From positions 1 through 64,000 of the forward strand of contig NZ_JAEHJZ010000018.1 of the NCBI RefSeq assembly GCF_016469035.1: DNA of 64,000 bases, in the 5' to 3' direction. Positions 1-64,000 of the stretch are shown piece by piece (position 1 is the first letter of the stretch; the number at the start of each line of letters is the position of its first letter). A program made the translations under genes and the position numbers. Under the pieces are notes generated by a model. That model was not told where the DNA came from. It did no database searches and saw only the letters and a program-made list of their open reading frames with translations. The DNA is from Gelidibacter salicanalis (GTDB taxonomy: Bacteria; Bacteroidota; Bacteroidia; Flavobacteriales; Flavobacteriaceae).

Positions 1-237
1 TATTGAAGCCTGAATAGTTACTAAACTTCTTAAGTTAGTTGACGTGTTGCAATTGTATAGATCGATTAAGAACCACTTTGATAATTGAATAGTTCAAATT
101 GAGAGTTTTGGGTTGTGATTAGAAATGATGTAGACGCTATAAATCGAGGAAAAAACAGTGTTCGATTCAAAAATTTTATAGGAAAATTAATTTTTTAGTG
201 TAGAAATAGGGTAGTCTAAGGATATGGAGCCTATGGA

Positions 238-483
238 TTAATTTTTAAATAGACTCTGCATAATAATGTGGATACCTCTAAATAGGAAAAAAATTGCACC
301 AAGGCATAATACAATTGCGAAAATAAGGACTAGTATATAGGTAGGTTTATCTTGATTGCTAAATGCAATATGCAGCATTGTAGGGCCAGTGAGCATTAAT
401 ATTAAACAGATGCCCATGTTTTGAATTCCCTTAACAAGTAAATTTTTATCTGTTTTTTTAGTTTCCATTGGTGTAGGATTCAT
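238..483 (-). CDS. Small two-helix membrane protein, DUF6095-like
   Basis: An 81-residue protein with a charged N-terminus and two hydrophobic segments (about residues 22-42 and 48-72), so probably a small inner-membrane protein with two helices. The start motif METKKTDKN and the overall layout resemble the flavobacterial DUF6095 family, whose function is unknown. The first Met is at 483; the Met five codons later (468) is equally plausible because neither has a clear ribosome binding site. It lies alone and opposite to nothing obvious, with no gene in the first 237 bases of the window. Confidence 0.55.
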   Translation of the reverse strand: MNPTPMETKKTDKNLLVKGIQNMGICLILMLTGPTMLHIAFSNQDKPTYILVLIFAIVLCLGAIFFLFRGIHIIMQSLFKN

Positions 484-629
484 TCTAATCCAATTGTTGA
501 GGAGTTTAGTTTTTCCTCTATATTATTAATCTCAGATTTACAATAGTTTCAAAAGTACAAAATTTTGTTGATTACTTGTCCTTTCGATAAATAGTAAATT
601 TCCCTTTTAAGTATGCCATACCAAAGTAG

Positions 630-1445
630 TTATTGAACGGTATAGTTTACCTCAGCAACTTCTGATAATCTAAAATATCCAAGTGGGAAATTCTCAGGAT
701 TTGTCTCATTAACACAATTGCCTTTAACTACTGCTGATTGTGTTTCAAACGGCCCGCCGCCGGAATCATTATTTTGTTGCAGTAAAATGAACATATAATT
801 ATAGAACCGTTCTGAGATGCCGAAATTTCTGATGGTGACTGTGTCTCCGGCTTTTAAATCTTCTTTGCTATAAAATCCGAATATTTCGTTACCATTGTTA
901 AACCTATCTTCATACACCGATAACGAGGGGATGGCTGGAATATCGCTAATAAACTCGAAAAAATAAAAATTTTTCTCATCCGCAGGGTCAGTATAGTAGG
1001 CCTTTAATTCGATCTCGTCTCCTGAAAAACCACCTTCATTGTTTTGTCCTATACGGTCTATTGTCACAACTGATTTAAATATTTCTGTAGCCTTATACAC
1101 TTCATCATTGTAGGCGATGTTGAGGGTATAGGACGCATTAATTTGAGGTACAAAATTGGTATTGCGATACATACCCGTAGTGCCTTCTTCAATAAACTTA
1201 AACACGGTATTGTATTGATTGGTTATGCTAACGACAGCGCCATTTGCGGGCGTAATGGTTTCTTCAAAGTAAGGTGCAGTCAGTGATAATTTAATGGCCT
1301 GTTCTCTACCTGAAGTACCCTTTGTCCAATTAATGGAGGCCTCTATCACCAATTTCGGATCAGCAGTATTCAAATCGACTTCAATAAGATCTTCACATGA
1401 GGTTAGAAGAAGTAGCAGACTTAAAATAAATATAAAATTTCTCAT
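630..1445 (-). CDS. DUF4249 outer-membrane-associated lipoprotein
   Basis: A 271-residue protein with a lipoprotein signal (hydrophobic stretch ending in LLTSC, Cys at about residue 17) followed by the DUF4249 pattern (DLIEVDLNTADPKLVIEASI). DUF4249 proteins in Bacteroidota are usually encoded next to a carboxypeptidase-regulatory-domain TonB receptor, and that is the case here: the gene begins 2 nt after the receptor stop, so both are one transcript. By analogy with SusD-type partners it is probably a surface lipoprotein working with the receptor; the ligand is unknown. Confidence 0.8.
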   Translation of the reverse strand: MRNFIFILSLLLLLTSCEDLIEVDLNTADPKLVIEASINWTKGTSGREQAIKLSLTAPYFEETITPANGAVVSITNQYNTVFKFIEEGTTGMYRNTNFVPQINASYTLNIAYNDEVYKATEIFKSVVTIDRIGQNNEGGFSGDEIELKAYYTDPADEKNFYFFEFISDIPAIPSLSVYEDRFNNGNEIFGFYSKEDLKAGDTVTIRNFGISERFYNYMFILLQQNNDSGGGPFETQSAVVKGNCVNETNPENFPLGYFRLSEVAEVNYTVQ

Positions 1446-1447
1446 GT

Positions 1448-3829
1448 CTAAAATTTAAAATTATAAGAAACTGATGGAATAATTCCGAACAAGGCCAATC
1501 TGCTGGCTTCGTTGACGCCCGTATCTCTATTTTCGCTGAACCTGATGGAGGATGCATTTTTACGGGCATAGAGATTGTAAACACCAAACACCCATTCGCC
1601 CTTCCATCTTTTTTTGGAATTTGGGCTAGGATTGTAATTCGCTGAGAGGTCCAAACGGTGGTAATTTGTCAAACGGCTTGAGTTTCTAGCTTCATAATTA
1701 GGGATGCTTATGCCATTGTATTCATATTGACTATTTGGATAGGTTGTAGGCTGTCCTGTTTGAAAAACAAAAGTACTGCTGAAGCTCCATTTTTCATTGA
1801 CTTCATAATTGGATGTTATGGAGATATCGTGCGTCTTGTCATGAGGTGTGCTATACCAATTACTGTTATTGATGCCTGTTTCCAAAGGTGTTCTACCTGA
1901 AGTTTTTTGTTCTGATTTTGAAAGTGTATAGGCAATCCACCCCGTTAATTTGCCTTCATTTTTTCTAAATAAAACCTCCAATCCATAAGCTCTTGCTTTT
2001 CCATTTAAAATAACCTGCTCAATGGCATCATTCGCAATTAAATTGGCGCCATCAATATAATCTATACGGTTTTTAATGTCTTTGTAAAAAGTTTCGACTT
2101 CCAGGGAGTACTTATTATCCTTAAAGGTCCTGAAGTATCCTAAAGCAACTTGATCCAATAACTGAGGTTTGATATACTTTCCACTAGGAGCCCAAATGTC
2201 TAAAGGCGTGGGGGAACTCGTGTTGGAGAGCAAGTGTAAATATTGACTCATTCTATTATAGCTGGCCTTAATAGAGGCATTGTCATTGAGCTGATAGGCC
2301 AGGGCCAATCGGGGTTCTAAATTCATGAATGATTCTATGACGTCAGAGCGCTCATAAGTCTTGACACCAGTAGGTTCTGCTTTTTCATAAATTTTAAGAT
2401 CGTCATTGAAACTTACAGCCTGGTCATTCTCATAGATATTAAGCTCTGTTTGGCCAAGACGATGAAAACTGCTTAATCTCAATCCGTAGGATACAGCAAT
2501 CCTAGAACTTAATTGATGTTCTGCATCAACATACACTGCATTTTCAAAAGCATATTTTTTAATCAGATTATATGCGTTAATGCCAGAATTTTCAGAAGTA
2601 GGTATAATCTCTCCGGGATTAAAAGTTAAGTACAGACTATTAAAACCATAATCTAATTTGAAGTTGGAACTGATATAATGTTTTAAATCGTATTTCAGAT
2701 TGAAATTTTTAATTCCAGAAGTCCAGTCAAAGCCCACAAATTTAAGGGCAAGTCCGTAATAGTAATCAGAATAGATCAGAGATAGATTAGAGAACATTTT
2801 TTCAGAATAGAGGTGATTCCACCTAAAATTGATGACGGTATTGCCATAGGTGTTTTTAAAGCTGTCCGATATTTCAAAAACATCCCTTCCAAAATACCCG
2901 GAGAGGTAGATATTATTGTGCTGATTAATGTTATAACTCAATTTTGAGTTCAAATCGTAAAAATAGGCCTTACTATCAATATCAAATAACGGTAGGAAGA
3001 GATGCGCATAACTTGAACGCCCACCTACCAAGAAAGAACCTTTCTCTTTTTTTATTGGGCCTTCCGCTAATAGTCGGCTTGAAACGAGACCCACACCACC
3101 GCTCATATGAAACCCATTGCTGTTGCCTTCTTTTTGATAGATGTCCAAAACAGAGGATACGCGTCCGCCGTATTTAGCGGGAATCCCGCCCTTATAGAGT
3201 TTGAGATCCTTTATGGCGTCAGGATTAAATACAGAAAAAAGCCCGAACAGATGGGAGGAATTGAAAATGGTGGCTTCGTCCAAAAGAATTAAATTTTGAT
3301 CTGCTGCACCACCTCTTACGTTAAAACCTGAAGAACCTTCGCCTGCATTGGTAACACCCGGTAGCAGAGTGATGGCTTTAAGCACATCAACTTCTCCTAA
3401 AATCACTGGCATTTGTTTTATGGTGCTTATGGAAAGCGAATTGACACTCATTTGAGGCTTCCGAATGTTCAATTTCTCCACATTTTCAGTAATGACTATT
3501 TCTTGTAAACTTTCGGTAGACTCGGTGAGTTTATAGTTGAGCGTTTTGCTGGCATCAATCGTAATCGTTTCTGAAATACTATTAAACCCTAAATAACTAA
3601 TTTGAAAATTATACGTGCCTTTTTTCAGGGTTATGGAATAGAAGCCATATTCATTAGTAATGGTTCCTTTTTGGAGTTCTGGAAAAATAATATTGACCCC
3701 AATTAAAGTTTCGTTACTGCCTTGGTCTGTAATCTTACCGCTAAGCGTAAATTTCTCCTGAGAATTCATGAAGAGTGGCAAATATAAGATAAGCCATAGT
3801 GCAACCTTCAAGTGTGTGATCATCTGCAA
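1448..3829 (-). CDS. TonB-dependent outer-membrane receptor with CarboxypepD-like N-domain
   Basis: A 793-residue receptor. After a signal peptide (to about residue 23) comes a carboxypeptidase-regulatory-like domain (about 28-110; FTLSGKITDQGSNETLIGVN), then a plug domain (about 120-230, with NVRGGAADQNLILLDEATIF) and a beta barrel ending in an aromatic residue (SVSYNFKF). It is one transcription unit with the DUF4249 lipoprotein. The pair probably imports or binds a non-sugar ligand; nothing in the context identifies it. It is not a SusC: it is shorter and has no SusD partner. Confidence 0.88.
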   Translation of the reverse strand: MQMITHLKVALWLILYLPLFMNSQEKFTLSGKITDQGSNETLIGVNIIFPELQKGTITNEYGFYSITLKKGTYNFQISYLGFNSISETITIDASKTLNYKLTESTESLQEIVITENVEKLNIRKPQMSVNSLSISTIKQMPVILGEVDVLKAITLLPGVTNAGEGSSGFNVRGGAADQNLILLDEATIFNSSHLFGLFSVFNPDAIKDLKLYKGGIPAKYGGRVSSVLDIYQKEGNSNGFHMSGGVGLVSSRLLAEGPIKKEKGSFLVGGRSSYAHLFLPLFDIDSKAYFYDLNSKLSYNINQHNNIYLSGYFGRDVFEISDSFKNTYGNTVINFRWNHLYSEKMFSNLSLIYSDYYYGLALKFVGFDWTSGIKNFNLKYDLKHYISSNFKLDYGFNSLYLTFNPGEIIPTSENSGINAYNLIKKYAFENAVYVDAEHQLSSRIAVSYGLRLSSFHRLGQTELNIYENDQAVSFNDDLKIYEKAEPTGVKTYERSDVIESFMNLEPRLALAYQLNDNASIKASYNRMSQYLHLLSNTSSPTPLDIWAPSGKYIKPQLLDQVALGYFRTFKDNKYSLEVETFYKDIKNRIDYIDGANLIANDAIEQVILNGKARAYGLEVLFRKNEGKLTGWIAYTLSKSEQKTSGRTPLETGINNSNWYSTPHDKTHDISITSNYEVNEKWSFSSTFVFQTGQPTTYPNSQYEYNGISIPNYEARNSSRLTNYHRLDLSANYNPSPNSKKRWKGEWVFGVYNLYARKNASSIRFSENRDTGVNEASRLALFGIIPSVSYNFKF

Positions 3830-3846
3830 TTTTTCATAAAAATAGA

Positions 3847-3873
3847 AAAAGCTCCTCGATAAAAGGAGCTTTT
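3847..3873 (-). terminator. Intrinsic terminator downstream of icd
   Basis: A perfect stem AAAAGCTCCT / AGGAGCTTTT with a 7-nt loop lies between the receptor and isocitrate dehydrogenase genes. It has T-rich sequence on both sides, and on the minus strand it is placed to end icd transcription. Confidence 0.8.
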
Positions 3874-3932
3874 TGTAGAAATTTTGTTTAATTATTTATA
3901 AATAAAAATAAACAAACTAAGAGCTGTAATAT

Positions 3933-6191
<2,259 letters not shown>

Positions 6192-6219
6192 TTAAAGATT
6201 GGCCCCAAATTAGGCTCTG

Positions 6220-6227
6220 CAAATATA
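6220..6227 (-). promoter_or_regulatory. Candidate -7 box for icd
   Basis: Minus-strand TATATTTG fits the Bacteroidota -7 consensus TAnnTTTG. The -33 position 19 nt further upstream reads TTTA rather than TTTG, so the match is partial. Confidence 0.45.
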
Positions 6228-6266
6228 CAAAATTGAGGTTAGCATATAAAACCGAAAAGCACTCAA

Positions 6267-6839
6267 TTATACTATGTTAATTTGATAATGCTCAAGCAAG
6301 CCCAAAACATTTTCTTTAGAAAATTTCGCTTTTTTAATCACATTGTTTTCTGGATGGATGCTGAAATTTTCCGAAGTGCTCAGATCTGCGTTTTTGAGAT
6401 TGGTTTGCTGAAAAATAGCGTGTTTGAAATCGCAGTTTTCGAATAAGGCACCTGTAAAATCGGTTTCTGAAAGATTTGAATCATTGAGATTGCAATTGAT
6501 GAACCTAATATTTTTTAGTTTTAACTTATAGAAGGATGAGAATTGCAATTGACAATTGAAAAAGCTGAACGCTAATAAAAACGGGTTGCAATCTTGAAAC
6601 TGAAGTCCTGTCAGCTTACAATCAATAAATTTGGCGTCCCTAAAAATGGTATATTTTACATTGGCATTGCTGAAATTACAGGTGTCAAACCGACATTCTA
6701 AAAACGTAATGGAAGAGAGGTCTGTATCCGTAAAATTACAGTTGGCAAAGCTGCAGTTGTCATATTCGGCTTTTTGAAGGGTGTCCTCCGTAAAATCTGT
6801 GTTGTTAAATTCCTTTGAATCGATAAAAGCTGGTGTCAT
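6267..6839 (-). CDS. Pentapeptide-repeat protein
   Basis: A 190-residue protein made almost wholly of five-residue repeats of the A(D/N)LXX type, for example YDNCSFANCNFTDTDLSSI and SETDFTGALFENCDFKHAIF. It should fold as a right-handed quadrilateral beta-helix. It has no signal peptide, so it is cytosolic. Members of this fold include Qnr and McbG, which protect DNA gyrase, but many have unknown roles; with 190 residues it is shorter than Qnr (about 218) and I cannot assign a function. It stands alone. Confidence 0.85.
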   Translation of the reverse strand: MTPAFIDSKEFNNTDFTEDTLQKAEYDNCSFANCNFTDTDLSSITFLECRFDTCNFSNANVKYTIFRDAKFIDCKLTGLQFQDCNPFLLAFSFFNCQLQFSSFYKLKLKNIRFINCNLNDSNLSETDFTGALFENCDFKHAIFQQTNLKNADLSTSENFSIHPENNVIKKAKFSKENVLGLLEHYQINIV

Positions 6840-6895
6840 TTAAGGTTGTAAATAGTATGAATGCGGAAAGTTAAGCCGAAAGTATCTAAATAACA

Positions 6896-6936
6896 AAAGC
6901 CATATCATTGTAGCGAAGCTACCTTGACATGGCTTT
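6896..6936 (-). terminator. Nested hairpin, probable terminator of an unknown minus-strand transcript
   Basis: Outer stem AAAGCCAT / ATGGCTTT encloses a symmetric 6-nt internal loop on each side and an inner stem GTAGC / GCTAC closed by GAA. On the minus strand it is followed by TTGTTATTTA. It lies about 560 nt past the rplS terminator, so it is not needed for rplS. Confidence 0.5.
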
Positions 6937-7493
6937 CTTTGAAATAGTAACGTGATCTAATTAACATTGCTGTTAAATCAGCCGACTAAAACTTACATTT
7001 TACAATCGTCTTTTTCAATTCAAGTTATGCTACTTCAATAAAACATTTTCTAACTTTCAAAATGTATTGACGTGTTAGTAAAATGTTTCAATGTGTTGTT
7101 TTTCTTGATGTATTATCTTTTGTTGTTCGTTTTTACAAACAACAATGTCCAACACATTACTTCCTACCTTGGTATTCACTTTAGTTGCTACCATCTTTGG
7201 AAACTTTCAACTCTACTAGTTTCACCCTACCTAAGCGTGGTGCACTTTTTAAAGTATCATGATTTTTTAATGTCCACATTTGCACGTAACTATTAAAACC
7301 TCTCGAAAAACAAACTAATAAAGAACGTTACTTTACGCAATTCAAATTAAGTTCAATTTTTTAGGTTGAAACCAACACAAGGTTGTTATCAAATCGTTAT
7401 ACTAAATTACAAAAATAAGTTGTAGAATCCAAGAATGGGAAGGATTTAGTTTTCAACGGGTTATGAACTTGAGTTGTTAACAATTGTTCATAA

Positions 7494-7520
7494 AAAAGCC
7501 TTGAAATTTTCAAGGCTTTT
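7494..7520 (-). terminator. Intrinsic terminator of rplS
   Basis: Near-perfect palindrome with arms AAAAGCCTTGAAA and TTTCAAGGCTTTT placed 23 nt after the rplS stop on the minus strand and followed by T-rich sequence. Confidence 0.85.
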
Positions 7521-7542
7521 ATATACTATAAGTTTAAGGAGT

Positions 7543-7893
7543 CTATCCTCTTCTCTCTTTAATTCTTGCTTTCTTACCAGTAAGACCTCTAAAGTAGAAA
7601 ATACGTGCGCGTCTCACTTTACCTTTCTTGTTCACTTCAATTTTTTGAAGAGCAGGAAGGTTGATAGGGAAAATACGCTCTACACCAATTGTTCCTGACA
7701 TTTTACGGATTGTAAACGTTTCTGAACTACCAGTACCTTTACGTTGCAATACAACACCTTTAAAGAACTGTGTACGTTTTTTTTCACCCTCTCTAATTTC
7801 GTAGTACACTGTGATCGTATCACCGGCGCCGAATTTAGGATATTCTTTTTTTTCTACAAATTCGTCTTGTACAAATTTTACTAAAGAATTCAT
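7543..7893 (-). CDS. rplS: 50S ribosomal protein L19
   Basis: A 116-residue protein matching L19 along its whole length: FGAGDTITVYYEIREGEKKR near the N-terminus, TFTIRKMSGTIGVERIFPIN in the middle and YFRGLTGKKARIKERR at the end. L19 lies at the 30S-50S interface. It follows trmD on the same strand, the classic trmD-rplS order, with a 198-nt gap that contains a heptamer repeat. A strong terminator follows. Confidence 0.97.
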   Translation of the reverse strand: MNSLVKFVQDEFVEKKEYPKFGAGDTITVYYEIREGEKKRTQFFKGVVLQRKGTGSSETFTIRKMSGTIGVERIFPINLPALQKIEVNKKGKVRRARIFYFRGLTGKKARIKERRG

Positions 7894-8025
7894 TTCTTTT
7901 AATTTTAAAATTTAATCCAAACCAACATTCACGGAGATCGCCAGAGGTTAATATGAAATTGGATGCAAAAGTAATCAATAAATAATAATTGGCAATAGTA
8001 TTGTGAAGAAAAGTTCGTGGAAATT

Positions 8026-8088
8026 GATGACGGATGACGGATGACGGATGATGGATGATGGATGACTGAGGACTGAAGACTGAACACT
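8026..8088. repeat. Tandem heptamer repeat between trmD and rplS
   Basis: Nine consecutive 7-nt units: three GATGACG, two GATGATG, then GATGACT, GAGGACT, GAAGACT and GAACACT. The units are exact at one end and decay step by step toward trmD, whose stop codon begins 4 nt later. This looks like a variable-number tandem repeat inside the trmD-rplS transcript. Confidence 0.85.
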
Positions 8089-8091
8089 GAA

Positions 8092-8769
8092 TTAATCTTC
8101 CAACAAATCTGGTCGTCTCGCTTTGGTATGTTCGTATGCTTTGTCTTCACGCCATTTTTCAATGTTCGCAAAATGACCGCTAAATAAAATCTCTGGAACT
8201 TTCATGCCTTTATACTCCCTTGGCTTTGTGTAAATGGGTGGCGCCAATAAATTATCTTGAAAAGAATCTGTTAACGCCGATGTTTCATTGCCCAGTACCC
8301 CAGGAATCAATCGTATCACCGCATCACATAGCACTGCTGCACCTAATTCGCCTCCAGAAAGCACATAATCACCAATTGAAATTTCTTTGGTGATCAATAG
8401 GTCTCTTACCCGTTGGTCTACACCTTTATAATGTCCGCAAAGAATAATAATGTTTTCTTTTAAGGACAGCGTGTTGGCAATGCCTTGGTTAAGCGTGTTG
8501 CCATCAGGTGTCATGTAAATAACTTCATCGTAGTTGCGAGCTTCTTTAAGCATAGAAATGCATTTATCAATGGGCTCTATCATCATCACCATTCCTGCAC
8601 CACCCCCAAACTGTGTATCGTCTATGGATTTATAATTGTCAGTGGTATAATCTCTCAAGTTATGAAAATGGACTTCCACCAAACCAGCCGCAATGGCACG
8701 TTTTAAAATAGAGGCTTCAAACGGACTTTTAAGTAATTCGGGTAAAACGGTAATAATATCTATGCGCAT
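8092..8769 (-). CDS. trmD: tRNA (guanine-N1)-methyltransferase
   Basis: A 225-residue SPOUT methyltransferase that makes m1G37 in tRNAs reading codons starting with C or G, preventing frameshifts. Seen: [20 protein letters not shown] at the start, [10 protein letters not shown], and the SAM-binding trefoil-knot sequence [18 protein letters not shown]. Full length compared with bacterial TrmD (about 225-250). It begins a minus-strand unit with rplS. Confidence 0.96.
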
Positions 8770-8870
8770 GGTCTAATGTCTACGCTGCAAAGATGCGAAA
8801 AAAGTATTCAGCGTTCAATTTTCGGAGAACAGAAAAAAATCTGTAAGGTTAATTACAGATTTTTTGAGTT

Positions 8871-9488
8871 TTACTTTATGCTTTTTTGCTTGTTGATTTC
8901 ATCCTGTAGCTGGCGTCTTACTTTTTGTTCGCGCTCCAACGCTGTCCGTCGATGCTCTTCAAATTCTTCTTCCGTTTCAACCAAGGATTTTTGGGCAAGT
9001 TTGGTGACAGAGTTACTGTTTCTATACTTATAAATAAACAATAGCAAAAGTGCAAATAGCGCGCCAATAATACTCCAGAGCAATACATTGTAATTGCTTT
9101 TGCTCATTTGTAAACCAAATAAAGCCATATTATCCTTCTCTTCGTTGGTGTCAGCCAAGGTTGATTTGGTCTGGGATAGATTGGTTTTTAATGTGGTGAT
9201 TTCCTGTGCTAAACTGTCAACAGTGTTTTGTGACCTTGTTAAATTATGTTGAATGGCCTTTAAGGAATCTAGTGTGTGTGCCTTTAATTGATACAACCAT
9301 GTTTTTTTAACATTTTTATATTCTTGATAATTGTAAGATTTTTGAATAACATATTCAAATTGGTTGTCAATGGTGCCTTCGGTCAAGGATAATTTGTCCT
9401 CTTCCTCTGTGGTGGTTTCTTGAGCGTTGGCTATTACAAAAAATAGGCAAGAAAGAAGGGTGAACGTTAGGGTTTTTAATGAATGCAT
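8871..9488 (-). CDS. Membrane-anchored coiled-coil protein (hypothetical)
   Basis: A 205-residue protein with a signal peptide (cleavage after about residue 22, VIANAQ), a periplasmic segment with a predicted coiled coil (about 75-125, many Leu/Ser/Thr heptads), one membrane helix (about 133-152, WSIIGALFALLLLFIYKYRN) and a charged helical tail (about 165-205) rich in Glu, Arg and Lys. Homologues next to trmD in flavobacteria are sometimes annotated by mistake as the methyltransferase; no catalytic motif is present here. Function unknown. Confidence 0.7.
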   Translation of the reverse strand: MHSLKTLTFTLLSCLFFVIANAQETTTEEEDKLSLTEGTIDNQFEYVIQKSYNYQEYKNVKKTWLYQLKAHTLDSLKAIQHNLTRSQNTVDSLAQEITTLKTNLSQTKSTLADTNEEKDNMALFGLQMSKSNYNVLLWSIIGALFALLLLFIYKYRNSNSVTKLAQKSLVETEEEFEEHRRTALEREQKVRRQLQDEINKQKSIK

Positions 9489-9565
9489 TCGATTAGATTT
9501 TCTGATAAGGTTAAAATTTGCACAAGATAAAAAATTATATAGATGTCACTGCTACTATTTAAAAC

Positions 9566-9593
9566 AAATAGCCTCACAATAAGGAGGCTATTT
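9566..9593 (-). terminator. Intrinsic terminator of the GAPDH gene
   Basis: Perfect 10-bp stem AAATAGCCTC / GAGGCTATTT with an 8-nt loop, 38 nt after the GAPDH stop on the minus strand. Confidence 0.85.
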
Positions 9594-9630
9594 ATATACG
9601 ATTGAAGTATTATTTTAGATGTTCGGCCTA

Positions 9631-11079
9631 CTAATAATATGTATAACGTCTGACTTTAGAGATATATTTTGCCAATCGGATAACTTGATGGCTATAACCA
9701 TATTCATTATCGTACCAAATGTACAAAATTACATTTTTGCCATCAGGTCTGATAATTGTTGCTTTACTGTCATAAATTGCAGGTGCTGAGCAGCCAATAA
9801 TGTCACTTGATACCAATTCATCACTTAACTCATATTTTATCTGCTCTACAAGATCGCCTTCTAAAGCATATTTTTTCATTGTGGTGTTAAGGCCATCTAA
9901 AGAGGTTGCGGTATCCAACTCTAAATTTAATATTGCCAACGAGCCATTTGGTACGGGAACACGAATGGCGTTAGACGTTAATTTCCCTTCCAAAGACGGT
10001 AATGCTTTTGCAACAGCACTTCCTGCACCTGTTTCTGTTATGACCATATTTAAACCTGCAGCGCGTCCACGACGGTATTTGTCATGAAAATTATCTACTA
10101 AATTCTGATCATTGGTATAGGCGTGAATGGTTTCCAAATGACCATAGGTTACACCAAATGTATCCTGTATAGCCTTTAAAACGGGCGTAATGGCATTGGT
10201 TGTACAAGATGCTGCTGAATAAATATCAACGGTATCAGGATCGTGTTCCAAATGATTAACCCCATGTACAATATTTGGAATGCCCTTGCCAGGAGCAGTG
10301 AGGAGTACTTTGCTAACACCCTTAGACTTGAGGTGTCTGCTCAAGGCTTCTTTATCTCTAAAAGCTCCCGTGTTATCAATTACCAAAGCATCTTTAATGC
10401 CATATGTAGTATAATCAATGTCTTCTGGAGCGTTAGCAGAAATTATATTAACAGTGGTACCATTAATTATGAGCGCACTATTTTCCAAATCTGCAATGAC
10501 AGTTCCGGAGAAGTCGCCATGTACAGAATCATTGCGCAATAAGGATGCTCTTTTTTCTAAAACAGTTTGATCAATTTTTCCTCGCGTGACAATGGCTCTC
10601 AAACGCATTTGGCTTCCTTTTCCGGTTTTGGTCATCAATTCGCGCGCAACCAATCGTCCAATTCGTCCAAACCCATAAAGCACAACGTCTTTAGGTGTTA
10701 TGGATTCATTATTGCTGGCGCTTTTAAGCTTGCCGGCTACAAATGCCGTGGCATTGGAATACTTCTGATCTTCTAAATGGTATTCGTAAGTCAGTTTTCC
10801 AATGTCCAGTTTTGCTGGTGGAACATCTAAGGTTTTGATAGCCTGTGCAATTTCAACAGAATCAAAAATTGAAATTGGCTTTTGAACAAACGCACCTGCA
10901 TATTCATGCAAATTTAAAATCTCACTGACATTTCTGTCAATTAATTGATTTCTAAATAGCACCAGCTCAATGGATTTGTCATACCAAAGATCACTGACTA
11001 TTTTGATAAATTCAACTGTGGCTTTTCGTCTGTCTGCTTGAAAAGCTAATTCGTTCTCATAAGTTCCATTCAAACCCAT
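9631..11079 (-). CDS. gap: Glyceraldehyde-3-phosphate dehydrogenase, long form with N-terminal extension
   Basis: A 482-residue protein. Residues about 1-130 are an extra helical domain not found in the usual 335-residue enzyme. The GAPDH core follows: Rossmann motif FGRIGR (137-142), catalytic Cys292 in SAASCTTNAITPV and His319 in LETIHAYTND. The position after the second beta strand reads AIVTRGK, without the Asp that binds the NAD ribose in glycolytic enzymes, so NADP use or a gluconeogenic role is suggested; that is inference. A TACTTTTG -7 box lies about 70 nt upstream (11150-11157 on the plus strand). Monocistronic. Confidence 0.92.
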   Translation of the reverse strand: MGLNGTYENELAFQADRRKATVEFIKIVSDLWYDKSIELVLFRNQLIDRNVSEILNLHEYAGAFVQKPISIFDSVEIAQAIKTLDVPPAKLDIGKLTYEYHLEDQKYSNATAFVAGKLKSASNNESITPKDVVLYGFGRIGRLVARELMTKTGKGSQMRLRAIVTRGKIDQTVLEKRASLLRNDSVHGDFSGTVIADLENSALIINGTTVNIISANAPEDIDYTTYGIKDALVIDNTGAFRDKEALSRHLKSKGVSKVLLTAPGKGIPNIVHGVNHLEHDPDTVDIYSAASCTTNAITPVLKAIQDTFGVTYGHLETIHAYTNDQNLVDNFHDKYRRGRAAGLNMVITETGAGSAVAKALPSLEGKLTSNAIRVPVPNGSLAILNLELDTATSLDGLNTTMKKYALEGDLVEQIKYELSDELVSSDIIGCSAPAIYDSKATIIRPDGKNVILYIWYDNEYGYSHQVIRLAKYISKVRRYTYY

Positions 11080-11197
11080 TGTTTCAAAGTTTAGTGTGCC
11101 TGCTTTTTAGCAGACTTGTTGTTGTGTTTAGCCCGACTATTCGGAAGTGCAAAAGTAACATATTTCAATCGTTTTCGTAAGCTTTTAAGAACTAAAA

Positions 11198-11229
11198 AAC
11201 CCTTTGGAAAAGAATAGTTCCAAAGGGTT
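11198..11229 (-). terminator. Intrinsic terminator downstream of htrA
   Basis: Perfect 12-bp stem AACCCTTTGGAA / TTCCAAAGGGTT with an 8-nt loop, followed on the minus strand by TTTTTTAG. It lies about 270 nt past the htrA stop because a mobile element separates them. Confidence 0.85.
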
Positions 11230-11258
11230 GAAATTTTAAAAAATGTTATAAGATTATC

Positions 11259-11493
11259 ATCAGTGTCCGGTAAAACAGGTGAAAAGTTTGCAAACCCCCT
11301 TAAAGCATGATCTGGTTCGAGAACTTAAAAATGACACCTTGTTTTTGAAACCAATTTCACTTAGAGTGATTGGGCAAATTTAATTTAGAATAATGACTGT
11401 TTATCCGTCAGTTAAAATCAAGTCTTTGTTGTTTTCCCGATAGCTATCGGGACTATAAGCGCAGCGATCTTAATTCTTTATCGGACAATAATG
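11259..11493. mobile_element. 235-bp MITE-like element with target duplication
   Basis: The ends form imperfect inverted repeats (left ATCAGTGTCCGGTAAA, right reverse complement ATTATTGTCCGATAAA). They are bounded by a 10-bp direct repeat TAAGATTATC at 11249-11258 and 11494-11503, consistent with a target-site duplication. There is no open frame inside. The left end matches 13 of 16 bases with the end of the IS4-type relic at 17915-17930, so the element was probably mobilised by that IS family. The right copy of the duplication overlaps the htrA stop codon. Confidence 0.65.
11435..11452. repeat. 18-bp perfect palindrome inside the MITE
   Basis: TCCCGATAGCTATCGGGA is a perfect 18-bp palindrome. 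It could fold as a hairpin in RNA from either strand or serve as a binding site. Confidence 0.7.
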
Positions 11494-11498
11494 TAAGA

Positions 11499-12920
11499 TT
11501 ATCTAAAAATAAAACTCTCTTTTTGTCCTGAACTTGTAATGACAGATAGTTTTTTAATATTCTTTTCCAAATCGTCGCCGTACTTGAGTTTTAACTTCAT
11601 TACGTCATCTACGTTGTTTATTATCTGACCGTTGATTTCTGTAATTACGTAACCGGAGTTAATTCCCAAATTTTTATAAAGTGCGTAGTTGTCATTTTTG
11701 ATTACGGCAACACCGTTGCTAATTTTACTACTTTCTTTAACATCGCTTGGGATATTTCTCAATTGCATATCCAAAAACTCAATGGTCATGATTTCACTCT
11801 TAGATAAGGTCACGGGGATTTTCTTTTCTGAACCATTTCTAATAATTGACAAATCCACCACATCATTAGGGCGCTTTGTACTCAAATACCCACTCAGATC
11901 TGAGAATTTCGAAATCGTAATATTGTCAATTTTCTTGATAATGTCTCCTTTCTTAACACCAGCTTTATCTGCTCCTGAGCGCTCTTCAACATCACTTACG
12001 TAAAATCCTTGGGTGGCATCCACCTCAAAAGATTCAGCCGATTTACTGTTCAGTTCACCACCTCTCACTCCTAAGATGCCATTTTGAACGTTTCCAAACT
12101 CCATAATATCTTCCACAACCTTTCTCGCAATGTTACTTGGTACAGCAAAGGAATACCCAATGTAAGAACCTGTTTGGGAAGTGATGGCAGTATTGATCCC
12201 AATCAGTTCTCCACGCGTGTTTACAAGGGCGCCTCCTGAATTCCCTGGATTTACCGCGGCATCCGTCTGTAAAAACGATTGGGAATTAATGCCCGACAAG
12301 TCTCTAGATTTAGCGCTAATAATTCCGGCAGTAACAGTAGAGGTTAAGTTAAATGGATTTCCAACGGCCAGAACCCATTCACCAACCTTAACCTGATCTG
12401 AATTTCCAAAAGTTGCAAATGGTAAATCTTCTCCTGCGTCAATCTTTAACAAGGCGATATCCGTCTTCTCATCCGTTCCAATCAGTTCAGCCTCGTATAT
12501 TTTATTGTCATTTAAGGTAATGGCAAGTTGCTGAGAACCATTAATAACATGGTTGTTGGTAATGATGTATCCGTCCGGAGAAATAATAACACCACTTCCA
12601 GTCCCAACTTGGGCGCGCTCCGTGCTTCTGCCCATAAATAAATCTTGAAGTGTCATGGGTGCTCTGCTGAGTGTTGTGTTTTTAACGTGTACAACGGCGT
12701 GCACCGCATTTTCAGCAGCTTCAGTGAAATCAGGCGCATATAGGGTGCCGTAGGAAGTGACGGCTGTGTTACTTGTAGGGAAATAAGACGCACTGGAATT
12801 AGTGCTATTACTAGCAGCTGTACCATTGGTATGGTCTTCTTCTAAAAATATCTTGTAGGCAGAAAGTGTCATGATTCCACCTAACGCAGATACTAAAATT
12901 AGGGTTAAAATCTTCTTCAT
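11499..12920 (-). CDS. HtrA/DegP-family periplasmic serine protease
   Basis: A 473-residue S1C protease. It has an N-terminal signal or anchor (about 1-22) and a Ser/Thr/Asn-rich linker, then the trypsin-like domain with the triad His124 (NNHVI), Asp154 (TDIALLK) and Ser228 (NPGNSGGAL). A PDZ domain (about 275-370) and a second, more divergent PDZ-like domain (about 385-470) follow. It should degrade or refold damaged envelope proteins. Length and order match DegP/DegQ. It is alone on the minus strand and back to back with dapF. A mobile element has landed immediately after its stop. Confidence 0.92.
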   Translation of the reverse strand: MKKILTLILVSALGGIMTLSAYKIFLEEDHTNGTAASNSTNSSASYFPTSNTAVTSYGTLYAPDFTEAAENAVHAVVHVKNTTLSRAPMTLQDLFMGRSTERAQVGTGSGVIISPDGYIITNNHVINGSQQLAITLNDNKIYEAELIGTDEKTDIALLKIDAGEDLPFATFGNSDQVKVGEWVLAVGNPFNLTSTVTAGIISAKSRDLSGINSQSFLQTDAAVNPGNSGGALVNTRGELIGINTAITSQTGSYIGYSFAVPSNIARKVVEDIMEFGNVQNGILGVRGGELNSKSAESFEVDATQGFYVSDVEERSGADKAGVKKGDIIKKIDNITISKFSDLSGYLSTKRPNDVVDLSIIRNGSEKKIPVTLSKSEIMTIEFLDMQLRNIPSDVKESSKISNGVAVIKNDNYALYKNLGINSGYVITEINGQIINNVDDVMKLKLKYGDDLEKNIKKLSVITSSGQKESFIFR

Positions 12921-13086
12921 TTTAATTAGAGTTTAATAATGATTTATAAAATAAATAGTATAAATAGAATAGATAGGTACTTAACGTTTAAAATTAGAAT
13001 TTTATTGATTCAAACGGTTTCTTTTAACGATTTTTAACGACAACTTTAACGCTGGATTAACAAGCCAAAAAACCATCCATATTTCC

Positions 13087-13094
13087 TATATTTG
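13087..13094 (+). promoter_or_regulatory. Candidate -7 box of the dapF operon
   Basis: TATATTTG fits TAnnTTTG and ends only 8 nt before the dapF ATG, which would give a nearly leaderless mRNA. No good TTTG -33 element is seen 19 nt upstream. Confidence 0.4.
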
Positions 13095-13102
13095 CCAAAC
13101 CT

Positions 13103-13876
13103 ATGAAACAGACTTTTTATAAATACCAAGGAACGGGCAATGATTTTGTGATGATTGACAATCGTCTCTTAACATTTGACAAAAATGATACCAAACACGT
13201 TAGTTACTTATGTGACAGACGTTTTGGCATTGGAGCTGACGGATTGATCCTGCTTGAAAGTCATAATGACGTGGATTTTAAAATGGTATACTATAATGCC
13301 GATGGAAATGAAAGTTCGATGTGTGGTAACGGAGGACGCTGTATAGTGGCCTTTGCTAAATTTCTGGGAATTGTAGAAAACACCACAACTTTTGAGGCTA
13401 TTGACGGGTTGCATCATGCAACCATAGAAGCGGATAGTGTACACTTACAAATGCAGGATGTGGCGGCTATAGAACAGTATGAATCGCACGTGTTTTTAAA
13501 TACCGGATCTCCACACCATGTGCAACTACAAGAAAATCTAGACCAACTTCAAATTAAAGAAATTGGTAGTAAAATTAGATATGGAGCGCCTTATTTTCAA
13601 AGTGGGACAAATGTGAATTTTGTCTCAAAAGTTTCCGATGATGTCTTTTCTGTTAGGACCTATGAGCGCGGTGTTGAAGATGAAACGTTGTCTTGCGGTA
13701 CAGGTGTAACAGCTGTTGCGCTCGCCATGAATTATCTTGGAGAAACAGAAAAAAACCAAATTACTTTAAATACCCAAGGCGGGAAGCTTAAAGTCGCTTT
13801 TAAGAAAGCGGGTGATGGCTACGCCGATATTTGGTTGATAGGTCCTGCCATTCAGGTTTTTAAAGGCGAACTATAA
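13103..13876 (+). CDS. dapF: Diaminopimelate epimerase
   Basis: A 257-residue enzyme converting LL- to meso-diaminopimelate, the last step before lysine and the cross-linking residue of peptidoglycan. The two catalytic Cys are in NESSMCGNGGRC and DETLSCGTGVTAVA; the N-terminus reads YKYQGTGNDFVMIDNR. Full length. Its stop codon overlaps the start of the next gene, so it heads an operon dapF-acetyltransferase-mltG-DUF2279. Confidence 0.96.
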   Translation: MKQTFYKYQGTGNDFVMIDNRLLTFDKNDTKHVSYLCDRRFGIGADGLILLESHNDVDFKMVYYNADGNESSMCGNGGRCIVAFAKFLGIVENTTTFEAIDGLHHATIEADSVHLQMQDVAAIEQYESHVFLNTGSPHHVQLQENLDQLQIKEIGSKIRYGAPYFQSGTNVNFVSKVSDDVFSVRTYERGVEDETLSCGTGVTAVALAMNYLGETEKNQITLNTQGGKLKVAFKKAGDGYADIWLIGPAIQVFKGEL

Positions 13877-14400
13877 TGGAGACTCTAAAAGGAGAACATA
13901 TCTATTTACGCGCTTTGGAGCCAGAAGATTTAAATTTTCTATTTTCCATTGAAAACGATGAGTACCTTTGGGAACTGAGTAACACGCAAACTCCATATTC
14001 GCGGTACATCCTTGAACAGTATCTTGAAAATTCCCATAGAGATATCTATGAGGTAAAGCAATTGCGATTGGTCATTTCAAACTATCAACACAAGGCCATC
14101 GGACTTATTGATCTGTTTGATTTTGATTTTAAAAACAGTCATGCAGGCGTGGGAATTTTGGTTCAGGAACTGGAAGATAGGAGTAAAGGTTATGGAAAGG
14201 AAGCCCTGCAATTAGTGATCGATTACAGTTTTAACCATCTGAACCTGCACCAACTTTATTGTAATATTACGGAAGACAATCAGGCGAGCATCAACTTATT
14301 TACCAATCAAGGCTTCCAAAAAGTAGGGGTCAAGAAAGATTGGATTTATACCAATAAAACCTATAAAAACGAATATCTTTTTCAACTTATCAACAACTAA
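13876..14400 (+). CDS. GNAT-family N-acetyltransferase
   Basis: A 174-residue RimJ/RimL-like acetyltransferase. The start reads LKGEHIYLRALEPEDLNFLF; the acetyl-CoA-binding motif is in GILVQELEDRSKGYGKEALQ, followed by NITEDNQASINLFTNQGFQK. It probably acetylates an amine on a small molecule or protein N-terminus; the substrate cannot be told from sequence. Its ATG overlaps the dapF stop by one base (TAATG), so translation is probably coupled. Confidence 0.85.
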   Translation: METLKGEHIYLRALEPEDLNFLFSIENDEYLWELSNTQTPYSRYILEQYLENSHRDIYEVKQLRLVISNYQHKAIGLIDLFDFDFKNSHAGVGILVQELEDRSKGYGKEALQLVIDYSFNHLNLHQLYCNITEDNQASINLFTNQGFQKVGVKKDWIYTNKTYKNEYLFQLINN

Positions 14401-15444
14401 ATGTATTTCAAAAAAATCTTTGTCGCCATCGCCCTTATCGGTTTAGTAGTAGCAGCTTTTTTCGCCTATACTATTTACCAAACCATGTTTATATCCAACA
14501 CAGCTTTTAATAATGATGAAGCTTATGTGTACATTCCCACCAATGCTACGTATCGGGACGTGAGAGCACAATTGCAGCCACTTTTAAAGGATATTGATAA
14601 ATTTGATGCGCTTGCAGAGCGTAAAAAATACACTTCCAACATCAAAGCGGGTAAGTATGCCATTAAAAAAGGGATGAACAATAATGATATTGTCAACTCC
14701 ATCCGAAGTAATAATATTCCTGTCAAACTTTCTTTTAATAATCAAGAGTCACTAGAACGTTTAGCAGGCCGTATCTCTACCCAAATTGAAGCCGATAGTT
14801 TGGAATTGTTTACCGTGATGTCTTCTCCTGAGTTTTTAAAGGCGAATGACTTTTCTTCCAAAACTGCTTTAGGGATGTACATCCCAAATAGTTACGAGTT
14901 TTTTTGGAACACGTCCGCAGAACAATTTAGAGAGCGTATGCTTAAAGAATATCATCGTTTTTGGAATGAAAATCGTATGGCAAAAGCTAAAACTATTGGT
15001 CTTACCCCAGAAAAGGTAATGACCATGGCATCCATTGTCCAAAAGGAAACTGCCAAGGTAGATGAGCGTAAACGAGTGGCAGGTGTGTATATGAATCGCT
15101 TAAATATAGGCATGCCGCTCCAGGCAGACCCAACGGTTATTTATGCTATTAAACTTACCTCAGGTAATTTTGATCAAGTCATAAAACGTGTCCTCTATAA
15201 AGACTTGGTGATAGATTCGCCTTATAACACTTATAAATATGCCGGCTTACCCCCAGGGTTGATTGCCATGCCAGACATTACGTCCATTGACGCGGTTTTG
15301 AATTTTGAAAAGCATGACTACTTGTATTTTGTGGCTGATGTCACCAACTTTGGTTATCATAAATTCGCAAAAACCTTGTCACAGCATAATGTCAACAGAC
15401 AAGAATATGTGCGCTGGATCAATCAGCAAGGTGTAAACAGGTAA
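14401..15444 (+). CDS. mltG: Endolytic murein transglycosylase MltG (YceG-like)
   Basis: A 347-residue protein with one N-terminal membrane helix (about 5-26) and a periplasmic YceG-like domain. The catalytic Glu is in ASIVQKETAKVDERKRVAGV, and MPLQADPTVIYA and DSPYNTYKYAGLPPGLIAMP are diagnostic. It cuts nascent glycan strands and sets their length. It starts directly after the acetyltransferase stop, in the dapF operon, so lysine/DAP supply and wall processing are co-transcribed. Confidence 0.95.
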   Translation: MYFKKIFVAIALIGLVVAAFFAYTIYQTMFISNTAFNNDEAYVYIPTNATYRDVRAQLQPLLKDIDKFDALAERKKYTSNIKAGKYAIKKGMNNNDIVNSIRSNNIPVKLSFNNQESLERLAGRISTQIEADSLELFTVMSSPEFLKANDFSSKTALGMYIPNSYEFFWNTSAEQFRERMLKEYHRFWNENRMAKAKTIGLTPEKVMTMASIVQKETAKVDERKRVAGVYMNRLNIGMPLQADPTVIYAIKLTSGNFDQVIKRVLYKDLVIDSPYNTYKYAGLPPGLIAMPDITSIDAVLNFEKHDYLYFVADVTNFGYHKFAKTLSQHNVNRQEYVRWINQQGVNR

Positions 15445-15447
15445 CTG

Positions 15448-16362
15448 ATGGCGCGGTTAACCTGTAGTTTGTTTTTTTTCCTAATCATTACCGCGCCATC
15501 CTTTTCCCAAACAAAACTAGAACAATTCCTTCAACCAAGTGATACGCTAAATACTTCAAGAAGGACTGCTGTCTATATCTCTGAAGGAGCTATAGGCGGG
15601 CTCACTTTAATAGGCCTCCACCAACTGTGGTATGCGGATTATCAGCAGTCCAATTTTCACACCATCAATGATAATTCAGAATGGTTGCAGATAGATAAGA
15701 TGGGCCATGTGTTTTCATCCTATCAATTAGGGCGCTTAGGAGCCAACGCGCTGGCTTGGAGTGGCGCAAGTAAAAGCGAACAGTTGCCTTATGGCGCAAC
15801 CCTGGGGTTTACATTTTTGAGCGCGGTGGAAGTTTTAGACGGCTTTAGCAAAGAATGGGGCTTTTCTTGGGGAGATATGTTGGCCAATGCATCTGGCGCC
15901 GGATTTTATATTGGACAAGAGGTGCTGTGGCACGAGCAACGGATCGCTCTGAAATATTCTTTCCATCAAACCAAATATGCCGAGGCGCAGCCGGATAAAG
16001 CATTAGGCGACGGATTTCTTGAGGAGCTTTTAAAAGATTATAACGGCCAAACTTATTGGCTCAGTTTTAATATGCATGCTTTCATTAAAAACGACCATAT
16101 TCCCAAGTGGCTCAATGTTGCAGTAGGTTATGGCGCGGATGGCATGATGTTTGGTAATAGTGGGGTTATTGATAACAATATTACTGGTAAAAACAGAGCT
16201 CGACAATTCTATTTGAGTTTAGATGTAGACTTGTCGCGGATTGAAACAAAATCGCCTTTATTGAGGACGGTTTTTGACGTTTTAAACGTTATTAAGGTGC
16301 CTTTTCCAACTGTGGAGTTTGCTGGTAAAAATGGCGTAAAGCTCCATGGGGTCTATTTTTAG
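15448..16362 (+). CDS. DUF2279 (YfiM-like) envelope protein
   Basis: A 304-residue exported protein: signal peptide to about residue 20 (APSFSQ), then the DUF2279 signature in DKMGHVFSSYQLGRLGANAL and GFSKEWGFSWGDMLANASGA. The family includes YfiM and has no known biochemical role; the His, Asp and Glu residues in the conserved blocks suggest a membrane-associated enzyme or binding protein. It starts 3 nt after mltG and is the last gene of the dapF operon. Confidence 0.8.
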   Translation: MARLTCSLFFFLIITAPSFSQTKLEQFLQPSDTLNTSRRTAVYISEGAIGGLTLIGLHQLWYADYQQSNFHTINDNSEWLQIDKMGHVFSSYQLGRLGANALAWSGASKSEQLPYGATLGFTFLSAVEVLDGFSKEWGFSWGDMLANASGAGFYIGQEVLWHEQRIALKYSFHQTKYAEAQPDKALGDGFLEELLKDYNGQTYWLSFNMHAFIKNDHIPKWLNVAVGYGADGMMFGNSGVIDNNITGKNRARQFYLSLDVDLSRIETKSPLLRTVFDVLNVIKVPFPTVEFAGKNGVKLHGVYF

Positions 16363-16379
16363 AGACTTAAACGATTAAT

Positions 16380-16410
16380 TTTGAGGCTTTAATAAAAAAA
16401 CGTATCTTTG
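16380..16410 (+). promoter_or_regulatory. Bacteroidota-type promoter of the lysozyme-fold gene
   Basis: TTTG at 16380-16383, exactly 19 nt, then TATCTTTG at 16403-16410. This matches the consensus TTTG-N19-TAnnTTTG and predicts a leader of about 50 nt before the ATG at 16467. Confidence 0.75.
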
Positions 16411-16466
16411 CACGCTGAAATTTAAGTCTACTTAAAAAATAAAAGGCTTTACGAATATTAGGAAAA

Positions 16467-17135
16467 ATGTTAAAAAAAATCACTAATTATTTTGTTATTC
16501 CTTTTGCAATTTGTGTCATATTAATGACGGCACTTTTTCCAAAAACGACTGTGGATATGACTAATTTTTCTACGGAAGGGTTAGAATTAAACTACACAGT
16601 TTCTGAAGACATCGCTATGTTGTCTCCAACAGAAGGAACTTTCCCAACAATTACATATGATAAGTATTTTCCATATTTAGGAAAATCGTATTTAGGATTC
16701 AAAGAAGCGCTTGCTTTTAAAGAATCGAGAGGTAATTATTTTACTGTAAATGATTTTGGGTATTTAGGAAAGTACCAATTTGGTGCTGAAACCTTAAAAT
16801 TATTGGGGGTTTACAATCCGCAATTCTTTTTGTACACTCCGGAGTTACAAGAGAAGGCTTTTTTAGCCAATTCTGAGCGTAACAAATGGATACTCAGAAA
16901 AGACATTGCGCGTTTTGTCGGTAAAGAAATTCATGGAATTACCATTACGGAATCTGGAATTCTGGCCGCTGCCCATTTGGCGGGACCAGGAAGTGTAAAG
17001 AAATTTCTAAGAAGTTTTGGCGGCTACAATTACTCTGATGCTTATGGTTCTTCTATTTCACATTATATGAAACGTTTTTCCGGTTATGATACGTCGTTTA
17101 TCAAACCAAACAGAAGAGCTAAAGCTGTTTTGTAA
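16467..17135 (+). CDS. Membrane-anchored lysozyme-fold (lytic transglycosylase-like) protein
   Basis: A 222-residue protein with an N-terminal hydrophobic anchor (about 9-25) and a periplasmic domain (about 70-200). In that domain, GFKEALAFKESRGNYFTVND and FGYLGKYQFGAETLKLLG resemble the lysozyme-like fold; the Glu in KESRG is the candidate catalytic acid, and SGILAAAHLAGPGSVKKFL resembles the later part of the domain. It is likely a peptidoglycan-cutting enzyme, but the family assignment is by pattern only. Monocistronic, with its own promoter, and convergent with the methyltransferase gene that follows one base later. Confidence 0.65.
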   Translation: MLKKITNYFVIPFAICVILMTALFPKTTVDMTNFSTEGLELNYTVSEDIAMLSPTEGTFPTITYDKYFPYLGKSYLGFKEALAFKESRGNYFTVNDFGYLGKYQFGAETLKLLGVYNPQFFLYTPELQEKAFLANSERNKWILRKDIARFVGKEIHGITITESGILAAAHLAGPGSVKKFLRSFGGYNYSDAYGSSISHYMKRFSGYDTSFIKPNRRAKAVL

Positions 17136-17852
17136 TCAGTCCTTGTGGATGATAAAGATGGCGGGTCGTTTGTGTAAATCCACTTTGATGTGCTTCCAGT
17201 CTTTGGCAGGGTGAGTTTTGATATATTCTGTAGGCAGAGTTAAGTCGCACGCCACACAAATTCTGGTTTGCGGTTGCAGCGTTCCCCACAAATCTTCGAG
17301 CATTTTATTGTTGCGATAAGGCGTTTCTATAAATAATTGACTCTGGTTCTGATCATGGGAAAGTTTCTCAAGACGCTTTAATTCTGCTTTGCGTTCTTGT
17401 TTATCAATAGGTAAATAGCCATTAAAGGCGAAGCTTTGTCCGTTCATCCCAGACCCCATGAGTGCCATGATTATGGAAGAAGGACCAACCAACGGTACTA
17501 CTTGAATGTTAAGCTCATGTGCCAACCTGACAATATCTGAACCTGGATCGGCCACTGCAGGGCAACCTGCTTCAGATAAGAGCCCCATGGGTTTGCCTGC
17601 TTTACACGCCTCTAAAAACGTCGATTTTTCAGATTCTTCCGTATACTTGTTTAAAACCTTAAAGTTCAATGAAGGTTGGGGTTTTTCAGGTTGGGTTTCT
17701 TTAATGAAACGCCGCGCTGTCCTTTCGTTCTCAACAATATAATCGTCCGTAAACTCTATGATTTTTCGTATCGATTGAGGCAACACATCCCACACTGGAT
17801 TGTCGCCTAAACCTGTAGGTATTAAGTAAAGTTTACCAAATTGATTTTCCAT
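17136..17852 (-). CDS. SAM-dependent methyltransferase, RsmI-like (tetrapyrrole methylase fold)
   Basis: A 238-residue protein of the tetrapyrrole/RsmI methylase superfamily. Seen: LYLIPTGLGDNPVWDVLP at the start, GLLSEAGCPAVADPGSDIVR (the SAM-binding region) and VPLVGPSSIIMALMGSGMNG. RsmI 2'-O-methylates C1402 of 16S rRNA; this shorter Bacteroidota form lacks part of the E. coli C-terminus, so the exact target is uncertain. Its stop codon abuts that of the lysozyme-fold gene on the other strand. Confidence 0.85.
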   Translation of the reverse strand: MENQFGKLYLIPTGLGDNPVWDVLPQSIRKIIEFTDDYIVENERTARRFIKETQPEKPQPSLNFKVLNKYTEESEKSTFLEACKAGKPMGLLSEAGCPAVADPGSDIVRLAHELNIQVVPLVGPSSIIMALMGSGMNGQSFAFNGYLPIDKQERKAELKRLEKLSHDQNQSQLFIETPYRNNKMLEDLWGTLQPQTRICVACDLTLPTEYIKTHPAKDWKHIKVDLHKRPAIFIIHKD

Positions 17853-17914
17853 GTGTTTTCTTTTCAGATTGTGAGAGAGGTGTTAACTACGGCGTTTGAA
17901 TAATTCATAATTAG

Positions 17915-18130
17915 TAGTGTCCGATTAAACCTCTTTAAAAGCGGGATTTCCATAAAGGATTTCCCGCTTTAGTTTTATATCTTGTTTTTACCACAAAATC
18001 GAGAGATATGGACAAAAGTAAGAACTTTAGCGGACAGCCCATTATTAAGCCACTATTAAAATTACTTCCCTCCAATATAATCAGCTGGACAGGTCAGTTG
18101 AAACCATATAAAACAAAAAAAACTTATTAA
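17915..18130 (+). pseudogene. IS4-type transposase relic with terminal repeat
   Basis: The end of an insertion sequence (TAGTGTCCGATTAAAC, 17915-17930) is followed by a leader hairpin (AAAGCGGGA / TCCCGCTTT, 17938-17970). An ATG at 18008 then starts MDKSKNFSGQPIIKPLL, the conserved N-terminus of DUF4372-type IS4 transposases. The resemblance stops after about 25 codons and the frame ends at 18130, so more than 90 percent of the transposase is gone. No matching right end was found. This is a deletion scar. Confidence 0.7.
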
Positions 18131-18245
18131 TTTTTTGATTAACAAGTTTTCTAAAATATGATAATTGCGCAGAAAGCTTTGAGGTCAATTTTTTATTGGA
18201 GCCTCAAACTTGAAGTTCAAACAGTATGAAAATTTAATTGCGTTG

Positions 18246-20069
18246 CTATTCTCTATTCAGCAGATCTATGGTTTTTCCGTTTAGTGTGTTATCGGTCACT
18301 TCCGCATTCAGCACTCGTTCAAAAAGAATTGCATTCGTATTGGAATGAAATGGGGGATATTCCTGGTTGGTAATCACTGTGTTGTTTTTAAAGATTAGCC
18401 CATTCACTGATTTAGCATAAAGAATCGGATGATCAAACGTTTCAAATTCATTATTTTCTATACGAATGCCCGAGTGGAAGTAGCTTGTTTGATTTCCCAA
18501 ATCTGGAATTTCCGGATAGATGGAAATGATGGCTGATGTAAATTGATACATACTGGTAAGCGCATTCACAAACTTATTATCGCGAATTGTGACATCCGTG
18601 GAAGCACCAGTCTCATACCAGCCATTGCTATCGCCACACAATAGAATGGCACAACCTGAGGTATGGTCAAATAAATTGTTAGCAATAAGCGTTGGTTTAG
18701 GGGTGCTAAACAATGCGCCTCTTGCTCTGTTGTTCCGAATGGTATTGCCCGTAAAGATTACTGAAGGGGTCCAGGTAAGATTTTCAATGCCAATATCAAA
18801 ATTTGCAGGATCAATCTCATTACCGAGATCCTCTGCAAATTCAATTCTGAATTCCTTAATGGGCTCATTTTTAGTGGTACGCACTGGCGTTATGGAAACG
18901 ATGGTATTCTTATGGTCCCAGAGATCCATGGTTTTGGACTTTATAAATTGGACAGAGTCTCCAGCATAACCCCAATCAAATCCGTAGGCTTGATGATGCA
19001 TATATTTCGCTATTACCGTATGTGCATCAACTTTTTTTAATAGTTTAAGATAGGTGCCATGAATGTTGATTGCGTCATCCATCATACCTTCATAGAGTCC
19101 GTCTGTGGAGGTAATTACGCCTTTACAACTGGAAAAATGGGTTGCATCTGCTTGTGTTGTAAAGTATCTCGGGTCATCTTTACCTCGGAGCGCTACCTCA
19201 AAACCATCCAATGATATGTTTTCAGTGAGCTGAGCTAACAGGCCCATGCCTTCAGCATAATGTACTTTCACATTTTCAAAATTTATATTTTCACCTTTAT
19301 GGATAAAGATCCCTGGTGTTGGGCGGTGATAGCTTCTCATGGCAACCACGGTTCCCGGTATCAATTTGCTGTTTTTCCAATGATGGGCTTTAATTAGACC
19401 AGGGGATAGCTCGCTTACACCAGTTGTTCCGACTGCAATATCTCCACTATTATATACAATGCGTTTGGTTTGTTCTTCAAAGGCGATACCTGCAATAGGT
19501 TGCATTTCCCAACCCTCGCCTGCATTGTAAAAAATGCTATCTTTAATGGTGTAAGTAACCCAGGGTGCAGTTTCAAAAATGATGCTTCCGGCTATAGTAT
19601 CATTTTTCACAACTTTCACTTGGGCTATATGAGGCTTTTCAAAATCGATACTTAAATTTTTAATCTTAACATTATTGTTTTCAATCAGTGCCAAAGGAAG
19701 CATGCGTCCGTGAAATATCAGGTCAGAACCATTCCCGTCAATTGTAATATTCTTGAAACCTTCCAGTTCAATGCCTACAATTTTAGGATTATCTTGGTCA
19801 TGGTTTGAAATGTAGTATTCCCTTCTAACCGCTCCGTCAGTATGAAAATCATATCTACCCTTTTTGAATTGAATGACGACCGAATCAGCAGTGACCATTT
19901 CGCTCTTAATTTTCTTAAGTGCCGCCTCTAATAATGGAGCGCTATTTTCTCTTTGGTCCGGCAATACACCATAAGATTCCAATTTAAAGACCTTGGTCTT
20001 CTTCTGTGCCTGAATTGTAGAGGTTAAGCCAAATACTAACAAGATTAATAGGGAGATTTTTTTCAACAT
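18246..20069 (-). CDS. Alpha-1,3-galactosidase, glycoside hydrolase family 110
   Basis: A parallel beta-helix enzyme of about 607 residues from the preferred start at 20069. An upstream in-frame Met at 20135 exists, but only the inner Met gives a normal signal peptide (MLKKISLLILLVFGLTSTIQ, cut before Gln). GH110-type sequence includes YYISNHDQDNPKIVGIELEG, DGNGSDLIFHGRMLPLALIE and DDAINIHGTYLKL, the last holding candidate acidic catalytic residues. GH110 enzymes remove alpha-1,3-linked galactose; in a marine bacterium red-algal galactans or glycans are likely substrates. It stands alone beside an integrase scar, so it may be acquired. Confidence 0.82.
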   Translation of the reverse strand: MLKKISLLILLVFGLTSTIQAQKKTKVFKLESYGVLPDQRENSAPLLEAALKKIKSEMVTADSVVIQFKKGRYDFHTDGAVRREYYISNHDQDNPKIVGIELEGFKNITIDGNGSDLIFHGRMLPLALIENNNVKIKNLSIDFEKPHIAQVKVVKNDTIAGSIIFETAPWVTYTIKDSIFYNAGEGWEMQPIAGIAFEEQTKRIVYNSGDIAVGTTGVSELSPGLIKAHHWKNSKLIPGTVVAMRSYHRPTPGIFIHKGENINFENVKVHYAEGMGLLAQLTENISLDGFEVALRGKDDPRYFTTQADATHFSSCKGVITSTDGLYEGMMDDAINIHGTYLKLLKKVDAHTVIAKYMHHQAYGFDWGYAGDSVQFIKSKTMDLWDHKNTIVSITPVRTTKNEPIKEFRIEFAEDLGNEIDPANFDIGIENLTWTPSVIFTGNTIRNNRARGALFSTPKPTLIANNLFDHTSGCAILLCGDSNGWYETGASTDVTIRDNKFVNALTSMYQFTSAIISIYPEIPDLGNQTSYFHSGIRIENNEFETFDHPILYAKSVNGLIFKNNTVITNQEYPPFHSNTNAILFERVLNAEVTDNTLNGKTIDLLNRE

Positions 20070-20135
20070 GGTGGTTTTAAATGTCATATGCTTTGACGGT
20101 ATTTTTAAGGATACAAAATAATGAATAAAGCCCAT

Positions 20136-20640
20136 AGAACAATAAATACCATATCATTCTTATTTCATTCTCTCAGTAAATCTAAAAGTGCACGTGCTAA
20201 AATGATCATTCAATTTTCATAAAAATTCGTCATTGTGGGGAATATGAATTTAATTAGTGAAACTCAATTTTTAAAAGTTGCGAAGCAATGAATTAAAAAT
20301 TGTTAGTTGAACTAATCCCGCTTTTTAGCGGGATCCTTGGGTTTTATTCCCCGACGCTCTGCGTCGAAATAAAAAAGGAACTTCTACTTGATACCTCGTA
20401 CCCTTGGGTCGAGGTTGTTCATTTTTTACATGAAATTTGTAGAAAATCCAGTTCTTAATACATTTTTTTATAAGGGTTGCTGTAAATTACAAATGCTGGT
20501 TAGAATGCCATTTTGTGTAGGTTATAAAAGATTTACAGGAAGTGTCTTGAAAAGATAAAAAACCTAGCTAATTTTTTGTTCTTGATCCATATTGTACCAT
20601 TATAAAAAAAGCAGTTACAAATTAATGTAACTGTCTGATT
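20136..20640. other. Non-coding stretch with three stacked hairpins
   Basis: No gene is seen. Three strong hairpins follow each other: ATCCCGCT / AGCGGGAT (20315-20334), CGACGC / GCGTCG (20352-20366), and ACCTCG plus ACCC paired with GGGT plus CGAGGT (20393-20415). The last is followed by TTGTTCATTTTTT and looks like a plus-strand terminator. What they served is not evident. Confidence 0.5.
20612..20633 (-). terminator. Terminator behind the tRNA fragment
   Basis: CAGTTACA / TGTAACTG stem with a 6-nt loop, followed on the minus strand by GCTTTTTTTATAATG. It lies 10 nt past the 3' end of the tRNA-Met fragment and was probably the terminator of the intact tRNA. Confidence 0.7.
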
Positions 20641-20641
20641 A

Positions 20642-20687
20642 TAAAGTAGCGATAAGGGGCTGCGATCCCCTGACCTCCGGGTTATGA
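20642..20687 (-). tRNA. Partial tRNA-Met (CAT), 3' half only; probable integration site scar
   Basis: On the minus strand the sequence starts in the anticodon loop (TCATAACCCGGAGGTC), continues through a T-arm-like stem (AGGGG / CCCCT) and ends with CGCTACTTTA, as tRNA-Met genes do. The D-arm, 5' acceptor strand and a normal TTCGA T-loop are missing, so it cannot be functional. A truncated integrase starts 150 nt away. Many integrases use the 3' end of a tRNA as attachment site, so this is best read as an att remnant. Confidence 0.6.
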
Positions 20688-20696
20688 AAATTCAGA

Positions 20697-20735
20697 ATTG
20701 AAAATCGAAATCACATAAATATACTGATTTTCAAT
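20697..20735. repeat. 10-bp inverted repeat near the integrase
   Basis: ATTGAAAATC (20697-20706) and GATTTTCAAT (20726-20735) are perfect inverted copies 19 nt apart. A position between an att-like tRNA fragment and an integrase gene suits an arm-type or regulatory binding site, but this is inference. Confidence 0.45.
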
Positions 20736-20757
20736 TGGTTACATTTAATTTAGGCTC

Positions 20758-20781
20758 CCTTGATATCATCTAATATCAAGG
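20758..20781. repeat. 9-bp inverted repeat upstream of the integrase
   Basis: CCTTGATAT / ATATCAAGG with a 6-nt spacer, 57 nt before the integrase start. It could be an operator or a hairpin in the leader. Confidence 0.5.
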
Positions 20782-20838
20782 AAAATGGCCATTTGTTGTA
20801 CCTAAAATGTCGCACCTTAATAGTCTAAAAATCAGGTT

Positions 20839-21654
20839 ATGGCATCAATTCAAACAGTACTTAGAAACAAGCCAAATGGTCGAATGTTTTACCCAATTGC
20901 AATAAGAATTACCAAAGACAGGAAAACTTCCTACATTTTTACTGGACAATATATAGATAAAATGGAATGGAATGAGCAAAAAGGTCTCGTCAGGAAATCT
21001 CATCCAGACGCCATGTCTATTAACCAATTAATATTTATTAAACTAGGCGAAGCCAGTAGGCGTCTACTCAAAGTGCAGTCTGAACGAGAATATCAATCTG
21101 TGTCCACCATCAAAACTAACATTGTTAAAAAAGAGCGATTTGATTTTTTTAGTGCCGTTAAAATTCAATTGAGACGATTAGAGGAGCGAGGTCAATACCA
21201 TCAACGTGATGTTGTTAAAAGTAGCATGGATAAGTTTAAAACTTTTTCGAAATCTGAAAAACTACATTTTAATGAGCTAACTGTTGATCTGTTGAAACGT
21301 TTCGAAGCTTATTTAAAGAATAATAGAGGATTGGCTCACCGTACCATAGTTAATTATATGATTGCCATTAGAACGATTTACAATATAGCTATTGGTGAGA
21401 ATTGGGCAGAACGTAATTACTATCCCTTTGGTAGAGGCGGTTATACAATAAAACTTTTGGAGTCTCAAAAGATCGGACTGACAGTGGAAGAAGTTAAATT
21501 GCTTGAAAAAGCCGAAGCTCTAACACCTTTCCAGCAGCACGCTCTAAATATTTGGTTAATAAGTTTGTATTTTGCTGGTATAAGAATTGGGGATGTAATA
21601 CAGCTCAAATGGTCAGATTTTATTGATAATGCGAATCAAGGGTTAAAAAATTAG
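20839..21654 (+). pseudogene. Tyrosine recombinase (integrase), C-terminally truncated
   Basis: 271 codons. The arm-binding domain (about 1-90; RMFYPIAIRITKDRKTSYIF) and the SAM-like core-binding domain (about 105-205) are intact. The catalytic domain starts (LTVEEVKLLEKAEALTPFQQ) and keeps the first catalytic Arg in YFAGIRIGDVIQLKW. It then ends without the HxxR and Tyr motifs because an insertion sequence begins at 21627. Normal members have about 400 residues. No rest of the gene was found beyond the insertion. It is therefore inactive. Confidence 0.85.
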
Positions 21655-22675
21655 TGTTATAAAAGCCGCCGTCAGTCTTCCATATGCATGAAGGGTCAAA
21701 CCTTTTGTGGACCTGACCTTACTTGCTTTCTGTATATCGAATTTTTCAATAAGCCAACTGAACAATGCCTCTATGGGCTGTCTGATTTTAGACACAGCTC
21801 TTGAATATAGGTCGTTACAGGCTCTGTCAATTTTTCTCAGAACATCCGCCATTCCCTTTACGGCCTTTACGGGAGTTAGCATTTCAGAGTTAAAGTTGGC
21901 ATTCATATTTTGAAAAAAAGCAGTGTCATTATATATTTTATCCCCAAAGAAAGTACGGTCTCCAATTTCGGACCAGGGCTATTTAAATAAGGTTAAGTCG
22001 TTTACGGAAGCTGGTGTAAATATAATTTGCTCTGGATGTGGCAATTTGTTTGGATTGCAAAACCCCAAAGCATGAAGTTTCATTCCATAATAGTACATAC
22101 CCTTTGTAGAACAATATCCCTTGCTCGTTATTTCGGGTGCAACTTTACCTGAACGTTTTCCAGAACAGGTGATAATTGGCATAGAATCCAATACGCTTAA
22201 CTTGTTGGAACAGCCCTTTGGGCCAAATTCGGTTAAAAGCATGCCTGCTAAAGTGCTCATGGCACCAGAGAGTCTGTTTATTCTATAATTAAAGGCTTGG
22301 TAAATTCCCAGATCAAAAAACCAGCTCATTAAATATTCACTTGCAAATTGATGTATCTTGTTCATTTTAATAATCCCTTGGTGCTGCATCACAAATAGAT
22401 AAATGGTTATAATTTCCTGATCTGTAAGTTTTGGTGCATTATTATTGCTAAAGCGTTCGCATTCAAATTGTAAATGTGTTTCAAATTTTTCACAGACATA
22501 GTCATATTATTTTTATTAACTTGTAATCCTTGTTATTGCTATTTGTATCCAAAATAATCTTGTTGAAATTGACTATTAAGATACTGGTAATCAATAACTT
22601 AAACAAGTTTAAGGCGTTGTTTTTCAACTAATTAAGCTTGTTTTTTTGTTTATTTTCTACCCTTGATTCGCATTA
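21627..22675. mobile_element. Insertion sequence (IS982-like) with 17-bp terminal inverted repeats
   Basis: TAATGCGAATCAAGGGT at 21627-21643 is repeated as its exact reverse complement at 22659-22675, bounding a 1,049-bp element. It carries one broken transposase on the minus strand and lies inside the integrase catalytic domain. A clear target duplication was not seen, which may mean rearrangement after insertion. The ACCC/GGGT at the inner side of the repeat and the DDE transposase fit IS982 best, but the family call is tentative. Confidence 0.75.
21643..22500 (-). pseudogene. DDE transposase of the inserted element, broken by an in-frame stop
   Basis: The readable frame runs from about 22500 (FETHLQFECERFSNNN, KLTDQEIITIYLFVMQHQGI) through YYYGMKLHALGF and IFTPASVNDLTLFK. 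It meets a TAG at 21979-21981, then continues in the same frame with PWSEIGDRTFFGDKIYND and RQPIEALFSWLIEKFDIQKA to the stop at 21643. No start codon exists in frame at the N-terminus. One amber codon and a lost start make a decayed copy unlikely to move by itself. Confidence 0.75.
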
Positions 22676-23100
22676 ATAATATTACAGTTTCAGAACTTTC
22701 ATTCCAAATCAATGTTCTGGACAAATAGAATATAAAAAAGAAAGAAAATAGAATCGGTTATTGAAAATATATTATTAATGTGCAGTTTATTTCAATGACA
22801 ACGGAATTGAATGTTTTGAGTTAAATAGCTCAGTTCAAAATGGATGAACTTATAAAAAGTGTATAAATTAAAATTCTCTTTCCCCATCATCATTACGGGT
22901 TTTCTTCTTTGATGCTGTTTTTCTGATAAAATCAATACGTAAACGCAAGATTAATATAACGCTACGCACTTTCGAATCCAAATAGCCAATACTTCTTCAT
23001 TTGGCTAAACGCTCCCATTCGGATTAACAAAATTTGAGCATAAGAATAAGATAGGTTTACCTCTTCATAATTGCTGATTCAATAAAATTTTGAAGAAATA
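22676..23100. other. Non-coding stretch between the insertion sequence and the alginate locus
   Basis: AT-rich with no intact gene. The only coding-like trace is a short minus-strand C-terminal peptide at 22868-22968. The first alginate promoter begins at 23101, so this stretch is the left border of the locus. Confidence 0.5.
22868..22968 (-). pseudogene. Possible C-terminal gene fragment
   Basis: An open minus-strand stretch encodes a hydrophobic lead followed by a basic tail (LRIDFIRKTASKKKTRNDDG, ending EREF and a stop). It looks like the cytoplasmic tail of a membrane protein, with nothing readable upstream. I do not recognise the family. Confidence 0.25.
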
Positions 23101-23131
23101 TTTGATAATGCAACAGAAATATCTATATTTG
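23101..23131 (+). promoter_or_regulatory. Promoter of the PL6-PL7 operon
   Basis: TTTG (23101-23104), exactly 19 nt, then TATATTTG (23124-23131), a perfect Bacteroidota promoter. Its last two bases overlap the tandem operator, so a bound regulator would cover the transcription start. The leader before the PL6 ATG is about 135 nt. Confidence 0.85.
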
Positions 23132-23152
23132 GTAAACCAATCTGGTAAACCA
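23130..23152 (+). promoter_or_regulatory. Tandem FadR-type operator, copy 1
   Basis: TGGTAAACCA at 23130-23139 and again at 23143-23152, separated by ATC. Each copy has TGGT..ACCA half sites, like the TGGTNNNACCA sites of FadR-subfamily GntR regulators. The identical double site occurs at 30174 and 35460, and a single related site before the GntR gene. Confidence 0.8.
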
Positions 23153-23270
23153 ATTTAGATTTATGTGATATCATCCAAATGTCCTTTTGAAAATTATTTT
23201 AAAACGGGTAATTATCTAGTCACAACAGATGCTAATGCTTTTGCTGAGGTGAAATATTATAATTTGAACT

Positions 23271-25574
23271 ATGAAAAAACTCATATCCGTTGCATTCTGC
23301 CTTTGTATACTTTTTGGATGCGAAAAACCCGTTACGACAAACTCAATTAATGTTAATGATATTGCAGCTTTAACCCAAGCGATTAAAGACTGCAAACCGG
23401 GGGATGATATTATCATGGCCAATGGTATTTGGAAAGACGTCCAAATCGAGTTTTTAGGAAATGGCACCAAAGACAAGCCAATCATTTTAAGAGCGGAAAC
23501 GCCTGGGAAAGTTACGATTGAAGGTGCGTCCAATCTAAAGCTAGGAGGTAGTTACTTGATTGTAAAGAACCTTTATTTTAAAAATGGTCATACCCCCACC
23601 AAAAATGTCATTCAATTCAAAATTGATGAAAAAACCGTCGCAATGCACTGCAAAGTGACCAATTGCGTTATTGAAGAATTTACCCAACCCAATCGCGATG
23701 ATACGGACCATTGGGTGGAATTTTGGGGCAGACATAACGAGTTGAGTAATTGCTATATTGCCGGGAAATCAAATTTTGGGCCTACAATTAGGGTGCGATT
23801 AGATGGCAACGAAAATGTTAAGAATTACCATAAAATCATCAACAACCATTTTGGACCAAGACCTCGTAAAGGTGGGCCACATGGAGAGACTTTACAAATA
23901 GGTGACAGTGGAACATCCATGACACCATCGCATACCATTGTTCACAATAATTTATTTGATCGTTGCAATGGCGAAGTTGAAATTATTTCAAGTAAATCTA
24001 ACTTTAACGTGTTTACCAGTAATGTGTTTTTTGAGAGTGAAGGCTCGTTGGTGTTGCGTCATGGAAACTATGCTAAAATCGATGGCAACGTTTTTATCGG
24101 AAATGACAATTCAGAATTTATTGGTGGCATCCGGGTCATAAATACCGGACATTGGATTACGAATAACTATTTCTACAAGCTAAAAGGTTTAACATTTAGA
24201 GCGCCTTTGGCAGTAATGAACGGCATTCCGAAATCTCCTTTAAATCGATATAATCAGGTTACTGATGTCGTTGTGGCATACAACACTTATATCGATTGCA
24301 TATCGCCATTTCAATTTGGTGTTGGTTCTAATGTCAGTCAAAGCGAAGTATTGCCAAAATCTGAAATCCGTTCTGCCAGAGCCGAACGCATGATTCTTGC
24401 CAACAACTTAATTTACAACCAGAATCCAGATAATTATCCAATTGTGGCCCATGATTCTGTGGATGGTGTTCTGTTTGAAAAGAATATTTTGAATAGTGAA
24501 AATAAAAGCGGAGTCACTTCGGGTGGTCTTATCAGAAAAGATTTTAAGATGAAGAAATTAACCGATAATCTATTCGTGCCTATCGAGAATTTTGAAGATG
24601 TCTATCGAGGATTTGATTTCGAAACGATCAAAACAGATTTTTTCGGAACTGAAAGAAGTAAGCAAAACGCAGTCGGTGCCATGATAGTTCCCGTTAAAAA
24701 TAGACCTGTTTTAATCGACAAAAAAAAATATGGAGCCGATTGGTTCGAAACAGAAAAGGAAGCTTACAAACCACAAACACTCCAAGTTTCTAATGCTGAT
24801 GAACTTAAAGTTCAACTATCAAAAGCAAATTCTGGTGATATTTTGGCTTTAAAATCTGGAGTTTATACGATTGATAAAAAACTAATCATTAATAAAAACA
24901 TCACAATTACTTCATTAGATATCAACACAAAAGCTGAATTGCAGTTCACTTCTGATAGTATCGCATTTGAAATGCAACCGAAAGCAAGACTTCAAATAAA
25001 TGAGGTCATTTTGAAAGGGAATGGCAACCAAGATGCATTTGCAACCTTGGATAAAAACATGACCAAAGCATACGATTTATTTTTGGAAAATGTAGAATTG
25101 GATAATTTTAACAGCGTGCTAAGAGTCTCTAAAGGTTCTTTTGCAGATACAATTTCTGTGGTTAATTCAGTTATCAAAAACTGCAATCGTGGTTTCCTTT
25201 TGAATAAAGAAATAAATGATGGTGGCGATTATAATGCCGAATTTGTGATCATTAAGAACACTGAATTTACCGATATCAAAGAAACCATTCTCGATTATTA
25301 CCGTGGCGGTTATGACGAGTCGACCATTGGTGGGAATTTAGTGTTTCAGAACAACACCGTTACCAATTCTGGAAAGCTGGAATCAGACCAAATTCTCATA
25401 AAAAACAGGGGCATCGTGAATGTCGATTTTTCTAATAACACATTTAAAAACAATCCTGTAAAACTGATTGCCGTGCTTTGGGGCGAGAAAGACCAAAAAC
25501 CTGTGGATAATACCATTGAAAATTCAGGAAAGATTGAAGTGGTTCAAAACTTGAAACTTAAATTAATGTATTAA
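23271..25574 (+). CDS. Alginate lyase, polysaccharide lyase family 6 (lipoprotein)
   Basis: A 767-residue two-domain PL6 enzyme. A lipoprotein signal ends at Cys17 (LFGC). The N-terminal parallel beta-helix (about 28-420) holds the Lys242 and Arg263 pair in ISSKSNFN and LVLRHGNYAK; their 21-residue spacing equals that of the catalytic Lys/Arg of characterised PL6 AlyGC. A second beta-helix region (about 500-760) follows. It cleaves alginate by beta-elimination, probably at the cell surface. First gene of a unit with PL7 (27 nt gap), the gluconokinase fusion and an Nramp-like transporter, under the operator at 23130. Confidence 0.93.
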   Translation: MKKLISVAFCLCILFGCEKPVTTNSINVNDIAALTQAIKDCKPGDDIIMANGIWKDVQIEFLGNGTKDKPIILRAETPGKVTIEGASNLKLGGSYLIVKNLYFKNGHTPTKNVIQFKIDEKTVAMHCKVTNCVIEEFTQPNRDDTDHWVEFWGRHNELSNCYIAGKSNFGPTIRVRLDGNENVKNYHKIINNHFGPRPRKGGPHGETLQIGDSGTSMTPSHTIVHNNLFDRCNGEVEIISSKSNFNVFTSNVFFESEGSLVLRHGNYAKIDGNVFIGNDNSEFIGGIRVINTGHWITNNYFYKLKGLTFRAPLAVMNGIPKSPLNRYNQVTDVVVAYNTYIDCISPFQFGVGSNVSQSEVLPKSEIRSARAERMILANNLIYNQNPDNYPIVAHDSVDGVLFEKNILNSENKSGVTSGGLIRKDFKMKKLTDNLFVPIENFEDVYRGFDFETIKTDFFGTERSKQNAVGAMIVPVKNRPVLIDKKKYGADWFETEKEAYKPQTLQVSNADELKVQLSKANSGDILALKSGVYTIDKKLIINKNITITSLDINTKAELQFTSDSIAFEMQPKARLQINEVILKGNGNQDAFATLDKNMTKAYDLFLENVELDNFNSVLRVSKGSFADTISVVNSVIKNCNRGFLLNKEINDGGDYNAEFVIIKNTEFTDIKETILDYYRGGYDESTIGGNLVFQNNTVTNSGKLESDQILIKNRGIVNVDFSNNTFKNNPVKLIAVLWGEKDQKPVDNTIENSGKIEVVQNLKLKLMY

Positions 25575-25601
25575 TAGTTCTCTTATAAAACCAATTTATA
25601 A

Positions 25602-26651
25602 ATGAAAAAAATAGTATATACCGTAGTCACACTTTTAACAATTGTTGCTTGCAAAAATAAATCAAAAACGACCTTAGACGCAACCACTAAAAGCAAAACT
25701 GAAAATGTAACAAAATATCCAAGTGATGTTCTTCCATTTTTAAATGAATGGAGTATTCTTTGTGGAGATGGCACGCACTCTGACGAATTAGTAAATTTTG
25801 AACACAAAGATTTTTTTTATGTTGAAAATGATGCAAACACTAATTGGGTAGTCTATAAAACACCGAACTCTGGAATTACCTCACAAAATTCGAGCAATAC
25901 CAGGACAGAATTAGGACAAAGAGAGAAATGGACACCAGAAGAAGGTGGTAAATTAACTGGCACATTAAAAGTGATGCATGTGTCAACTTCCGGTGATGCT
26001 AGAGTTGCTGCTTCATACTCGGTAGTTGTTGGACAAATTCATGGTAAGGAAGGTCACGAAAACGAACCTTTAAAAATATTTTATAAAAAATTCCCTGGAC
26101 ATACCAAAGGGGCTGTGTATTGGAATTACGAAATCAATACTGAAGGTGATAATTCGGGAAGATGGGATTTCTCAACAGCAGTTTGGGGGTATGATATGTC
26201 CTTAATTGGGACAAGTCCTGATACCGCTCCTCCAGAACCTGAAGACGGGATTGCTTTAGGCGAAGAATTCAGTTATGAAATAAACGTTTACGAAGGTGTT
26301 ATGTATCTGACGTTTACAAGTGACGGTCATGAAACTAAAACGTTTACAAAAAATTTATTAAAATCAGACTTTGCAACAAAAGAAGCTATTCCTCAACAAA
26401 TATGGACTTTATATGCCTCTATAGGTCGTGACGGCATTGAACGCAAAAATGCCTATGCTGGGGAGACGCAAAATTTCAAACAAGGTGCTTATAACCAAAC
26501 CAACGGAAAGAATCCTGAAGATAATATGGTGTGGAGTACTGGGTCAGAAACTTATGATGGCGATATCGCCAAACAATATGCAAATGGAGATTATGCCGAA
26601 GTATGGTTTAAGGAAGCGACCGTAGGCGAAGGTACAGCTCCTAACAAATAA
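25602..26651 (+). CDS. Alginate lyase, polysaccharide lyase family 7 (lipoprotein)
   Basis: A 349-residue PL7 enzyme with a lipobox at Cys17 (TIVAC) and a short polar linker. The jelly-roll domain carries the three family motifs: RTELGQ (101-106), QIH (145-147) and NFKQGAYNQ (291-299). In this family QIH usually goes with activity on polyguluronate or mixed MG stretches and QVH with polymannuronate, so guluronate-rich blocks are the likely target. Second gene of the first alginate operon. Confidence 0.93.
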   Translation: MKKIVYTVVTLLTIVACKNKSKTTLDATTKSKTENVTKYPSDVLPFLNEWSILCGDGTHSDELVNFEHKDFFYVENDANTNWVVYKTPNSGITSQNSSNTRTELGQREKWTPEEGGKLTGTLKVMHVSTSGDARVAASYSVVVGQIHGKEGHENEPLKIFYKKFPGHTKGAVYWNYEINTEGDNSGRWDFSTAVWGYDMSLIGTSPDTAPPEPEDGIALGEEFSYEINVYEGVMYLTFTSDGHETKTFTKNLLKSDFATKEAIPQQIWTLYASIGRDGIERKNAYAGETQNFKQGAYNQTNGKNPEDNMVWSTGSETYDGDIAKQYANGDYAEVWFKEATVGEGTAPNK

Positions 26652-26662
26652 AATAGAAAACA

Positions 26663-28546
26663 TTGAAGAAAGTCATATTTATCATTGGGGTTTCTGGTGT
26701 TGGAAAAAGCACCATAGGTCAATTATTGGCAAAGGAGTTGAACATTCCTTTTTTCGATGGAGATGATTATCATCCCAAAGAAAATATTGCTAAAATGTCT
26801 AATGGACAGCCATTGAACGACGCCGATAGAGCAGGTTGGTTGGCTATTTTAAATCAGTTGGCAAAGGACCAAATAAAAAATAATAGTTGTGTTATTGTCT
26901 GTTCAGCTTTAAAACAAAGCTATCGAGACCTCTTAAATTCCGGTTTGGAAAAGAACTACAAATGGGTGTATTTGTCGGGTAGTTTTAAACAAATCATTAA
27001 AAGAATGAAAGCTCGCGACAATCATTTTATGCCCGCAAAATTATTACAATCTCAATTTGACATCTTAGAAAAACCTAAAAATGCCATTGAAGTTGATATC
27101 CGTTTAACGCCAAAAGAAATAGTGAAAAAAGTGAAAGATGCATTAGATCATAAATCGGAATTTGGACTCTTCGGCCTTGGAGTCATGGGGAAAAGTTTGA
27201 GTCGGAATTTAGCCAAAAAAGGGTTTAAGATTTCCATTTTCAATAGAGAACTAAAAGGAACTGAAGAAAATGTTGCCATCAATTTCAAGCATGAATTTCA
27301 AGAATTATCGTCAGCACTTCCATTTAACAACATTGAATCTTTTGTAAACTCTTTGGAAGTCCCACGTAAGATAATGCTTATGGTCAATGCAGGTAAAATT
27401 ACCGATATGGTAATTAAAGATTTGATGCCGTTTCTATCGGCAGGCGATATTTTAATTGATGGAGGTAATTCAAATTATAATGAAACAAAAGAACGGTTCG
27501 ATTATTTAAAATCAAAAGGTATTCATTTTGTAGGCGCTGGTGTTTCAGGCGGCGAAGAAGGCGCATTGAATGGACCATCCATTATGCCTGGTGGCGATAA
27601 AGAAAGTTATAAAGCTGTTCATCCATTTTTAGAAGCCATAGCGGCAAAAGATGAAAACGGTTTACCATGTTGTACTTATATAGGAACTGAAGGTAGTGGA
27701 CATTTCGTGAAAATGGTTCATAATGGCATTGAGTATGTAGAAATGCAATTATTGGCAGAAGTGTTTACGATGCTACAAGCATTGGGAAATAATCCTGACC
27801 AAATTGCTGATATTTTAGAATCGTGGAAAGCGCATAGCAATAGTTACTTGTTAGAAATCACTATTGATATTTTGAGGAAAAAAGAAGGCGATGATTGGTT
27901 GGTAAATAAAATTATGGACAAAGCTGGCAATAAAGGTACAGGCAACTGGACAACTATTGCAACAGCTCAATTGGGAGTACCAAGTACCATGATAGCGTCC
28001 GCTTTGTTTGCTCGTTATTCCTCATTTTATAAGGAAGAACGAATAGTTGCAAGTGGAAATTTTCAATCCAATGAAAGTTCTAAATTCGATGTGACGAATG
28101 ATGAAATTCTAAAAGTATACCAATTTGGGCGGTTGATAAACCATTATCAAGGTTTTAAATTAATAGATGAAGCTTCAAAAAGCTATAAATGGGATTTAAA
28201 TTTGAGTGAACTGTCACGAATCTGGACAAATGGCTGCATCATCAAATCTGACCTGATGGTTGAATTGGTAACGGTATTCAAATCAACCAACAACATGTTG
28301 ACCAATGAGCACATCATCCAACAGATAAAAAAATCAAAACCAGCCGTTAAAAAAGTAGTTTCCCAATGTGTTTTAAATGATTTGCCAATTCCAACCTTAA
28401 GCGAGTCTGTTAATTTCCTAAACAATTTCGCCATAGCAAAGTCATCTGCAAATTTAATACAAGCACAACGCGATTATTTTGGAGCACATACCTTTCAACG
28501 ATTGGATGATGATTCTGGAAAATTCTACCATAGTACTTGGAAATAA
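26663..28546 (+). CDS. Gluconokinase / 6-phosphogluconate dehydrogenase fusion protein
   Basis: A 627-residue fusion. Residues 1-160 are a GntK-type gluconokinase: P-loop GVSGVGKST (9-17), DGDDYHPKENIAKMSNGQPL and NDADRAGWL. Residues 166-627 are a full-length decarboxylating 6-phosphogluconate dehydrogenase: GLGVMG (171-176), GVSGGEEGAL, catalytic Lys in GSGHFVKMVHNGIEY, and the end LIQAQRDYFGAHTFQR. It should turn gluconate into ribulose-5-phosphate, CO2 and NADPH. The start is TTG at 26663, since a TAG stop lies three codons upstream and no ATG is available. It lies 11 nt after PL7, so it is co-transcribed with alginate lyases. Both halves keep their catalytic residues. Confidence 0.92.
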   Translation: MKKVIFIIGVSGVGKSTIGQLLAKELNIPFFDGDDYHPKENIAKMSNGQPLNDADRAGWLAILNQLAKDQIKNNSCVIVCSALKQSYRDLLNSGLEKNYKWVYLSGSFKQIIKRMKARDNHFMPAKLLQSQFDILEKPKNAIEVDIRLTPKEIVKKVKDALDHKSEFGLFGLGVMGKSLSRNLAKKGFKISIFNRELKGTEENVAINFKHEFQELSSALPFNNIESFVNSLEVPRKIMLMVNAGKITDMVIKDLMPFLSAGDILIDGGNSNYNETKERFDYLKSKGIHFVGAGVSGGEEGALNGPSIMPGGDKESYKAVHPFLEAIAAKDENGLPCCTYIGTEGSGHFVKMVHNGIEYVEMQLLAEVFTMLQALGNNPDQIADILESWKAHSNSYLLEITIDILRKKEGDDWLVNKIMDKAGNKGTGNWTTIATAQLGVPSTMIASALFARYSSFYKEERIVASGNFQSNESSKFDVTNDEILKVYQFGRLINHYQGFKLIDEASKSYKWDLNLSELSRIWTNGCIIKSDLMVELVTVFKSTNNMLTNEHIIQQIKKSKPAVKKVVSQCVLNDLPIPTLSESVNFLNNFAIAKSSANLIQAQRDYFGAHTFQRLDDDSGKFYHSTWK

Positions 28547-28571
28547 AGAACTAAACTAAAACCACCACACC

Positions 28572-29846
28572 ATGCCAACATCCGAAAATAAAAAGTCCTT
28601 ACTTAAAAAATTTATCGCGATTATTTTGGGCTTTGGTCCTGGAATTTTTGCCATTGGTTATACCATAGGCACAGGTAGCGTAACGGCAATGATTGTTGCC
28701 GGAAGCAAATTTGGAATGCAGTTATTATGGGTGCTATTATTGAGTTGTTTATTTTCAGGAGTTTTAATGTTTGCCTATGGTAATTATGCTTTGATTACTG
28801 GCGAAACGGCGCTCTACGGATTTAAAAAGCATTTAAAGTTTGGTAAGGTTTTAGCCCTTTTAATTATCGTAGGGATCACTTTTGGACAATGGAATTCCCT
28901 GATGGGTATTTTAGGCATTTCAGCCAATATTATTTTTGAAATATTAGCGGCAAATTTTGAAGGCTTGATTCCCTATAAATATGAAACGGTTTTAATTACA
29001 GCCATTATCATCATCGTTATTTTCTACTTGCTAATGCTCGTGGGAAAATATACGTTTTTCGAAAAGATTCTGGTCATATTCGTAACACTTATGGGTTTGT
29101 CATTCGTTCTTTCATTATGTTTTGTACAGCCACTTCCGGCAGATGTCATTCAAGGGTTAATACCTACCATTCCAGATGTGCCTGGTGGTAAAATGTTAGT
29201 TGCTGCTTTTGTTGGGACTACGATGGCCTCGGCTACATTTTTGTCGCGACCTCTTTTTGTAAAAGGAAAAGGATGGACTATAAAAAATTTAGGTCAGCAA
29301 AAAAAAGATTCTATAACCGCTGCTATTTTAATATTCTTAATAAGTGCTACCATAATGGCAGTGGCAGCAGGTGCGTTGTTTCACCAAGGAAAAGTGGTTA
29401 CTCAAGTACTCGATATGGCAAATACTTTAGAGCCAGTTGCGGGTAAATGGGCAGTTTCTATTTTCTTTTTCGGAGCGTTAAGCGCTGGTTTATCCTCTAT
29501 TTTTCCTTGTTTATTGATAGCGCCATTATTGGTCGCTGATTATCAGTCGGGAGTTTTGGATACCAACTCGAGACAGTTTAGAATTATTACGGCCATCGCC
29601 TGTTTAGTGGCGTTAATTGGACCTGCTTTTGGAGCAAACCCAATTGAAGTCCAAATTTTGTCACAAGTATTTAATGTGTTTGTCTTGCCGATTGTTATTC
29701 TTGGAATCATATTAATGGTAAATAGTAAGAAAATAATGCAAGGCTATAAAACGGGTGTTTTTGTCAATATTGGGCTGTACGCGTCACTTCTTTTTGCATG
29801 TATCATTTCGTACAATGGGGTATTGGCATTAATGGATTATTTTTAA
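28572..29846 (+). CDS. Nramp-fold transporter lacking the usual metal ligands
   Basis: A 424-residue inner-membrane protein with about 11 helices and the LeuT-type Nramp layout (GFGPGIFAIGYTIGTGSVTA, then MQLLWVLLLSCLFSGVLM). In true Mn/Fe transporters helix 1 has DPGN and helix 6 MPHN. Here the aligned parts read IGTG and MASA, so the Asp and Asn metal ligands are absent. The substrate is therefore probably not a divalent metal. A place behind a gluconokinase fusion in an alginate operon suggests a sugar acid or related solute; that is inference. Last gene of the first alginate operon. Confidence 0.75.
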   Translation: MPTSENKKSLLKKFIAIILGFGPGIFAIGYTIGTGSVTAMIVAGSKFGMQLLWVLLLSCLFSGVLMFAYGNYALITGETALYGFKKHLKFGKVLALLIIVGITFGQWNSLMGILGISANIIFEILAANFEGLIPYKYETVLITAIIIIVIFYLLMLVGKYTFFEKILVIFVTLMGLSFVLSLCFVQPLPADVIQGLIPTIPDVPGGKMLVAAFVGTTMASATFLSRPLFVKGKGWTIKNLGQQKKDSITAAILIFLISATIMAVAAGALFHQGKVVTQVLDMANTLEPVAGKWAVSIFFFGALSAGLSSIFPCLLIAPLLVADYQSGVLDTNSRQFRIITAIACLVALIGPAFGANPIEVQILSQVFNVFVLPIVILGIILMVNSKKIMQGYKTGVFVNIGLYASLLFACIISYNGVLALMDYF

Positions 29847-29881
29847 ACATCCTCTTCATTAAAAATCATATTGTTGCAATA

Positions 29882-29985
29882 GAGGACGCTCCGATGGGGC
29901 TTAAGAGTCATGATGAGGTTATCTACTACAAGGACTACGCTCCTCTGGAACTGAAAAATCCGTAGGTATGTCATCTTAGTAATAT
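29882..29985. repeat. Two degenerate copies of an intergenic repeat
   Basis: Two diverged units of about 50 nt follow each other, both beginning ACGCTCC (29884 and 29938) and sharing the pattern CTCC, TGG, CTTAA or CTGAA, and GTTATC or GTCATC. They occupy the space between the Nramp-like gene and the second PL6 promoter. A 77-codon minus-strand frame here is not convincing as a gene. Confidence 0.4.
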
Positions 29986-30145
29986 GAATTATCAGATAAA
30001 ATAAAGGCAAGAGGCGACGCTTTGAGATGGCAGCTATGGACGACATTTTAAAATTTGTTTTTAGTTTAATTTTCAAAATGTTTAATTGAGCAGTAGTATT
30101 TGATAATCAATTGAATATAGATTTATGTTAAATGTCTATATATTT

Positions 30146-30176
30146 TTTGGATAACACCAAAAATCGAGTATATTGG
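30146..30176 (+). promoter_or_regulatory. Promoter of the second PL6 operon
   Basis: TTTG (30146-30149), 19 nt, then TATATTGG (30169-30176), one base off the TAnnTTTG consensus. Its end overlaps the operator at 30174 in the same way as the first PL6 promoter. Confidence 0.7.
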
Positions 30177-30196
30177 TAAACCAATCTGGTAAACCA
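30174..30196 (+). promoter_or_regulatory. Tandem FadR-type operator, copy 2
   Basis: TGGTAAACCA at 30174-30183 and 30187-30196 with ATC between, identical to copy 1. It ends only 5 nt before the first ATG of the PL6 gene. Confidence 0.8.
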
Positions 30197-30201
30197 GTTT
30201 A

Positions 30202-32544
30202 ATGTCGCTAAATATGATGAATTTAAAACAGCTTTCCTTACTACTAATTAGTCTTATTTTTTCCTGGTCCCAATCACAAAACAACGATTTGGTCAGTACT
30301 ATTTCAGAATTCAATCAAGCAGTTTTAAATGCAAAGCCTGGTACCACAATTACGCTGGCAAATGGGGTTTGGAAAGATGCTGAACTGGTTTTTGAAGGCA
30401 TAGGAACAAAAGATAACCCCATCACACTTACCGTCGAAAAAAAAGGAAAGGTAACGTTAGAAGGCGCTTCAAATTTACAAATGGCAGGCGACTTTTTAAT
30501 AGTAGAAGGTTTGGTGTTTAAAAACGGATATACACCAACCAACGCCGTCATTTCATTTAGAAAAAGCAGAGAAGAAATGGCGAACAATAGCCGACTGACA
30601 GAATGTGTGATTGACAATTACAACAATCCTGAACGTCAGGTGCAGGATTACTGGATTACCATTTATGGTAAAAATAATCGGATAGATCATAATCATATTT
30701 CTGGTAAAAAGAATTTGGGTGTGACAATGATCGTTGGTTTGGATACAAGAGGGAGTATAGAAAACAACCATAAAATTGACCATAATTATTTTGGACCTCG
30801 ACCAACCTTTGGAAATAATGGAGGCGAGACCTTGAGAATTGGAACAAGTCATAATGCATTGGAAAATTCGAACACGTTGGTAGCGTCCAATTATTTTGAT
30901 AGATGTAATGGTGAGCACGAAATTATTTCAAACAAATCATGTCAAAACACCTTTAAGCACAATACTTTCTTTGAGTGTACAGGGACGTTGACCATGCGTC
31001 ACGGCAATGAAACCTTAGTGGACGGTAATGTGTTTATAGGTAACGGAAAACCTAGTACAGGTGGCGTTCGTGTCATCAACGAGACCCAAACAGTCATCAA
31101 TAATTATCATATTGGCCTAACAGGATATCGTTTTAGAGGTGCTTTTGTGATGATGAATGGTGTGCCAAATTCACCACCCAATCGCTATGTGCCAGTCATA
31201 GACTCCAAAGTGAACCATAACACGTTTATCAATTGCGATCATATCTTATTTGGTGCTGGCAGTGATGCTGAAAGAAGTCAAGCACCTAAAACGTCTGAAT
31301 TTTCGAAAAATATTATATATAATGAACACAAGAAAGACATTATTACGGTTTACGATGATATTAGTGGGATCACATTTAAGGATAATATTTTAGGTCGAAA
31401 TTCAGAGACGAGTATTAAGGAAGGTTTTATAAATGCCGATATAAAATTGGTAAAAAATGAACAAGGGTTTTTAATTCCTACATCAAATGAAATAAAAACA
31501 AAGGTGACGATAAGTCCAAATATTGCCACCAAAGAAAACACAGGAACAACGTGGTATTCAAAGAAAGATAACAACGTAGCCTTAAATTCTGGTAAAATAC
31601 TTAAAGTAAAAGCTGGAATCAATACCTTATTTGAGATTGTAAATACATCTAAAGCTGGCGATATTATAGAATTGGAAGCAGGAGGAAATTATCTATTAAC
31701 GAAAGCGGTTCAAATAAATCATCCATTAACATTTAAATCTTCTGGACAAGAAAAAGCAACCATTATGTTTGAACGCATGATGGCTTTTGAGATTCAAAAT
31801 GGCGGAAGTTTATCTTTAGAAAATATCACGTTTGATGGCGAAAAATCCCCAGATTACGCAGGCAATTCGGTCATAAGTACGAGTAAAAATTCGATGTTGG
31901 AAAATTACAAGTTGTTTATTGATAACTGCACATTTCAAAATATGGTCGTCAACCATTCGTTTGATGTATTGCGCGCTTCCAAAGGTACATTTGCAGATAC
32001 CATCAGCATTCAAAATTCGACATTTAAAAACATCACCGGTAACATTGCGGCTTTGGATAAAGAAACCGATGATATTGGTGCTTATAACGTCGAGTACCTT
32101 ATCATGAAAAATAATATAATTACCGATTTGCAAGGCGCAGCTTTGAGATTGTACAGAGGCGGGAAAGATGAAAGTACCTTCGGACCATTTCTCGAAATGG
32201 ATCATAACGTGTTTGATAATGTAGGTCATGGTGCAAAAAACAAATACGATGTTGCAATATCTTTGTATGGTGTTCAGGTAAACGACATTGAAAATAATAT
32301 TTTCAATGATTCGAAAGCACTTCATATGCATTTGGTGGTTGGTGAACCTATTGTAAATATTTTGAATAACAATTTTTACAATACCGATGCCATTGAGGTT
32401 ACCGGCGACGAGAAATATACCGTTAAAAATTCATGGAATTTAAATCCTAAATTCAAGGATGGTACCTTTCAATTATCCGATGCGTCAGAATTGAAAGGAA
32501 AAGCCACAGATGGTTCAGACCTTGGAATTATACGTAAAAAATAA
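30202..32544 (+). CDS. Alginate lyase, polysaccharide lyase family 6 (second copy)
   Basis: A 780-residue PL6 enzyme, clearly paralogous to the one at 23271. The signal peptide is of the ordinary type (cut near SQSQ), not a lipoprotein signal, so this copy is periplasmic or secreted; starts at 30214 or 30217 fit the signal better than 30202. The catalytic pair is Lys245 (IISNKSCQN) and Arg266 (TLTMRHGNE), again 21 residues apart. A second beta-helix domain follows after about residue 460. PL17 begins 3 nt after its stop. The two PL6 copies may divide surface and periplasmic work. Confidence 0.93.
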   Translation: MSLNMMNLKQLSLLLISLIFSWSQSQNNDLVSTISEFNQAVLNAKPGTTITLANGVWKDAELVFEGIGTKDNPITLTVEKKGKVTLEGASNLQMAGDFLIVEGLVFKNGYTPTNAVISFRKSREEMANNSRLTECVIDNYNNPERQVQDYWITIYGKNNRIDHNHISGKKNLGVTMIVGLDTRGSIENNHKIDHNYFGPRPTFGNNGGETLRIGTSHNALENSNTLVASNYFDRCNGEHEIISNKSCQNTFKHNTFFECTGTLTMRHGNETLVDGNVFIGNGKPSTGGVRVINETQTVINNYHIGLTGYRFRGAFVMMNGVPNSPPNRYVPVIDSKVNHNTFINCDHILFGAGSDAERSQAPKTSEFSKNIIYNEHKKDIITVYDDISGITFKDNILGRNSETSIKEGFINADIKLVKNEQGFLIPTSNEIKTKVTISPNIATKENTGTTWYSKKDNNVALNSGKILKVKAGINTLFEIVNTSKAGDIIELEAGGNYLLTKAVQINHPLTFKSSGQEKATIMFERMMAFEIQNGGSLSLENITFDGEKSPDYAGNSVISTSKNSMLENYKLFIDNCTFQNMVVNHSFDVLRASKGTFADTISIQNSTFKNITGNIAALDKETDDIGAYNVEYLIMKNNIITDLQGAALRLYRGGKDESTFGPFLEMDHNVFDNVGHGAKNKYDVAISLYGVQVNDIENNIFNDSKALHMHLVVGEPIVNILNNNFYNTDAIEVTGDEKYTVKNSWNLNPKFKDGTFQLSDASELKGKATDGSDLGIIRKK

Positions 32545-32547
32545 AGC

Positions 32548-34815
32548 ATGTTTATAAAAAACAACATCCTACTGATTTTTCTGGTTCTAGCTATGGCGAC
32601 GTCTCCTAGCCATGCACAATCAAAATCACTGTCTAAAGGAAAGAAATCAAATTCAAAAGAACATCCAAATTTGATTCTGACAAAAAAGGGTGTTTCTGAA
32701 ATAAGGTCAGCATTGGGAACGATTCCAATTTTTGATGCGTCTTTAGCAGAAACTAAAGCAGAAGTTGACGCCGAGATTGCTTTAGGAATAGAGACACCCA
32801 TTCCAGTAGATTATTCCGGTGGTTACACACATGAACGTCACAAACAAAATTTCTTAATCTTACAAAAAGCAGGAGTTTTATATCAAATTCTGGATGACGA
32901 AAAATATGCGAAGTATGTCAAAGATATGTTGATGCAATATGAGGAAATGTACAAAACATTACCATTGCATCCAAAACCAAGATCGTATGCGAGAGGTAAA
33001 TTGTTCTGGCAGTGTTTGAACGATTCTAATTGGTTGGTCTATGTGAGTCAAGCGTACGATTGTATTTATAATTATTTAACGGAAAAAGAACGGAACAAAC
33101 TAGAAAAAAATCTTTTTAGACCATTTGCCGATTTTATTTCTGTAGGAAATCCGCAATTTTACAACAGAGTGCACAACCATAGTACTTGGGGGAATGCCGC
33201 TGTTGGAATGATTGGTTTGGTCATGGATGATGAAGAATTAATACAACGTGCTTTATATGGGATTAAAGGTCTTGAAATAGACAAAACCGCTAAAGATGAT
33301 GATGGAGGCTATATCAATAAAGATGGAAAAGCTGGTTTTTTGGCTAATGTAGAACAACCGTTTTCACCTGATGGGTATTATACTGAAGGACCCTATTATC
33401 AAAGATATGCGATGTATCCATTTTTGATATTTGCTGAAGGCTTGCAAAATGTAAGACCAGACTTAAAGATTTTTGAATTTAAAGATGGTGTGCTTTTAAA
33501 ATCTGTAAATGCATTATTAACTTTATCTGATGCAGATGGGGAGTTTTTTCCGCTAAATGATGGTCAAAAAGGGATGTCTTATTATTCTAGAGAACTAGTG
33601 ACAGCGGTAGATATAGCCTATCATTATGGAAATCGGGATCTTGGTTTATTAAGTATCGCAAAACAACAAGATAAAGTGTTGTTAGATGATTCCGGATTTT
33701 CTGTAGCACTGGGTATCAAAAATGGAAACGAAAAACCGTTCGTTAAGAAATCAATTAATTTATCCGATGGTGCTGATGGGTCAGAAGGTGGTGTTGCAAT
33801 ATTAAGAAATGAAGACCTAGAACTTGTTTTTAAGTATGCTGCACAAGGATCCAGTCATGGGCATTATGATAAATTATCATTTTCCTTATACGAAAAAGGC
33901 GAAGAAATCATTCAAGATTACGGATTGGCGCGCTTTGTAAATATCGAACAAAAAGGTGGAGGAAACTATTTAAAAGAAAACAAAACTTGGGCAAAACAAA
34001 CCATTGCTCATAATACAGTAACACAAAATGAAACCTCTCATTTTAATGCAAAATATGATATAGGAAGTCAATATCATTCCGTTTTAAATTATTTTTCTTT
34101 TGAAAATGAAAACGTTCAGGTTGTAAGTGCAAAAGAAGCAAACGCATATCCTGGAACAGAAATGCTTCGCACAATGGTGCTAATTAAAGACGAAGATTTC
34201 GAAAAACCATATCTGTTGGATATTATGAAGGTAACATCCAATGAAGCCAATCAATACGATTTTCCGTATTATTTTATGGGTCAATTACTTAAAACCAATT
34301 TTAAGTACAACACACCAGAAACTCTAAAAGCTTTGGGAACTGATAATGGATATCAACATTTATATCTTGAAGGTTCTACAAAGGCAGAAAGTGAAAACAG
34401 TAAGTTGTCATGGTTAAATGAAGGTAAATTCTACACCCTGACTTCTGTTACCAATACGGGCGACGAAATAGTATTCACAAGAATCGGAGCAAACGATCCA
34501 GAATTTAATCTGCGACGTGATGCAGCATTAATGTTGAGACGCAAAGACACCAAAAACACACTTTTTGTTTCAGCCATTGAAGCACATGGCGGTTATAGCC
34601 CAGTGTCTGAATTCGCTGTAAACTCTAACAGTAGTATCACAGACTTAAAAGTGATTTTAGAAACAGAAGATTACACGGCAATTGCAATAACCAATGTCAA
34701 CGGAAACACAAAACTATTTATAACGGCTAATACAAACGCTTCAAAAGAAGCAACACATAACTTAAAAATCAATGATAATAATTACCAATGGTCAGGTGCT
34801 TATTATTTCAAATAA
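32548..34815 (+). CDS. Oligoalginate lyase, polysaccharide lyase family 17
   Basis: A 755-residue exo-lyase releasing unsaturated monouronate from alginate oligomers. Signal peptide to about residue 24 (SPSHAQ). An N-terminal alpha/alpha-toroid domain (about 40-390) includes QFYNRVHNHSTWGN, with the Asn210-His211 pair, and DGYYTEGPYYQRYAMYP with candidate catalytic Tyr. A C-terminal heparinase II/III-like beta-sandwich (about 400-700; SSHGHYDKLSFSLYEKGEEI) completes it. It has no lipobox, so it probably acts in the periplasm. Co-transcribed with PL6 (3 nt gap), followed 110 nt later by kdgF. Confidence 0.94.
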   Translation: MFIKNNILLIFLVLAMATSPSHAQSKSLSKGKKSNSKEHPNLILTKKGVSEIRSALGTIPIFDASLAETKAEVDAEIALGIETPIPVDYSGGYTHERHKQNFLILQKAGVLYQILDDEKYAKYVKDMLMQYEEMYKTLPLHPKPRSYARGKLFWQCLNDSNWLVYVSQAYDCIYNYLTEKERNKLEKNLFRPFADFISVGNPQFYNRVHNHSTWGNAAVGMIGLVMDDEELIQRALYGIKGLEIDKTAKDDDGGYINKDGKAGFLANVEQPFSPDGYYTEGPYYQRYAMYPFLIFAEGLQNVRPDLKIFEFKDGVLLKSVNALLTLSDADGEFFPLNDGQKGMSYYSRELVTAVDIAYHYGNRDLGLLSIAKQQDKVLLDDSGFSVALGIKNGNEKPFVKKSINLSDGADGSEGGVAILRNEDLELVFKYAAQGSSHGHYDKLSFSLYEKGEEIIQDYGLARFVNIEQKGGGNYLKENKTWAKQTIAHNTVTQNETSHFNAKYDIGSQYHSVLNYFSFENENVQVVSAKEANAYPGTEMLRTMVLIKDEDFEKPYLLDIMKVTSNEANQYDFPYYFMGQLLKTNFKYNTPETLKALGTDNGYQHLYLEGSTKAESENSKLSWLNEGKFYTLTSVTNTGDEIVFTRIGANDPEFNLRRDAALMLRRKDTKNTLFVSAIEAHGGYSPVSEFAVNSNSSITDLKVILETEDYTAIAITNVNGNTKLFITANTNASKEATHNLKINDNNYQWSGAYYFK

Positions 34816-34925
34816 AAACAAATTAATTAAAAATTATGAAACGAGCTAGTTCGAAATTTCATCATTCATCGGAATGGTTTATAGCGAACAGCATATGACC
34901 ATTAAAAAATAATAAATATAAACAT

Positions 34926-35300
34926 ATGAAAAGATTTAGCGAAAAGTACGTCATCACAAAAGAAATACAATGGGAAGAACTTGGCGGAGGAGTATCAAGA
35001 AAGTTCTTAGGTTACGATAACCAAATCATGATGGTAAAAGTAAAATTTGAGAAAGGAGCATTAGGTGCCCCACATCAACATTTTCACACGCAAGCTACCT
35101 ATTGTGTTTCAGGTAAATTTGAATTTGAAATTAATGGAGAAAAGAAAATTGTAGAAGCAGGAGATGGAGTATATATTGAACCTAATTTATTGCATAGTGC
35201 AGTTTGTTTGGAAGAAGGGATGCTAATTGACACATTTAGTCCTGTAAGAGAAGATTTCTTAAGTGGAGGTAAGGTATCTTATTTTGGAGATAAACAGTGA
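34926..35300 (+). CDS. kdgF: KdgF-type cupin, unsaturated uronate linearisation
   Basis: A 124-residue single-domain cupin without a signal peptide. Metal-binding residues are visible in APHQHFHTQATYCVSGKF (His50, His52, Gln56) and at His90 (NLLHSA), as in KdgF, which speeds ring opening of 4,5-unsaturated uronate toward 4-deoxy-5-keto-hexoseulose uronate (DEH). Its place right after PL17, which makes that substrate, supports the call. The 110-nt gap before it contains no clear promoter. Confidence 0.88.
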   Translation: MKRFSEKYVITKEIQWEELGGGVSRKFLGYDNQIMMVKVKFEKGALGAPHQHFHTQATYCVSGKFEFEINGEKKIVEAGDGVYIEPNLLHSAVCLEEGMLIDTFSPVREDFLSGGKVSYFGDKQ

Positions 35301-35430
35301 TAAGAAAAAAACTGATAGTCCTATCCGTGAAGACCTTATGAAATAGTAATAAAACTCTTACAGGCTGATTACACATTTGCTATATTAACCTAAACATTTA
35401 CTTTTTTAACATATATAATTTACGAAAACG

Positions 35431-35461
35431 TTGTAATTAACAATTATTTAATATATATTTG
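35431..35461 (+). promoter_or_regulatory. Promoter of the susCD operon
   Basis: TTG (35431-35433), 20 nt, then TATATTTG (35454-35461). The -7 box is identical to that of the first PL6 operon and overlaps the operator in the same way; the -33 element is weaker. Confidence 0.7.
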
Positions 35462-35482
35462 GTAAACCAATCTGGTAAACCA
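35460..35482 (+). promoter_or_regulatory. Tandem FadR-type operator, copy 3
   Basis: TGGTAAACCA at 35460-35469 and 35473-35482 with ATC between, identical to copies 1 and 2. Confidence 0.8.
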
Positions 35483-35513
35483 ATTTTATCAGGTTGATTT
35501 TAAGGCATAAAAA

Positions 35514-35539
35514 AAAGGACAGGTGCACGCCTATCCTTT
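35514..35539 (+). promoter_or_regulatory. Hairpin in the long susC leader
   Basis: AAAGGA, a one-base mismatch and AGG pair with CCT and TCCTTT around a TGCACG loop, about 30 nt into the roughly 230-nt leader of susC. Further small hairpins follow (ACTTC / GAAGT; GTACAA / TTGTAC). An attenuator or mRNA-stability element is possible. The loop motif TGCACGC also occurs in the MFS gene leader at 41229. Confidence 0.45.
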
Positions 35540-35700
35540 CTAAATAAATACTTCTTTGGAGGGAAGTAGTTTTATGACATGTCAACTTTATGATGACACG
35601 CTTGGCAAAAGTACAAAAATTATTGTACTATGTCCGTGTTTTGATAGAGTGAATTAGCGTGGTTTATCCATATACACTTTAAACAAAAACAAAACGAATT

Positions 35701-38700
35701 ATGAATCCAAAAATTAAATTGACATTGTTGCTTTTTGCGATATTCAATGTCTCGCTATTTGCTCAGGATGGCTTTACGCTGAAAGGTACCGTTGTTTCCG
35801 GTGCTGATTCTCAGCCAATACCAGGAGTAAATGTTCTTATTAAAAACACCACCAGAGGAACCAGTACTGACTTTGACGGCGCCTACCAAATAGAGGTGAC
35901 GTCCGGAGATGTGTTGAGTTTTTCTTATGTAGGGTACACAACTCAAGAAATTACTGTTACAAATCAAAGTGAGTTAAACGTGTCATTGGCTGAAGATGCT
36001 GCCAAATTAGATGAAGTAGTCGTTGTAGGTTACGGTACTCGAAAAAAATCACATCTTACTGGAGCGATAGCTAAAATAGGAGGAGATGAGGTTGCAGCAG
36101 TACAGGCTGCGCGTGTGGATGAAGCATTGGCAGGGAAACTACCTGGAGTTAACATTCAAAATCAGAGTGGGGAACCTGGTTCAGATTTAAAGATTCAAAT
36201 TAGATCAGGGTCATCACTTTCGAGTAATTCAGATCCGCTAATTGTTGTTGATGGGTTTCCAATTTCAGGAAATTTAGCAACGGTTAATCCTAACGATATA
36301 GAAAGCTTGGAAGTATTAAAAGATGCTGCTTCTGCTGCCATTTATGGTTCTTTGGGTGCAAATGGTGTTATCTTGGTGACTACTAAAAAAGGGAAATCAG
36401 GTAAACTTAATTTTAGTTATAATGCCTACACAAGTATTTCAAGAAAGTATGTAAAAGATATTGAAATGCTTAAGACTGCTGGAGAGTGGGCAGAAGATTT
36501 ACAATCAGGGGCTTATGATCTTACTCAAACTGATCCACGATTGTTACAATATAGATTGGATGCCTATGCAAATGCACCAGATGTAGTTAGTATGGAAGAT
36601 TGGCTTTTTAAGTCAGGGAGCAGTACGAGCCACGATTTTAGTATGAGTGGTGGATCAGACAATATAAAAGCGTTTGCTTCAATTGGATATTTAGATACTG
36701 AAGGTATTGTTAAAGGGCAAGGTTACGAAAGATATAATGGACGTGTGAATATTGATGCTACTTTAAATGATAAATTTAAGGCAGGAATCAGTATGAATGG
36801 ATTTTATGGTAATCAGGATATTGTACCATGGGAAATGAGGGATCTTTTAAGAGCGTATAGTATTAGTCCTATATACCATACACAAGCGTCTATTGATTTT
36901 GTTCAACAATTGGATATTAAAAGACAAGCATTATTCAATTCAGGGTATACAGCAAACAATTTCGGTCGCTCTTTTGACCAAGACTATAGAGGCGATAAAT
37001 CTTTAGGTTTAGATCCACAAAGCATCTATGATTTGCAACCAGGTGACGTTGTTCACGATTGGCAGTATGGTAGAAATCTTAATGGTATTGGAGGAACAGG
37101 TGATGCAGGTGTAGGTGCCAAATTCGACAATTCAAAAAGGTATAAGAAAACCCTTTATGGAAATGTTAGCACTTACGTACAATACGAAATTTTAGATGGT
37201 TTAAATGTAAAAACCATTTTTGGGGCAGATTCACGTGATGTGAATGAGTACTACTATCGTGGTATATTAACAGATGGTCAACAACGTTCCAATCAAACTG
37301 ATTTGGACATATCAAATATCAAAAAATCTACCATATTAAGTACCACTACTTTAGATTATGCAAAAGTGATTGCTGATAAGCATGATATCTCCGCTGTTAT
37401 TGGTTTGGAGTTTGTAAACACTAAGTTTAATGGATTGTCATCGCTTGGATCAAATGTGCAAGTTGGCTTGCCTTTAAACTACTCTTATTTTGGGGCTGAA
37501 GACGTTATTTCTCGCAGAATTGAAGAAAAGCAGGCTAGAAGAGGTGTTTTTGGACGGTTAGCTTATGCGTTTGATGATCGTTATTTAGTATCGGCTTCCA
37601 TTAGAAGAGATGGGGATTCACGTTTTGGAGCAAATGAGAGATACGCCGTATTTCCAGCAGTATCTATAGGTTGGAATATTCATAATGAATCATTTTTAGA
37701 AGATAACAATGTTATAAGTCTTTTAAAGCCCAGATTTAGTATGGGTTCTTTGGGGACGTCTTCAGATTTAGGATCATACAGTGCCTTAAGTATTTTAGGT
37801 ACTACGCCAACTGCTTTTGGACCAGGGTTCTTAATCCCGGATGATGTTGCAAATCCGGATTTAACCTGGCAAACGAACAAGGAAACTAACTACGGTCTTG
37901 ATACAGGATTTTTAAATAATCGATACAGATTTAGTGTAGATTATTATACTTCGGATGTTGAGGATATGTTGATTAATCAAAGTGTTTCCGAGGTTCTTGG
38001 TACACCTCAAGTGAGACTTAACCGTGGTGATATTACAAGTTCTGGTCTAGAGTTTGAGCTAAATGCAAATATTATACAAAACGATGGTTTTTCTTGGAGT
38101 GTGAGTGCTAATTTATCTACGGTTAATTCAGAAATCACTAGCCTAGGTGATTTAGATGAATTACCTCGTCAAATTTACGGTGGACCCGCAGATAGAGGTG
38201 CTGAGTTTAGAAATTATGTTGGCGGAGAACTTGGTGAAATGTGGGGCTATGAAAGCGCAGGCCAAGTTGAGTCCATATACATTGCAGATCCAACTAGAAA
38301 TGTTGGATATGGAAGTGGCGTTCATTATGTGGTAGATCAAAATGGAGATGGTGAAATTACTTACGAGGATGATTATGTTAAATTAGGATCAGCAACTCCA
38401 GATTTTTATTGGGGATTGTCAAGTAATTTAAACTATAAAGCTTTTGATTTATCATTTCAATTCCAAGGATCGCAAGGAGCGGAAGTATATAATATTGATC
38501 CAATTTACTGGCAATCATTATTCCGCGACGCTACAGGACCAAATTTTGATGCTAATAATGATGGCATTGCTGATGCTAACGGTCTACATTATTTAGAATC
38601 AAGAAACGTACATGGCGGATTTGTTCAAGACGCCTCTTACGTTGCATTAAGAAATATTACTTTAGGGTATACACTTGATTCAGATTTCATCAGTAAAGCC

Positions 38701-38895
38701 GGTATTGGTTCTATGAGAGTTTATCTTGCCGCTACTAATTTATTATATATCATGGGTAAAGACTACACATCATTTAACCCTGAAGGTATAGAGACCGAAA
38801 ATAATGGTTATGCGGGTCCAACAACTTATGGATATCAAGAAGGTGCGAGCCCGATTGTTAGAAGTTTTACGTTTGGCCTTAATGTTAATTTTTAA
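35701..38895 (+). CDS. susC: SusC-type TonB-dependent receptor for alginate oligosaccharides
   Basis: A 1,064-residue outer-membrane importer. Signal peptide to about residue 21 (SLFAQ), a carboxypeptidase-regulatory-like domain (about 24-105; LKGTVVSGADSQPIPGVNVL), the SusC plug signature VVVGYGTRKKSHLTGAIAKI (about 107-126), and a 22-strand-type barrel ending in FTFGLNVNF. It works with the SusD protein whose gene starts 11 nt later. Placement among four alginate lyases and the shared operator make alginate oligomers the likely cargo. Confidence 0.95.
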   Translation: MNPKIKLTLLLFAIFNVSLFAQDGFTLKGTVVSGADSQPIPGVNVLIKNTTRGTSTDFDGAYQIEVTSGDVLSFSYVGYTTQEITVTNQSELNVSLAEDAAKLDEVVVVGYGTRKKSHLTGAIAKIGGDEVAAVQAARVDEALAGKLPGVNIQNQSGEPGSDLKIQIRSGSSLSSNSDPLIVVDGFPISGNLATVNPNDIESLEVLKDAASAAIYGSLGANGVILVTTKKGKSGKLNFSYNAYTSISRKYVKDIEMLKTAGEWAEDLQSGAYDLTQTDPRLLQYRLDAYANAPDVVSMEDWLFKSGSSTSHDFSMSGGSDNIKAFASIGYLDTEGIVKGQGYERYNGRVNIDATLNDKFKAGISMNGFYGNQDIVPWEMRDLLRAYSISPIYHTQASIDFVQQLDIKRQALFNSGYTANNFGRSFDQDYRGDKSLGLDPQSIYDLQPGDVVHDWQYGRNLNGIGGTGDAGVGAKFDNSKRYKKTLYGNVSTYVQYEILDGLNVKTIFGADSRDVNEYYYRGILTDGQQRSNQTDLDISNIKKSTILSTTTLDYAKVIADKHDISAVIGLEFVNTKFNGLSSLGSNVQVGLPLNYSYFGAEDVISRRIEEKQARRGVFGRLAYAFDDRYLVSASIRRDGDSRFGANERYAVFPAVSIGWNIHNESFLEDNNVISLLKPRFSMGSLGTSSDLGSYSALSILGTTPTAFGPGFLIPDDVANPDLTWQTNKETNYGLDTGFLNNRYRFSVDYYTSDVEDMLINQSVSEVLGTPQVRLNRGDITSSGLEFELNANIIQNDGFSWSVSANLSTVNSEITSLGDLDELPRQIYGGPADRGAEFRNYVGGELGEMWGYESAGQVESIYIADPTRNVGYGSGVHYVVDQNGDGEITYEDDYVKLGSATPDFYWGLSSNLNYKAFDLSFQFQGSQGAEVYNIDPIYWQSLFRDATGPNFDANNDGIADANGLHYLESRNVHGGFVQDASYVALRNITLGYTLDSDFISKAGIGSMRVYLAATNLLYIMGKDYTSFNPEGIETENNGYAGPTTYGYQEGASPIVRSFTFGLNVNF

Positions 38896-38906
38896 TTGAG
38901 AAACAG

Positions 38907-40244
38907 ATGAAAAATATAAGATTTATATACGTAGCAATAGTGTCCTTTGTGCTGGTAACAGCGTGCGACAATGATTTGGATCAATCACCTGCTTTAGATT
39001 TGGAAGCAAGTAATATAGAGGATTATGCACCCGTTTTGAATGCAGCATATTACTATCATACTGGGGTTGCAATGCCACAATTGGTTATGGGCGATTTTAG
39101 AGCTGACAATATGTTAATGATTGAAAGCCCGTTTACCACAATGGATACGTATAATGCGGATTTAGAAGGAGGGGATATGTCTGGAGCATTTTTTAGCCCG
39201 GTTTATAGTAATTTGTACAAGTCAATTTTAAGTGCAAATAATGTTATTGATAATTCAATGAACGCTACGCAAGTAGCTGAGGCTAAATTTTTAAGAGCTT
39301 TATCTTACTTCAAGCTTGTATTGGTTTTTGGTGATGTTACAATTAATTTATCACCTTCACCAAGCATCTCCGATACTTCAATTTTAGTGAGACAGCCAGC
39401 GAATGACGTTTATAATGACGTAATTATTCCTGACTTTAAAGACGCCATAGCCGGTTTAACTAATTCTGGATTAGCATCTGGGCGCGCATCTCAAATTGCT
39501 GCACGAGCATTTCTTGGTAAAGTATATATGCACAGAGGTGATTATACTAGTGGGGTAACAGAGTTTGCAGCTGTTGTAAACGGAGCTGCTGCTGCAGGGA
39601 TAACCTTAGAAGCCGATTTTGCAAACGTTGTAACGGATGTAAGTTCAGAAATTATATTTGCTACTCAAATTGCAGCTTCTATTCCAAATGCAGATGGTTC
39701 TACTTCTGCTTCTACGTTCGTAGGATGGTTTGGTGGCGCTGATACAAAAACGCTTACCCCTTTAGATCCACGCTTAACTGCTGCTTTTGATGCTAGTAGT
39801 GCTGCTGGTGGAGGTCCAGATTTAAGAAAAGCACTATCTATTGATGTGGCTAATAGAAGAGGTGTGAAATATACAGGAGGTCTTGATCAGGACTTTATAG
39901 AAATGAGATTATCAGATGTGATTCTATTGTATGCAGAAGCACTTAATGAAACTGGCACGCCTGCAGCAACTGTACTTACTTTATTAGATCCAATAAGAAT
40001 GAGAGCAGGTTTAAATAGTTTAACGGGCACCGCAACGACTCAAGCTGATGTTAGAACAGCTATTGCTAATGAAAGAAGAGTAGAGTTAGCCATGGAAGGT
40101 CACAGATGGTTTGATTTGGTGAGAACTGGTGCAGTTGATGCTGCAATGGGTGAAACAGTTAATAGTAATTATTATGTGTTTCCAATTCCAAATTCAGAAA
40201 TTCTTGCAACTAATGGGGTAATTACACAAAATCCTGGTTACTAG
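38907..40244 (+). CDS. susD: SusD/RagB-type surface glycan-binding lipoprotein
   Basis: A 445-residue lipoprotein (lipobox at VTAC, Cys20) with the all-helical SusD fold. Typical segments are EAKFLRALSYFKLVLVFGDV (TPR-like), ASQIAARAFLGKVYMHRGDY and the C-terminal ERRVELAMEGHRWFDLVRTG. It caps the SusC barrel and hands over oligosaccharides. It forms an operon with susC and ends in a strong hairpin at 40369. Confidence 0.95.
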   Translation: MKNIRFIYVAIVSFVLVTACDNDLDQSPALDLEASNIEDYAPVLNAAYYYHTGVAMPQLVMGDFRADNMLMIESPFTTMDTYNADLEGGDMSGAFFSPVYSNLYKSILSANNVIDNSMNATQVAEAKFLRALSYFKLVLVFGDVTINLSPSPSISDTSILVRQPANDVYNDVIIPDFKDAIAGLTNSGLASGRASQIAARAFLGKVYMHRGDYTSGVTEFAAVVNGAAAAGITLEADFANVVTDVSSEIIFATQIAASIPNADGSTSASTFVGWFGGADTKTLTPLDPRLTAAFDASSAAGGGPDLRKALSIDVANRRGVKYTGGLDQDFIEMRLSDVILLYAEALNETGTPAATVLTLLDPIRMRAGLNSLTGTATTQADVRTAIANERRVELAMEGHRWFDLVRTGAVDAAMGETVNSNYYVFPIPNSEILATNGVITQNPGY

Positions 40245-40368
40245 AGTCAAGTCAGCTCATAAAAACGCGTGATTATTTTCACTCGAAAGATAAAGGTGCT
40301 TTTGTCAAAGTGAACTATTACGGATTAAAAGTAAATCATTAGATTATTTGAGTTAGTCCAAATTAATG

Positions 40369-40417
40369 CCTTTGTTGAGTTTTACTGATCTTTATAGATT
40401 AGTAAAACTAGCAAAGG
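40369..40417 (+). terminator. Long hairpin after susD
   Basis: Stems CCTTTG / CAAAGG and AGTTTTACT / AGTAAAACT, with a small internal loop between them and a 14-nt apical part that can pair further. It lies 125 nt after susD and 88 nt before the regulator gene. It is followed by A-rich then T-rich sequence, so it probably ends or processes the susCD mRNA. Confidence 0.6.
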
Positions 40418-40458
40418 AAAAAAAATTAAAGTTTTTTTAAAATTTTTAACAGCCATTC

Positions 40459-40468
40459 TGGTTAACCA
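40459..40468 (+). promoter_or_regulatory. Single FadR-type operator before the regulator gene
   Basis: TGGTTAACCA is a perfect 10-bp palindrome of the same TGGT..ACCA type as the tandem sites, just upstream of a TAATTTTG -7 box (40475-40482). It suggests autoregulation, with one site rather than two. Confidence 0.65.
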
Positions 40469-40504
40469 ATTGTGTAATTTTGATTAAATCATTAAAATTA
40501 GTAT

Positions 40505-41206
40505 ATGAAATTAGACATACCTACAAAAGGCGATAACGAAAAGATAGCAAAGGATATTATTTCTAAAATAAGAGATTTTATAAATCATAAAAACTTAGAG
40601 CCTGGTGATAAGTTGCCCTCTGAGAGAAGTCTCTCAGAAAAATTTGGGGTATCACGAGGTAACGTAAGGGAAGCAATCCAAAAATTAGAGCTATATGGAC
40701 TTTTGAAATCCATTCCCCAAAGCGGCACTTTTGTTGCAAATATTGGTATCATAGCACTTAATGGCATGATTGAAGATATTTTGCGTTTAGAAAAGCCAGA
40801 TTTTAAATCTCTGGTTGAAACAAGGATTTTATTAGAGTTAAAAACAGTCAGACTTGCAGCAAAGAGAAGAACGCCCGAAGATTTAATTCAAATGAGGGAG
40901 GCATTGGATGCTTACACCAAAAAAGTTCTCAATGGAGAAAATGCTGTGCAGGAAGATTTGTTGTTTCATTTAGCGATTGCAAAAGCTTGTGGGAATAGTA
41001 CCATGAATACGTTTATGCTTACTATTACACCAGAGATTATCACAAATTTTGAAAAACACCATGTTTGTGATATAAATGTACGGGTAATTGGTATTAAGGA
41101 GCATGAGGCCATTTTTGAGGCGATAAAAAATCAAGATCCAGAAATAGCAAAACAAAAGATGAAAGATCACTTTAGAGAACTTTATAAGTATTGTTACAAT
41201 ATTTAA
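40505..41206 (+). CDS. FadR-subfamily GntR transcription regulator of the alginate locus
   Basis: A 233-residue regulator. The N-terminal winged helix reads KLPSERSLSEKFGVSRGNVR and EAIQKLELYGLLKSIPQSGT; the C-terminal all-helical FCD ligand domain (about 85-225) has the metal-site Asp/His pattern (EDLLFHLAIAKACGN and EHEAIFEAIKN). FCD regulators often sense sugar acids. It sits inside the alginate locus and has its own TGGT..ACCA site. A repressor released by DEH or KDG is the simplest model, because the sites overlap or abut the -7 boxes. Confidence 0.9.
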   Translation: MKLDIPTKGDNEKIAKDIISKIRDFINHKNLEPGDKLPSERSLSEKFGVSRGNVREAIQKLELYGLLKSIPQSGTFVANIGIIALNGMIEDILRLEKPDFKSLVETRILLELKTVRLAAKRRTPEDLIQMREALDAYTKKVLNGENAVQEDLLFHLAIAKACGNSTMNTFMLTITPEIITNFEKHHVCDINVRVIGIKEHEAIFEAIKNQDPEIAKQKMKDHFRELYKYCYNI

Positions 41207-41228
41207 AAAATTAGAATGAAAGTATAAA

Positions 41229-41268
41229 TGCACGCTTGTGTTTTCATTGGGTAAAATGGAGGGAAGTA
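41229..41268 (+). repeat. Leader motif shared with susC
   Basis: TGCACGC (41229-41235) followed by TGGAGGGAAGTA (41257-41268). The same two words in the same order occur in the susC leader at 35524-35530 and 35557-35568 (start-to-start spacing 28 and 33 nt). It may be a shared RNA element or binding site. Confidence 0.45.
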
Positions 41269-41338
41269 AGTAGATTCATAAATAATTTCATCCGAAATTA
41301 TGAGGTAATCAGCTCACTTTTATAGATAAAAAATAGTT

Positions 41339-41368
41339 CTGTCACATTAATGGTTAATGGTGACACAG
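41339..41368 (+). promoter_or_regulatory. Inverted repeat upstream of the MFS gene
   Basis: CTGT, CAC and ATTAA pair with TTAAT, GTG and ACAG around TGG, with small bulges. It lies 28 nt before the MFS ATG and is either an operator or a leader hairpin. No TGGTAAACCA site is present here, so this operon may be controlled differently. Confidence 0.4.
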
Positions 41369-41396
41369 GAAGATTTTGTTTTAAATCGAAAAAATT

Positions 41397-42698
41397 ATGA
41401 AAGTTAAAAATTTAAGATGGTGGGTAGTGGCGTTGATCGCTATTGCTACTGTAATTAATTATATCGATCGTACATCATTAAGTGTTCTTTGGCCAGAAAT
41501 CGCTAAGGAACTGTACCCTGGACATTCAGCCGATGAGACCAAGTCCATTTACGCTCTTATTTCAATCATTTTCGTATTTTCTTATGCTTTTGGGCAAGCG
41601 ATATTCGGTAAAATATTCGATTGGGTAGGTACCCGAATAGGATTTGTACTTTCTATTGGCGTTTGGTCCATTGCCACTGCGTTACATGCTTTAGCTCAAG
41701 GGGTTTTAAGCTTTGGTATATTCCGCGCCATATTAGGTGTTGCGGAAGCTGGTAACTGGCCAGGAGCTACTAAAGGTAATGCGGAGTGGTTTCCAACCAA
41801 AGAACGTGCTCTCGCACAAGGGATTTTTAACTCTGGGGCTGCAATAGGAGGCATTATTTCCATTCCATTAATTGCATTTTTAACCATCTATTTTAGCTGG
41901 AAATCTATATTCATCTTGATTGGTCTAGCAGGTTTGCTTTGGTTGATACCATGGTGGATTTTAGTAAAAGCGCCGCCTAAAAAACATCCTTGGATTACAG
42001 ATAAAGAAAGGGAATATATTTTAACAGGCCAAAAAAATGAAGATTTTGACGGCGATGGAATCGAAGATCAGGAATATAATCCAAACACTAAAGAACTCCT
42101 TGGTCATAAACAAAGTTGGGGTGTAATTCTAGCATCAGCAGCTATTGATCCAATATGGTGGTTATTTGTTTTTTGGATACCCATTTATTTAAATGAAGTC
42201 TACGGTATGGATGTGAAATCTATTGGCCTTTATGGTTGGGTACCATATGCAGGGGCTATGTTGGGGGCTTGGTTTGGAGGACTATTAGCACAGAATAGAT
42301 TAAAGGCGGGTTGGAGTGTTAACAAAACTCGAAAAATGGTCATTACCCTAGGATGCTTAATTATGTTACCAGCATTGTTGGCAATGGCAAGTCCGGGTGG
42401 TCCAACGACAGCAGTTATTATCATGGCAGTGATCTTGTTTGGATTCCAAACAGCGATTGGAAATATTCAGACTTTACCTAGTGATCTTTTTAGTGGAAAA
42501 ACCGTAGGGACATTAGCAGGATTCTCTGGTATGGCGGCTAAACTTACCGCAGCCGGTCTAACGTATCTAGTGCCATGGTTAACGAGCGGAGGAAACTATA
42601 CTCCAGCATTTATTATCGGAGCTGCGTTAGCTATTTTAGCGTTGGCTAGTGTGTGGATATTTATTCCGAAAGTTAAACCTATGATTAAAAAAGTATAG
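41397..42698 (+). CDS. MFS transporter, hexuronate-type
   Basis: A 433-residue 12-helix permease of the anion/hexuronate symporter group, marked by INYIDRTSLSVLWPEIAKEL in helix 1 and FRAILGVAEAGNWPGATKGN in helix 4, as in ExuT/GudP-type proteins. It probably carries unsaturated uronate or DEH from periplasm to cytosol. An Asp-rich insert (DFDGDGIEDQEYNPN) in the central loop resembles a calcium-binding loop and is unusual for this family. It heads the catabolic operon that runs to 47258. Confidence 0.88.
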   Translation: MKVKNLRWWVVALIAIATVINYIDRTSLSVLWPEIAKELYPGHSADETKSIYALISIIFVFSYAFGQAIFGKIFDWVGTRIGFVLSIGVWSIATALHALAQGVLSFGIFRAILGVAEAGNWPGATKGNAEWFPTKERALAQGIFNSGAAIGGIISIPLIAFLTIYFSWKSIFILIGLAGLLWLIPWWILVKAPPKKHPWITDKEREYILTGQKNEDFDGDGIEDQEYNPNTKELLGHKQSWGVILASAAIDPIWWLFVFWIPIYLNEVYGMDVKSIGLYGWVPYAGAMLGAWFGGLLAQNRLKAGWSVNKTRKMVITLGCLIMLPALLAMASPGGPTTAVIIMAVILFGFQTAIGNIQTLPSDLFSGKTVGTLAGFSGMAAKLTAAGLTYLVPWLTSGGNYTPAFIIGAALAILALASVWIFIPKVKPMIKKV

Positions 42699-42728
42699 CA
42701 TAATTATAAATTTAAAAAATTATTAAAG

Positions 42729-43493
42729 ATGAGCAATTCAAAAGAAAAAGTAGCAGTAGTAACAGGCGCAACAGGCGGTATAGGTTTTGAAGTCGCAAAA
42801 AGATTAGGAAAAGATGGCTACACGGTAGTATTGAACGGTATTGACGATGCTGCTGGTGCTGAAAGGTTAAAGGAACTTAAGAAAGAAGGAATTACCGCCG
42901 AGTATTATGGTTTTGATGTGACAGATGAGAAACAGGTAACGTCAAACATCAAAAAGATTGGAGAAAAATATGGCAAAATTGATGTGCTCGTTAACAACGC
43001 TGGTGGATTAGGCGGAAGATCAAGATTTGAAGAAATGACCACTGAATTTTATAGATCTGTCATGGCGCTTAACCTTGACTCTGTGTTTTTTGCTTCAAGA
43101 GCTGCGATACCGTTTCTAAAAAAGGGTGATCATCCTTCTATTATTAACTACACTTCAAATGCAGGATGGACCGCAGGTGGACCGGGAGCAGGAGTATATG
43201 CAACCTCTAAAGCTGGTGTGCATGCCATTACTAGAGCCTTAGCAAAAGATTTAGCTGAATACGGCATTAGAGTAAATGCAGTATCTCCAGGGACTATTGA
43301 CACACCTTTTCACGCCCAAATTAAAGCAACCAAGCCAGAAGTTTTTGCGTCTTGGGCAGATAATATCATGTTGGGAAGATTGGGTCAACCAGAAGATGTA
43401 GCTGGTGTTGTGTCATTTTTAGCAAGTAAGGATGCATCTTTTATAACGGCTGAAACTATCCAAATTGGTGGTGGACAAGCTTTAGGTATCTAA
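42729..43493 (+). CDS. SDR-family oxidoreductase, candidate DEH reductase (first of two)
   Basis: A 254-residue short-chain dehydrogenase: cofactor motif TGATGGIG, NNAGG, catalytic Ser in YTSNAG and YATSK (YxxxK). The cofactor motif lacks the basic residue typical of NADPH-preferring members. In alginate degraders an SDR reduces DEH to 2-keto-3-deoxygluconate (KDG); either this gene or its neighbour, or both with different cofactors, should do so. It lies 30 nt after the MFS gene and 25 nt before the second SDR. Confidence 0.85.
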   Translation: MSNSKEKVAVVTGATGGIGFEVAKRLGKDGYTVVLNGIDDAAGAERLKELKKEGITAEYYGFDVTDEKQVTSNIKKIGEKYGKIDVLVNNAGGLGGRSRFEEMTTEFYRSVMALNLDSVFFASRAAIPFLKKGDHPSIINYTSNAGWTAGGPGAGVYATSKAGVHAITRALAKDLAEYGIRVNAVSPGTIDTPFHAQIKATKPEVFASWADNIMLGRLGQPEDVAGVVSFLASKDASFITAETIQIGGGQALGI

Positions 43494-43518
43494 TATTACA
43501 ATTTTAATAAAAGAAGAA

Positions 43519-44274
43519 ATGAATAAATTTAAAGGAAAAGTTGCCGTTGTAACGGGAGGTTCAAGAGATATTGGTAGAGCAATTTCTATTAGACTTGCAA
43601 AAGAAGGTGCTAAAGTAGTTGTCAACTACAATAGTTCTGAAGCTGGAGCTCATGAAACTGTAGCTGAAATAAAAGCTTTTGGAGGTGAAGCTATTGCAGT
43701 TAAGGCAGATGTCTCTAAATTAGATCACATTAAAAATTTAAAGGCAAAAACGGTTGAAGCATTTGGAGATAAAGTCGATATTCTGGTTAATAATGCCGGT
43801 GGTCTTTTTGCCCGTAAAACCTTACAAGAGTTAGATGGGTCATTTTATAACTTAGTTATGGATGTCAACTTTAAATCTACTGTTTTTGTAATGCAAGCAT
43901 TTGAACCTTTAATGGGTAAAGGAAGCTCAATCGTCAATCTTTCATCTCAAGCATCAAGAGATGGTGGTGGAGGTGGATCTTCATTATACGCATCTTCTAA
44001 AGGAGCGGTAACGACCTTTACCAGAGCAATGGCAAAAGAACTTGGGCCTAAGGGCATTCGGGTTAACGCAATCTGCCCTGGTTTGATAGGAACTAAATTT
44101 CATGATGATTTTACTAAAGATGAAATTCGTACTAAAGTGGCCGCAGGTACACCTTTAAAAAGAGAAGGTAAAGCTGCTGAAGTTGCTGATTTGGTGGCGT
44201 ATTTATGTTCAGACGAAGCTTCGTTTATCACAGGAAACAACGTGGATATCAACGGAGGACTTGCGTTTAGTTAA
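43519..44274 (+). CDS. SDR-family oxidoreductase, candidate DEH reductase (second of two)
   Basis: A 251-residue short-chain dehydrogenase with TGGSRDIG, NNAGG, catalytic Ser in NLSSQASRDG and YASSK. The Arg in the TGGSR motif and the Asn-Tyr-Asn after the second strand are FabG-like and favour NADPH. It differs from the first SDR across its length, so this is not a recent duplication. Sphingomonas alginate users have an NADPH and an NADH DEH reductase, and this pair may be comparable; that is inference. Confidence 0.85.
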   Translation: MNKFKGKVAVVTGGSRDIGRAISIRLAKEGAKVVVNYNSSEAGAHETVAEIKAFGGEAIAVKADVSKLDHIKNLKAKTVEAFGDKVDILVNNAGGLFARKTLQELDGSFYNLVMDVNFKSTVFVMQAFEPLMGKGSSIVNLSSQASRDGGGGGSSLYASSKGAVTTFTRAMAKELGPKGIRVNAICPGLIGTKFHDDFTKDEIRTKVAAGTPLKREGKAAEVADLVAYLCSDEASFITGNNVDINGGLAFS

Positions 44275-44305
44275 ATTATGATTATAGTTCATAAAAGTAA
44301 GAAAT

Positions 44306-45328
44306 ATGGGTAAAGTAGTCACCTTTGGAGAAATTATGTTGCGGTTATCAACAGAACGGCATTTGCGTTTTTCTCAAGCAAATTTCTTTGCAGCGTCTTA
44401 TGGCGGTGGCGAATTTAACGTCGCTGTTTCTCTAGCTAATTATGGTATTCCCACAGCGTTTGTAACACGTCTTCCTGATAATGAAATTGGTGCTTGTGCC
44501 TTAAAAGAAATGCGCAAGTTTAATGTGGAAACTACTAATGTCATTTATGGCGGCGACCGTTTGGGCATTTATTATCTTGAAACCGGTGCAGGTACTCGAG
44601 GAAGCAATGTCGTTTATGATAGAGCCAATAGTTCTATGGCCACCATTCAAAAGGGAGCAATAGATTGGAAAGCTGTATTGAAAGATGCCACTTGGTTTCA
44701 TTGGAGTGGAATTACACCTGCCATATCAGAATCAGCCGCACAAGAATGTTTGGAGGCTGTAAAAGCAGCTCATGAATTAGGGATTACGATCTCATCAGAT
44801 TTGAATTATAGATCAAAATTATGGCAATATGGAAAATCGCCAAAAGAGGTCATGCCAGAACTGCTGAAATACAGCAATGTCATCCTTGGCGATCTTGACA
44901 CCGCATTTTTTATGCTTGGACAGGATAAAGTCAACCCAAATTATCAAGATGAAAAATCACTTCCGGTTTTATATGATAAATTGTTTGAAATTTGCCCAAA
45001 TCTGAATACTGCAGCAACCACATTAAGATATTCTATTAGTGCATCACACCAACAAATTGGAGGTGTTTTATATGATGGTAAACGCTTGTTAACTGCTGAT
45101 ATTAAAGACGTCACTCCCGTAGTTGATCGCGTTGGAAGTGGTGATGCCTTTATGGGTGGATTGATTTACGGATTAGTTAATGATTCCAATGACAAAAAAA
45201 GAGCTTTGGATATTGCCGTAGCTGCATGTTGTTTAAAACATACCATTTCAGGGGATATTAATTTGACAACCCTTGATGAAATAGAAAAATTAATAAGTGG
45301 AGATGCTTCAGGAAAAGTGTCGAGATAA
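44306..45328 (+). CDS. kdgK: 2-keto-3-deoxygluconate kinase (PfkB family)
   Basis: A 340-residue ribokinase-fold kinase. The N-terminal sugar site is in YGGGEFNVAVSLANYGIPTA, and the C-terminal motif DRVGSGDAFMGGLIYG holds the catalytic Asp and anion hole. The start VTFGEIMLRLSTERHLRFSQ is typical of KDG kinases. It phosphorylates KDG to KDPG, the substrate of the aldolase three genes on. It is slightly longer than average (about 310). Confidence 0.9.
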   Translation: MGKVVTFGEIMLRLSTERHLRFSQANFFAASYGGGEFNVAVSLANYGIPTAFVTRLPDNEIGACALKEMRKFNVETTNVIYGGDRLGIYYLETGAGTRGSNVVYDRANSSMATIQKGAIDWKAVLKDATWFHWSGITPAISESAAQECLEAVKAAHELGITISSDLNYRSKLWQYGKSPKEVMPELLKYSNVILGDLDTAFFMLGQDKVNPNYQDEKSLPVLYDKLFEICPNLNTAATTLRYSISASHQQIGGVLYDGKRLLTADIKDVTPVVDRVGSGDAFMGGLIYGLVNDSNDKKRALDIAVAACCLKHTISGDINLTTLDEIEKLISGDASGKVSR

Positions 45329-45361
45329 GTGATTATCATCTTCTTTTGTAACAAATAGCAA

Positions 45362-46588
45362 ATGACAACAAATAAAAAATCAGTTTTGATTTTATGCGGT
45401 GGTGGTCCTGCACCTGGTATCAATTCTGTTATAAGCACTGTTGCAAAGGTTTTTCTAAATGATGGTTATCGTGTTATAGGTTTGCACGAAGGCTTTAAAG
45501 GGCTTTTTACTGAAAATCCAGAGCTAAAAGAATTTGATTTTTTTCACGCCGATAGAATATTCAGTAGAGGTGGTTCAACGCTGATCATGAGTCGTTTTAA
45601 GCCTAAAGATGAAAAATTAAATTTGAAGATTTTTAAAGATTATAATGTCAAATTATTAGTTACTATTGGAGGGGATGATACAGCATCGACCGCAAATAGA
45701 ATTACCCAATATTTACAAAAGGAAAACATTTTAATTTCCAATATCCACGTTCCCAAGACCATTGACAACGATTTGCCGTTACCGGATAGAAACCCGACTT
45801 TTGGATTTCATTCTGCAAAAGACGAGGGAGTTAGAATAGGAAATACGGCTTATGAAGACGCAAGAACCAGCCAAAACTGGTTTGTGATGTCGGCCATGGG
45901 ACGGTCTGCAGGCCATTTGGCATTTGGAATTGCCGCAAGCTGTCATTTTCCAATGATGGTCATTCCTGAAATGTTCAATAAGACTGAAATAACTTTGGAT
46001 AAGGTAGTTCGCTTGGTTATTTCATCAATAATTAAAAGAAAACTATTAAATATCAATTATGGTGTAGCCATGATAAGTGAGGGTATTTTCCATAATTTAT
46101 CAAAATCAGAACTTGACAAAAGCAGAATTAATTTCACTTATGATTCACACGGCCATCCAGAATTGGGAAATGTGAGTAAATCCCATATTTTAAATGTGCT
46201 GGTTGAAAACAGACTGAAGGAAATAGGATTGGATGTTAAAACACGACCTATTGAACTGGGTTATGAGCTCCGTTGTTGCAGGCCCATCGGTTTTGACCTG
46301 ACTTTGTGTACCCTTTTGGGGATTGGAGTCAAAAAATTGTTTGATGAAGGAAAAAGTGGGTGTTTGGTATCTGCAAATTCACGAGGAGAAATACTTCCTC
46401 TATATCTCACCGATTTGCAGGATGAAGAAGGAAAAATTAGACCCCGGTTGGTTGAAATAGATTCTGAATTTGCACATTTATGTTTTCAGAATCTACATTA
46501 TTTGAAAGCAAGTGATTATGGAATATTAAAGGATTTTAATATAAATCCTGAAGACTATGATTTTGATAAAATACTAATAGAAAAATAA
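45362..46588 (+). CDS. 6-phosphofructokinase with pyrophosphate-type motifs
   Basis: A 408-residue PfkA-family protein. The donor-binding motif is GGDDT (103-107) instead of the GGDGS of ATP enzymes, and the catalytic motif is PKTIDND (131-137) instead of PGTIDND. Asp at the second position of the pair and Lys before TIDND are the known marks of pyrophosphate-dependent enzymes. Such enzymes work in both directions. Between KDG kinase and KDPG aldolase it could turn aldolase-derived triose (as fructose-1,6-bisphosphate) into fructose-6-phosphate for biosynthesis. Co-transcribed: 33 nt after kdgK and 1 nt before the aldolase. Confidence 0.88.
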   Translation: MTTNKKSVLILCGGGPAPGINSVISTVAKVFLNDGYRVIGLHEGFKGLFTENPELKEFDFFHADRIFSRGGSTLIMSRFKPKDEKLNLKIFKDYNVKLLVTIGGDDTASTANRITQYLQKENILISNIHVPKTIDNDLPLPDRNPTFGFHSAKDEGVRIGNTAYEDARTSQNWFVMSAMGRSAGHLAFGIAASCHFPMMVIPEMFNKTEITLDKVVRLVISSIIKRKLLNINYGVAMISEGIFHNLSKSELDKSRINFTYDSHGHPELGNVSKSHILNVLVENRLKEIGLDVKTRPIELGYELRCCRPIGFDLTLCTLLGIGVKKLFDEGKSGCLVSANSRGEILPLYLTDLQDEEGKIRPRLVEIDSEFAHLCFQNLHYLKASDYGILKDFNINPEDYDFDKILIEK

Positions 46589-46589
46589 A

Positions 46590-47258
46590 ATGGCACAATA
46601 TTCAAGAATTGAAGTCGCAACAGTAATGGCGAAAACTGGCTTAGTGCCATTATTTTACCACGATGATGTTGAGGTAAGTAAAAAAGTTTTAAAGGCATGC
46701 TATGATGGTGGTGCACGTTTGTTGGAATTTACAAGTCGAGGAGATTTTGCTTATGAGATCTTTGCAGAATTAAACAAATATGCCATTGCAGAACTTCCAG
46801 GAATGGTGTTGGGCATTGGGTCTGTTACGGATGCAGCGGCTGCGTCATTATATATGCAGCTAGGAGCCAATTTTATTGTTACTCCTGTGTTGAGGGAAGA
46901 TATTGCATTGGTCTGTAATAGGCGCAAAGTACTCTGGTCCCCTGGTTGTGCTACCTTGACCGAGATTGCCAAAGCGGAAGAATTGGGCTGTGAAATTGTT
47001 AAATTATTTCCTGGTGATGCGTATAGCCCAGGTTATGTGAAAGCAATGAAAGGGCCGTGTCCATGGACAAGCATCATGCCTACAGGTGGCGTTGCGCCAA
47101 CAAAGGAGAGTTTGACCTCATGGTTTGATGCTGGGGTTACTTGTGTAGGGATAGGATCTAAACTTATTGTGAAGCATAGCAGTGGCAACTTCGATTACGC
47201 CGAAATAGAACGATTGACGGCATTTTCCATAAAATGCATAAAGCAAATTAAAAGTTAA
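46590..47258 (+). CDS. eda: KDPG (2-keto-3-deoxy-6-phosphogluconate) aldolase
   Basis: A 222-residue class I aldolase splitting KDPG into pyruvate and glyceraldehyde-3-phosphate. The Schiff-base Lys138 is in EIVKLFPGD; Glu46 and Arg50 are in LLEFTSRG; the phosphate loop is MPTGGVAPT. Full length. It starts one base after the phosphofructokinase and is the last intact enzyme gene of the locus, 5 nt before a cut-off LacI gene. Confidence 0.93.
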   Translation: MAQYSRIEVATVMAKTGLVPLFYHDDVEVSKKVLKACYDGGARLLEFTSRGDFAYEIFAELNKYAIAELPGMVLGIGSVTDAAAASLYMQLGANFIVTPVLREDIALVCNRRKVLWSPGCATLTEIAKAEELGCEIVKLFPGDAYSPGYVKAMKGPCPWTSIMPTGGVAPTKESLTSWFDAGVTCVGIGSKLIVKHSSGNFDYAEIERLTAFSIKCIKQIKS

Positions 47259-47263
47259 TACTC

Positions 47264-47569
47264 ATGCATCAAGCGGCAATCACACTTAAGAAAATTTCTA
47301 GACTCTCAGGGTATTCGGTTTCTACAGTGTCAAAAGCGCTTAATGATAAGAAAGACATGAGTACTGAAACTAGGGAAACTATTTTAAATATTGCCAAAAA
47401 GTACAATTATGTGCCGAATTATTACGCCATTGCTCTGCGTAAACAGCAAACAAAAACCTTGGCTGTCATTATTCCGCATAGTTCCGAGCAGTTTTATGGC
47501 GATCTTCTGTCTGAGATTCAAAATATGACTCCGAGCTTATTCGGGGCTAAACTAACTGACAGTCACTAA
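47264..47569 (+). pseudogene. LacI-family regulator, truncated after the DNA-binding domain
   Basis: The helix-turn-helix and hinge are intact (ITLKKISRLSGYSVSTVSKA, AKKYNYVPNYYAIALRKQQT) and the ligand domain starts (TLAVIIPHSSEQFYGDLLSE). At about codon 87 the sequence runs into a repeat (AAATATGACTCCGAGC) and the frame closes soon after. A full LacI protein has about 340 residues. It begins 5 nt after the aldolase, so it was once the last gene of the operon. The DNA-binding part alone would lack effector control. Confidence 0.85.
47521..47551. repeat. Repeat R1, copy 1 (junction that cuts off lacI)
   Basis: AAATATGACTCCGAGC followed by TTATTCGGGGCTAAA. Its second copy is at 49083-49112, with one base exchange and one base missing. 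It marks the exact point where LacI similarity stops. Confidence 0.7.
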
Positions 47570-47684
47570 AATGTTCGTCAGTTTCTAATTTCTGAATTCG
47601 GAATAAGATTCTTGCCTTTGCCTAAAAGTCTTTTAACTTTTTCAGCCATTTGTCAAATTCAGTTGTTTTCTCACTAAAGAACAT
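47553..47684 (-). pseudogene. HigB-type toxin relic
   Basis: On the minus strand an ATG at 47684 starts FFSEKTTEFDKWLKKLKDF, then a TAG, then AKARILFRIQKLETDEHFSD in the same frame before running into repeat R1. This is the N-terminal half of RelE/HigB addiction toxins, with one nonsense codon and the C-terminal half lost. No antitoxin gene is seen. It points to an earlier mobile or cassette gene at this place. Confidence 0.6.
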
Positions 47685-48189
47685 ATGTATTGTATCTACT
47701 TGGATACAAGTCTAAGTAGAATTTCTGAATAATATTAGTTTGGATGGGTTTTTCAGTAGAGTGAGTTTAATTCTGAGCAGCAGTTGGAAAAAAGAGAAGT
47801 TGCCAAAACTACAGGCAGAACTGGCCACGGCAAAGATGGCACCTGAAATAAGAATACAGCCACTTTTGCACCGCTGGTGTCCTATCCCTATCTGTAAAAA
47901 AGGGAGATTGCATACGATTCCTGTTCAATGATCGTGGGCGTCCCGAGAATTGGCGAGTTTTACTAAAAGAATAGGAAATTGAATCTAAGCAACTAAAGAT
48001 TATTCTGCAAATGCGGACTGGCTCTGCTATGCCCTAATTTTAAAATTAAACCATAAAAACCAGAGATTGTTAATCAAAATCACTAAAAAGCGGCAGAAAA
48101 CCTTAGAAAACAAGCAAGTTTTGTATGTTTTGTCTACATCAATCAGAACCCAACTTCAACTATCATTCCCTCAACTTAACGTTTTACCC
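47685..48189. other. Decayed stretch with coding-like traces
   Basis: No intact gene. Between about 47760 and 48010 short frames in changing registers (for example EQQLEKREVAK, then KKGDCIRFLFNDRGRPENW in another) suggest an old gene broken by frameshifts, but I cannot name it. Confidence 0.35.
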
Positions 48190-48266
48190 ATAGACGGCAA
48201 ATCAACCGGATTCGTCAACACAGGAGTCAGCTCTAGCCTATCGGCGAGCCGAATCCTTAGTTATTG
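48190..48266. repeat. Two-block cassette-type repeat, copy A
   Basis: Block 1 (48190-48223) begins ATAGACGGCAAATCAACC; block 2 (48240-48266) begins ATCGGCGAGCCGA and ends TTAGTTATTG. The same blocks occur at 49164-49274 with a different spacer (16 nt here, 50 nt there). It lies downstream of the lipoprotein gene on the minus strand. Confidence 0.7.
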
Positions 48267-48436
48267 TAAACTGGGCTTTTTTTCTCAGTTTAGTTTTTTA
48301 ATACGTTGCGATTGTCAGTCCGCTGTTCTTCCCCTAACTCTAAAAATTTGCTTTAAAAATCACCTTTTTGAGTGGTAAATCGGATTTTATGGTCAGAACT
48401 TACATTAATTTCTATTCTTCAGGTCGTAGCTCTATT

Positions 48437-48826
48437 TCATTTTATCATTTCTAAATGCTCTCTGATTTCTTGAAAGTTATTTCTTGTTTCAACTCTTTCC
48501 ATTTGTTTTAGAATATTGTTTTCAAAAATAAACTCCGTGGTAACTAAAAAGTCCTTAATCTTCTCTGTGTAGTACAATTTTTCTACTTTTTTGGCTTGCG
48601 TTTGCTGATATAGTCCTTTGTTCGTAGGCTGACCATATTGTTTTATAAAATCTTCTTTAGCAATGCCCAGATTATCAAATGTTGAAAATTTGCTATTTTC
48701 TCGTGCATCGAATGAATATTGAAGTGGCGCGCAGGAAAATACAGAAATCAAAGCAAGTATTAAAAGAATAGAGCTGCATCTTGAGAGAATACTTTTTCCG
48801 TTATAATTGTGTTTTTTGTTTTTCAT
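48437..48826 (-). CDS. Small lipoprotein with a BamE/SmpA-like pattern
   Basis: A 129-residue lipoprotein (hydrophobic segment then SVFSC, Cys at about residue 32). The mature part has FDNLGIAKEDFIKQYGQPTN, then KVEKLYYTEKI and TTEFIFENNILKQ, the helix-Gly-x-Pro and two-strand pattern of the SmpA/BamE fold, though homology is not certain. Function unknown. It is flanked on the 3' side by repeat copy A and on the 5' side by copy B, as in a gene cassette. The gene is intact. Confidence 0.65.
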   Translation of the reverse strand: MKNKKHNYNGKSILSRCSSILLILALISVFSCAPLQYSFDARENSKFSTFDNLGIAKEDFIKQYGQPTNKGLYQQTQAKKVEKLYYTEKIKDFLVTTEFIFENNILKQMERVETRNNFQEIREHLEMIK

Positions 48827-49082
48827 TTTATTTTGACTTTAATTGTTTCCTATGTTCATCTTTACTCATAATTAAAATTAGTATAGCAATTATTGCTGAC
48901 CAAAAATGGCTTTTTTTTGCCTTGTTTACAACAAAGATGTATATATAACACAAAGTAACGTATATATTACCTATGTACCCCATGCCATTTCTGTTTGTCG
49001 TTCTCAAATGTACCCGATTCCTGTAAAGAATCCAAGGCTCATTTCTTATTGTTCATATCTCAAATGTATCAATTTGGAATCT

Positions 49083-49112
49083 AAATATCACTCCGAGCTT
49101 ATTGGGGCTAAA
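49083..49112. repeat. Repeat R1, copy 2
   Basis: AAATATCACTCCGAGC followed by TTATTGGGGCTAAA, 29 of 31 positions like the copy at 47521-47551. It lies 52 nt from repeat copy B. Confidence 0.7.
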
Positions 49113-49163
49113 GTAATCCCTACCCAAATCTATTCCTCCAAAGGCGGACAAGCTGTTATGCCT

Positions 49164-49274
49164 ATAGACGGCAAATTAACCGGATGCGTCAACACAGAAT
49201 GCAGATCTGGCCAACTTAGCGAAGCGATCTCATGACTGAAGGGAGTAATCGGCGAGCCGAGTTCTTAGTTATTG
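49164..49274. repeat. Two-block cassette-type repeat, copy B
   Basis: Block 1 (49164-49197, starting ATAGACGGCAAATTAACC) and block 2 (49248-49274, starting ATCGGCGAGCCGA and ending TTAGTTATTG) are near-copies of copy A; the 50-nt spacer between them has its own hairpin (CTTAGCGAAGC). Block 2 ends 3 nt before the stop codon of the alpha/beta-hydrolase gene. Confidence 0.7.
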
Positions 49275-49277
49275 GCA

Positions 49278-50282
49278 TTAGTTATTTTTGTTAATCCAGT
49301 TAATAATTTTGTCCATTGCAATATTGTCAATTTCCCTAATTTCACTCTTATTTGATTTACTCCACTCTCCGTTATTTAAAGTTAAATAAGGATCCATATT
49401 TTCCAAAACTTCGACGGTTATAAATCTATTGTCAAATTCCTCAAGTTTCATAACTACATATTTCGCATCAATAATTTCATCTTTATTTCCAATTATATAC
49501 AATACAGGAATTTTTATGTTTTTGTAATAAAACTCTGTATCTGTTTTTATAATATCAATAAATTGAGAAGATAAATAAGCATCTGAAATATATTTTGGAA
49601 ATTTTAATTTTTTCCTCACTTTTTCACACTCCTTTAGGATTTTTGAATAATCATCATATTTGTGTATAATGTAATTGAAGGTGTCAATTATTTTTTCCGT
49701 TTCTTCAATTGTCTTGTCTCTATTTTTGAAAAAGTCTAATCTCGAAACATTATTTTTAAATGATTCTCCTGGATTTACATGAGTAGACATCTGAATTAGA
49801 AAGTCAACTTTGATAGCATACTCAAAAACCCCAATCGACGCTATTCCTCCAAGACTGTGACCTAAAACCCCTATTTTTTTATGTTTTAGCACATCAATAT
49901 TTCGTAAATACTGTATGCAAAAATTCAAATCATTTTTTAGTGGGCTAACTTTTTGAGTGTATTCGCCCTCGGATTTGCCAATACCTCTTTCGTCGAAACG
50001 GTAAACAGCAATATTGTTTTTTAAAAAATTTTCAGTTAGTTTAGGATGAGTATAACGTGTGTCTTTCCCGCTGCCTGAAACGATTATGATTACTTTGTCA
50101 AAATTTGATTTAGGAGTTATTAAAGTTCCAGAAAGTTTAATGTTTTCATTGGTATTTTCAAACTCTATATCCTGATAAATATAATTTTCCTTTTCATTTA
50201 TTTCTCTTTCGTATTCCAATATAGTTTGGCCACTTATCTTAAAAGTCGAAATCCATAAAATAAGTAACAATGCTTTTTTCAT
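49278..50282 (-). CDS. Secreted alpha/beta-hydrolase, catalytic His apparently replaced
   Basis: About 334 residues from the Met at 50282, which gives a proper signal peptide (MKKALLLILWISTFKISGQ); an in-frame Met at 50312 lies in cassette-border-like sequence (GTTATAACGTTG). Fold marks: SGSGKDTRYTHP, FDERGIGKSEG, nucleophile elbow GHSLGG (Ser153 counted from the upstream Met) and acid-loop GNKDEIID. Where such hydrolases have Asn-His before YLTL, this one has MDPYLTL, so the catalytic His is missing unless another one takes over. It may be inactive. AT-rich and Lys/Asn-rich compared with neighbours, fitting transfer. Confidence 0.8.
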   Translation of the reverse strand: MKKALLLILWISTFKISGQTILEYEREINEKENYIYQDIEFENTNENIKLSGTLITPKSNFDKVIIIVSGSGKDTRYTHPKLTENFLKNNIAVYRFDERGIGKSEGEYTQKVSPLKNDLNFCIQYLRNIDVLKHKKIGVLGHSLGGIASIGVFEYAIKVDFLIQMSTHVNPGESFKNNVSRLDFFKNRDKTIEETEKIIDTFNYIIHKYDDYSKILKECEKVRKKLKFPKYISDAYLSSQFIDIIKTDTEFYYKNIKIPVLYIIGNKDEIIDAKYVVMKLEEFDNRFITVEVLENMDPYLTLNNGEWSKSNKSEIREIDNIAMDKIINWINKNN

Positions 50283-50431
50283 AATTAATGTCAACAACGT
50301 TATAACAAACATGTGTTCATTATCCTGCCAATTTAAGATATATCGAACATCTGGTCAATTTATCTTTTATATTTTACTGAAAATCAAGCGGATTTTGAAT
50401 TTGTTTGAAGCGGTAGCACTTAAGTGATAAT

Positions 50432-50590
50432 TTAGAAGCTACCCAAGTGTACCGCCCCTTGTCCGTTTATTTCGAGCAAAGTGCTTCCCCTAAAATTCTT
50501 GGACATAATTCTAATGTTTCTGAGGTCCATTACGTGCCCCTCATTGGCGTAAAGTACCGGCAACCAGTTAAACGCTATTTCAACCTGCGA
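50432..50590 (-). pseudogene. Possible C-terminal gene fragment, LytTR-like
   Basis: A minus-strand open stretch encodes QVEIAFNWLPVLYANEGHVM followed by LRNIRIMSKNFRGSTLLEIN and a stop. The strand pattern faintly recalls the DNA-binding LytTR domain, but the match is weak and there is no start. Confidence 0.2.
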
Positions 50591-50595
50591 CATTA

Positions 50596-50662
50596 AAACC
50601 TAGTCCGCTTTCTATCGCGCTACGAGACTCTACTATAGCGCTATAGGAGTGGGAGCAGGTTT
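50596..50662. repeat. 27-bp imperfect inverted repeat with internal palindrome
   Basis: Arms 50596-50622 and 50636-50662 match at 20 of 27 positions around a 13-nt centre. The right arm overlaps the perfect 14-bp palindrome CTATAGCGCTATAG (50633-50646). It is not followed by a T-run, so it is not an ordinary terminator; a mobile-element end or a processed RNA hairpin is possible. Confidence 0.5.
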
Positions 50663-50766
50663 GAAAAGGATATTTGCCAAACGTTTTAGGAATTTTCATG
50701 AACAGATGTCCGCTGATGAAAACAAAACCAATGGATCTTTAAAAAATAAAAAAAATATAAATTTTT

Positions 50767-50798
50767 CTTGGCATGGTAAAGTTCAGTATCTATATTTG
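50767..50798 (+). promoter_or_regulatory. Promoter of the TonB receptor-PepSY operon
   Basis: CTTG (50767-50770), 20 nt, then TATATTTG (50791-50798). The leader is about 25 nt. No Fur-type box was recognised. Confidence 0.6.
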
Positions 50799-50830
50799 TC
50801 CTCTATTTTTAACTAATCTAAATAAGAATA

Positions 50831-53215
50831 ATGAAATACTTTTTCCTGTCGGGTCTTCTATTCCTTAGTCTCCATACATTTTCCCAATCTCAATTAACTG
50901 GTCAAATTAGAAGTGAATCGAACGAACCACTCCCAGGCGCTACCATATATCTGGAAGAATTACAAAAAGGGACCACATCAGATTTTAATGGGTTTTATAC
51001 CTTACAGGATATTCCGGAAGGCACATGGACCGTAACAGTAAGAATGTTGGGTTTCCAAACCACAACCGAAAACTTAAAATTCACTTCTAAGGGTAATGAA
51101 ACTTATAATTCGACTTTAAAAGAGCATTACGGTAGTCTGGACCAGATCGTCATTTCTGCCAGTAGGCAACCGGAATACCTCTCAGAAATTCCTGCGTCGG
51201 TTACCGTTGTAAATGCGGTAAAACTTAAAGAATTTGCGCAACTCACCTCTAATATCAATGATATCCTAGCCTTTACGGTTCCCGGGCTTGCCGTAAGTAC
51301 AGGTACGTTTTCCAATTGGGGACAAACTTTAAGGGGCCGATCTTTATTGGTGATGGTGGATGGAATTCCTCAATCCACCCCTCTACGAAACGGACAATTG
51401 GGCATTAAAAGTGTCAACTCTAATGATATCAGTAGGGTTGAAGTCATAAAAGGTGCTACATCTATTTTCGGGAACGGAGGCAGTGGGGGCTTTATCAACT
51501 ATATCACCAAAAACCCAAATACGTCAAAAAAAATAAGTGGGACCACCAATATTTGGGGCACTTCCCAACTTTCAGATGCTACTGATGCATTAGGGTTTGG
51601 GGCTTATCAATCTCTTACTGGGCAACTGGATAAACTAAGTTATTACGTGAGTGGAAGTGTCGAACAAACCGGAAATAAATATGATGCGAAAGGGGTTCCG
51701 CTTCTTCCAACCTACGGTTTTGACAATACAAATAGTTATAGCACTTATGGTAAATTGGAATATTTACTTTCTGAAAACCAAAAATTAACTCTTAACGGCA
51801 ACTTTTACAAATCGCTACAAGATTCTCCTTTTGTTCCAGTTTTCGCCGACGTAGAGGTGTTAAATGAGGAAGGAGATTATATCTTGGAGCCCGGTTACGG
51901 TATTAAAGGTTCAATCCCGGGAGAGCAGCCTACAGGTTCTGAATTGACAAATGGACGATTAAAATATAATTTAAACGACATTTTTTCTGGAACAACGGAT
52001 TTTGAAACTGACATCTATTATTCCAAAGCCAAAAGTATTTTCTTTTATTCTGATAAATTTGAAAACGGAGGCCAGTCTGTGGTCAATTCAGAAAAATATG
52101 GCTTGAGACCTAACTTCAATACTAGAATCAATACCTATGGTAATATAGATCTATCCTTTATTTATGGCCTGGATCTATTAAGGGATAAAACAAATCAGGG
52201 GCTCTTGGATGGACGACTTTGGGTGCCAAATATTGAGCTTGTGGGCGTGGCTCCTTATGTACAGACAACCATGAAACTAGACAGTAAATGGGTTTTTAAA
52301 GTAGGTTTGCGATACGATGATTTACATATGGATATTGTAGATTATAGCACCTTACCATACTCGCCTAAGGGCGATGGTAACTTTAACCCGTCGGTGTTTG
52401 TTCAAGGAGGTGCGCTAGCCTTCAATAATCTTGCATTTAATATGGGTGTCAGATATATTGAACATCAGGAATTTATTCCGTACGTCAGTTATTCCCAAGG
52501 GTTTTCTATAGCTGATTTGGGTTCCATTTTACGGTCTGCAAGCGCTGAAAATATTAATGATATTCAGTTAGAACCAGCAGTGACTAACAATTATGAATTT
52601 GGATTTATTTCAAAATTCAATAATTTGCGTATAGAGGCCGTAGGGTACTACAGTACCTCAAATTTAGGTACTGGAGTCGTATTTAATGATGCGTTAAATT
52701 CTTTTGTACCTTCTGTGCAACCTCAAAAAATATTTGGTGGCGAGCTTTCTGTTGACTATGTTTTTGCTAACAATAAATTAATTTTGGGAACGTCCTATTC
52801 TTATGTAGAAGGGCTTAAAAACGAAAAAGACGATAAAAACAACTTAAGTTATGTGGGTGGAGATGTCATCTCTGCTCCCAAATTAACCGCCTATGTAACC
52901 TGGAAGCCTACCGAAAGGATCAGTACAACCTTACACATGATCAATTTAAGTGATCGAAAGCGTTTTGACCCGTTTCAGGATGCCAATGGAAACTATGCTT
53001 TTAGACACACTGAGTTTCCTGTTGAAGGTTACACATTGGTCAATCTAACGGCCACATACCAAATAAAGAATAATATTGATGTCTCGCTAGGTGTAAACAA
53101 CCTATTTAACGCGTATTATTTACCTGCAAGATCACAATGGGCAGCCCCATTACGAACTTTTACTGCAGTAGGAGAAGGGGCTAATGCCCGTATGGGTGTG
53201 ACTTATAATTTTTAG
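50831..53215 (+). CDS. TonB-dependent receptor, siderophore/metal-complex type
   Basis: A 794-residue receptor: signal peptide (to about 19), CarboxypepD-like domain (about 22-105; LTGQIRSESNEPLPGATIYL), plug (about 115-235; ISASRQPEYLSEIPASVTVV) and a 22-strand barrel ending MGVTYNF. The plug sequence and the downstream PepSY membrane protein are typical of ferric-siderophore uptake in this phylum. The ligand is not known. Confidence 0.88.
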   Translation: MKYFFLSGLLFLSLHTFSQSQLTGQIRSESNEPLPGATIYLEELQKGTTSDFNGFYTLQDIPEGTWTVTVRMLGFQTTTENLKFTSKGNETYNSTLKEHYGSLDQIVISASRQPEYLSEIPASVTVVNAVKLKEFAQLTSNINDILAFTVPGLAVSTGTFSNWGQTLRGRSLLVMVDGIPQSTPLRNGQLGIKSVNSNDISRVEVIKGATSIFGNGGSGGFINYITKNPNTSKKISGTTNIWGTSQLSDATDALGFGAYQSLTGQLDKLSYYVSGSVEQTGNKYDAKGVPLLPTYGFDNTNSYSTYGKLEYLLSENQKLTLNGNFYKSLQDSPFVPVFADVEVLNEEGDYILEPGYGIKGSIPGEQPTGSELTNGRLKYNLNDIFSGTTDFETDIYYSKAKSIFFYSDKFENGGQSVVNSEKYGLRPNFNTRINTYGNIDLSFIYGLDLLRDKTNQGLLDGRLWVPNIELVGVAPYVQTTMKLDSKWVFKVGLRYDDLHMDIVDYSTLPYSPKGDGNFNPSVFVQGGALAFNNLAFNMGVRYIEHQEFIPYVSYSQGFSIADLGSILRSASAENINDIQLEPAVTNNYEFGFISKFNNLRIEAVGYYSTSNLGTGVVFNDALNSFVPSVQPQKIFGGELSVDYVFANNKLILGTSYSYVEGLKNEKDDKNNLSYVGGDVISAPKLTAYVTWKPTERISTTLHMINLSDRKRFDPFQDANGNYAFRHTEFPVEGYTLVNLTATYQIKNNIDVSLGVNNLFNAYYLPARSQWAAPLRTFTAVGEGANARMGVTYNF

Positions 53216-53222
53216 ATGTACT

Positions 53223-53249
53223 AATGGCAGTTATTTATGGACTGCCATT
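53223..53249 (+). terminator. Hairpin between receptor and PepSY genes
   Basis: AATGGCAGT / ACTGCCATT with a 9-nt loop, followed by TATAAATAAC, right after the receptor stop. It may act as a partial terminator so that the PepSY gene is made at a lower level. Confidence 0.65.
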
Positions 53250-53287
53250 TATAAATAACGGGATGCATACCTAATCAAACCAATTCC

Positions 53288-54385
53288 TTGAAGCCTTTAT
53301 CAAAAATAGTTAAAAAAATACATCTTTATTTAGGGTTGTCTTGCGGTATATTGGTATCCATTTCAGGCTTAACCGGTGCAATGTATGTGTGGCAGCCAGA
53401 GCTGGCTGCCGCCCTAAATCCAAAATTATTACAGGTAGAGTCTATAGGTATGGTTTCTGAAGAAACACTATTAAAAACTGCTTTTGCACTTTATGAAAAG
53501 CATCAGGACTCCGTAGTGAAGCTATTTCTCCCTTATCGAGAACAGCAGACAATTTCAGTGGTCTATACTAATGGGCGAACTCTTTATTACCATCCTGAAA
53601 ACGGGATGGTCTTAGGACAAAAATCTGCTTCTATATCCTTTTTTGAGAACTTACTAAATATCCATCGCACGCTTGGAGTCCCAAAAGTTGGTAAATATAT
53701 TGTTGGCGGGAGTGCTGTTTTATTTTCTCTCTTTCTACTGACCTCTGGACTCTTCCTATGGTGGAAAAAATACAGATCTAATTTTGGAAAAGGTGTCAAA
53801 ATTAAATGGAAACGAAATAAAAAAAAGTTAAATTATGACATTCATAAAACACTTGGAATTCTTTTTTTAGTCCCATTAACTTTTATGGCCTTTTCAGGTG
53901 GGTATTTTACTTATAACACTTACTATAAAAAGGGTTTTACAGTGATGGATGGTTTTGCAGCAAACAGTAAACTGGATACATTGCTTCAAGAAAACGACCA
54001 TTTCAGTGTAAAGACCTTACTCAACAATCCAGATGAAAACTATGCACTGCGAGCAATTTACTTTCCCGAAAATTCAACTGGCACCTATCAATTTAGATAT
54101 ATAAAAGAGCGAAAAGTTGTTCCTGGTCTTAGGAAAACAAAGGAATTAAAACTAGGGAACAATGGCGTAATCAGCAGTACGACCTCTTTTGAAAGCGATC
54201 TTTTGAGTGCACAAATAGTCGCACAAATGTACCCCATCCATACTGGAGAAATTACAGGGCTTTTAGGAAGAATTTTAGTTTTTATTTCTGGATTTGTTCC
54301 CGTAATTTTATTTATAACGGGGTTTAGATATTACTATTTTAGAACCTATAAAAAGAACAACGGCAAAAAAGAAAGAAAGAATTGA
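53288..54385 (+). CDS. PepSY-associated membrane protein, iron-uptake reductase type
   Basis: A 365-residue protein with four membrane helices (about 12-32, 138-160, 185-210 and 325-350) and PepSY-like periplasmic parts. The Trp/His-rich helices (YVWQPE, NIHRTLGVPKVGKYIVG, YDIHKTLGILFLVPLTFMAF) fit a haem-binding ferric-siderophore reductase of the FhuF-independent type. The start is TTG at 53288, as no in-frame ATG lies upstream. Its place 72 nt after a TonB receptor supports a role in releasing iron from the imported chelate. Confidence 0.82.
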   Translation: MKPLSKIVKKIHLYLGLSCGILVSISGLTGAMYVWQPELAAALNPKLLQVESIGMVSEETLLKTAFALYEKHQDSVVKLFLPYREQQTISVVYTNGRTLYYHPENGMVLGQKSASISFFENLLNIHRTLGVPKVGKYIVGGSAVLFSLFLLTSGLFLWWKKYRSNFGKGVKIKWKRNKKKLNYDIHKTLGILFLVPLTFMAFSGGYFTYNTYYKKGFTVMDGFAANSKLDTLLQENDHFSVKTLLNNPDENYALRAIYFPENSTGTYQFRYIKERKVVPGLRKTKELKLGNNGVISSTTSFESDLLSAQIVAQMYPIHTGEITGLLGRILVFISGFVPVILFITGFRYYYFRTYKKNNGKKERKN

Positions 54386-54612
54386 CCTATATTTTGTATA
54401 TGGTTCAAGGCACCGTAGTTTTTATTTTGGGTGTCTTCCTATTATAAAACCTAAGCTCTCTCCATATTAAAGGGCATTAAAAAATAAACCGAGTGTTACT
54501 TTTTGGTCTTCAAGTGAATAAAAAAATATGTTTAAAGTTTTTTATGACTTTTATCATTTTTTAGAAGCGATGGAATAGTTACTTTTTCCGACTCAAATTC
54601 ACTTTCGATCTT

Positions 54613-55539
54613 ATGAGTTTAAAACAGAGAATCAACGCGTTAAGGCAAGAAAAGAATGCTGTAATTCTTGCACATTACTACCAGCGTGATGACATACAGG
54701 AAATCGCCGATTATGTTGGGGACAGCTTGGGGCTTTCACAAAGAGCCGCTGAAACCGATGCGTCCATTATTGTGTTTGCTGGGGTGCATTTTATGGCAGA
54801 AACCGCAAAAATCCTAAATCCGACTAAAAAAGTACTATTGCCCGACCTCAATGCAGGGTGTTCATTGGCAGATTCCTGTCCGCCCGAAGCATTTTCAAAA
54901 TTCATAAAAGCACACCCAGAGCATCTGGTGATTACCTATATTAATTGTTCTGCAGAAATAAAAGCAATGAGCGATATTGTATGTACCTCTTCCAATGCTT
55001 TAAAAATAGTGGAGTCAGTGCCTAAAGATAGGCCGATTATTTTTGCACCCGACAAAAATTTGGGCCGCTACATCAGTAAACAAACGGGACGGGACCTCTT
55101 ACTTTGGGATGGTTCCTGTGTAGTACACGAGGCTTTTTCTGTAGATAAGCTCTTGGCGCTTTATAAGATCTATCCTGAATCAAAAATAATAGCCCATCCT
55201 GAATCAGAGGCCCATATTTTAGATCTTGCCAACTATATTGGTTCCACTGCGGGTATGATCAATTATGTAAAAAGCCATCCCCAAGAACAGTTTATCGTGG
55301 CCACGGAAGCCGGGATATTACACAAAATGCAACTGGAAGTTCCGACGACCCTTCTTATTCCGGCACCTGCAGAGGAAGACAACACCTGCGCCTGTAGTGA
55401 ATGTGCGTTTATGAAAGTAAATACCCTTCAAAAAATTTATGATTGTCTCTTAAATGAAACACCACAAATTGAAGTTCAAGAGGACATCAGGCTGCGTGCA
55501 CTGCAACCTATTCAAAAAATGTTGGAATTATCTAAATAA
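54613..55539 (+). CDS. nadA: Quinolinate synthase
   Basis: A 308-residue [4Fe-4S] enzyme condensing iminoaspartate with dihydroxyacetone phosphate to quinolinate for NAD. Seen: [20 protein letters not shown] at the start, cluster Cys candidates in [11 protein letters not shown] and [11 protein letters not shown], and [20 protein letters not shown]. Full length. It is followed one base later by nadB, which makes its iminoaspartate substrate. Confidence 0.96.
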
Positions 55540-55540
55540 A

Positions 55541-57130
55541 ATGGTCAAAACAAATTTTCTTGTGATAGGTTCGGGAGTGGCAGGGTTGACGTATGCCATT
55601 AAGATTGCCCAGAGGTTTCCTGAAAAGAACGTACTTATAGTCACCAAGTCAGATGAGCAGGAATCCAACACAAAATATGCCCAAGGCGGTGTTGCCGTTG
55701 TATTGGATTTAGAGGAAGATTCTTTTCAGAAACACATCCAGGACACCTTGGTTGCAGGTGACGGATTGTGTGATGCCGCTGTGGTTGAAATGGTCATAAA
55801 GGAAGGTCCAAAACGGCTCAAGGAATTAATGCTGTGGGGTGCCAATTTTGATAGTAATGCTTCCGGCAAGCTCGATTTAGGAATCGAGGGCGGACACTCG
55901 GAATACCGTGTCGTGCATCATAAGGATATTACCGGGTTTGAGATAGAGCGGGCATTGCTGCAACAAGTTCATACATTGCCTAATGTTACCGTTTTATCCT
56001 ATCATTTTGCATTGGACCTGATTACGGAACATCATCTTAATGTTCCCAAATCTAAAACTATATCATGCTACGGGGCTTATGTAATGGATCAAAAGACAGG
56101 AGCGATACTTACGATAAAAGCAGATCGTACGGTGTTGGCATCGGGTGGTATTGGTAGGGTATATGGCCATACCACAAATCCGATAATAGCAACGGGAGAC
56201 GGTATCGCAATGGCCTATAGGGCTAAAGCTGAAATTAAGGATATGGAGTTTGTACAGTTTCATCCCACGGCCTTGTACACTCATAAGGAGGGGAGCTCAT
56301 TTTTGATTTCCGAAGCGGTGAGGGGTTTAGGTGGCATTTTAAGAAATAAAAACGGACATAGATTTATGCCGGATTATGACAAAAGAGCGGAATTGGCTTC
56401 AAGGGATATCGTATCCCAAAGCATCGATAACGAGTTGAAAAAATCAGGGGATACCCATGTCTTTTTAGACTGCACCCATCTAGACATTGCTGTCTTTAAA
56501 AACCATTTTCCGAATATTTATCAAGAATGTTTAAACCATAATATTGCTATAGAAAAGGATTGGATTCCTGTTGTGCCTGCTTCACATTATCTATGTGGGG
56601 GTATTGTTGTGGATAAAAACGGTAAAACTTCGGTGGCCAACCTATTTGCCTGTGGTGAGTGCTCACAAACAGGATTGCACGGTGCCAATAGACTGGCATC
56701 CAACTCTTTATTGGAAGCTTTGGTGTACGCCCATAATATATTTGAATATCACGCTGCGCATCCGGCAGTTTCTCTCTACACCGCCATCCCAGATTGGAAT
56801 GATGAGGGCACAAGCATCCCTAAGGAATATGTTCTGATTCAACACAATCTCGTACGGTTGCAGGCGCTAATGCGGGATTATGTGGGCATTGTAAGAAGCA
56901 ACAGTCGTTTAACAAAGGCTGTTAGGCATCTCGATCTCATTTACAATGAGGTTGAAGAACTATATAGAAGTGTAAAAATCAACACTGAGCTCTGTGAATT
57001 AAGAAACATGGTGAATGTGGCACATTTAATTATTGGCCAATCCTTGCAACGAAAGCATAATAAAGGGGGGTATTACAATGTGGACAATGTACAAACGGAT
57101 AAAGATAGTCTGATAAAAGAGCTGTTATAG
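55541..57130 (+). CDS. nadB: L-aspartate oxidase
   Basis: A 529-residue flavoenzyme oxidising L-aspartate to iminoaspartate. FAD motif VIGSGVAGLTYAIKIA at the N-terminus, QGGVAVVLDLEEDSFQKHIQ, active-site FVQFHPTALY and ASHYLCGGIVVDKNGKT. The frame is open from 55454, but that part overlaps nadA; the ATG at 55541 puts the FAD motif at the proper distance. It forms an operon with nadA and the DGC-domain gene. Confidence 0.96.
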   Translation: MVKTNFLVIGSGVAGLTYAIKIAQRFPEKNVLIVTKSDEQESNTKYAQGGVAVVLDLEEDSFQKHIQDTLVAGDGLCDAAVVEMVIKEGPKRLKELMLWGANFDSNASGKLDLGIEGGHSEYRVVHHKDITGFEIERALLQQVHTLPNVTVLSYHFALDLITEHHLNVPKSKTISCYGAYVMDQKTGAILTIKADRTVLASGGIGRVYGHTTNPIIATGDGIAMAYRAKAEIKDMEFVQFHPTALYTHKEGSSFLISEAVRGLGGILRNKNGHRFMPDYDKRAELASRDIVSQSIDNELKKSGDTHVFLDCTHLDIAVFKNHFPNIYQECLNHNIAIEKDWIPVVPASHYLCGGIVVDKNGKTSVANLFACGECSQTGLHGANRLASNSLLEALVYAHNIFEYHAAHPAVSLYTAIPDWNDEGTSIPKEYVLIQHNLVRLQALMRDYVGIVRSNSRLTKAVRHLDLIYNEVEELYRSVKINTELCELRNMVNVAHLIIGQSLQRKHNKGGYYNVDNVQTDKDSLIKELL

Positions 57131-57157
57131 TCTTTAAAAAAACCTAAAATTCTAGCA

Positions 57158-57544
57158 ATGCAAAAACATAAGCAAAATATGCTGCCTTTAATTTATTCCT
57201 GTTCAGGTTGTAGTAATGTGGCGCAATTGGCGAATGATATTGCCTTAAAAATAAATTCTGATGGTCTCGCAGAGATGTCCTGTATAGCTGGGGTTGGAGG
57301 TAAAGTCAAATCACTTGTTAAAAAGGCCAAATCGAATAGACCGATAATTGTTATTGACGGATGCCCGCTTCAATGTGCCAAAGCGTGTCTGGAAAACATT
57401 GACATAGAACCTACTGAACATATCATTTTAACGGACTATGATCTAAAGAAAACATATAACTCCCGTTTAAATTTAGAAGATGAAAGCGCTGTTTTTGAGC
57501 AGATTGTGATAAAAACTAAAAATATTCATTTAAGTGGATCATAA
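57158..57544 (+). CDS. DGC-domain putative zinc-binding protein
   Basis: A 128-residue protein with the DGC-domain pattern: SCSGCSNVAQLANDIA near the start and DGCPLQCAKACLEN around residue 70, giving several conserved Cys for a metal. A Met at residue 8 is an alternative start. Function unknown. It starts 27 nt after nadB, so it is probably co-transcribed; a link to the iron-sulphur enzyme NadA is conceivable but unproven. Confidence 0.8.
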   Translation: MQKHKQNMLPLIYSCSGCSNVAQLANDIALKINSDGLAEMSCIAGVGGKVKSLVKKAKSNRPIIVIDGCPLQCAKACLENIDIEPTEHIILTDYDLKKTYNSRLNLEDESAVFEQIVIKTKNIHLSGS

Positions 57545-57564
57545 ATTACTTGTAAAATTTGGTA

Positions 57565-57889
57565 GCTAGCTGTTATCGATTTCCACGATAATGACGAAGA
57601 TGATAACATCTTAACTTCGCTCTGTAATGTTTTTGAGGCCATTGCGATAGAAAAAGCAGGTTTGCCTGTACCGATGAAAACGACTTCAGAATTTGAAATG
57701 CCCGTTGAATTTAAGGAGGCATTAGAAGATAATGCAGATTTAAATAATGCATTTCAATCTTTAACTCCAGGAAGACAGAGGGGTTATTTATTATATTTTA
57801 CTGACGCCAAACTATCCAAAACTCGTCAATCCCGCATTAAAAGATTCTCGACAAAAATTCTTACAGGAAAAGGGTTGCATGACAAATAA
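57565..57889 (+). pseudogene. YdeI/OmpD-associated (OmdA) protein, N-terminally truncated
   Basis: The frame encodes FEAIAIEKAGLPVPMKTTSE followed by FEMPVEFKEALEDNADLNNA and LTPGRQRGYLLYFTDAKLSK, the C-terminal half of YdeI-like proteins. The N-terminal DUF1801-like domain is missing, and the part before FEAIA is unlike the family. A TTG at 57662 or none serves as start. Probably a relic; a short translated product is possible. Confidence 0.65.
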
Positions 57890-57962
57890 GACTTTTGGTT
57901 AACGATAGCGGAGAGTAATGATTTTATTGGCATTTATATTCATTTATAAAACTTTAAAACAA

Positions 57963-58172
57963 TGAACAACATCAAATTTAGTGGCGGAATCAATATCGCC
58001 TTTAAAATCCGAAATCCAAAAGATGACACAGGCGGGTGAAAGACTAGAGACTCAGAGTGTGTTTGCACATACTCATGAATGGAGTACAAAAAAAATGATC
58101 CTTCATTGCCATGATTCTATTCCACTGGAAAAAAATAATACATTGAAATATTTCCTTAAATTAGTATTATAA
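57963..58172 (+). pseudogene. Glyoxalase/VOC-like relic
   Basis: An ATG at 57963 starts NNIKFSGGINIAFKIRNPKD, like the N-terminus of VOC-superfamily proteins, but stops at TGA after 25 codons. A second short frame (57981-58172) overlaps and has no recognised content. Together with the YdeI relic it marks a decayed stretch. Confidence 0.4.
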
Positions 58173-58188
58173 ACTTAAAACAAAGACC

Positions 58189-58683
58189 ATGGATACATTA
58201 AAGCAATTAAGGGACGAACTTACCTATGAATACACGGTTACTAAAAAATTCTTTGAGAATTATCCCGAAGGGAAAAACAACTATGCCCCACATGATAAAA
58301 GTATGAAAATGATCGAATTGGTTACGCATATCGGCTCAATCTTTGGGTGGCCAGTGGTCATGTTGGAAACTTCTGAACTCGATATTTCTGAAGCAGATCA
58401 CACTGAAAAGGTAGAAAACAAGGCGCAGTTAAAAGCACTATTGGATAAGGAGTACAACGCTTCAATAGCAGCCCTTAAAGCGGCTTCAGAATCTGATCTC
58501 GAGCCTAGTTGGAAACTCACTATGAATGGCGAAAAACTGATGGAGTGGACAACCTATGGTGCCATTCGCCATGCACTTGACCAAATTACCCATCATCGGG
58601 CGCAACTAGGTGTCTACTATCGCTTGTTGGACCTTCCCATACCCGCAAGTTATGGTCCTTCCGCTGACGATCAGAGCTTTTAA
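58189..58683 (+). CDS. DinB-superfamily protein
   Basis: A 164-residue four-helix-bundle protein. The metal-site His are in LVTHIGSIFGW and HALDQITHHRAQLGVYYRLL, in the DinB/YfiT arrangement. Such proteins act as thiol-dependent or bacillithiol-type transferases, or have unknown roles. No signal peptide. It is the only intact gene in a stretch of relics. Confidence 0.82.
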   Translation: MDTLKQLRDELTYEYTVTKKFFENYPEGKNNYAPHDKSMKMIELVTHIGSIFGWPVVMLETSELDISEADHTEKVENKAQLKALLDKEYNASIAALKAASESDLEPSWKLTMNGEKLMEWTTYGAIRHALDQITHHRAQLGVYYRLLDLPIPASYGPSADDQSF

Positions 58684-59258
58684 ACTAAGGCAAATTATTA
58701 CTTAGAAATAGAATTGCTGAGGTAATTCTTATAAAAGGGGGGCAACAGAATGGTATCCCCATTTTGGTAGATCACATATGAAGTTTTGGTAATAAATTAA
58801 CTGATGGTCATAAATATTCTTTATGCCAATGCTTTCCCGCGCGCTCTGATGTGTCTTTTTCGATGATATGGCACTATGCCTTAGTGGAGTTCAAATGAGA
58901 AAGACACCATCGGTTATATGACAACATATTGACCAAATTTCGAAGAAGTCCTTCAGCTATTGTGTTGCACTAAATTCTTCCCGATATTCTCACGGTAAAA
59001 TCCTATCATTTGCCGTTTTTTGTTATTTTCATTTCTAAGATTGGTTTGAAAAGTCCTTATAGGATCAGTGTATTTGGAGAAGTTGAAGGTTAAATGTCAC
59101 TATGGCGTTGATCATTAATTTGGCGTACCTGTATTATAATCATAGGAGTAAAATCGTAAAAACTAAAGACATTTAACTGGTATATTTCTAATGTGTTCTA
59201 TATTTTGTTTCAAGAAATTATTGATTCAATATATCCGTACTGACTATCTCGAGTAAAA
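58684..59258. other. Non-coding stretch after the DinB gene
   Basis: Nearly 600 nt with no gene or family resemblance seen in either strand. The composition is AT-rich, with short unrelated frames only. Confidence 0.4.
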
Positions 59259-59279
59259 TGTTGGTGGAAAACACCAACA
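59259..59279. repeat. Perfect hairpin upstream of the esterase gene
   Basis: TGTTGGTG / CACCAACA with a 5-nt GAAAA loop, about 100 nt before the esterase start. There is no T-run, so it may be an operator or leader hairpin. Confidence 0.5.
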
Positions 59280-59376
59280 ATGGCTAAATACCCACACGGA
59301 TTCGTGCTTTAATATGCATGTGCTCTTACCAATAAATGTTACATTTATCGTGAAATACCTCAGTCTAATTACAGTT

Positions 59377-60660
59377 ATGAAAAATTACATAGGTTTTGTC
59401 TTTATTATTTTGAGTTTTATGAGTTGTAAGCAAAGCGAAAACTCTGTGAAGCTTGAACAACCAAAAAACGACATAGTTATCGGGCAATTAGACAGTATGT
59501 ATTCTACTATACTGGGCGAATCTCGTGAATTTTGGATCCACATACCAAAAAGTGCTAAAGACAACTCATCATATAAAACTCAATATCCTGTTTTATATCT
59601 ATTAGATGGTCCCTCACATTTTAGTTCAGTAACTGGAATGATTGAACAGTTGAGTCCTGCAAACGGCAATATGAGTATTCCAGAAATGATTGTTGTGGGC
59701 ATAGCCAATACAAACAGGTCTTTAGATTTTACACCATCACAAGTGGATATTGATTTTATATCCGGAGATAGTCTTCCATTTGCATCTGGTGGGGGAAACA
59801 AGTTTTTGGACTTCTTGGAAATGGAACTGATTCCACACGTTGAGAAAACATATCCGGCATCTCATTATAGAACCTTTGTTGGTCACTCTTTCGGTGGTTT
59901 GAGCGTCATCAATGCCCTTGCTGACAGACAACATCTTTTCAATAAATGCATAGCAATTGATCCAAGTTTATGGTGGGACAATCGCGCTTTTCTCATTGGC
60001 GCTGATTCCATATTGTCAATTCATAAATTTAAAGGTAAGGCACTTTATTTAGGCGTTGCAAATACGCTGGAAGCAGGAATGACCATTGATAAAGTTCAAA
60101 GTGATGGTGTACCCGACACCAATTTTACAGTTCATATCAAATCCATTTTACAATTTGCCGATTCTCTGGAGGTCAAAAAGGATAACGAACTATTATTTGA
60201 ATGGAAACATTATGATAATGACGACCATGGCAGCGTGCCTCTTATTGCTGAATATGATGCGCTTCGATTTCTTTTTTCTTGGTATAAATTAGAGGGGGTC
60301 AATGATTTCTTTTCTGAAAATTCTACTTTAACAGCTGAAGACCTATTGAAGATAATTGACACTCACTATGCCAAGATTTCAGACAAATTTGGCTATACGG
60401 TAATTCCAACCGAGAATTTTATTAACTCAATAGGTAATGGATTTATGTATAATGAGATGCCTGACAAAGCCTACGCCTTATTAATTTTAAACATTAAAAA
60501 CTATCCAAAAAGCGCGAATGTCTATGAAACCTTGGGAGATTATTACCTATTTCAATCTGATACCTTGAACGCCATAAAACAATTTAAAAAGGGATACATA
60601 ATTGAGAATAAGGAACAATTAAAAATAAAGTTAGAGGCATTGGCACCTGAGCAGTTGTGA
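59377..60660 (+). CDS. Lipoprotein esterase (esterase D/IroE-like) with TPR tail
   Basis: A 427-residue lipoprotein from the ATG at 59377 (MKNYIGFVFIILSFMSCKQ, lipobox FMSC); an in-frame ATG at 59314 would spoil the signal. The alpha/beta-hydrolase domain of the putative-esterase family runs about 35-300: YPVLYLLDGPSHFSSVTGMI, nucleophile GHSFGG, DPSLWWDN and His in DNDDHGSVP. A short TPR-like helical end follows (NVYETLGDYYLFQSDTLNAI). Relatives hydrolyse siderophore or acyl esters; the substrate here is unknown. Confidence 0.83.
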   Translation: MKNYIGFVFIILSFMSCKQSENSVKLEQPKNDIVIGQLDSMYSTILGESREFWIHIPKSAKDNSSYKTQYPVLYLLDGPSHFSSVTGMIEQLSPANGNMSIPEMIVVGIANTNRSLDFTPSQVDIDFISGDSLPFASGGGNKFLDFLEMELIPHVEKTYPASHYRTFVGHSFGGLSVINALADRQHLFNKCIAIDPSLWWDNRAFLIGADSILSIHKFKGKALYLGVANTLEAGMTIDKVQSDGVPDTNFTVHIKSILQFADSLEVKKDNELLFEWKHYDNDDHGSVPLIAEYDALRFLFSWYKLEGVNDFFSENSTLTAEDLLKIIDTHYAKISDKFGYTVIPTENFINSIGNGFMYNEMPDKAYALLILNIKNYPKSANVYETLGDYYLFQSDTLNAIKQFKKGYIIENKEQLKIKLEALAPEQL

Positions 60661-60791
60661 ATTGATCCAAAAACAACCAAGGAGGTTAATTGTTGCTCAT
60701 ACAGCCTAAAAAGCAACAGGGTTGTAAGCCACACTGAAGATGTACTATCACAGTATTTGAATTATTAAAGAAGATCTTAAGCATAAAAAAT

Positions 60792-62646
60792 ATGAAAATT
60801 TATAGAGATAAGATTAAAAGCTATGATGCCAAATTACTTGACATAAGTAAGGTTTTAAATCGTCTGTCATTTCTTAGGTTATTTATTTTTGTCACTACGA
60901 TTATCCTTTTGATATTCTTATTTAGTGTCAAATTATTTACGCTCTTTTTTATCGTTTTTCCTATTTCAATCCTGATTTTTATTATCGTTCTTAAGCATCA
61001 TACTAAAATTGCTTACTTAAGAAAACATACGTCATTTCTGAAAAGAATAAATGAATTCGAAATTCTCCGGGAACAATGCAATCTGGAAGAATTTGATACC
61101 GGAAAGAAATTTAGTGATCCAAATCATCCGTATACATCAGATTTAGATATTTTTGGAGAACATTCAATTTTTCAATTAGTTAATAGAACAACTACAGAGT
61201 CTGGTGAGATCCTCTTATCAGAATGGCTGTCTGAAGCGGCACCTATTCATGGCATAAAGGACAGACAGGAAGCCATAAAAGAATTATCTCAAAAATTAGA
61301 GTGGCGGCAGGATTTTCAGGCCTCTGGCATGCACTTTCAAAATAAGAAAAGTGATTATTATAAATTGTTAAGTTGGGTAGAAGGACCTCTTGTTTTACTG
61401 AAAAATCGACGCATATATATAGCCGTTGCCCTACTACTTCCTGTTCTGTTTATATTTAGTGCTTACTTTTTTTATGTTAACTTGGGCTCAATAAAGGCGT
61501 TCATTTTCTTATCTTTTATGATCTTAGTTGTGTTGATCAACTATATGATTTTAAGAAAGTTAAATAGCATAGCCGAGAATATCTCTGAAACCTCAACTAA
61601 GAATCTTACAACGTTAAGAGGCTATCAGGCACTTATCAATAACATTGAAAGTGAAAGTTTCAAATCAGAAAGATTAAACGCTTTACAATCCATAGTCACA
61701 AAGGACAAATTTTCAGTAAGCAAGGAAATTAAAGGGCTTTGCCGTTTACTGGAGTTTTCTGAGCTAAAGACCTATAAAAAAAATACCACTGGGTGGAAAT
61801 CACATGTATCAGTTATTAAATAGTTTCTTACTATTGGATATTTACTTGATTATTGCAACAGAAAAATGGAAATCAAAACATAAGGCGTTCTTAAAACCCT
61901 GGTCTGAAGTGGTTAGTGAATTTGAGGTGATCAATAGTTTTGCAGGATTTTGCTATTCAAACCCTTCCTATACATTTCCGGAAATTACAGAACGTGATAA
62001 CTATGTACATTTTGAGGCCTTAGGACATCCCTTAATCAATTCCGAAAAACGTGTATGTAATGATTTCTTCTCTCAAGGACACGGTGATGTTGTGATGATA
62101 ACCGGGTCTAATATGGCAGGAAAAAGCACCTATTTAAGGTCGGTAGGTGTTAACATCGTTTTAGCATTGGCTGGAGCACCTTGTTGTGCAAAAAACGGTC
62201 AGGTTTCTCACCTACAGCTCTATTCAAGTATGCGTACAGAGGATAATTTGCAAAAAGGGATTTCTTCTTTTTTTGCAGAATTAAGTAGAATTGAAAAAAT
62301 GCTAAAATTGATAGAAAGTAGTCATAATGTATTCTTTCTTTTGGATGAGATGTTCAAGGGTACAAACTCAGAAGATAGACATAGGGGAGGTTTTTCATTT
62401 ATCAATCAAATAAGTAAGCTCAAAACTTCAGGAATTATTGCAACGCACGATATTGAACTTGCAAAATTGGCTGAAAGAAGAAAGTTAGTTACAAATTATA
62501 GTTTTAATAGTCATATCAAAGATGATTCAATGATTTTCAGCTACAAACTCGATCCAAGAATATGTAATGATTTCAATGCCAGTGAGCTTATGAGAAAAAG
62601 TGGAATTAAAATTATATCTCATATTTCTAAAAGTGAAATCGAATAA
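60792..62646 (+). pseudogene. MutS-related membrane ATPase, split by a frameshift
   Basis: Two overlapping frames (60792-61823 and 61804-62646) together make the about 615-residue MutS-domain-V membrane protein common in Bacteroidota. Frame 1 has four membrane helices and the MutS III-like helical part. Frame 2 has Walker A TGSNMAGKST, FFAELSRIEKML, LLDEMFKGTNSEDRHRGG and IIATHDIEL. Near 61791-61794 the bases GGGTGGA need one fewer base to give TTGGNHMYQLLN, as expected. It is a one-base insertion, an assembly error or programmed. If real, the ATPase half lacks its anchor. Confidence 0.8.
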
Positions 62647-63195
62647 AACCGTGGCCATATAACCTTTGTGATTATTGTCTAACTCCTTAAAGATTAATGC
62701 TTCTCATTGCGTTTTTTTGTGGCTTTCTTTTAATTTAGATCCATATAGGAAAAACCTCTGTGTATGGTTTGCTACAGTTTACGCAACCAATCGTGGCATT
62801 TTGGCTGATTTCTACTTTATTTTAATCATCGGTTTGGTAGTTACAGTCATTATAATCTTTGGAATGAACAGCCTTGAAATTGCCTGCCAGATAGTAACAA
62901 TCTTAGCACCTTAATTTTTTTAGATAGGTTTTAGAAATGGTCTCCAGATTTATGATTCAAATGTATAGGGTCTCAGAATTTTTTATACTTCCGGACAAAG
63001 TAGATGTTAAATTGTTAAATTCGCGTAGTGGTAGTTTATATTCGATTTTTTAAATAGCAATCAATTTTTTCCTAAATCTCTGTGTAAATTTTAAGCTGTA
63101 CTTTTTCTTTAAACTTCAATTAATATCGAAATTACTGAGATTGTAATTACCTATGGTTGCTATGGAGCTGAAATTAAATTCAAAAACCTCATTTT
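62647..63195. other. Non-coding stretch after the MutS-like gene
   Basis: A 79-codon frame at 62675-62914 with a hydrophobic C-terminal half is present but has no ATG, no family resemblance and no upstream signal, so I do not call it a gene. Nothing else is seen. Confidence 0.45.
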
Positions 63196-63609
63196 ATGAA
63201 TAGAATACTCAAGTTGACATTAATTGGTGTAATTGGGGCTATAGTGCTAATGTTGGCGTTAAAACTAGTAATGATTTTAAATGGTAACCAAGCCTATATT
63301 CTGCTTTTTAATTTTGATTATATTCCTGTAATCAATACTTTAAAACCGGTTTGGCTCTTTGGCTACATCTTTCATTTTTTAACTTGTATTATCAGCGTCA
63401 TTGCGCTTTTCTATATTCTTGGTGCATTTTATAAAAGGATCATGATGTATGTGCTGGTCTACGCGATAGGCGGCGGTGCACTGTATTTTTTAACAGCGTT
63501 ATCTGATCAGCCACCCGCACCCAACGATGTGATGGCGTGGATTTATTGGACCATTGCGCACGCCCTGTTTGGTTTTGTAGTGGGCTATTTGGTTAAAAAA
63601 TGGATATAG
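63196..63609 (+). CDS. Four-helix membrane protein (hypothetical)
   Basis: A 137-residue protein with four hydrophobic helices (about 7-28, 50-75, 80-100 and 115-134) and a short loop with Asp, Pro and Asn (LSDQPPAPND). No signal peptide or catalytic motif. I do not recognise the family. It is alone and convergent with the DUF72 gene. Confidence 0.65.
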   Translation: MNRILKLTLIGVIGAIVLMLALKLVMILNGNQAYILLFNFDYIPVINTLKPVWLFGYIFHFLTCIISVIALFYILGAFYKRIMMYVLVYAIGGGALYFLTALSDQPPAPNDVMAWIYWTIAHALFGFVVGYLVKKWI

Positions 63610-63732
63610 ATGATGAATACTTCAACGCTTCTTTTGGGGACTTATTGACCCTTTGAATTTTACTTTTCTTATCTGGCAGACTATTGAAACAGGTGGCATA
63701 GGTTCTGGTAATTTTTAATGATAGTAGTGTTG

Positions 63733-64000
63733 CTATCGCACCTTTTCATTTAAGTCCTGCAAATTGTTGAAAGCGTTGCCCATAGTATTGTTAAAATAGG
63801 CATAGACCATTTTCTCCTCTCCAATCCATTGTTTTATATATTGAGCATGTTCCATTAAGAATTTATCGCTGTAATTACCACGGTACCGTGGGTCTGGTCC
63901 ATGAAAACGAAGATAAACGATGTTGCTTTTTATTTGATGCCATTGCAAAGAAGGTTCAGACAAGTCATGTAGCACTATGGTAGTGTTATGCTTCAGAAGC
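63733..64000 (-). CDS. DUF72 (YecE-like) protein, 3' part only
   Basis: The gene runs off the window edge. The visible C-terminal 88 codons contain IVYLRFHGPDPRYRGNYSDK, AQYIKQWIGEEKMVYAYFNN and GNAFNNLQDL, the end of the TIM-barrel DUF72 family (about 240-300 residues complete). The frame stays open to base 64000 (LLKHNTTIVLHDLSEP), so the GTG at 63975 is not the real start. Function of the family is not firmly known. Confidence 0.82.
   Translation of the reverse strand, partial: LLKHNTTIVLHDLSEPSLQWHQIKSNIVYLRFHGPDPRYRGNYSDKFLMEHAQYIKQWIGEEKMVYAYFNNTMGNAFNNLQDLNEKVR

What the first reader, a model, noticed from the sequence alone, without database searches (positions are those of the whole stretch)
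23101..40482. One tandem operator overlaps or abuts three promoters of the alginate locus, with a single variant before the regulator gene
Two TGGTAAACCA palindromes separated by ATC occur, base for base, at 23130, 30174 and 35460. In each case the site overlaps the end of the -7 box and a TTTG or TTG lies 19-20 nt further upstream. A single perfect palindrome TGGTTAACCA lies at 40459, just before the FadR-type gene's own -7 box. The half sites TGGT and ACCA fit FadR-subfamily GntR regulators. This predicts a repressor with a 13-bp-phased double site, so two dimers on roughly adjacent turns, and weaker single-site autoregulation. No such site precedes the MFS-SDR-kdgK operon, so transport and catabolism may be under separate control.
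Basis: partly seen in the sequence, partly recalled or inferred. Interest (0 to 1): 0.75.

Follow-up and report, generated by a model that had tools for sequence, protein, structure and literature searches.

The report
Alginate repressor sites plus RNA element
The repeated DNA sites are landing pads for a known type of alginate-sensing repressor in marine bacteria, and two of the messages behind them also carry a shared hairpin RNA element, not in the RNA library searched, that looks like a second layer of control.

Summary
TGGTAAACCAATCTGGTAAACCA lies base for base at 23130, 30174 and 35460, and TGGTTAACCA at 40459; shuffles give none of the double site. It is ordinary in kind: the operator array of an AusR-type GntR/FCD alginate repressor, described in print for Zobellia as single, double or triple operators. 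Of 299 family genomes, 69 have the double site, 74 the regulator, 68 both. The pitch is almost always 13 bp. The -7 box overlaps the first palindrome in 74 of 77 arrays. Unexpectedly, the susC leader (35510-35571) and the regulator/MFS junction (41215-41271) carry the same RNA element: a hairpin with loop UGCAC(G/A), then GRAGGG. The junction hairpin covaries at all 11 pairs. A model trained on junction copies finds the susC copy and nothing else in the 5.16 Mb genome at E <= 1. No Rfam family fits. It is absent where MFS has its own double operator (7 Polaribacter loci). Its function (post-initiation control) is inferred.

The parts
23130..23152 (+). Tandem operator 1 (13-bp pitch) before the PL6-PL7-gluconokinase/6PGD-Nramp genes; overlaps -7 box 23124-23131, TTG at 23102
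30174..30196 (+). Tandem operator 2 before PL6-PL17; overlaps an imperfect -7 box (GTATATTG, 30168-30175), TTG at 30147; candidate start codons at 30202, 30214 and 30217
35460..35482 (+). Tandem operator 3 before susC-susD; overlaps -7 box 35454-35461, TTG at 35431
40459..40468 (+). Single operator before the regulator gene, downstream of its probable -7 region
40438..40451 (+). Probable -7 region of the regulator gene (TAAAATTTTTAACA; consensus of relatives TAAaTTTAaca)
   Evidence: inferred from relatives
40505..41206 (+). GntR/FCD repressor gene (AusR-type), 233 aa; D151, H155, H200, H222 invariant in 80 of 80
35510..35571 (+). RNA element, susC-leader copy: hairpin 1 (arms 35514-35523 and 35530-35539, loop UGCACG 35524-35529), then hairpin 2 (35549-35568) with GGAGGG in its loop
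41215..41271 (+). RNA element, gntR/MFS junction copy: hairpin with arms 41217-41227 / 41236-41246 around UGCACG (41229-41234), then GGAGGG at 41258-41263
23271..29846 (+). Genes behind operator 1: chondroitinase B family (PL6, label recalled), alginate lyase 2 (PL7, recalled), gluconokinase-6PGD fusion, Nramp transporter
30202..35300 (+). Genes behind operator 2: chondroitinase B family (PL6), heparinase/alginate lyase (PL17-like, recalled), cupin (KdgF-like, recalled)
35701..40244 (+). susC and susD
41397..47569 (+). Catabolic genes behind the RNA element: MFS, two SDR, PfkB kinase, phosphofructokinase, KDPG aldolase, shortened LacI
35422..35435 (+). LacI-like box ACGAAAACGTTGTA over the -33 TTG of susC
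   Evidence: motif class recalled

Best explanation
The sites are the operators of an AusR-type alginate repressor, the GntR/FCD protein at 40505-41206. Dimers bind TGGTNNACCA palindromes stacked at a 13-bp pitch. At the lyase and susCD promoters the first palindrome overlaps the -7 box, so binding should block RNA polymerase. One palindrome just downstream of the regulator's own promoter gives autoregulation. An alginate breakdown product would release the repressor. On top of this, the two transcripts that carry uptake and catabolism, susCD and gntR-MFS-SDR-kdgK, hold the same structured RNA element (hairpin loop UGCAC(G/A), then GRAGGG), which most likely controls continuation of transcription or expression after initiation. 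At the gntR/MFS junction this would let a basal, autoregulated repressor transcript run into the catabolic operon only under a second signal. Shown: the sequences, geometry, co-occurrence, the RNA structure of the junction copy by covariation and its near-restriction to these loci. Inferred: DNA binding by this protein, repression, the effector, read-through and the action of the RNA.
For: Operators: exact triple recurrence; 63 of 79 loci around orthologues hold TGGTNNACCA-N3-TGGTNNACCA; pair spacings up to 80 bp in those loci only 13 (95), 26 (8), 39 (2); in 40 genomes (of the 68 with regulator and double site) 106 of 112 pairs with a 0-30 nt gap have the 13-bp pitch; co-occurrence with the regulator: both 68, site only 1, regulator only 6, neither 224; TAnnTTTG overlaps the array in 74 of 77, TTG 19 nt upstream in 37. 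Print: AusR binds promoters through single, double or triple operators, and intermediates inhibit the complex (PMC7874173, passage). RNA: junction hairpin 92.0% of cells paired (shuffled 64.4), 112 cells changed on both sides (28.4), covariation score 0.763 (0.222; slid controls up to 0.246); G-U 40 against A-C 5 (shuffled 57 and 35), which points to RNA of the coding strand; the junction-trained model finds the susC copy (E 0.0023) and nothing else in the own genome at E <= 1; 46 of 73 regulator-bearing genomes match, 0 of 7 without the regulator; no usual promoter between gntR and MFS in 42 of 43; 0 of 7 MFS leaders with a double operator hold it, 44 of 55 long ones without do.
Against: No binding, expression or start-site data. 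Orthology to the Zobellia AusR was not tested because its sequence and paper were not held. Six regulator-bearing genomes lack a perfect double site, and 16 of 79 loci lack one within the fetched stretch. 27 of 73 regulator-bearing genomes gave no element match. The number of junction pairs with a change on both sides (11) is not very unusual by itself (shuffled 8.9; 24 of 500 shuffles reach it). The susC hairpins vary little, so their covariation is modest: 13 double-change cells against 3.3, none in hairpin 2, and no more pair types than shuffles. 17 of 57 loci have lost the susC loop while keeping the hairpins (hairpin 1 judged by eye). No second stem in the MFS leader could be shown; the window's own leader has the lowest helix score of the 39 tried, and its minimum-energy fold breaks the junction hairpin. 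The window's susC hairpin did not pass the terminator scan.
Confidence: 0.8

Rival explanations
1. The hairpins are only structural punctuation: one ends upstream transcripts (kdgF, gntR), the other stabilises mRNA; there is no regulatory read-out.
For: The susC copy is flanked by A and T runs in many relatives (by eye); in 17 of 57 loci the susC hairpins persist after the loop is lost; the junction copy starts 8 nt after the gntR stop codon in the window and usually within about 20 nt in relatives.
Against: Plain terminators do not need a nearly invariant loop UGCAC(G/A) and a separate GRAGGG box, shared by two hairpins with unrelated stems; the junction hairpin is A-U rich without a T run; neither window hairpin passes the terminator scan.
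Confidence: 0.25
2. The RNA element is a metabolite riboswitch for an alginate intermediate (DEH, KDG or KDPG).
For: Two conserved unpaired boxes beside a covarying stem, upstream of transport and catabolism genes of one pathway.
Against: Box variants tend to change in both copies together (sixth base of box 1 agrees in 38 of 41, second base of box 2 in 41 of 41 after hand reading), which fits a shared reader that coevolves better than two independent aptamers; supported independent contrasts are few (3 and 2), so this is weak. The element is small for an aptamer.
Confidence: 0.25
3. The sites are read by a different regulator than the neighbouring GntR protein.
For: 6 genomes have the regulator without a perfect double site.
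Against: Near one-to-one co-occurrence over 299 genomes and a conserved site directly before many gntR genes themselves (47 of 81 within 150 nt).
Confidence: 0.04
4. The palindrome arrays are recent duplications or chance repeats.
For: The three copies are base-identical in the window.
Against: Flanks differ, and relatives keep the array with varied spacers and centres.
Confidence: 0.01

Closest known systems
AusR of Zobellia galactanivorans (alginate repressor, GntR family; Dudek et al. 2020, not held, known here from passages in PMC7874173, PMC8286568 and PMC8073546)
   Same: GntR regulator of alginate genes with SusCD, PL7 and PL17; operators in one, two or more copies at promoters.
   Different: Here arrays of up to four perfect copies and a nearly exclusive 13-bp pitch were counted; whether the paper gives the pitch or site sequence could not be checked. 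No RNA element is mentioned in the passages seen.
UxuR / ExuR uronate repressors of enterobacteria (GntR/FCD)
   Same: Same protein family; similar TGGTNNACCA half-site logic (recalled).
   Different: NCBIfam scores far under the cut-offs: 73 of 442 and 62.4 of 396 bits.
Structured 5' elements without Rfam match in Flavobacteriaceae (PMC9723704, passages)
   Same: Leader RNA structures conserved across genera of the family and without hits in Rfam.
   Different: Those named in the passages as conserved lie before pheA, hisG, ftsY, acsA, alaS, rimP, not before alginate genes.
RfaH/ops and LoaP two-hairpin leader elements (recalled)
   Same: Leader hairpin and short conserved boxes that recruit a specialised elongation factor.
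   Different: No factor identified here; sequences differ from the recalled ops element; not tested.

Membership tests
AusR-type alginate repressor | GntR HTH plus FCD effector domain (GntR family is in the passages; FCD for AusR is recalled) | tested here: met
   PF00392 67.6 bits and PF07729 93 bits, above cut-offs
AusR-type alginate repressor | Gene within an alginate locus with SusCD, PL families and KDG/KDPG catabolism | tested here: met
AusR-type alginate repressor | Operator in single, double or triple copies at several promoters | tested here: met
   feature as reported in PMC7874173
AusR-type alginate repressor | Sequence orthology to Zobellia galactanivorans AusR | not tested
AusR-type alginate repressor | Release from DNA by an alginate intermediate | not testable with these tools
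   needs binding assays
FadR subfamily of GntR regulators | FCD-type C-terminal domain | tested here: met
FadR subfamily of GntR regulators | Number of helices in the C-terminal domain (FadR against VanR group, recalled) | not tested
   structure prediction switched off
FCD metal-binding regulators | Asp/His/His/His ligand set (recalled) | tested here: met
   D151, H155, H200, H222 invariant in 80 of 80; that they are the ligands is recalled, not shown
UxuR / ExuR | Curated NCBIfam score | tested here: not met
Any Rfam family, for the RNA element | Covariance-model match near the curated score | tested here: not met
   no match at E <= 1 over window 23000-48000; in the two leaders at E <= 10 only matches far under the curated scores
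Structured RNA | Compensatory changes in the stem above controls | tested here: met
   junction copy; susC copy modest
Riboswitch | Ligand-dependent structure | not testable with these tools
   needs probing
Intrinsic terminator / attenuator | G+C-rich stem followed by a T run | tested here: not met
   window copies did not pass the scan; many relatives' susC copies look closer to it (by eye, not scanned)

The most novel reading that the evidence does not exclude
The uptake (susCD) and catabolic (gntR-MFS-SDR-kdgK) transcripts of flavobacterial alginate loci are joined in an RNA-level regulon by a structured element that matches no Rfam 15 family. It is read by a trans-acting factor that recognises loop UGCAC(G/A) and the GRAGGG box and coevolves with both copies. 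It gates read-through from the autoregulated repressor gene into the catabolic operon, and is dispensed with wherever MFS gains its own AusR operators or gntR sits directly before MFS in one operon.
Probability: 0.4. Interest if true: 0.78.

Novelty: new variant of a known kind. Interest (0 to 1): 0.55.

Why it matters
Alginate is a main brown-algal polysaccharide and Flavobacteriaceae are named as the major participant in degrading algal polysaccharides (start of abstract of PMC12323373). The DNA-level part extends a known repressor model to many genera with a nearly fixed operator pitch that can be used to find regulons. The RNA element, if functional, would be a post-initiation layer in these polysaccharide loci, with a defined two-copy signature, natural loss variants and a simple reporter test; it also offers a handle for finding its unknown reader.

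Tried and rejected
Kissing of the two RNA loops: GUGCAC is self-complementary, but in L053 both loops read UACACG and lose most of that (pairing judged by eye), so not favoured. A partner sRNA complementary to both boxes: the own-genome search for CCCTCC-N0-30-CGTGCA gave 3 forward and 3 reverse matches against 2 and 4 for the control; two are the elements' own reverse strands, the other four (two of them overlapping) lie elsewhere; not pursued, and other arrangements were not searched. A second stem in the MFS leader: own helix score 6.94 against 6.34 with swapped strands, the window itself 4.5; not claimed. Element hits off the locus: G220 (behind a YidC-like ORF) and G307 (overlapping an flhA-like ORF; both names by eye, no family search) judged chance; G163 and G044 fall inside a long ORF of a stretch without alginate-gene matches; G087 in a stretch without such matches. 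The double site of G154, the one genome with site but no regulator, lies inside a susC-like coding match. Phylogenetic test of joint change of the two copies: never the opposite direction, but only 3 and 2 supported independent pairs (and 3 for joint loss), so not significant. Another TGGAGGGAAGTAA at 18073 (-) before a methylase-family gene was not found by the RNA model. Paper searches that showed no alginate RNA element; only the best 15 of 75, 20 of 255, 12 of 7,105 and 10 of 2,334 papers were listed, and of these I read passages of PMC9723704 only, so this is weak; the library also lacks the AusR paper. Rows dropped: A1 uses 41 of 43 MFS leaders (L028 and L079 fell to the anchor pattern); A2 uses 39 of 61 susC leaders with hairpin 2 (intact loops only); L046, L060, L078, L079 left out of the 57. 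L026 was counted as holding the element because of its model match, not by the pattern. Box 2 of the GAAGGG-type susC copies was misread by the regex and re-read by eye; the variant sets and the genome lists were typed by hand. With the stricter loop rule the table is 39 both, 16 neither, 2 junction only. Searches of many genomes with the RNA model used stricter filters that lose weak matches and scored 68 and 13 candidates per genome in the rows shown; E-values of the model are rough.
Full report
OBSERVATION. The seven perfect TGGTNNACCA of the window are exactly these sites. In the whole 5.16 Mb genome there is no fourth double site, only one match with three mismatches, and single sites are barely above the reversed control genome-wide (97 against 90).

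THE REGULON. By Pfam and NCBIfam the genes behind the sites are: chondroitinase B family (PL6), alginate lyase 2 (PL7), a gluconokinase-6PGD fusion and an Nramp transporter (site 1); a second chondroitinase B family protein, a heparinase/alginate lyase (PL17-like) and a cupin (KdgF-like) (site 2); SusC and SusD (site 3); and the GntR/FCD regulator (single site). The PL numbers and KdgF are my labels. 79 loci around orthologues of the regulator, 73-88% identical, were fetched (the best 80 of 210 relatives were kept); 63 of them hold the double site. In these loci perfect palindromes lie 13, 26 or 39 bp apart (95, 8 and 2 pairs) and at no other spacing up to 80. In 40 genomes, taken from the 68 that hold both regulator and double site, 112 pairs have a gap of 0-30 nt and 106 of them the 13-bp pitch (3 matches for the reversed control). 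Of the six extra pairs, three listed ones span two pitches with a degenerate middle copy, two listed ones are out of phase, and one is not listed. Of 299 genomes of the family, 69 have the double site, 74 the regulator (E <= 1e-30) and 68 both. The one genome with a site but no regulator has it inside a susC-like coding match.

PROMOTER GEOMETRY. Of 77 arrays of two or more copies before susC, lyase or MFS genes, 74 have TAnnTTTG sharing its last two bases with the first palindrome, and a TTG lies exactly 19 nt further up in 37 (7 further TTG at 18, 20 or 21). Many single sites before susC are the one perfect copy of a degenerate triple (by eye). Before gntR, 34 of 41 single sites have a TAnnTTT(A/G) box in the 40 nt upstream (control 4 of 41), most often ending 11 nt before the palindrome, and none of 41 has TAnnTTTG between palindrome and start codon. 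The operator would then sit at the start of the transcript (inference). 34 of 81 gntR genes have no perfect site within 150 nt upstream.

KNOWN KIND. A passage in PMC7874173 states that AusR of Zobellia galactanivorans, of the GntR family, binds promoters through single, double or triple operator copies, and that intermediates of alginate breakdown inhibit the complexes; two other papers agree on the repressor role (passages). The original paper was not held. Gene content and operator style match; sequence orthology was not tested. The residues D151, H155, H200 and H222 are invariant in 80 of 80 orthologues, the set that I recall as the FCD metal ligands. The protein is not a UxuR or ExuR by NCBIfam cut-offs.

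THE RNA ELEMENT. Reading the susC leaders side by side showed a conserved hairpin pair that is not part of the finding. The same loop and box recur between gntR and MFS. The junction copies (A1, 41 sequences) form an 11-bp hairpin around UGCAC(G/A), followed by GRAGGG in nearly all. 92.0% of cells are paired against 64.4% when shuffled, 112 cells changed on both sides against 28.4, and every pair has compensatory changes, though that last count alone is not very unusual (11 against 8.9). G-U pairs (40) far outnumber A-C (5), while shuffling gives 57 and 35: the constraint acts on RNA of the coding strand rather than on a DNA dyad. The susC copies (A2, 39 sequences) are more uniform, with 98.4% of cells paired against 96.7 and 13 double-change cells against 3.3.

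RESTRICTION. A model built from junction copies only finds, in the own genome at E <= 1, the junction copy (1.4e-6) and the susC copy (0.0023) and nothing else (150 of 7,538 first-look candidates were scored). In the 79 loci 88 of its 92 matches at E <= 1 lie at these two places; the other four have E of 0.16 or more (sorted by hand). Of 80 genomes, 46 of the 73 with the regulator match at E <= 0.05 and 0 of the 7 without; two of the 46 (G087, G163) have only an off-locus match. Of 395 genomes across the phylum 7 match at E <= 0.01; two of these (G220, G307) look like chance by their neighbours, and the other five, the own genome included, are of the same family. Both many-genome scans used filters that lose weak matches. 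No Rfam 15 family fits.

HOW THE TWO LAYERS RELATE. Among junction leaders of 120 nt or more, 44 of 55 without a double operator hold the element and 0 of 7 with one do (p 6e-5; but all seven are Polaribacter by their titles, so they may be few events). The 18 shorter leaders lack it. Only 1 of 43 element-bearing loci has a promoter of the usual pattern from the last 150 nt of gntR to MFS, against 40 of 70 in the susC promoter window and 0 of 42 in coding controls; a promoter of another type is not excluded. Presence goes together: of 57 loci (window included) 40 have junction copy and intact susC loop, 16 neither, 1 only the junction copy. Variants are shared: UGCACA in both copies of six loci, UACACG in both of L053, GAAGGG in both of nine, and L042 and L080 share rarer GRAGGG variants. 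Box 1 disagrees in L028, L030 and L080, and box 2 of L030 also differs outside the scored base. On the tree of the regulator these are few independent events and no test reaches significance.

MECHANISM PROPOSED. AusR-type repression at initiation for lyases, susCD and gntR; read-through from gntR into MFS-SDR-kdgK; and an RNA element at both uptake and catabolic transcripts that controls expression after initiation. The first part rests on family knowledge and comparative evidence. For the RNA, that it is structured is well supported; that it regulates, and how, is inference. A shared reader is favoured over a riboswitch because the two copies tend to change together, but the evidence is thin. 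In the window the predicted minimum-energy fold of the junction leader uses the hairpin's 3' arm in a longer-range pairing, which could be an alternative state or a prediction error.

VERDICT. The finding as given is a new member of a known kind (interest about 0.3). With the RNA element the locus is a new variant worth testing (0.55 overall).

Noticed in passing
window 28572-29846; L020, L034, L042, L046, L049, L059, L060, L070, L072, L073, L074, L083: An Nramp metal transporter sits in the alginate regulon: behind operator 1 here, and in 12 of 79 relatives (over 60% identity) after the KDPG aldolase gene, in L049 and L059 behind another Nramp-like gene. PMC6431674 (figure legend) names Nramp in Alteromonas alginolytic systems.
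   Followed up: partly
window 47264-47569; 18 relatives, e.g. L007:14781-15296: The LacI-family gene after the KDPG aldolase is half-size: about 170-179 aa in 17 of 18 relatives (start codons not checked; L005 100, window 101). In three tested the HTH is there and at most the first quarter of the sugar-binding model matches. Here it ends near a short repeat (ACTCCGAGCTTATT, also at 49090).
   Followed up: partly
window 35422-35435: A LacI-like box overlaps the -33 TTG of susC; in 51 scored relatives 10 of 12 with the box and 9 of 39 without carry the LacI gene (p 3e-4, not corrected for kinship).
   Followed up: partly
window 26663-28546: Gluconokinase fused to decarboxylating 6-phosphogluconate dehydrogenase inside an alginate lyase gene cluster.
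   Followed up: no
window 45362-46588: A phosphofructokinase nearest to a PPi-dependent kind, though under the cut-off, lies between the KDG kinase and KDPG aldolase genes; also seen in five relatives.
   Followed up: no
window 20839-21654: Integrase-like gene shortly upstream of the alginate locus, and the two other genomes of the same genus in the sample (G013, G244) lack both regulator and double sites; the locus may be mobile or often lost.
   Followed up: no
L147:3635-4249: In one genome (G102) the operator and susC-leader RNA copy remain but no susC or susD match lies before gntR in the 13.5 kb fetched.
   Followed up: no
window 18073 (-): TTGGAGGGAAGTAA in the leader of a tetrapyrrole-methylase-family gene; not found by the RNA model.
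   Followed up: partly
L049:3851-4549, L080:4818-5516: A second copy of the regulator gene before susC; duplication of AusR is reported in Zobellia (PMC8073546, passage).
   Followed up: no
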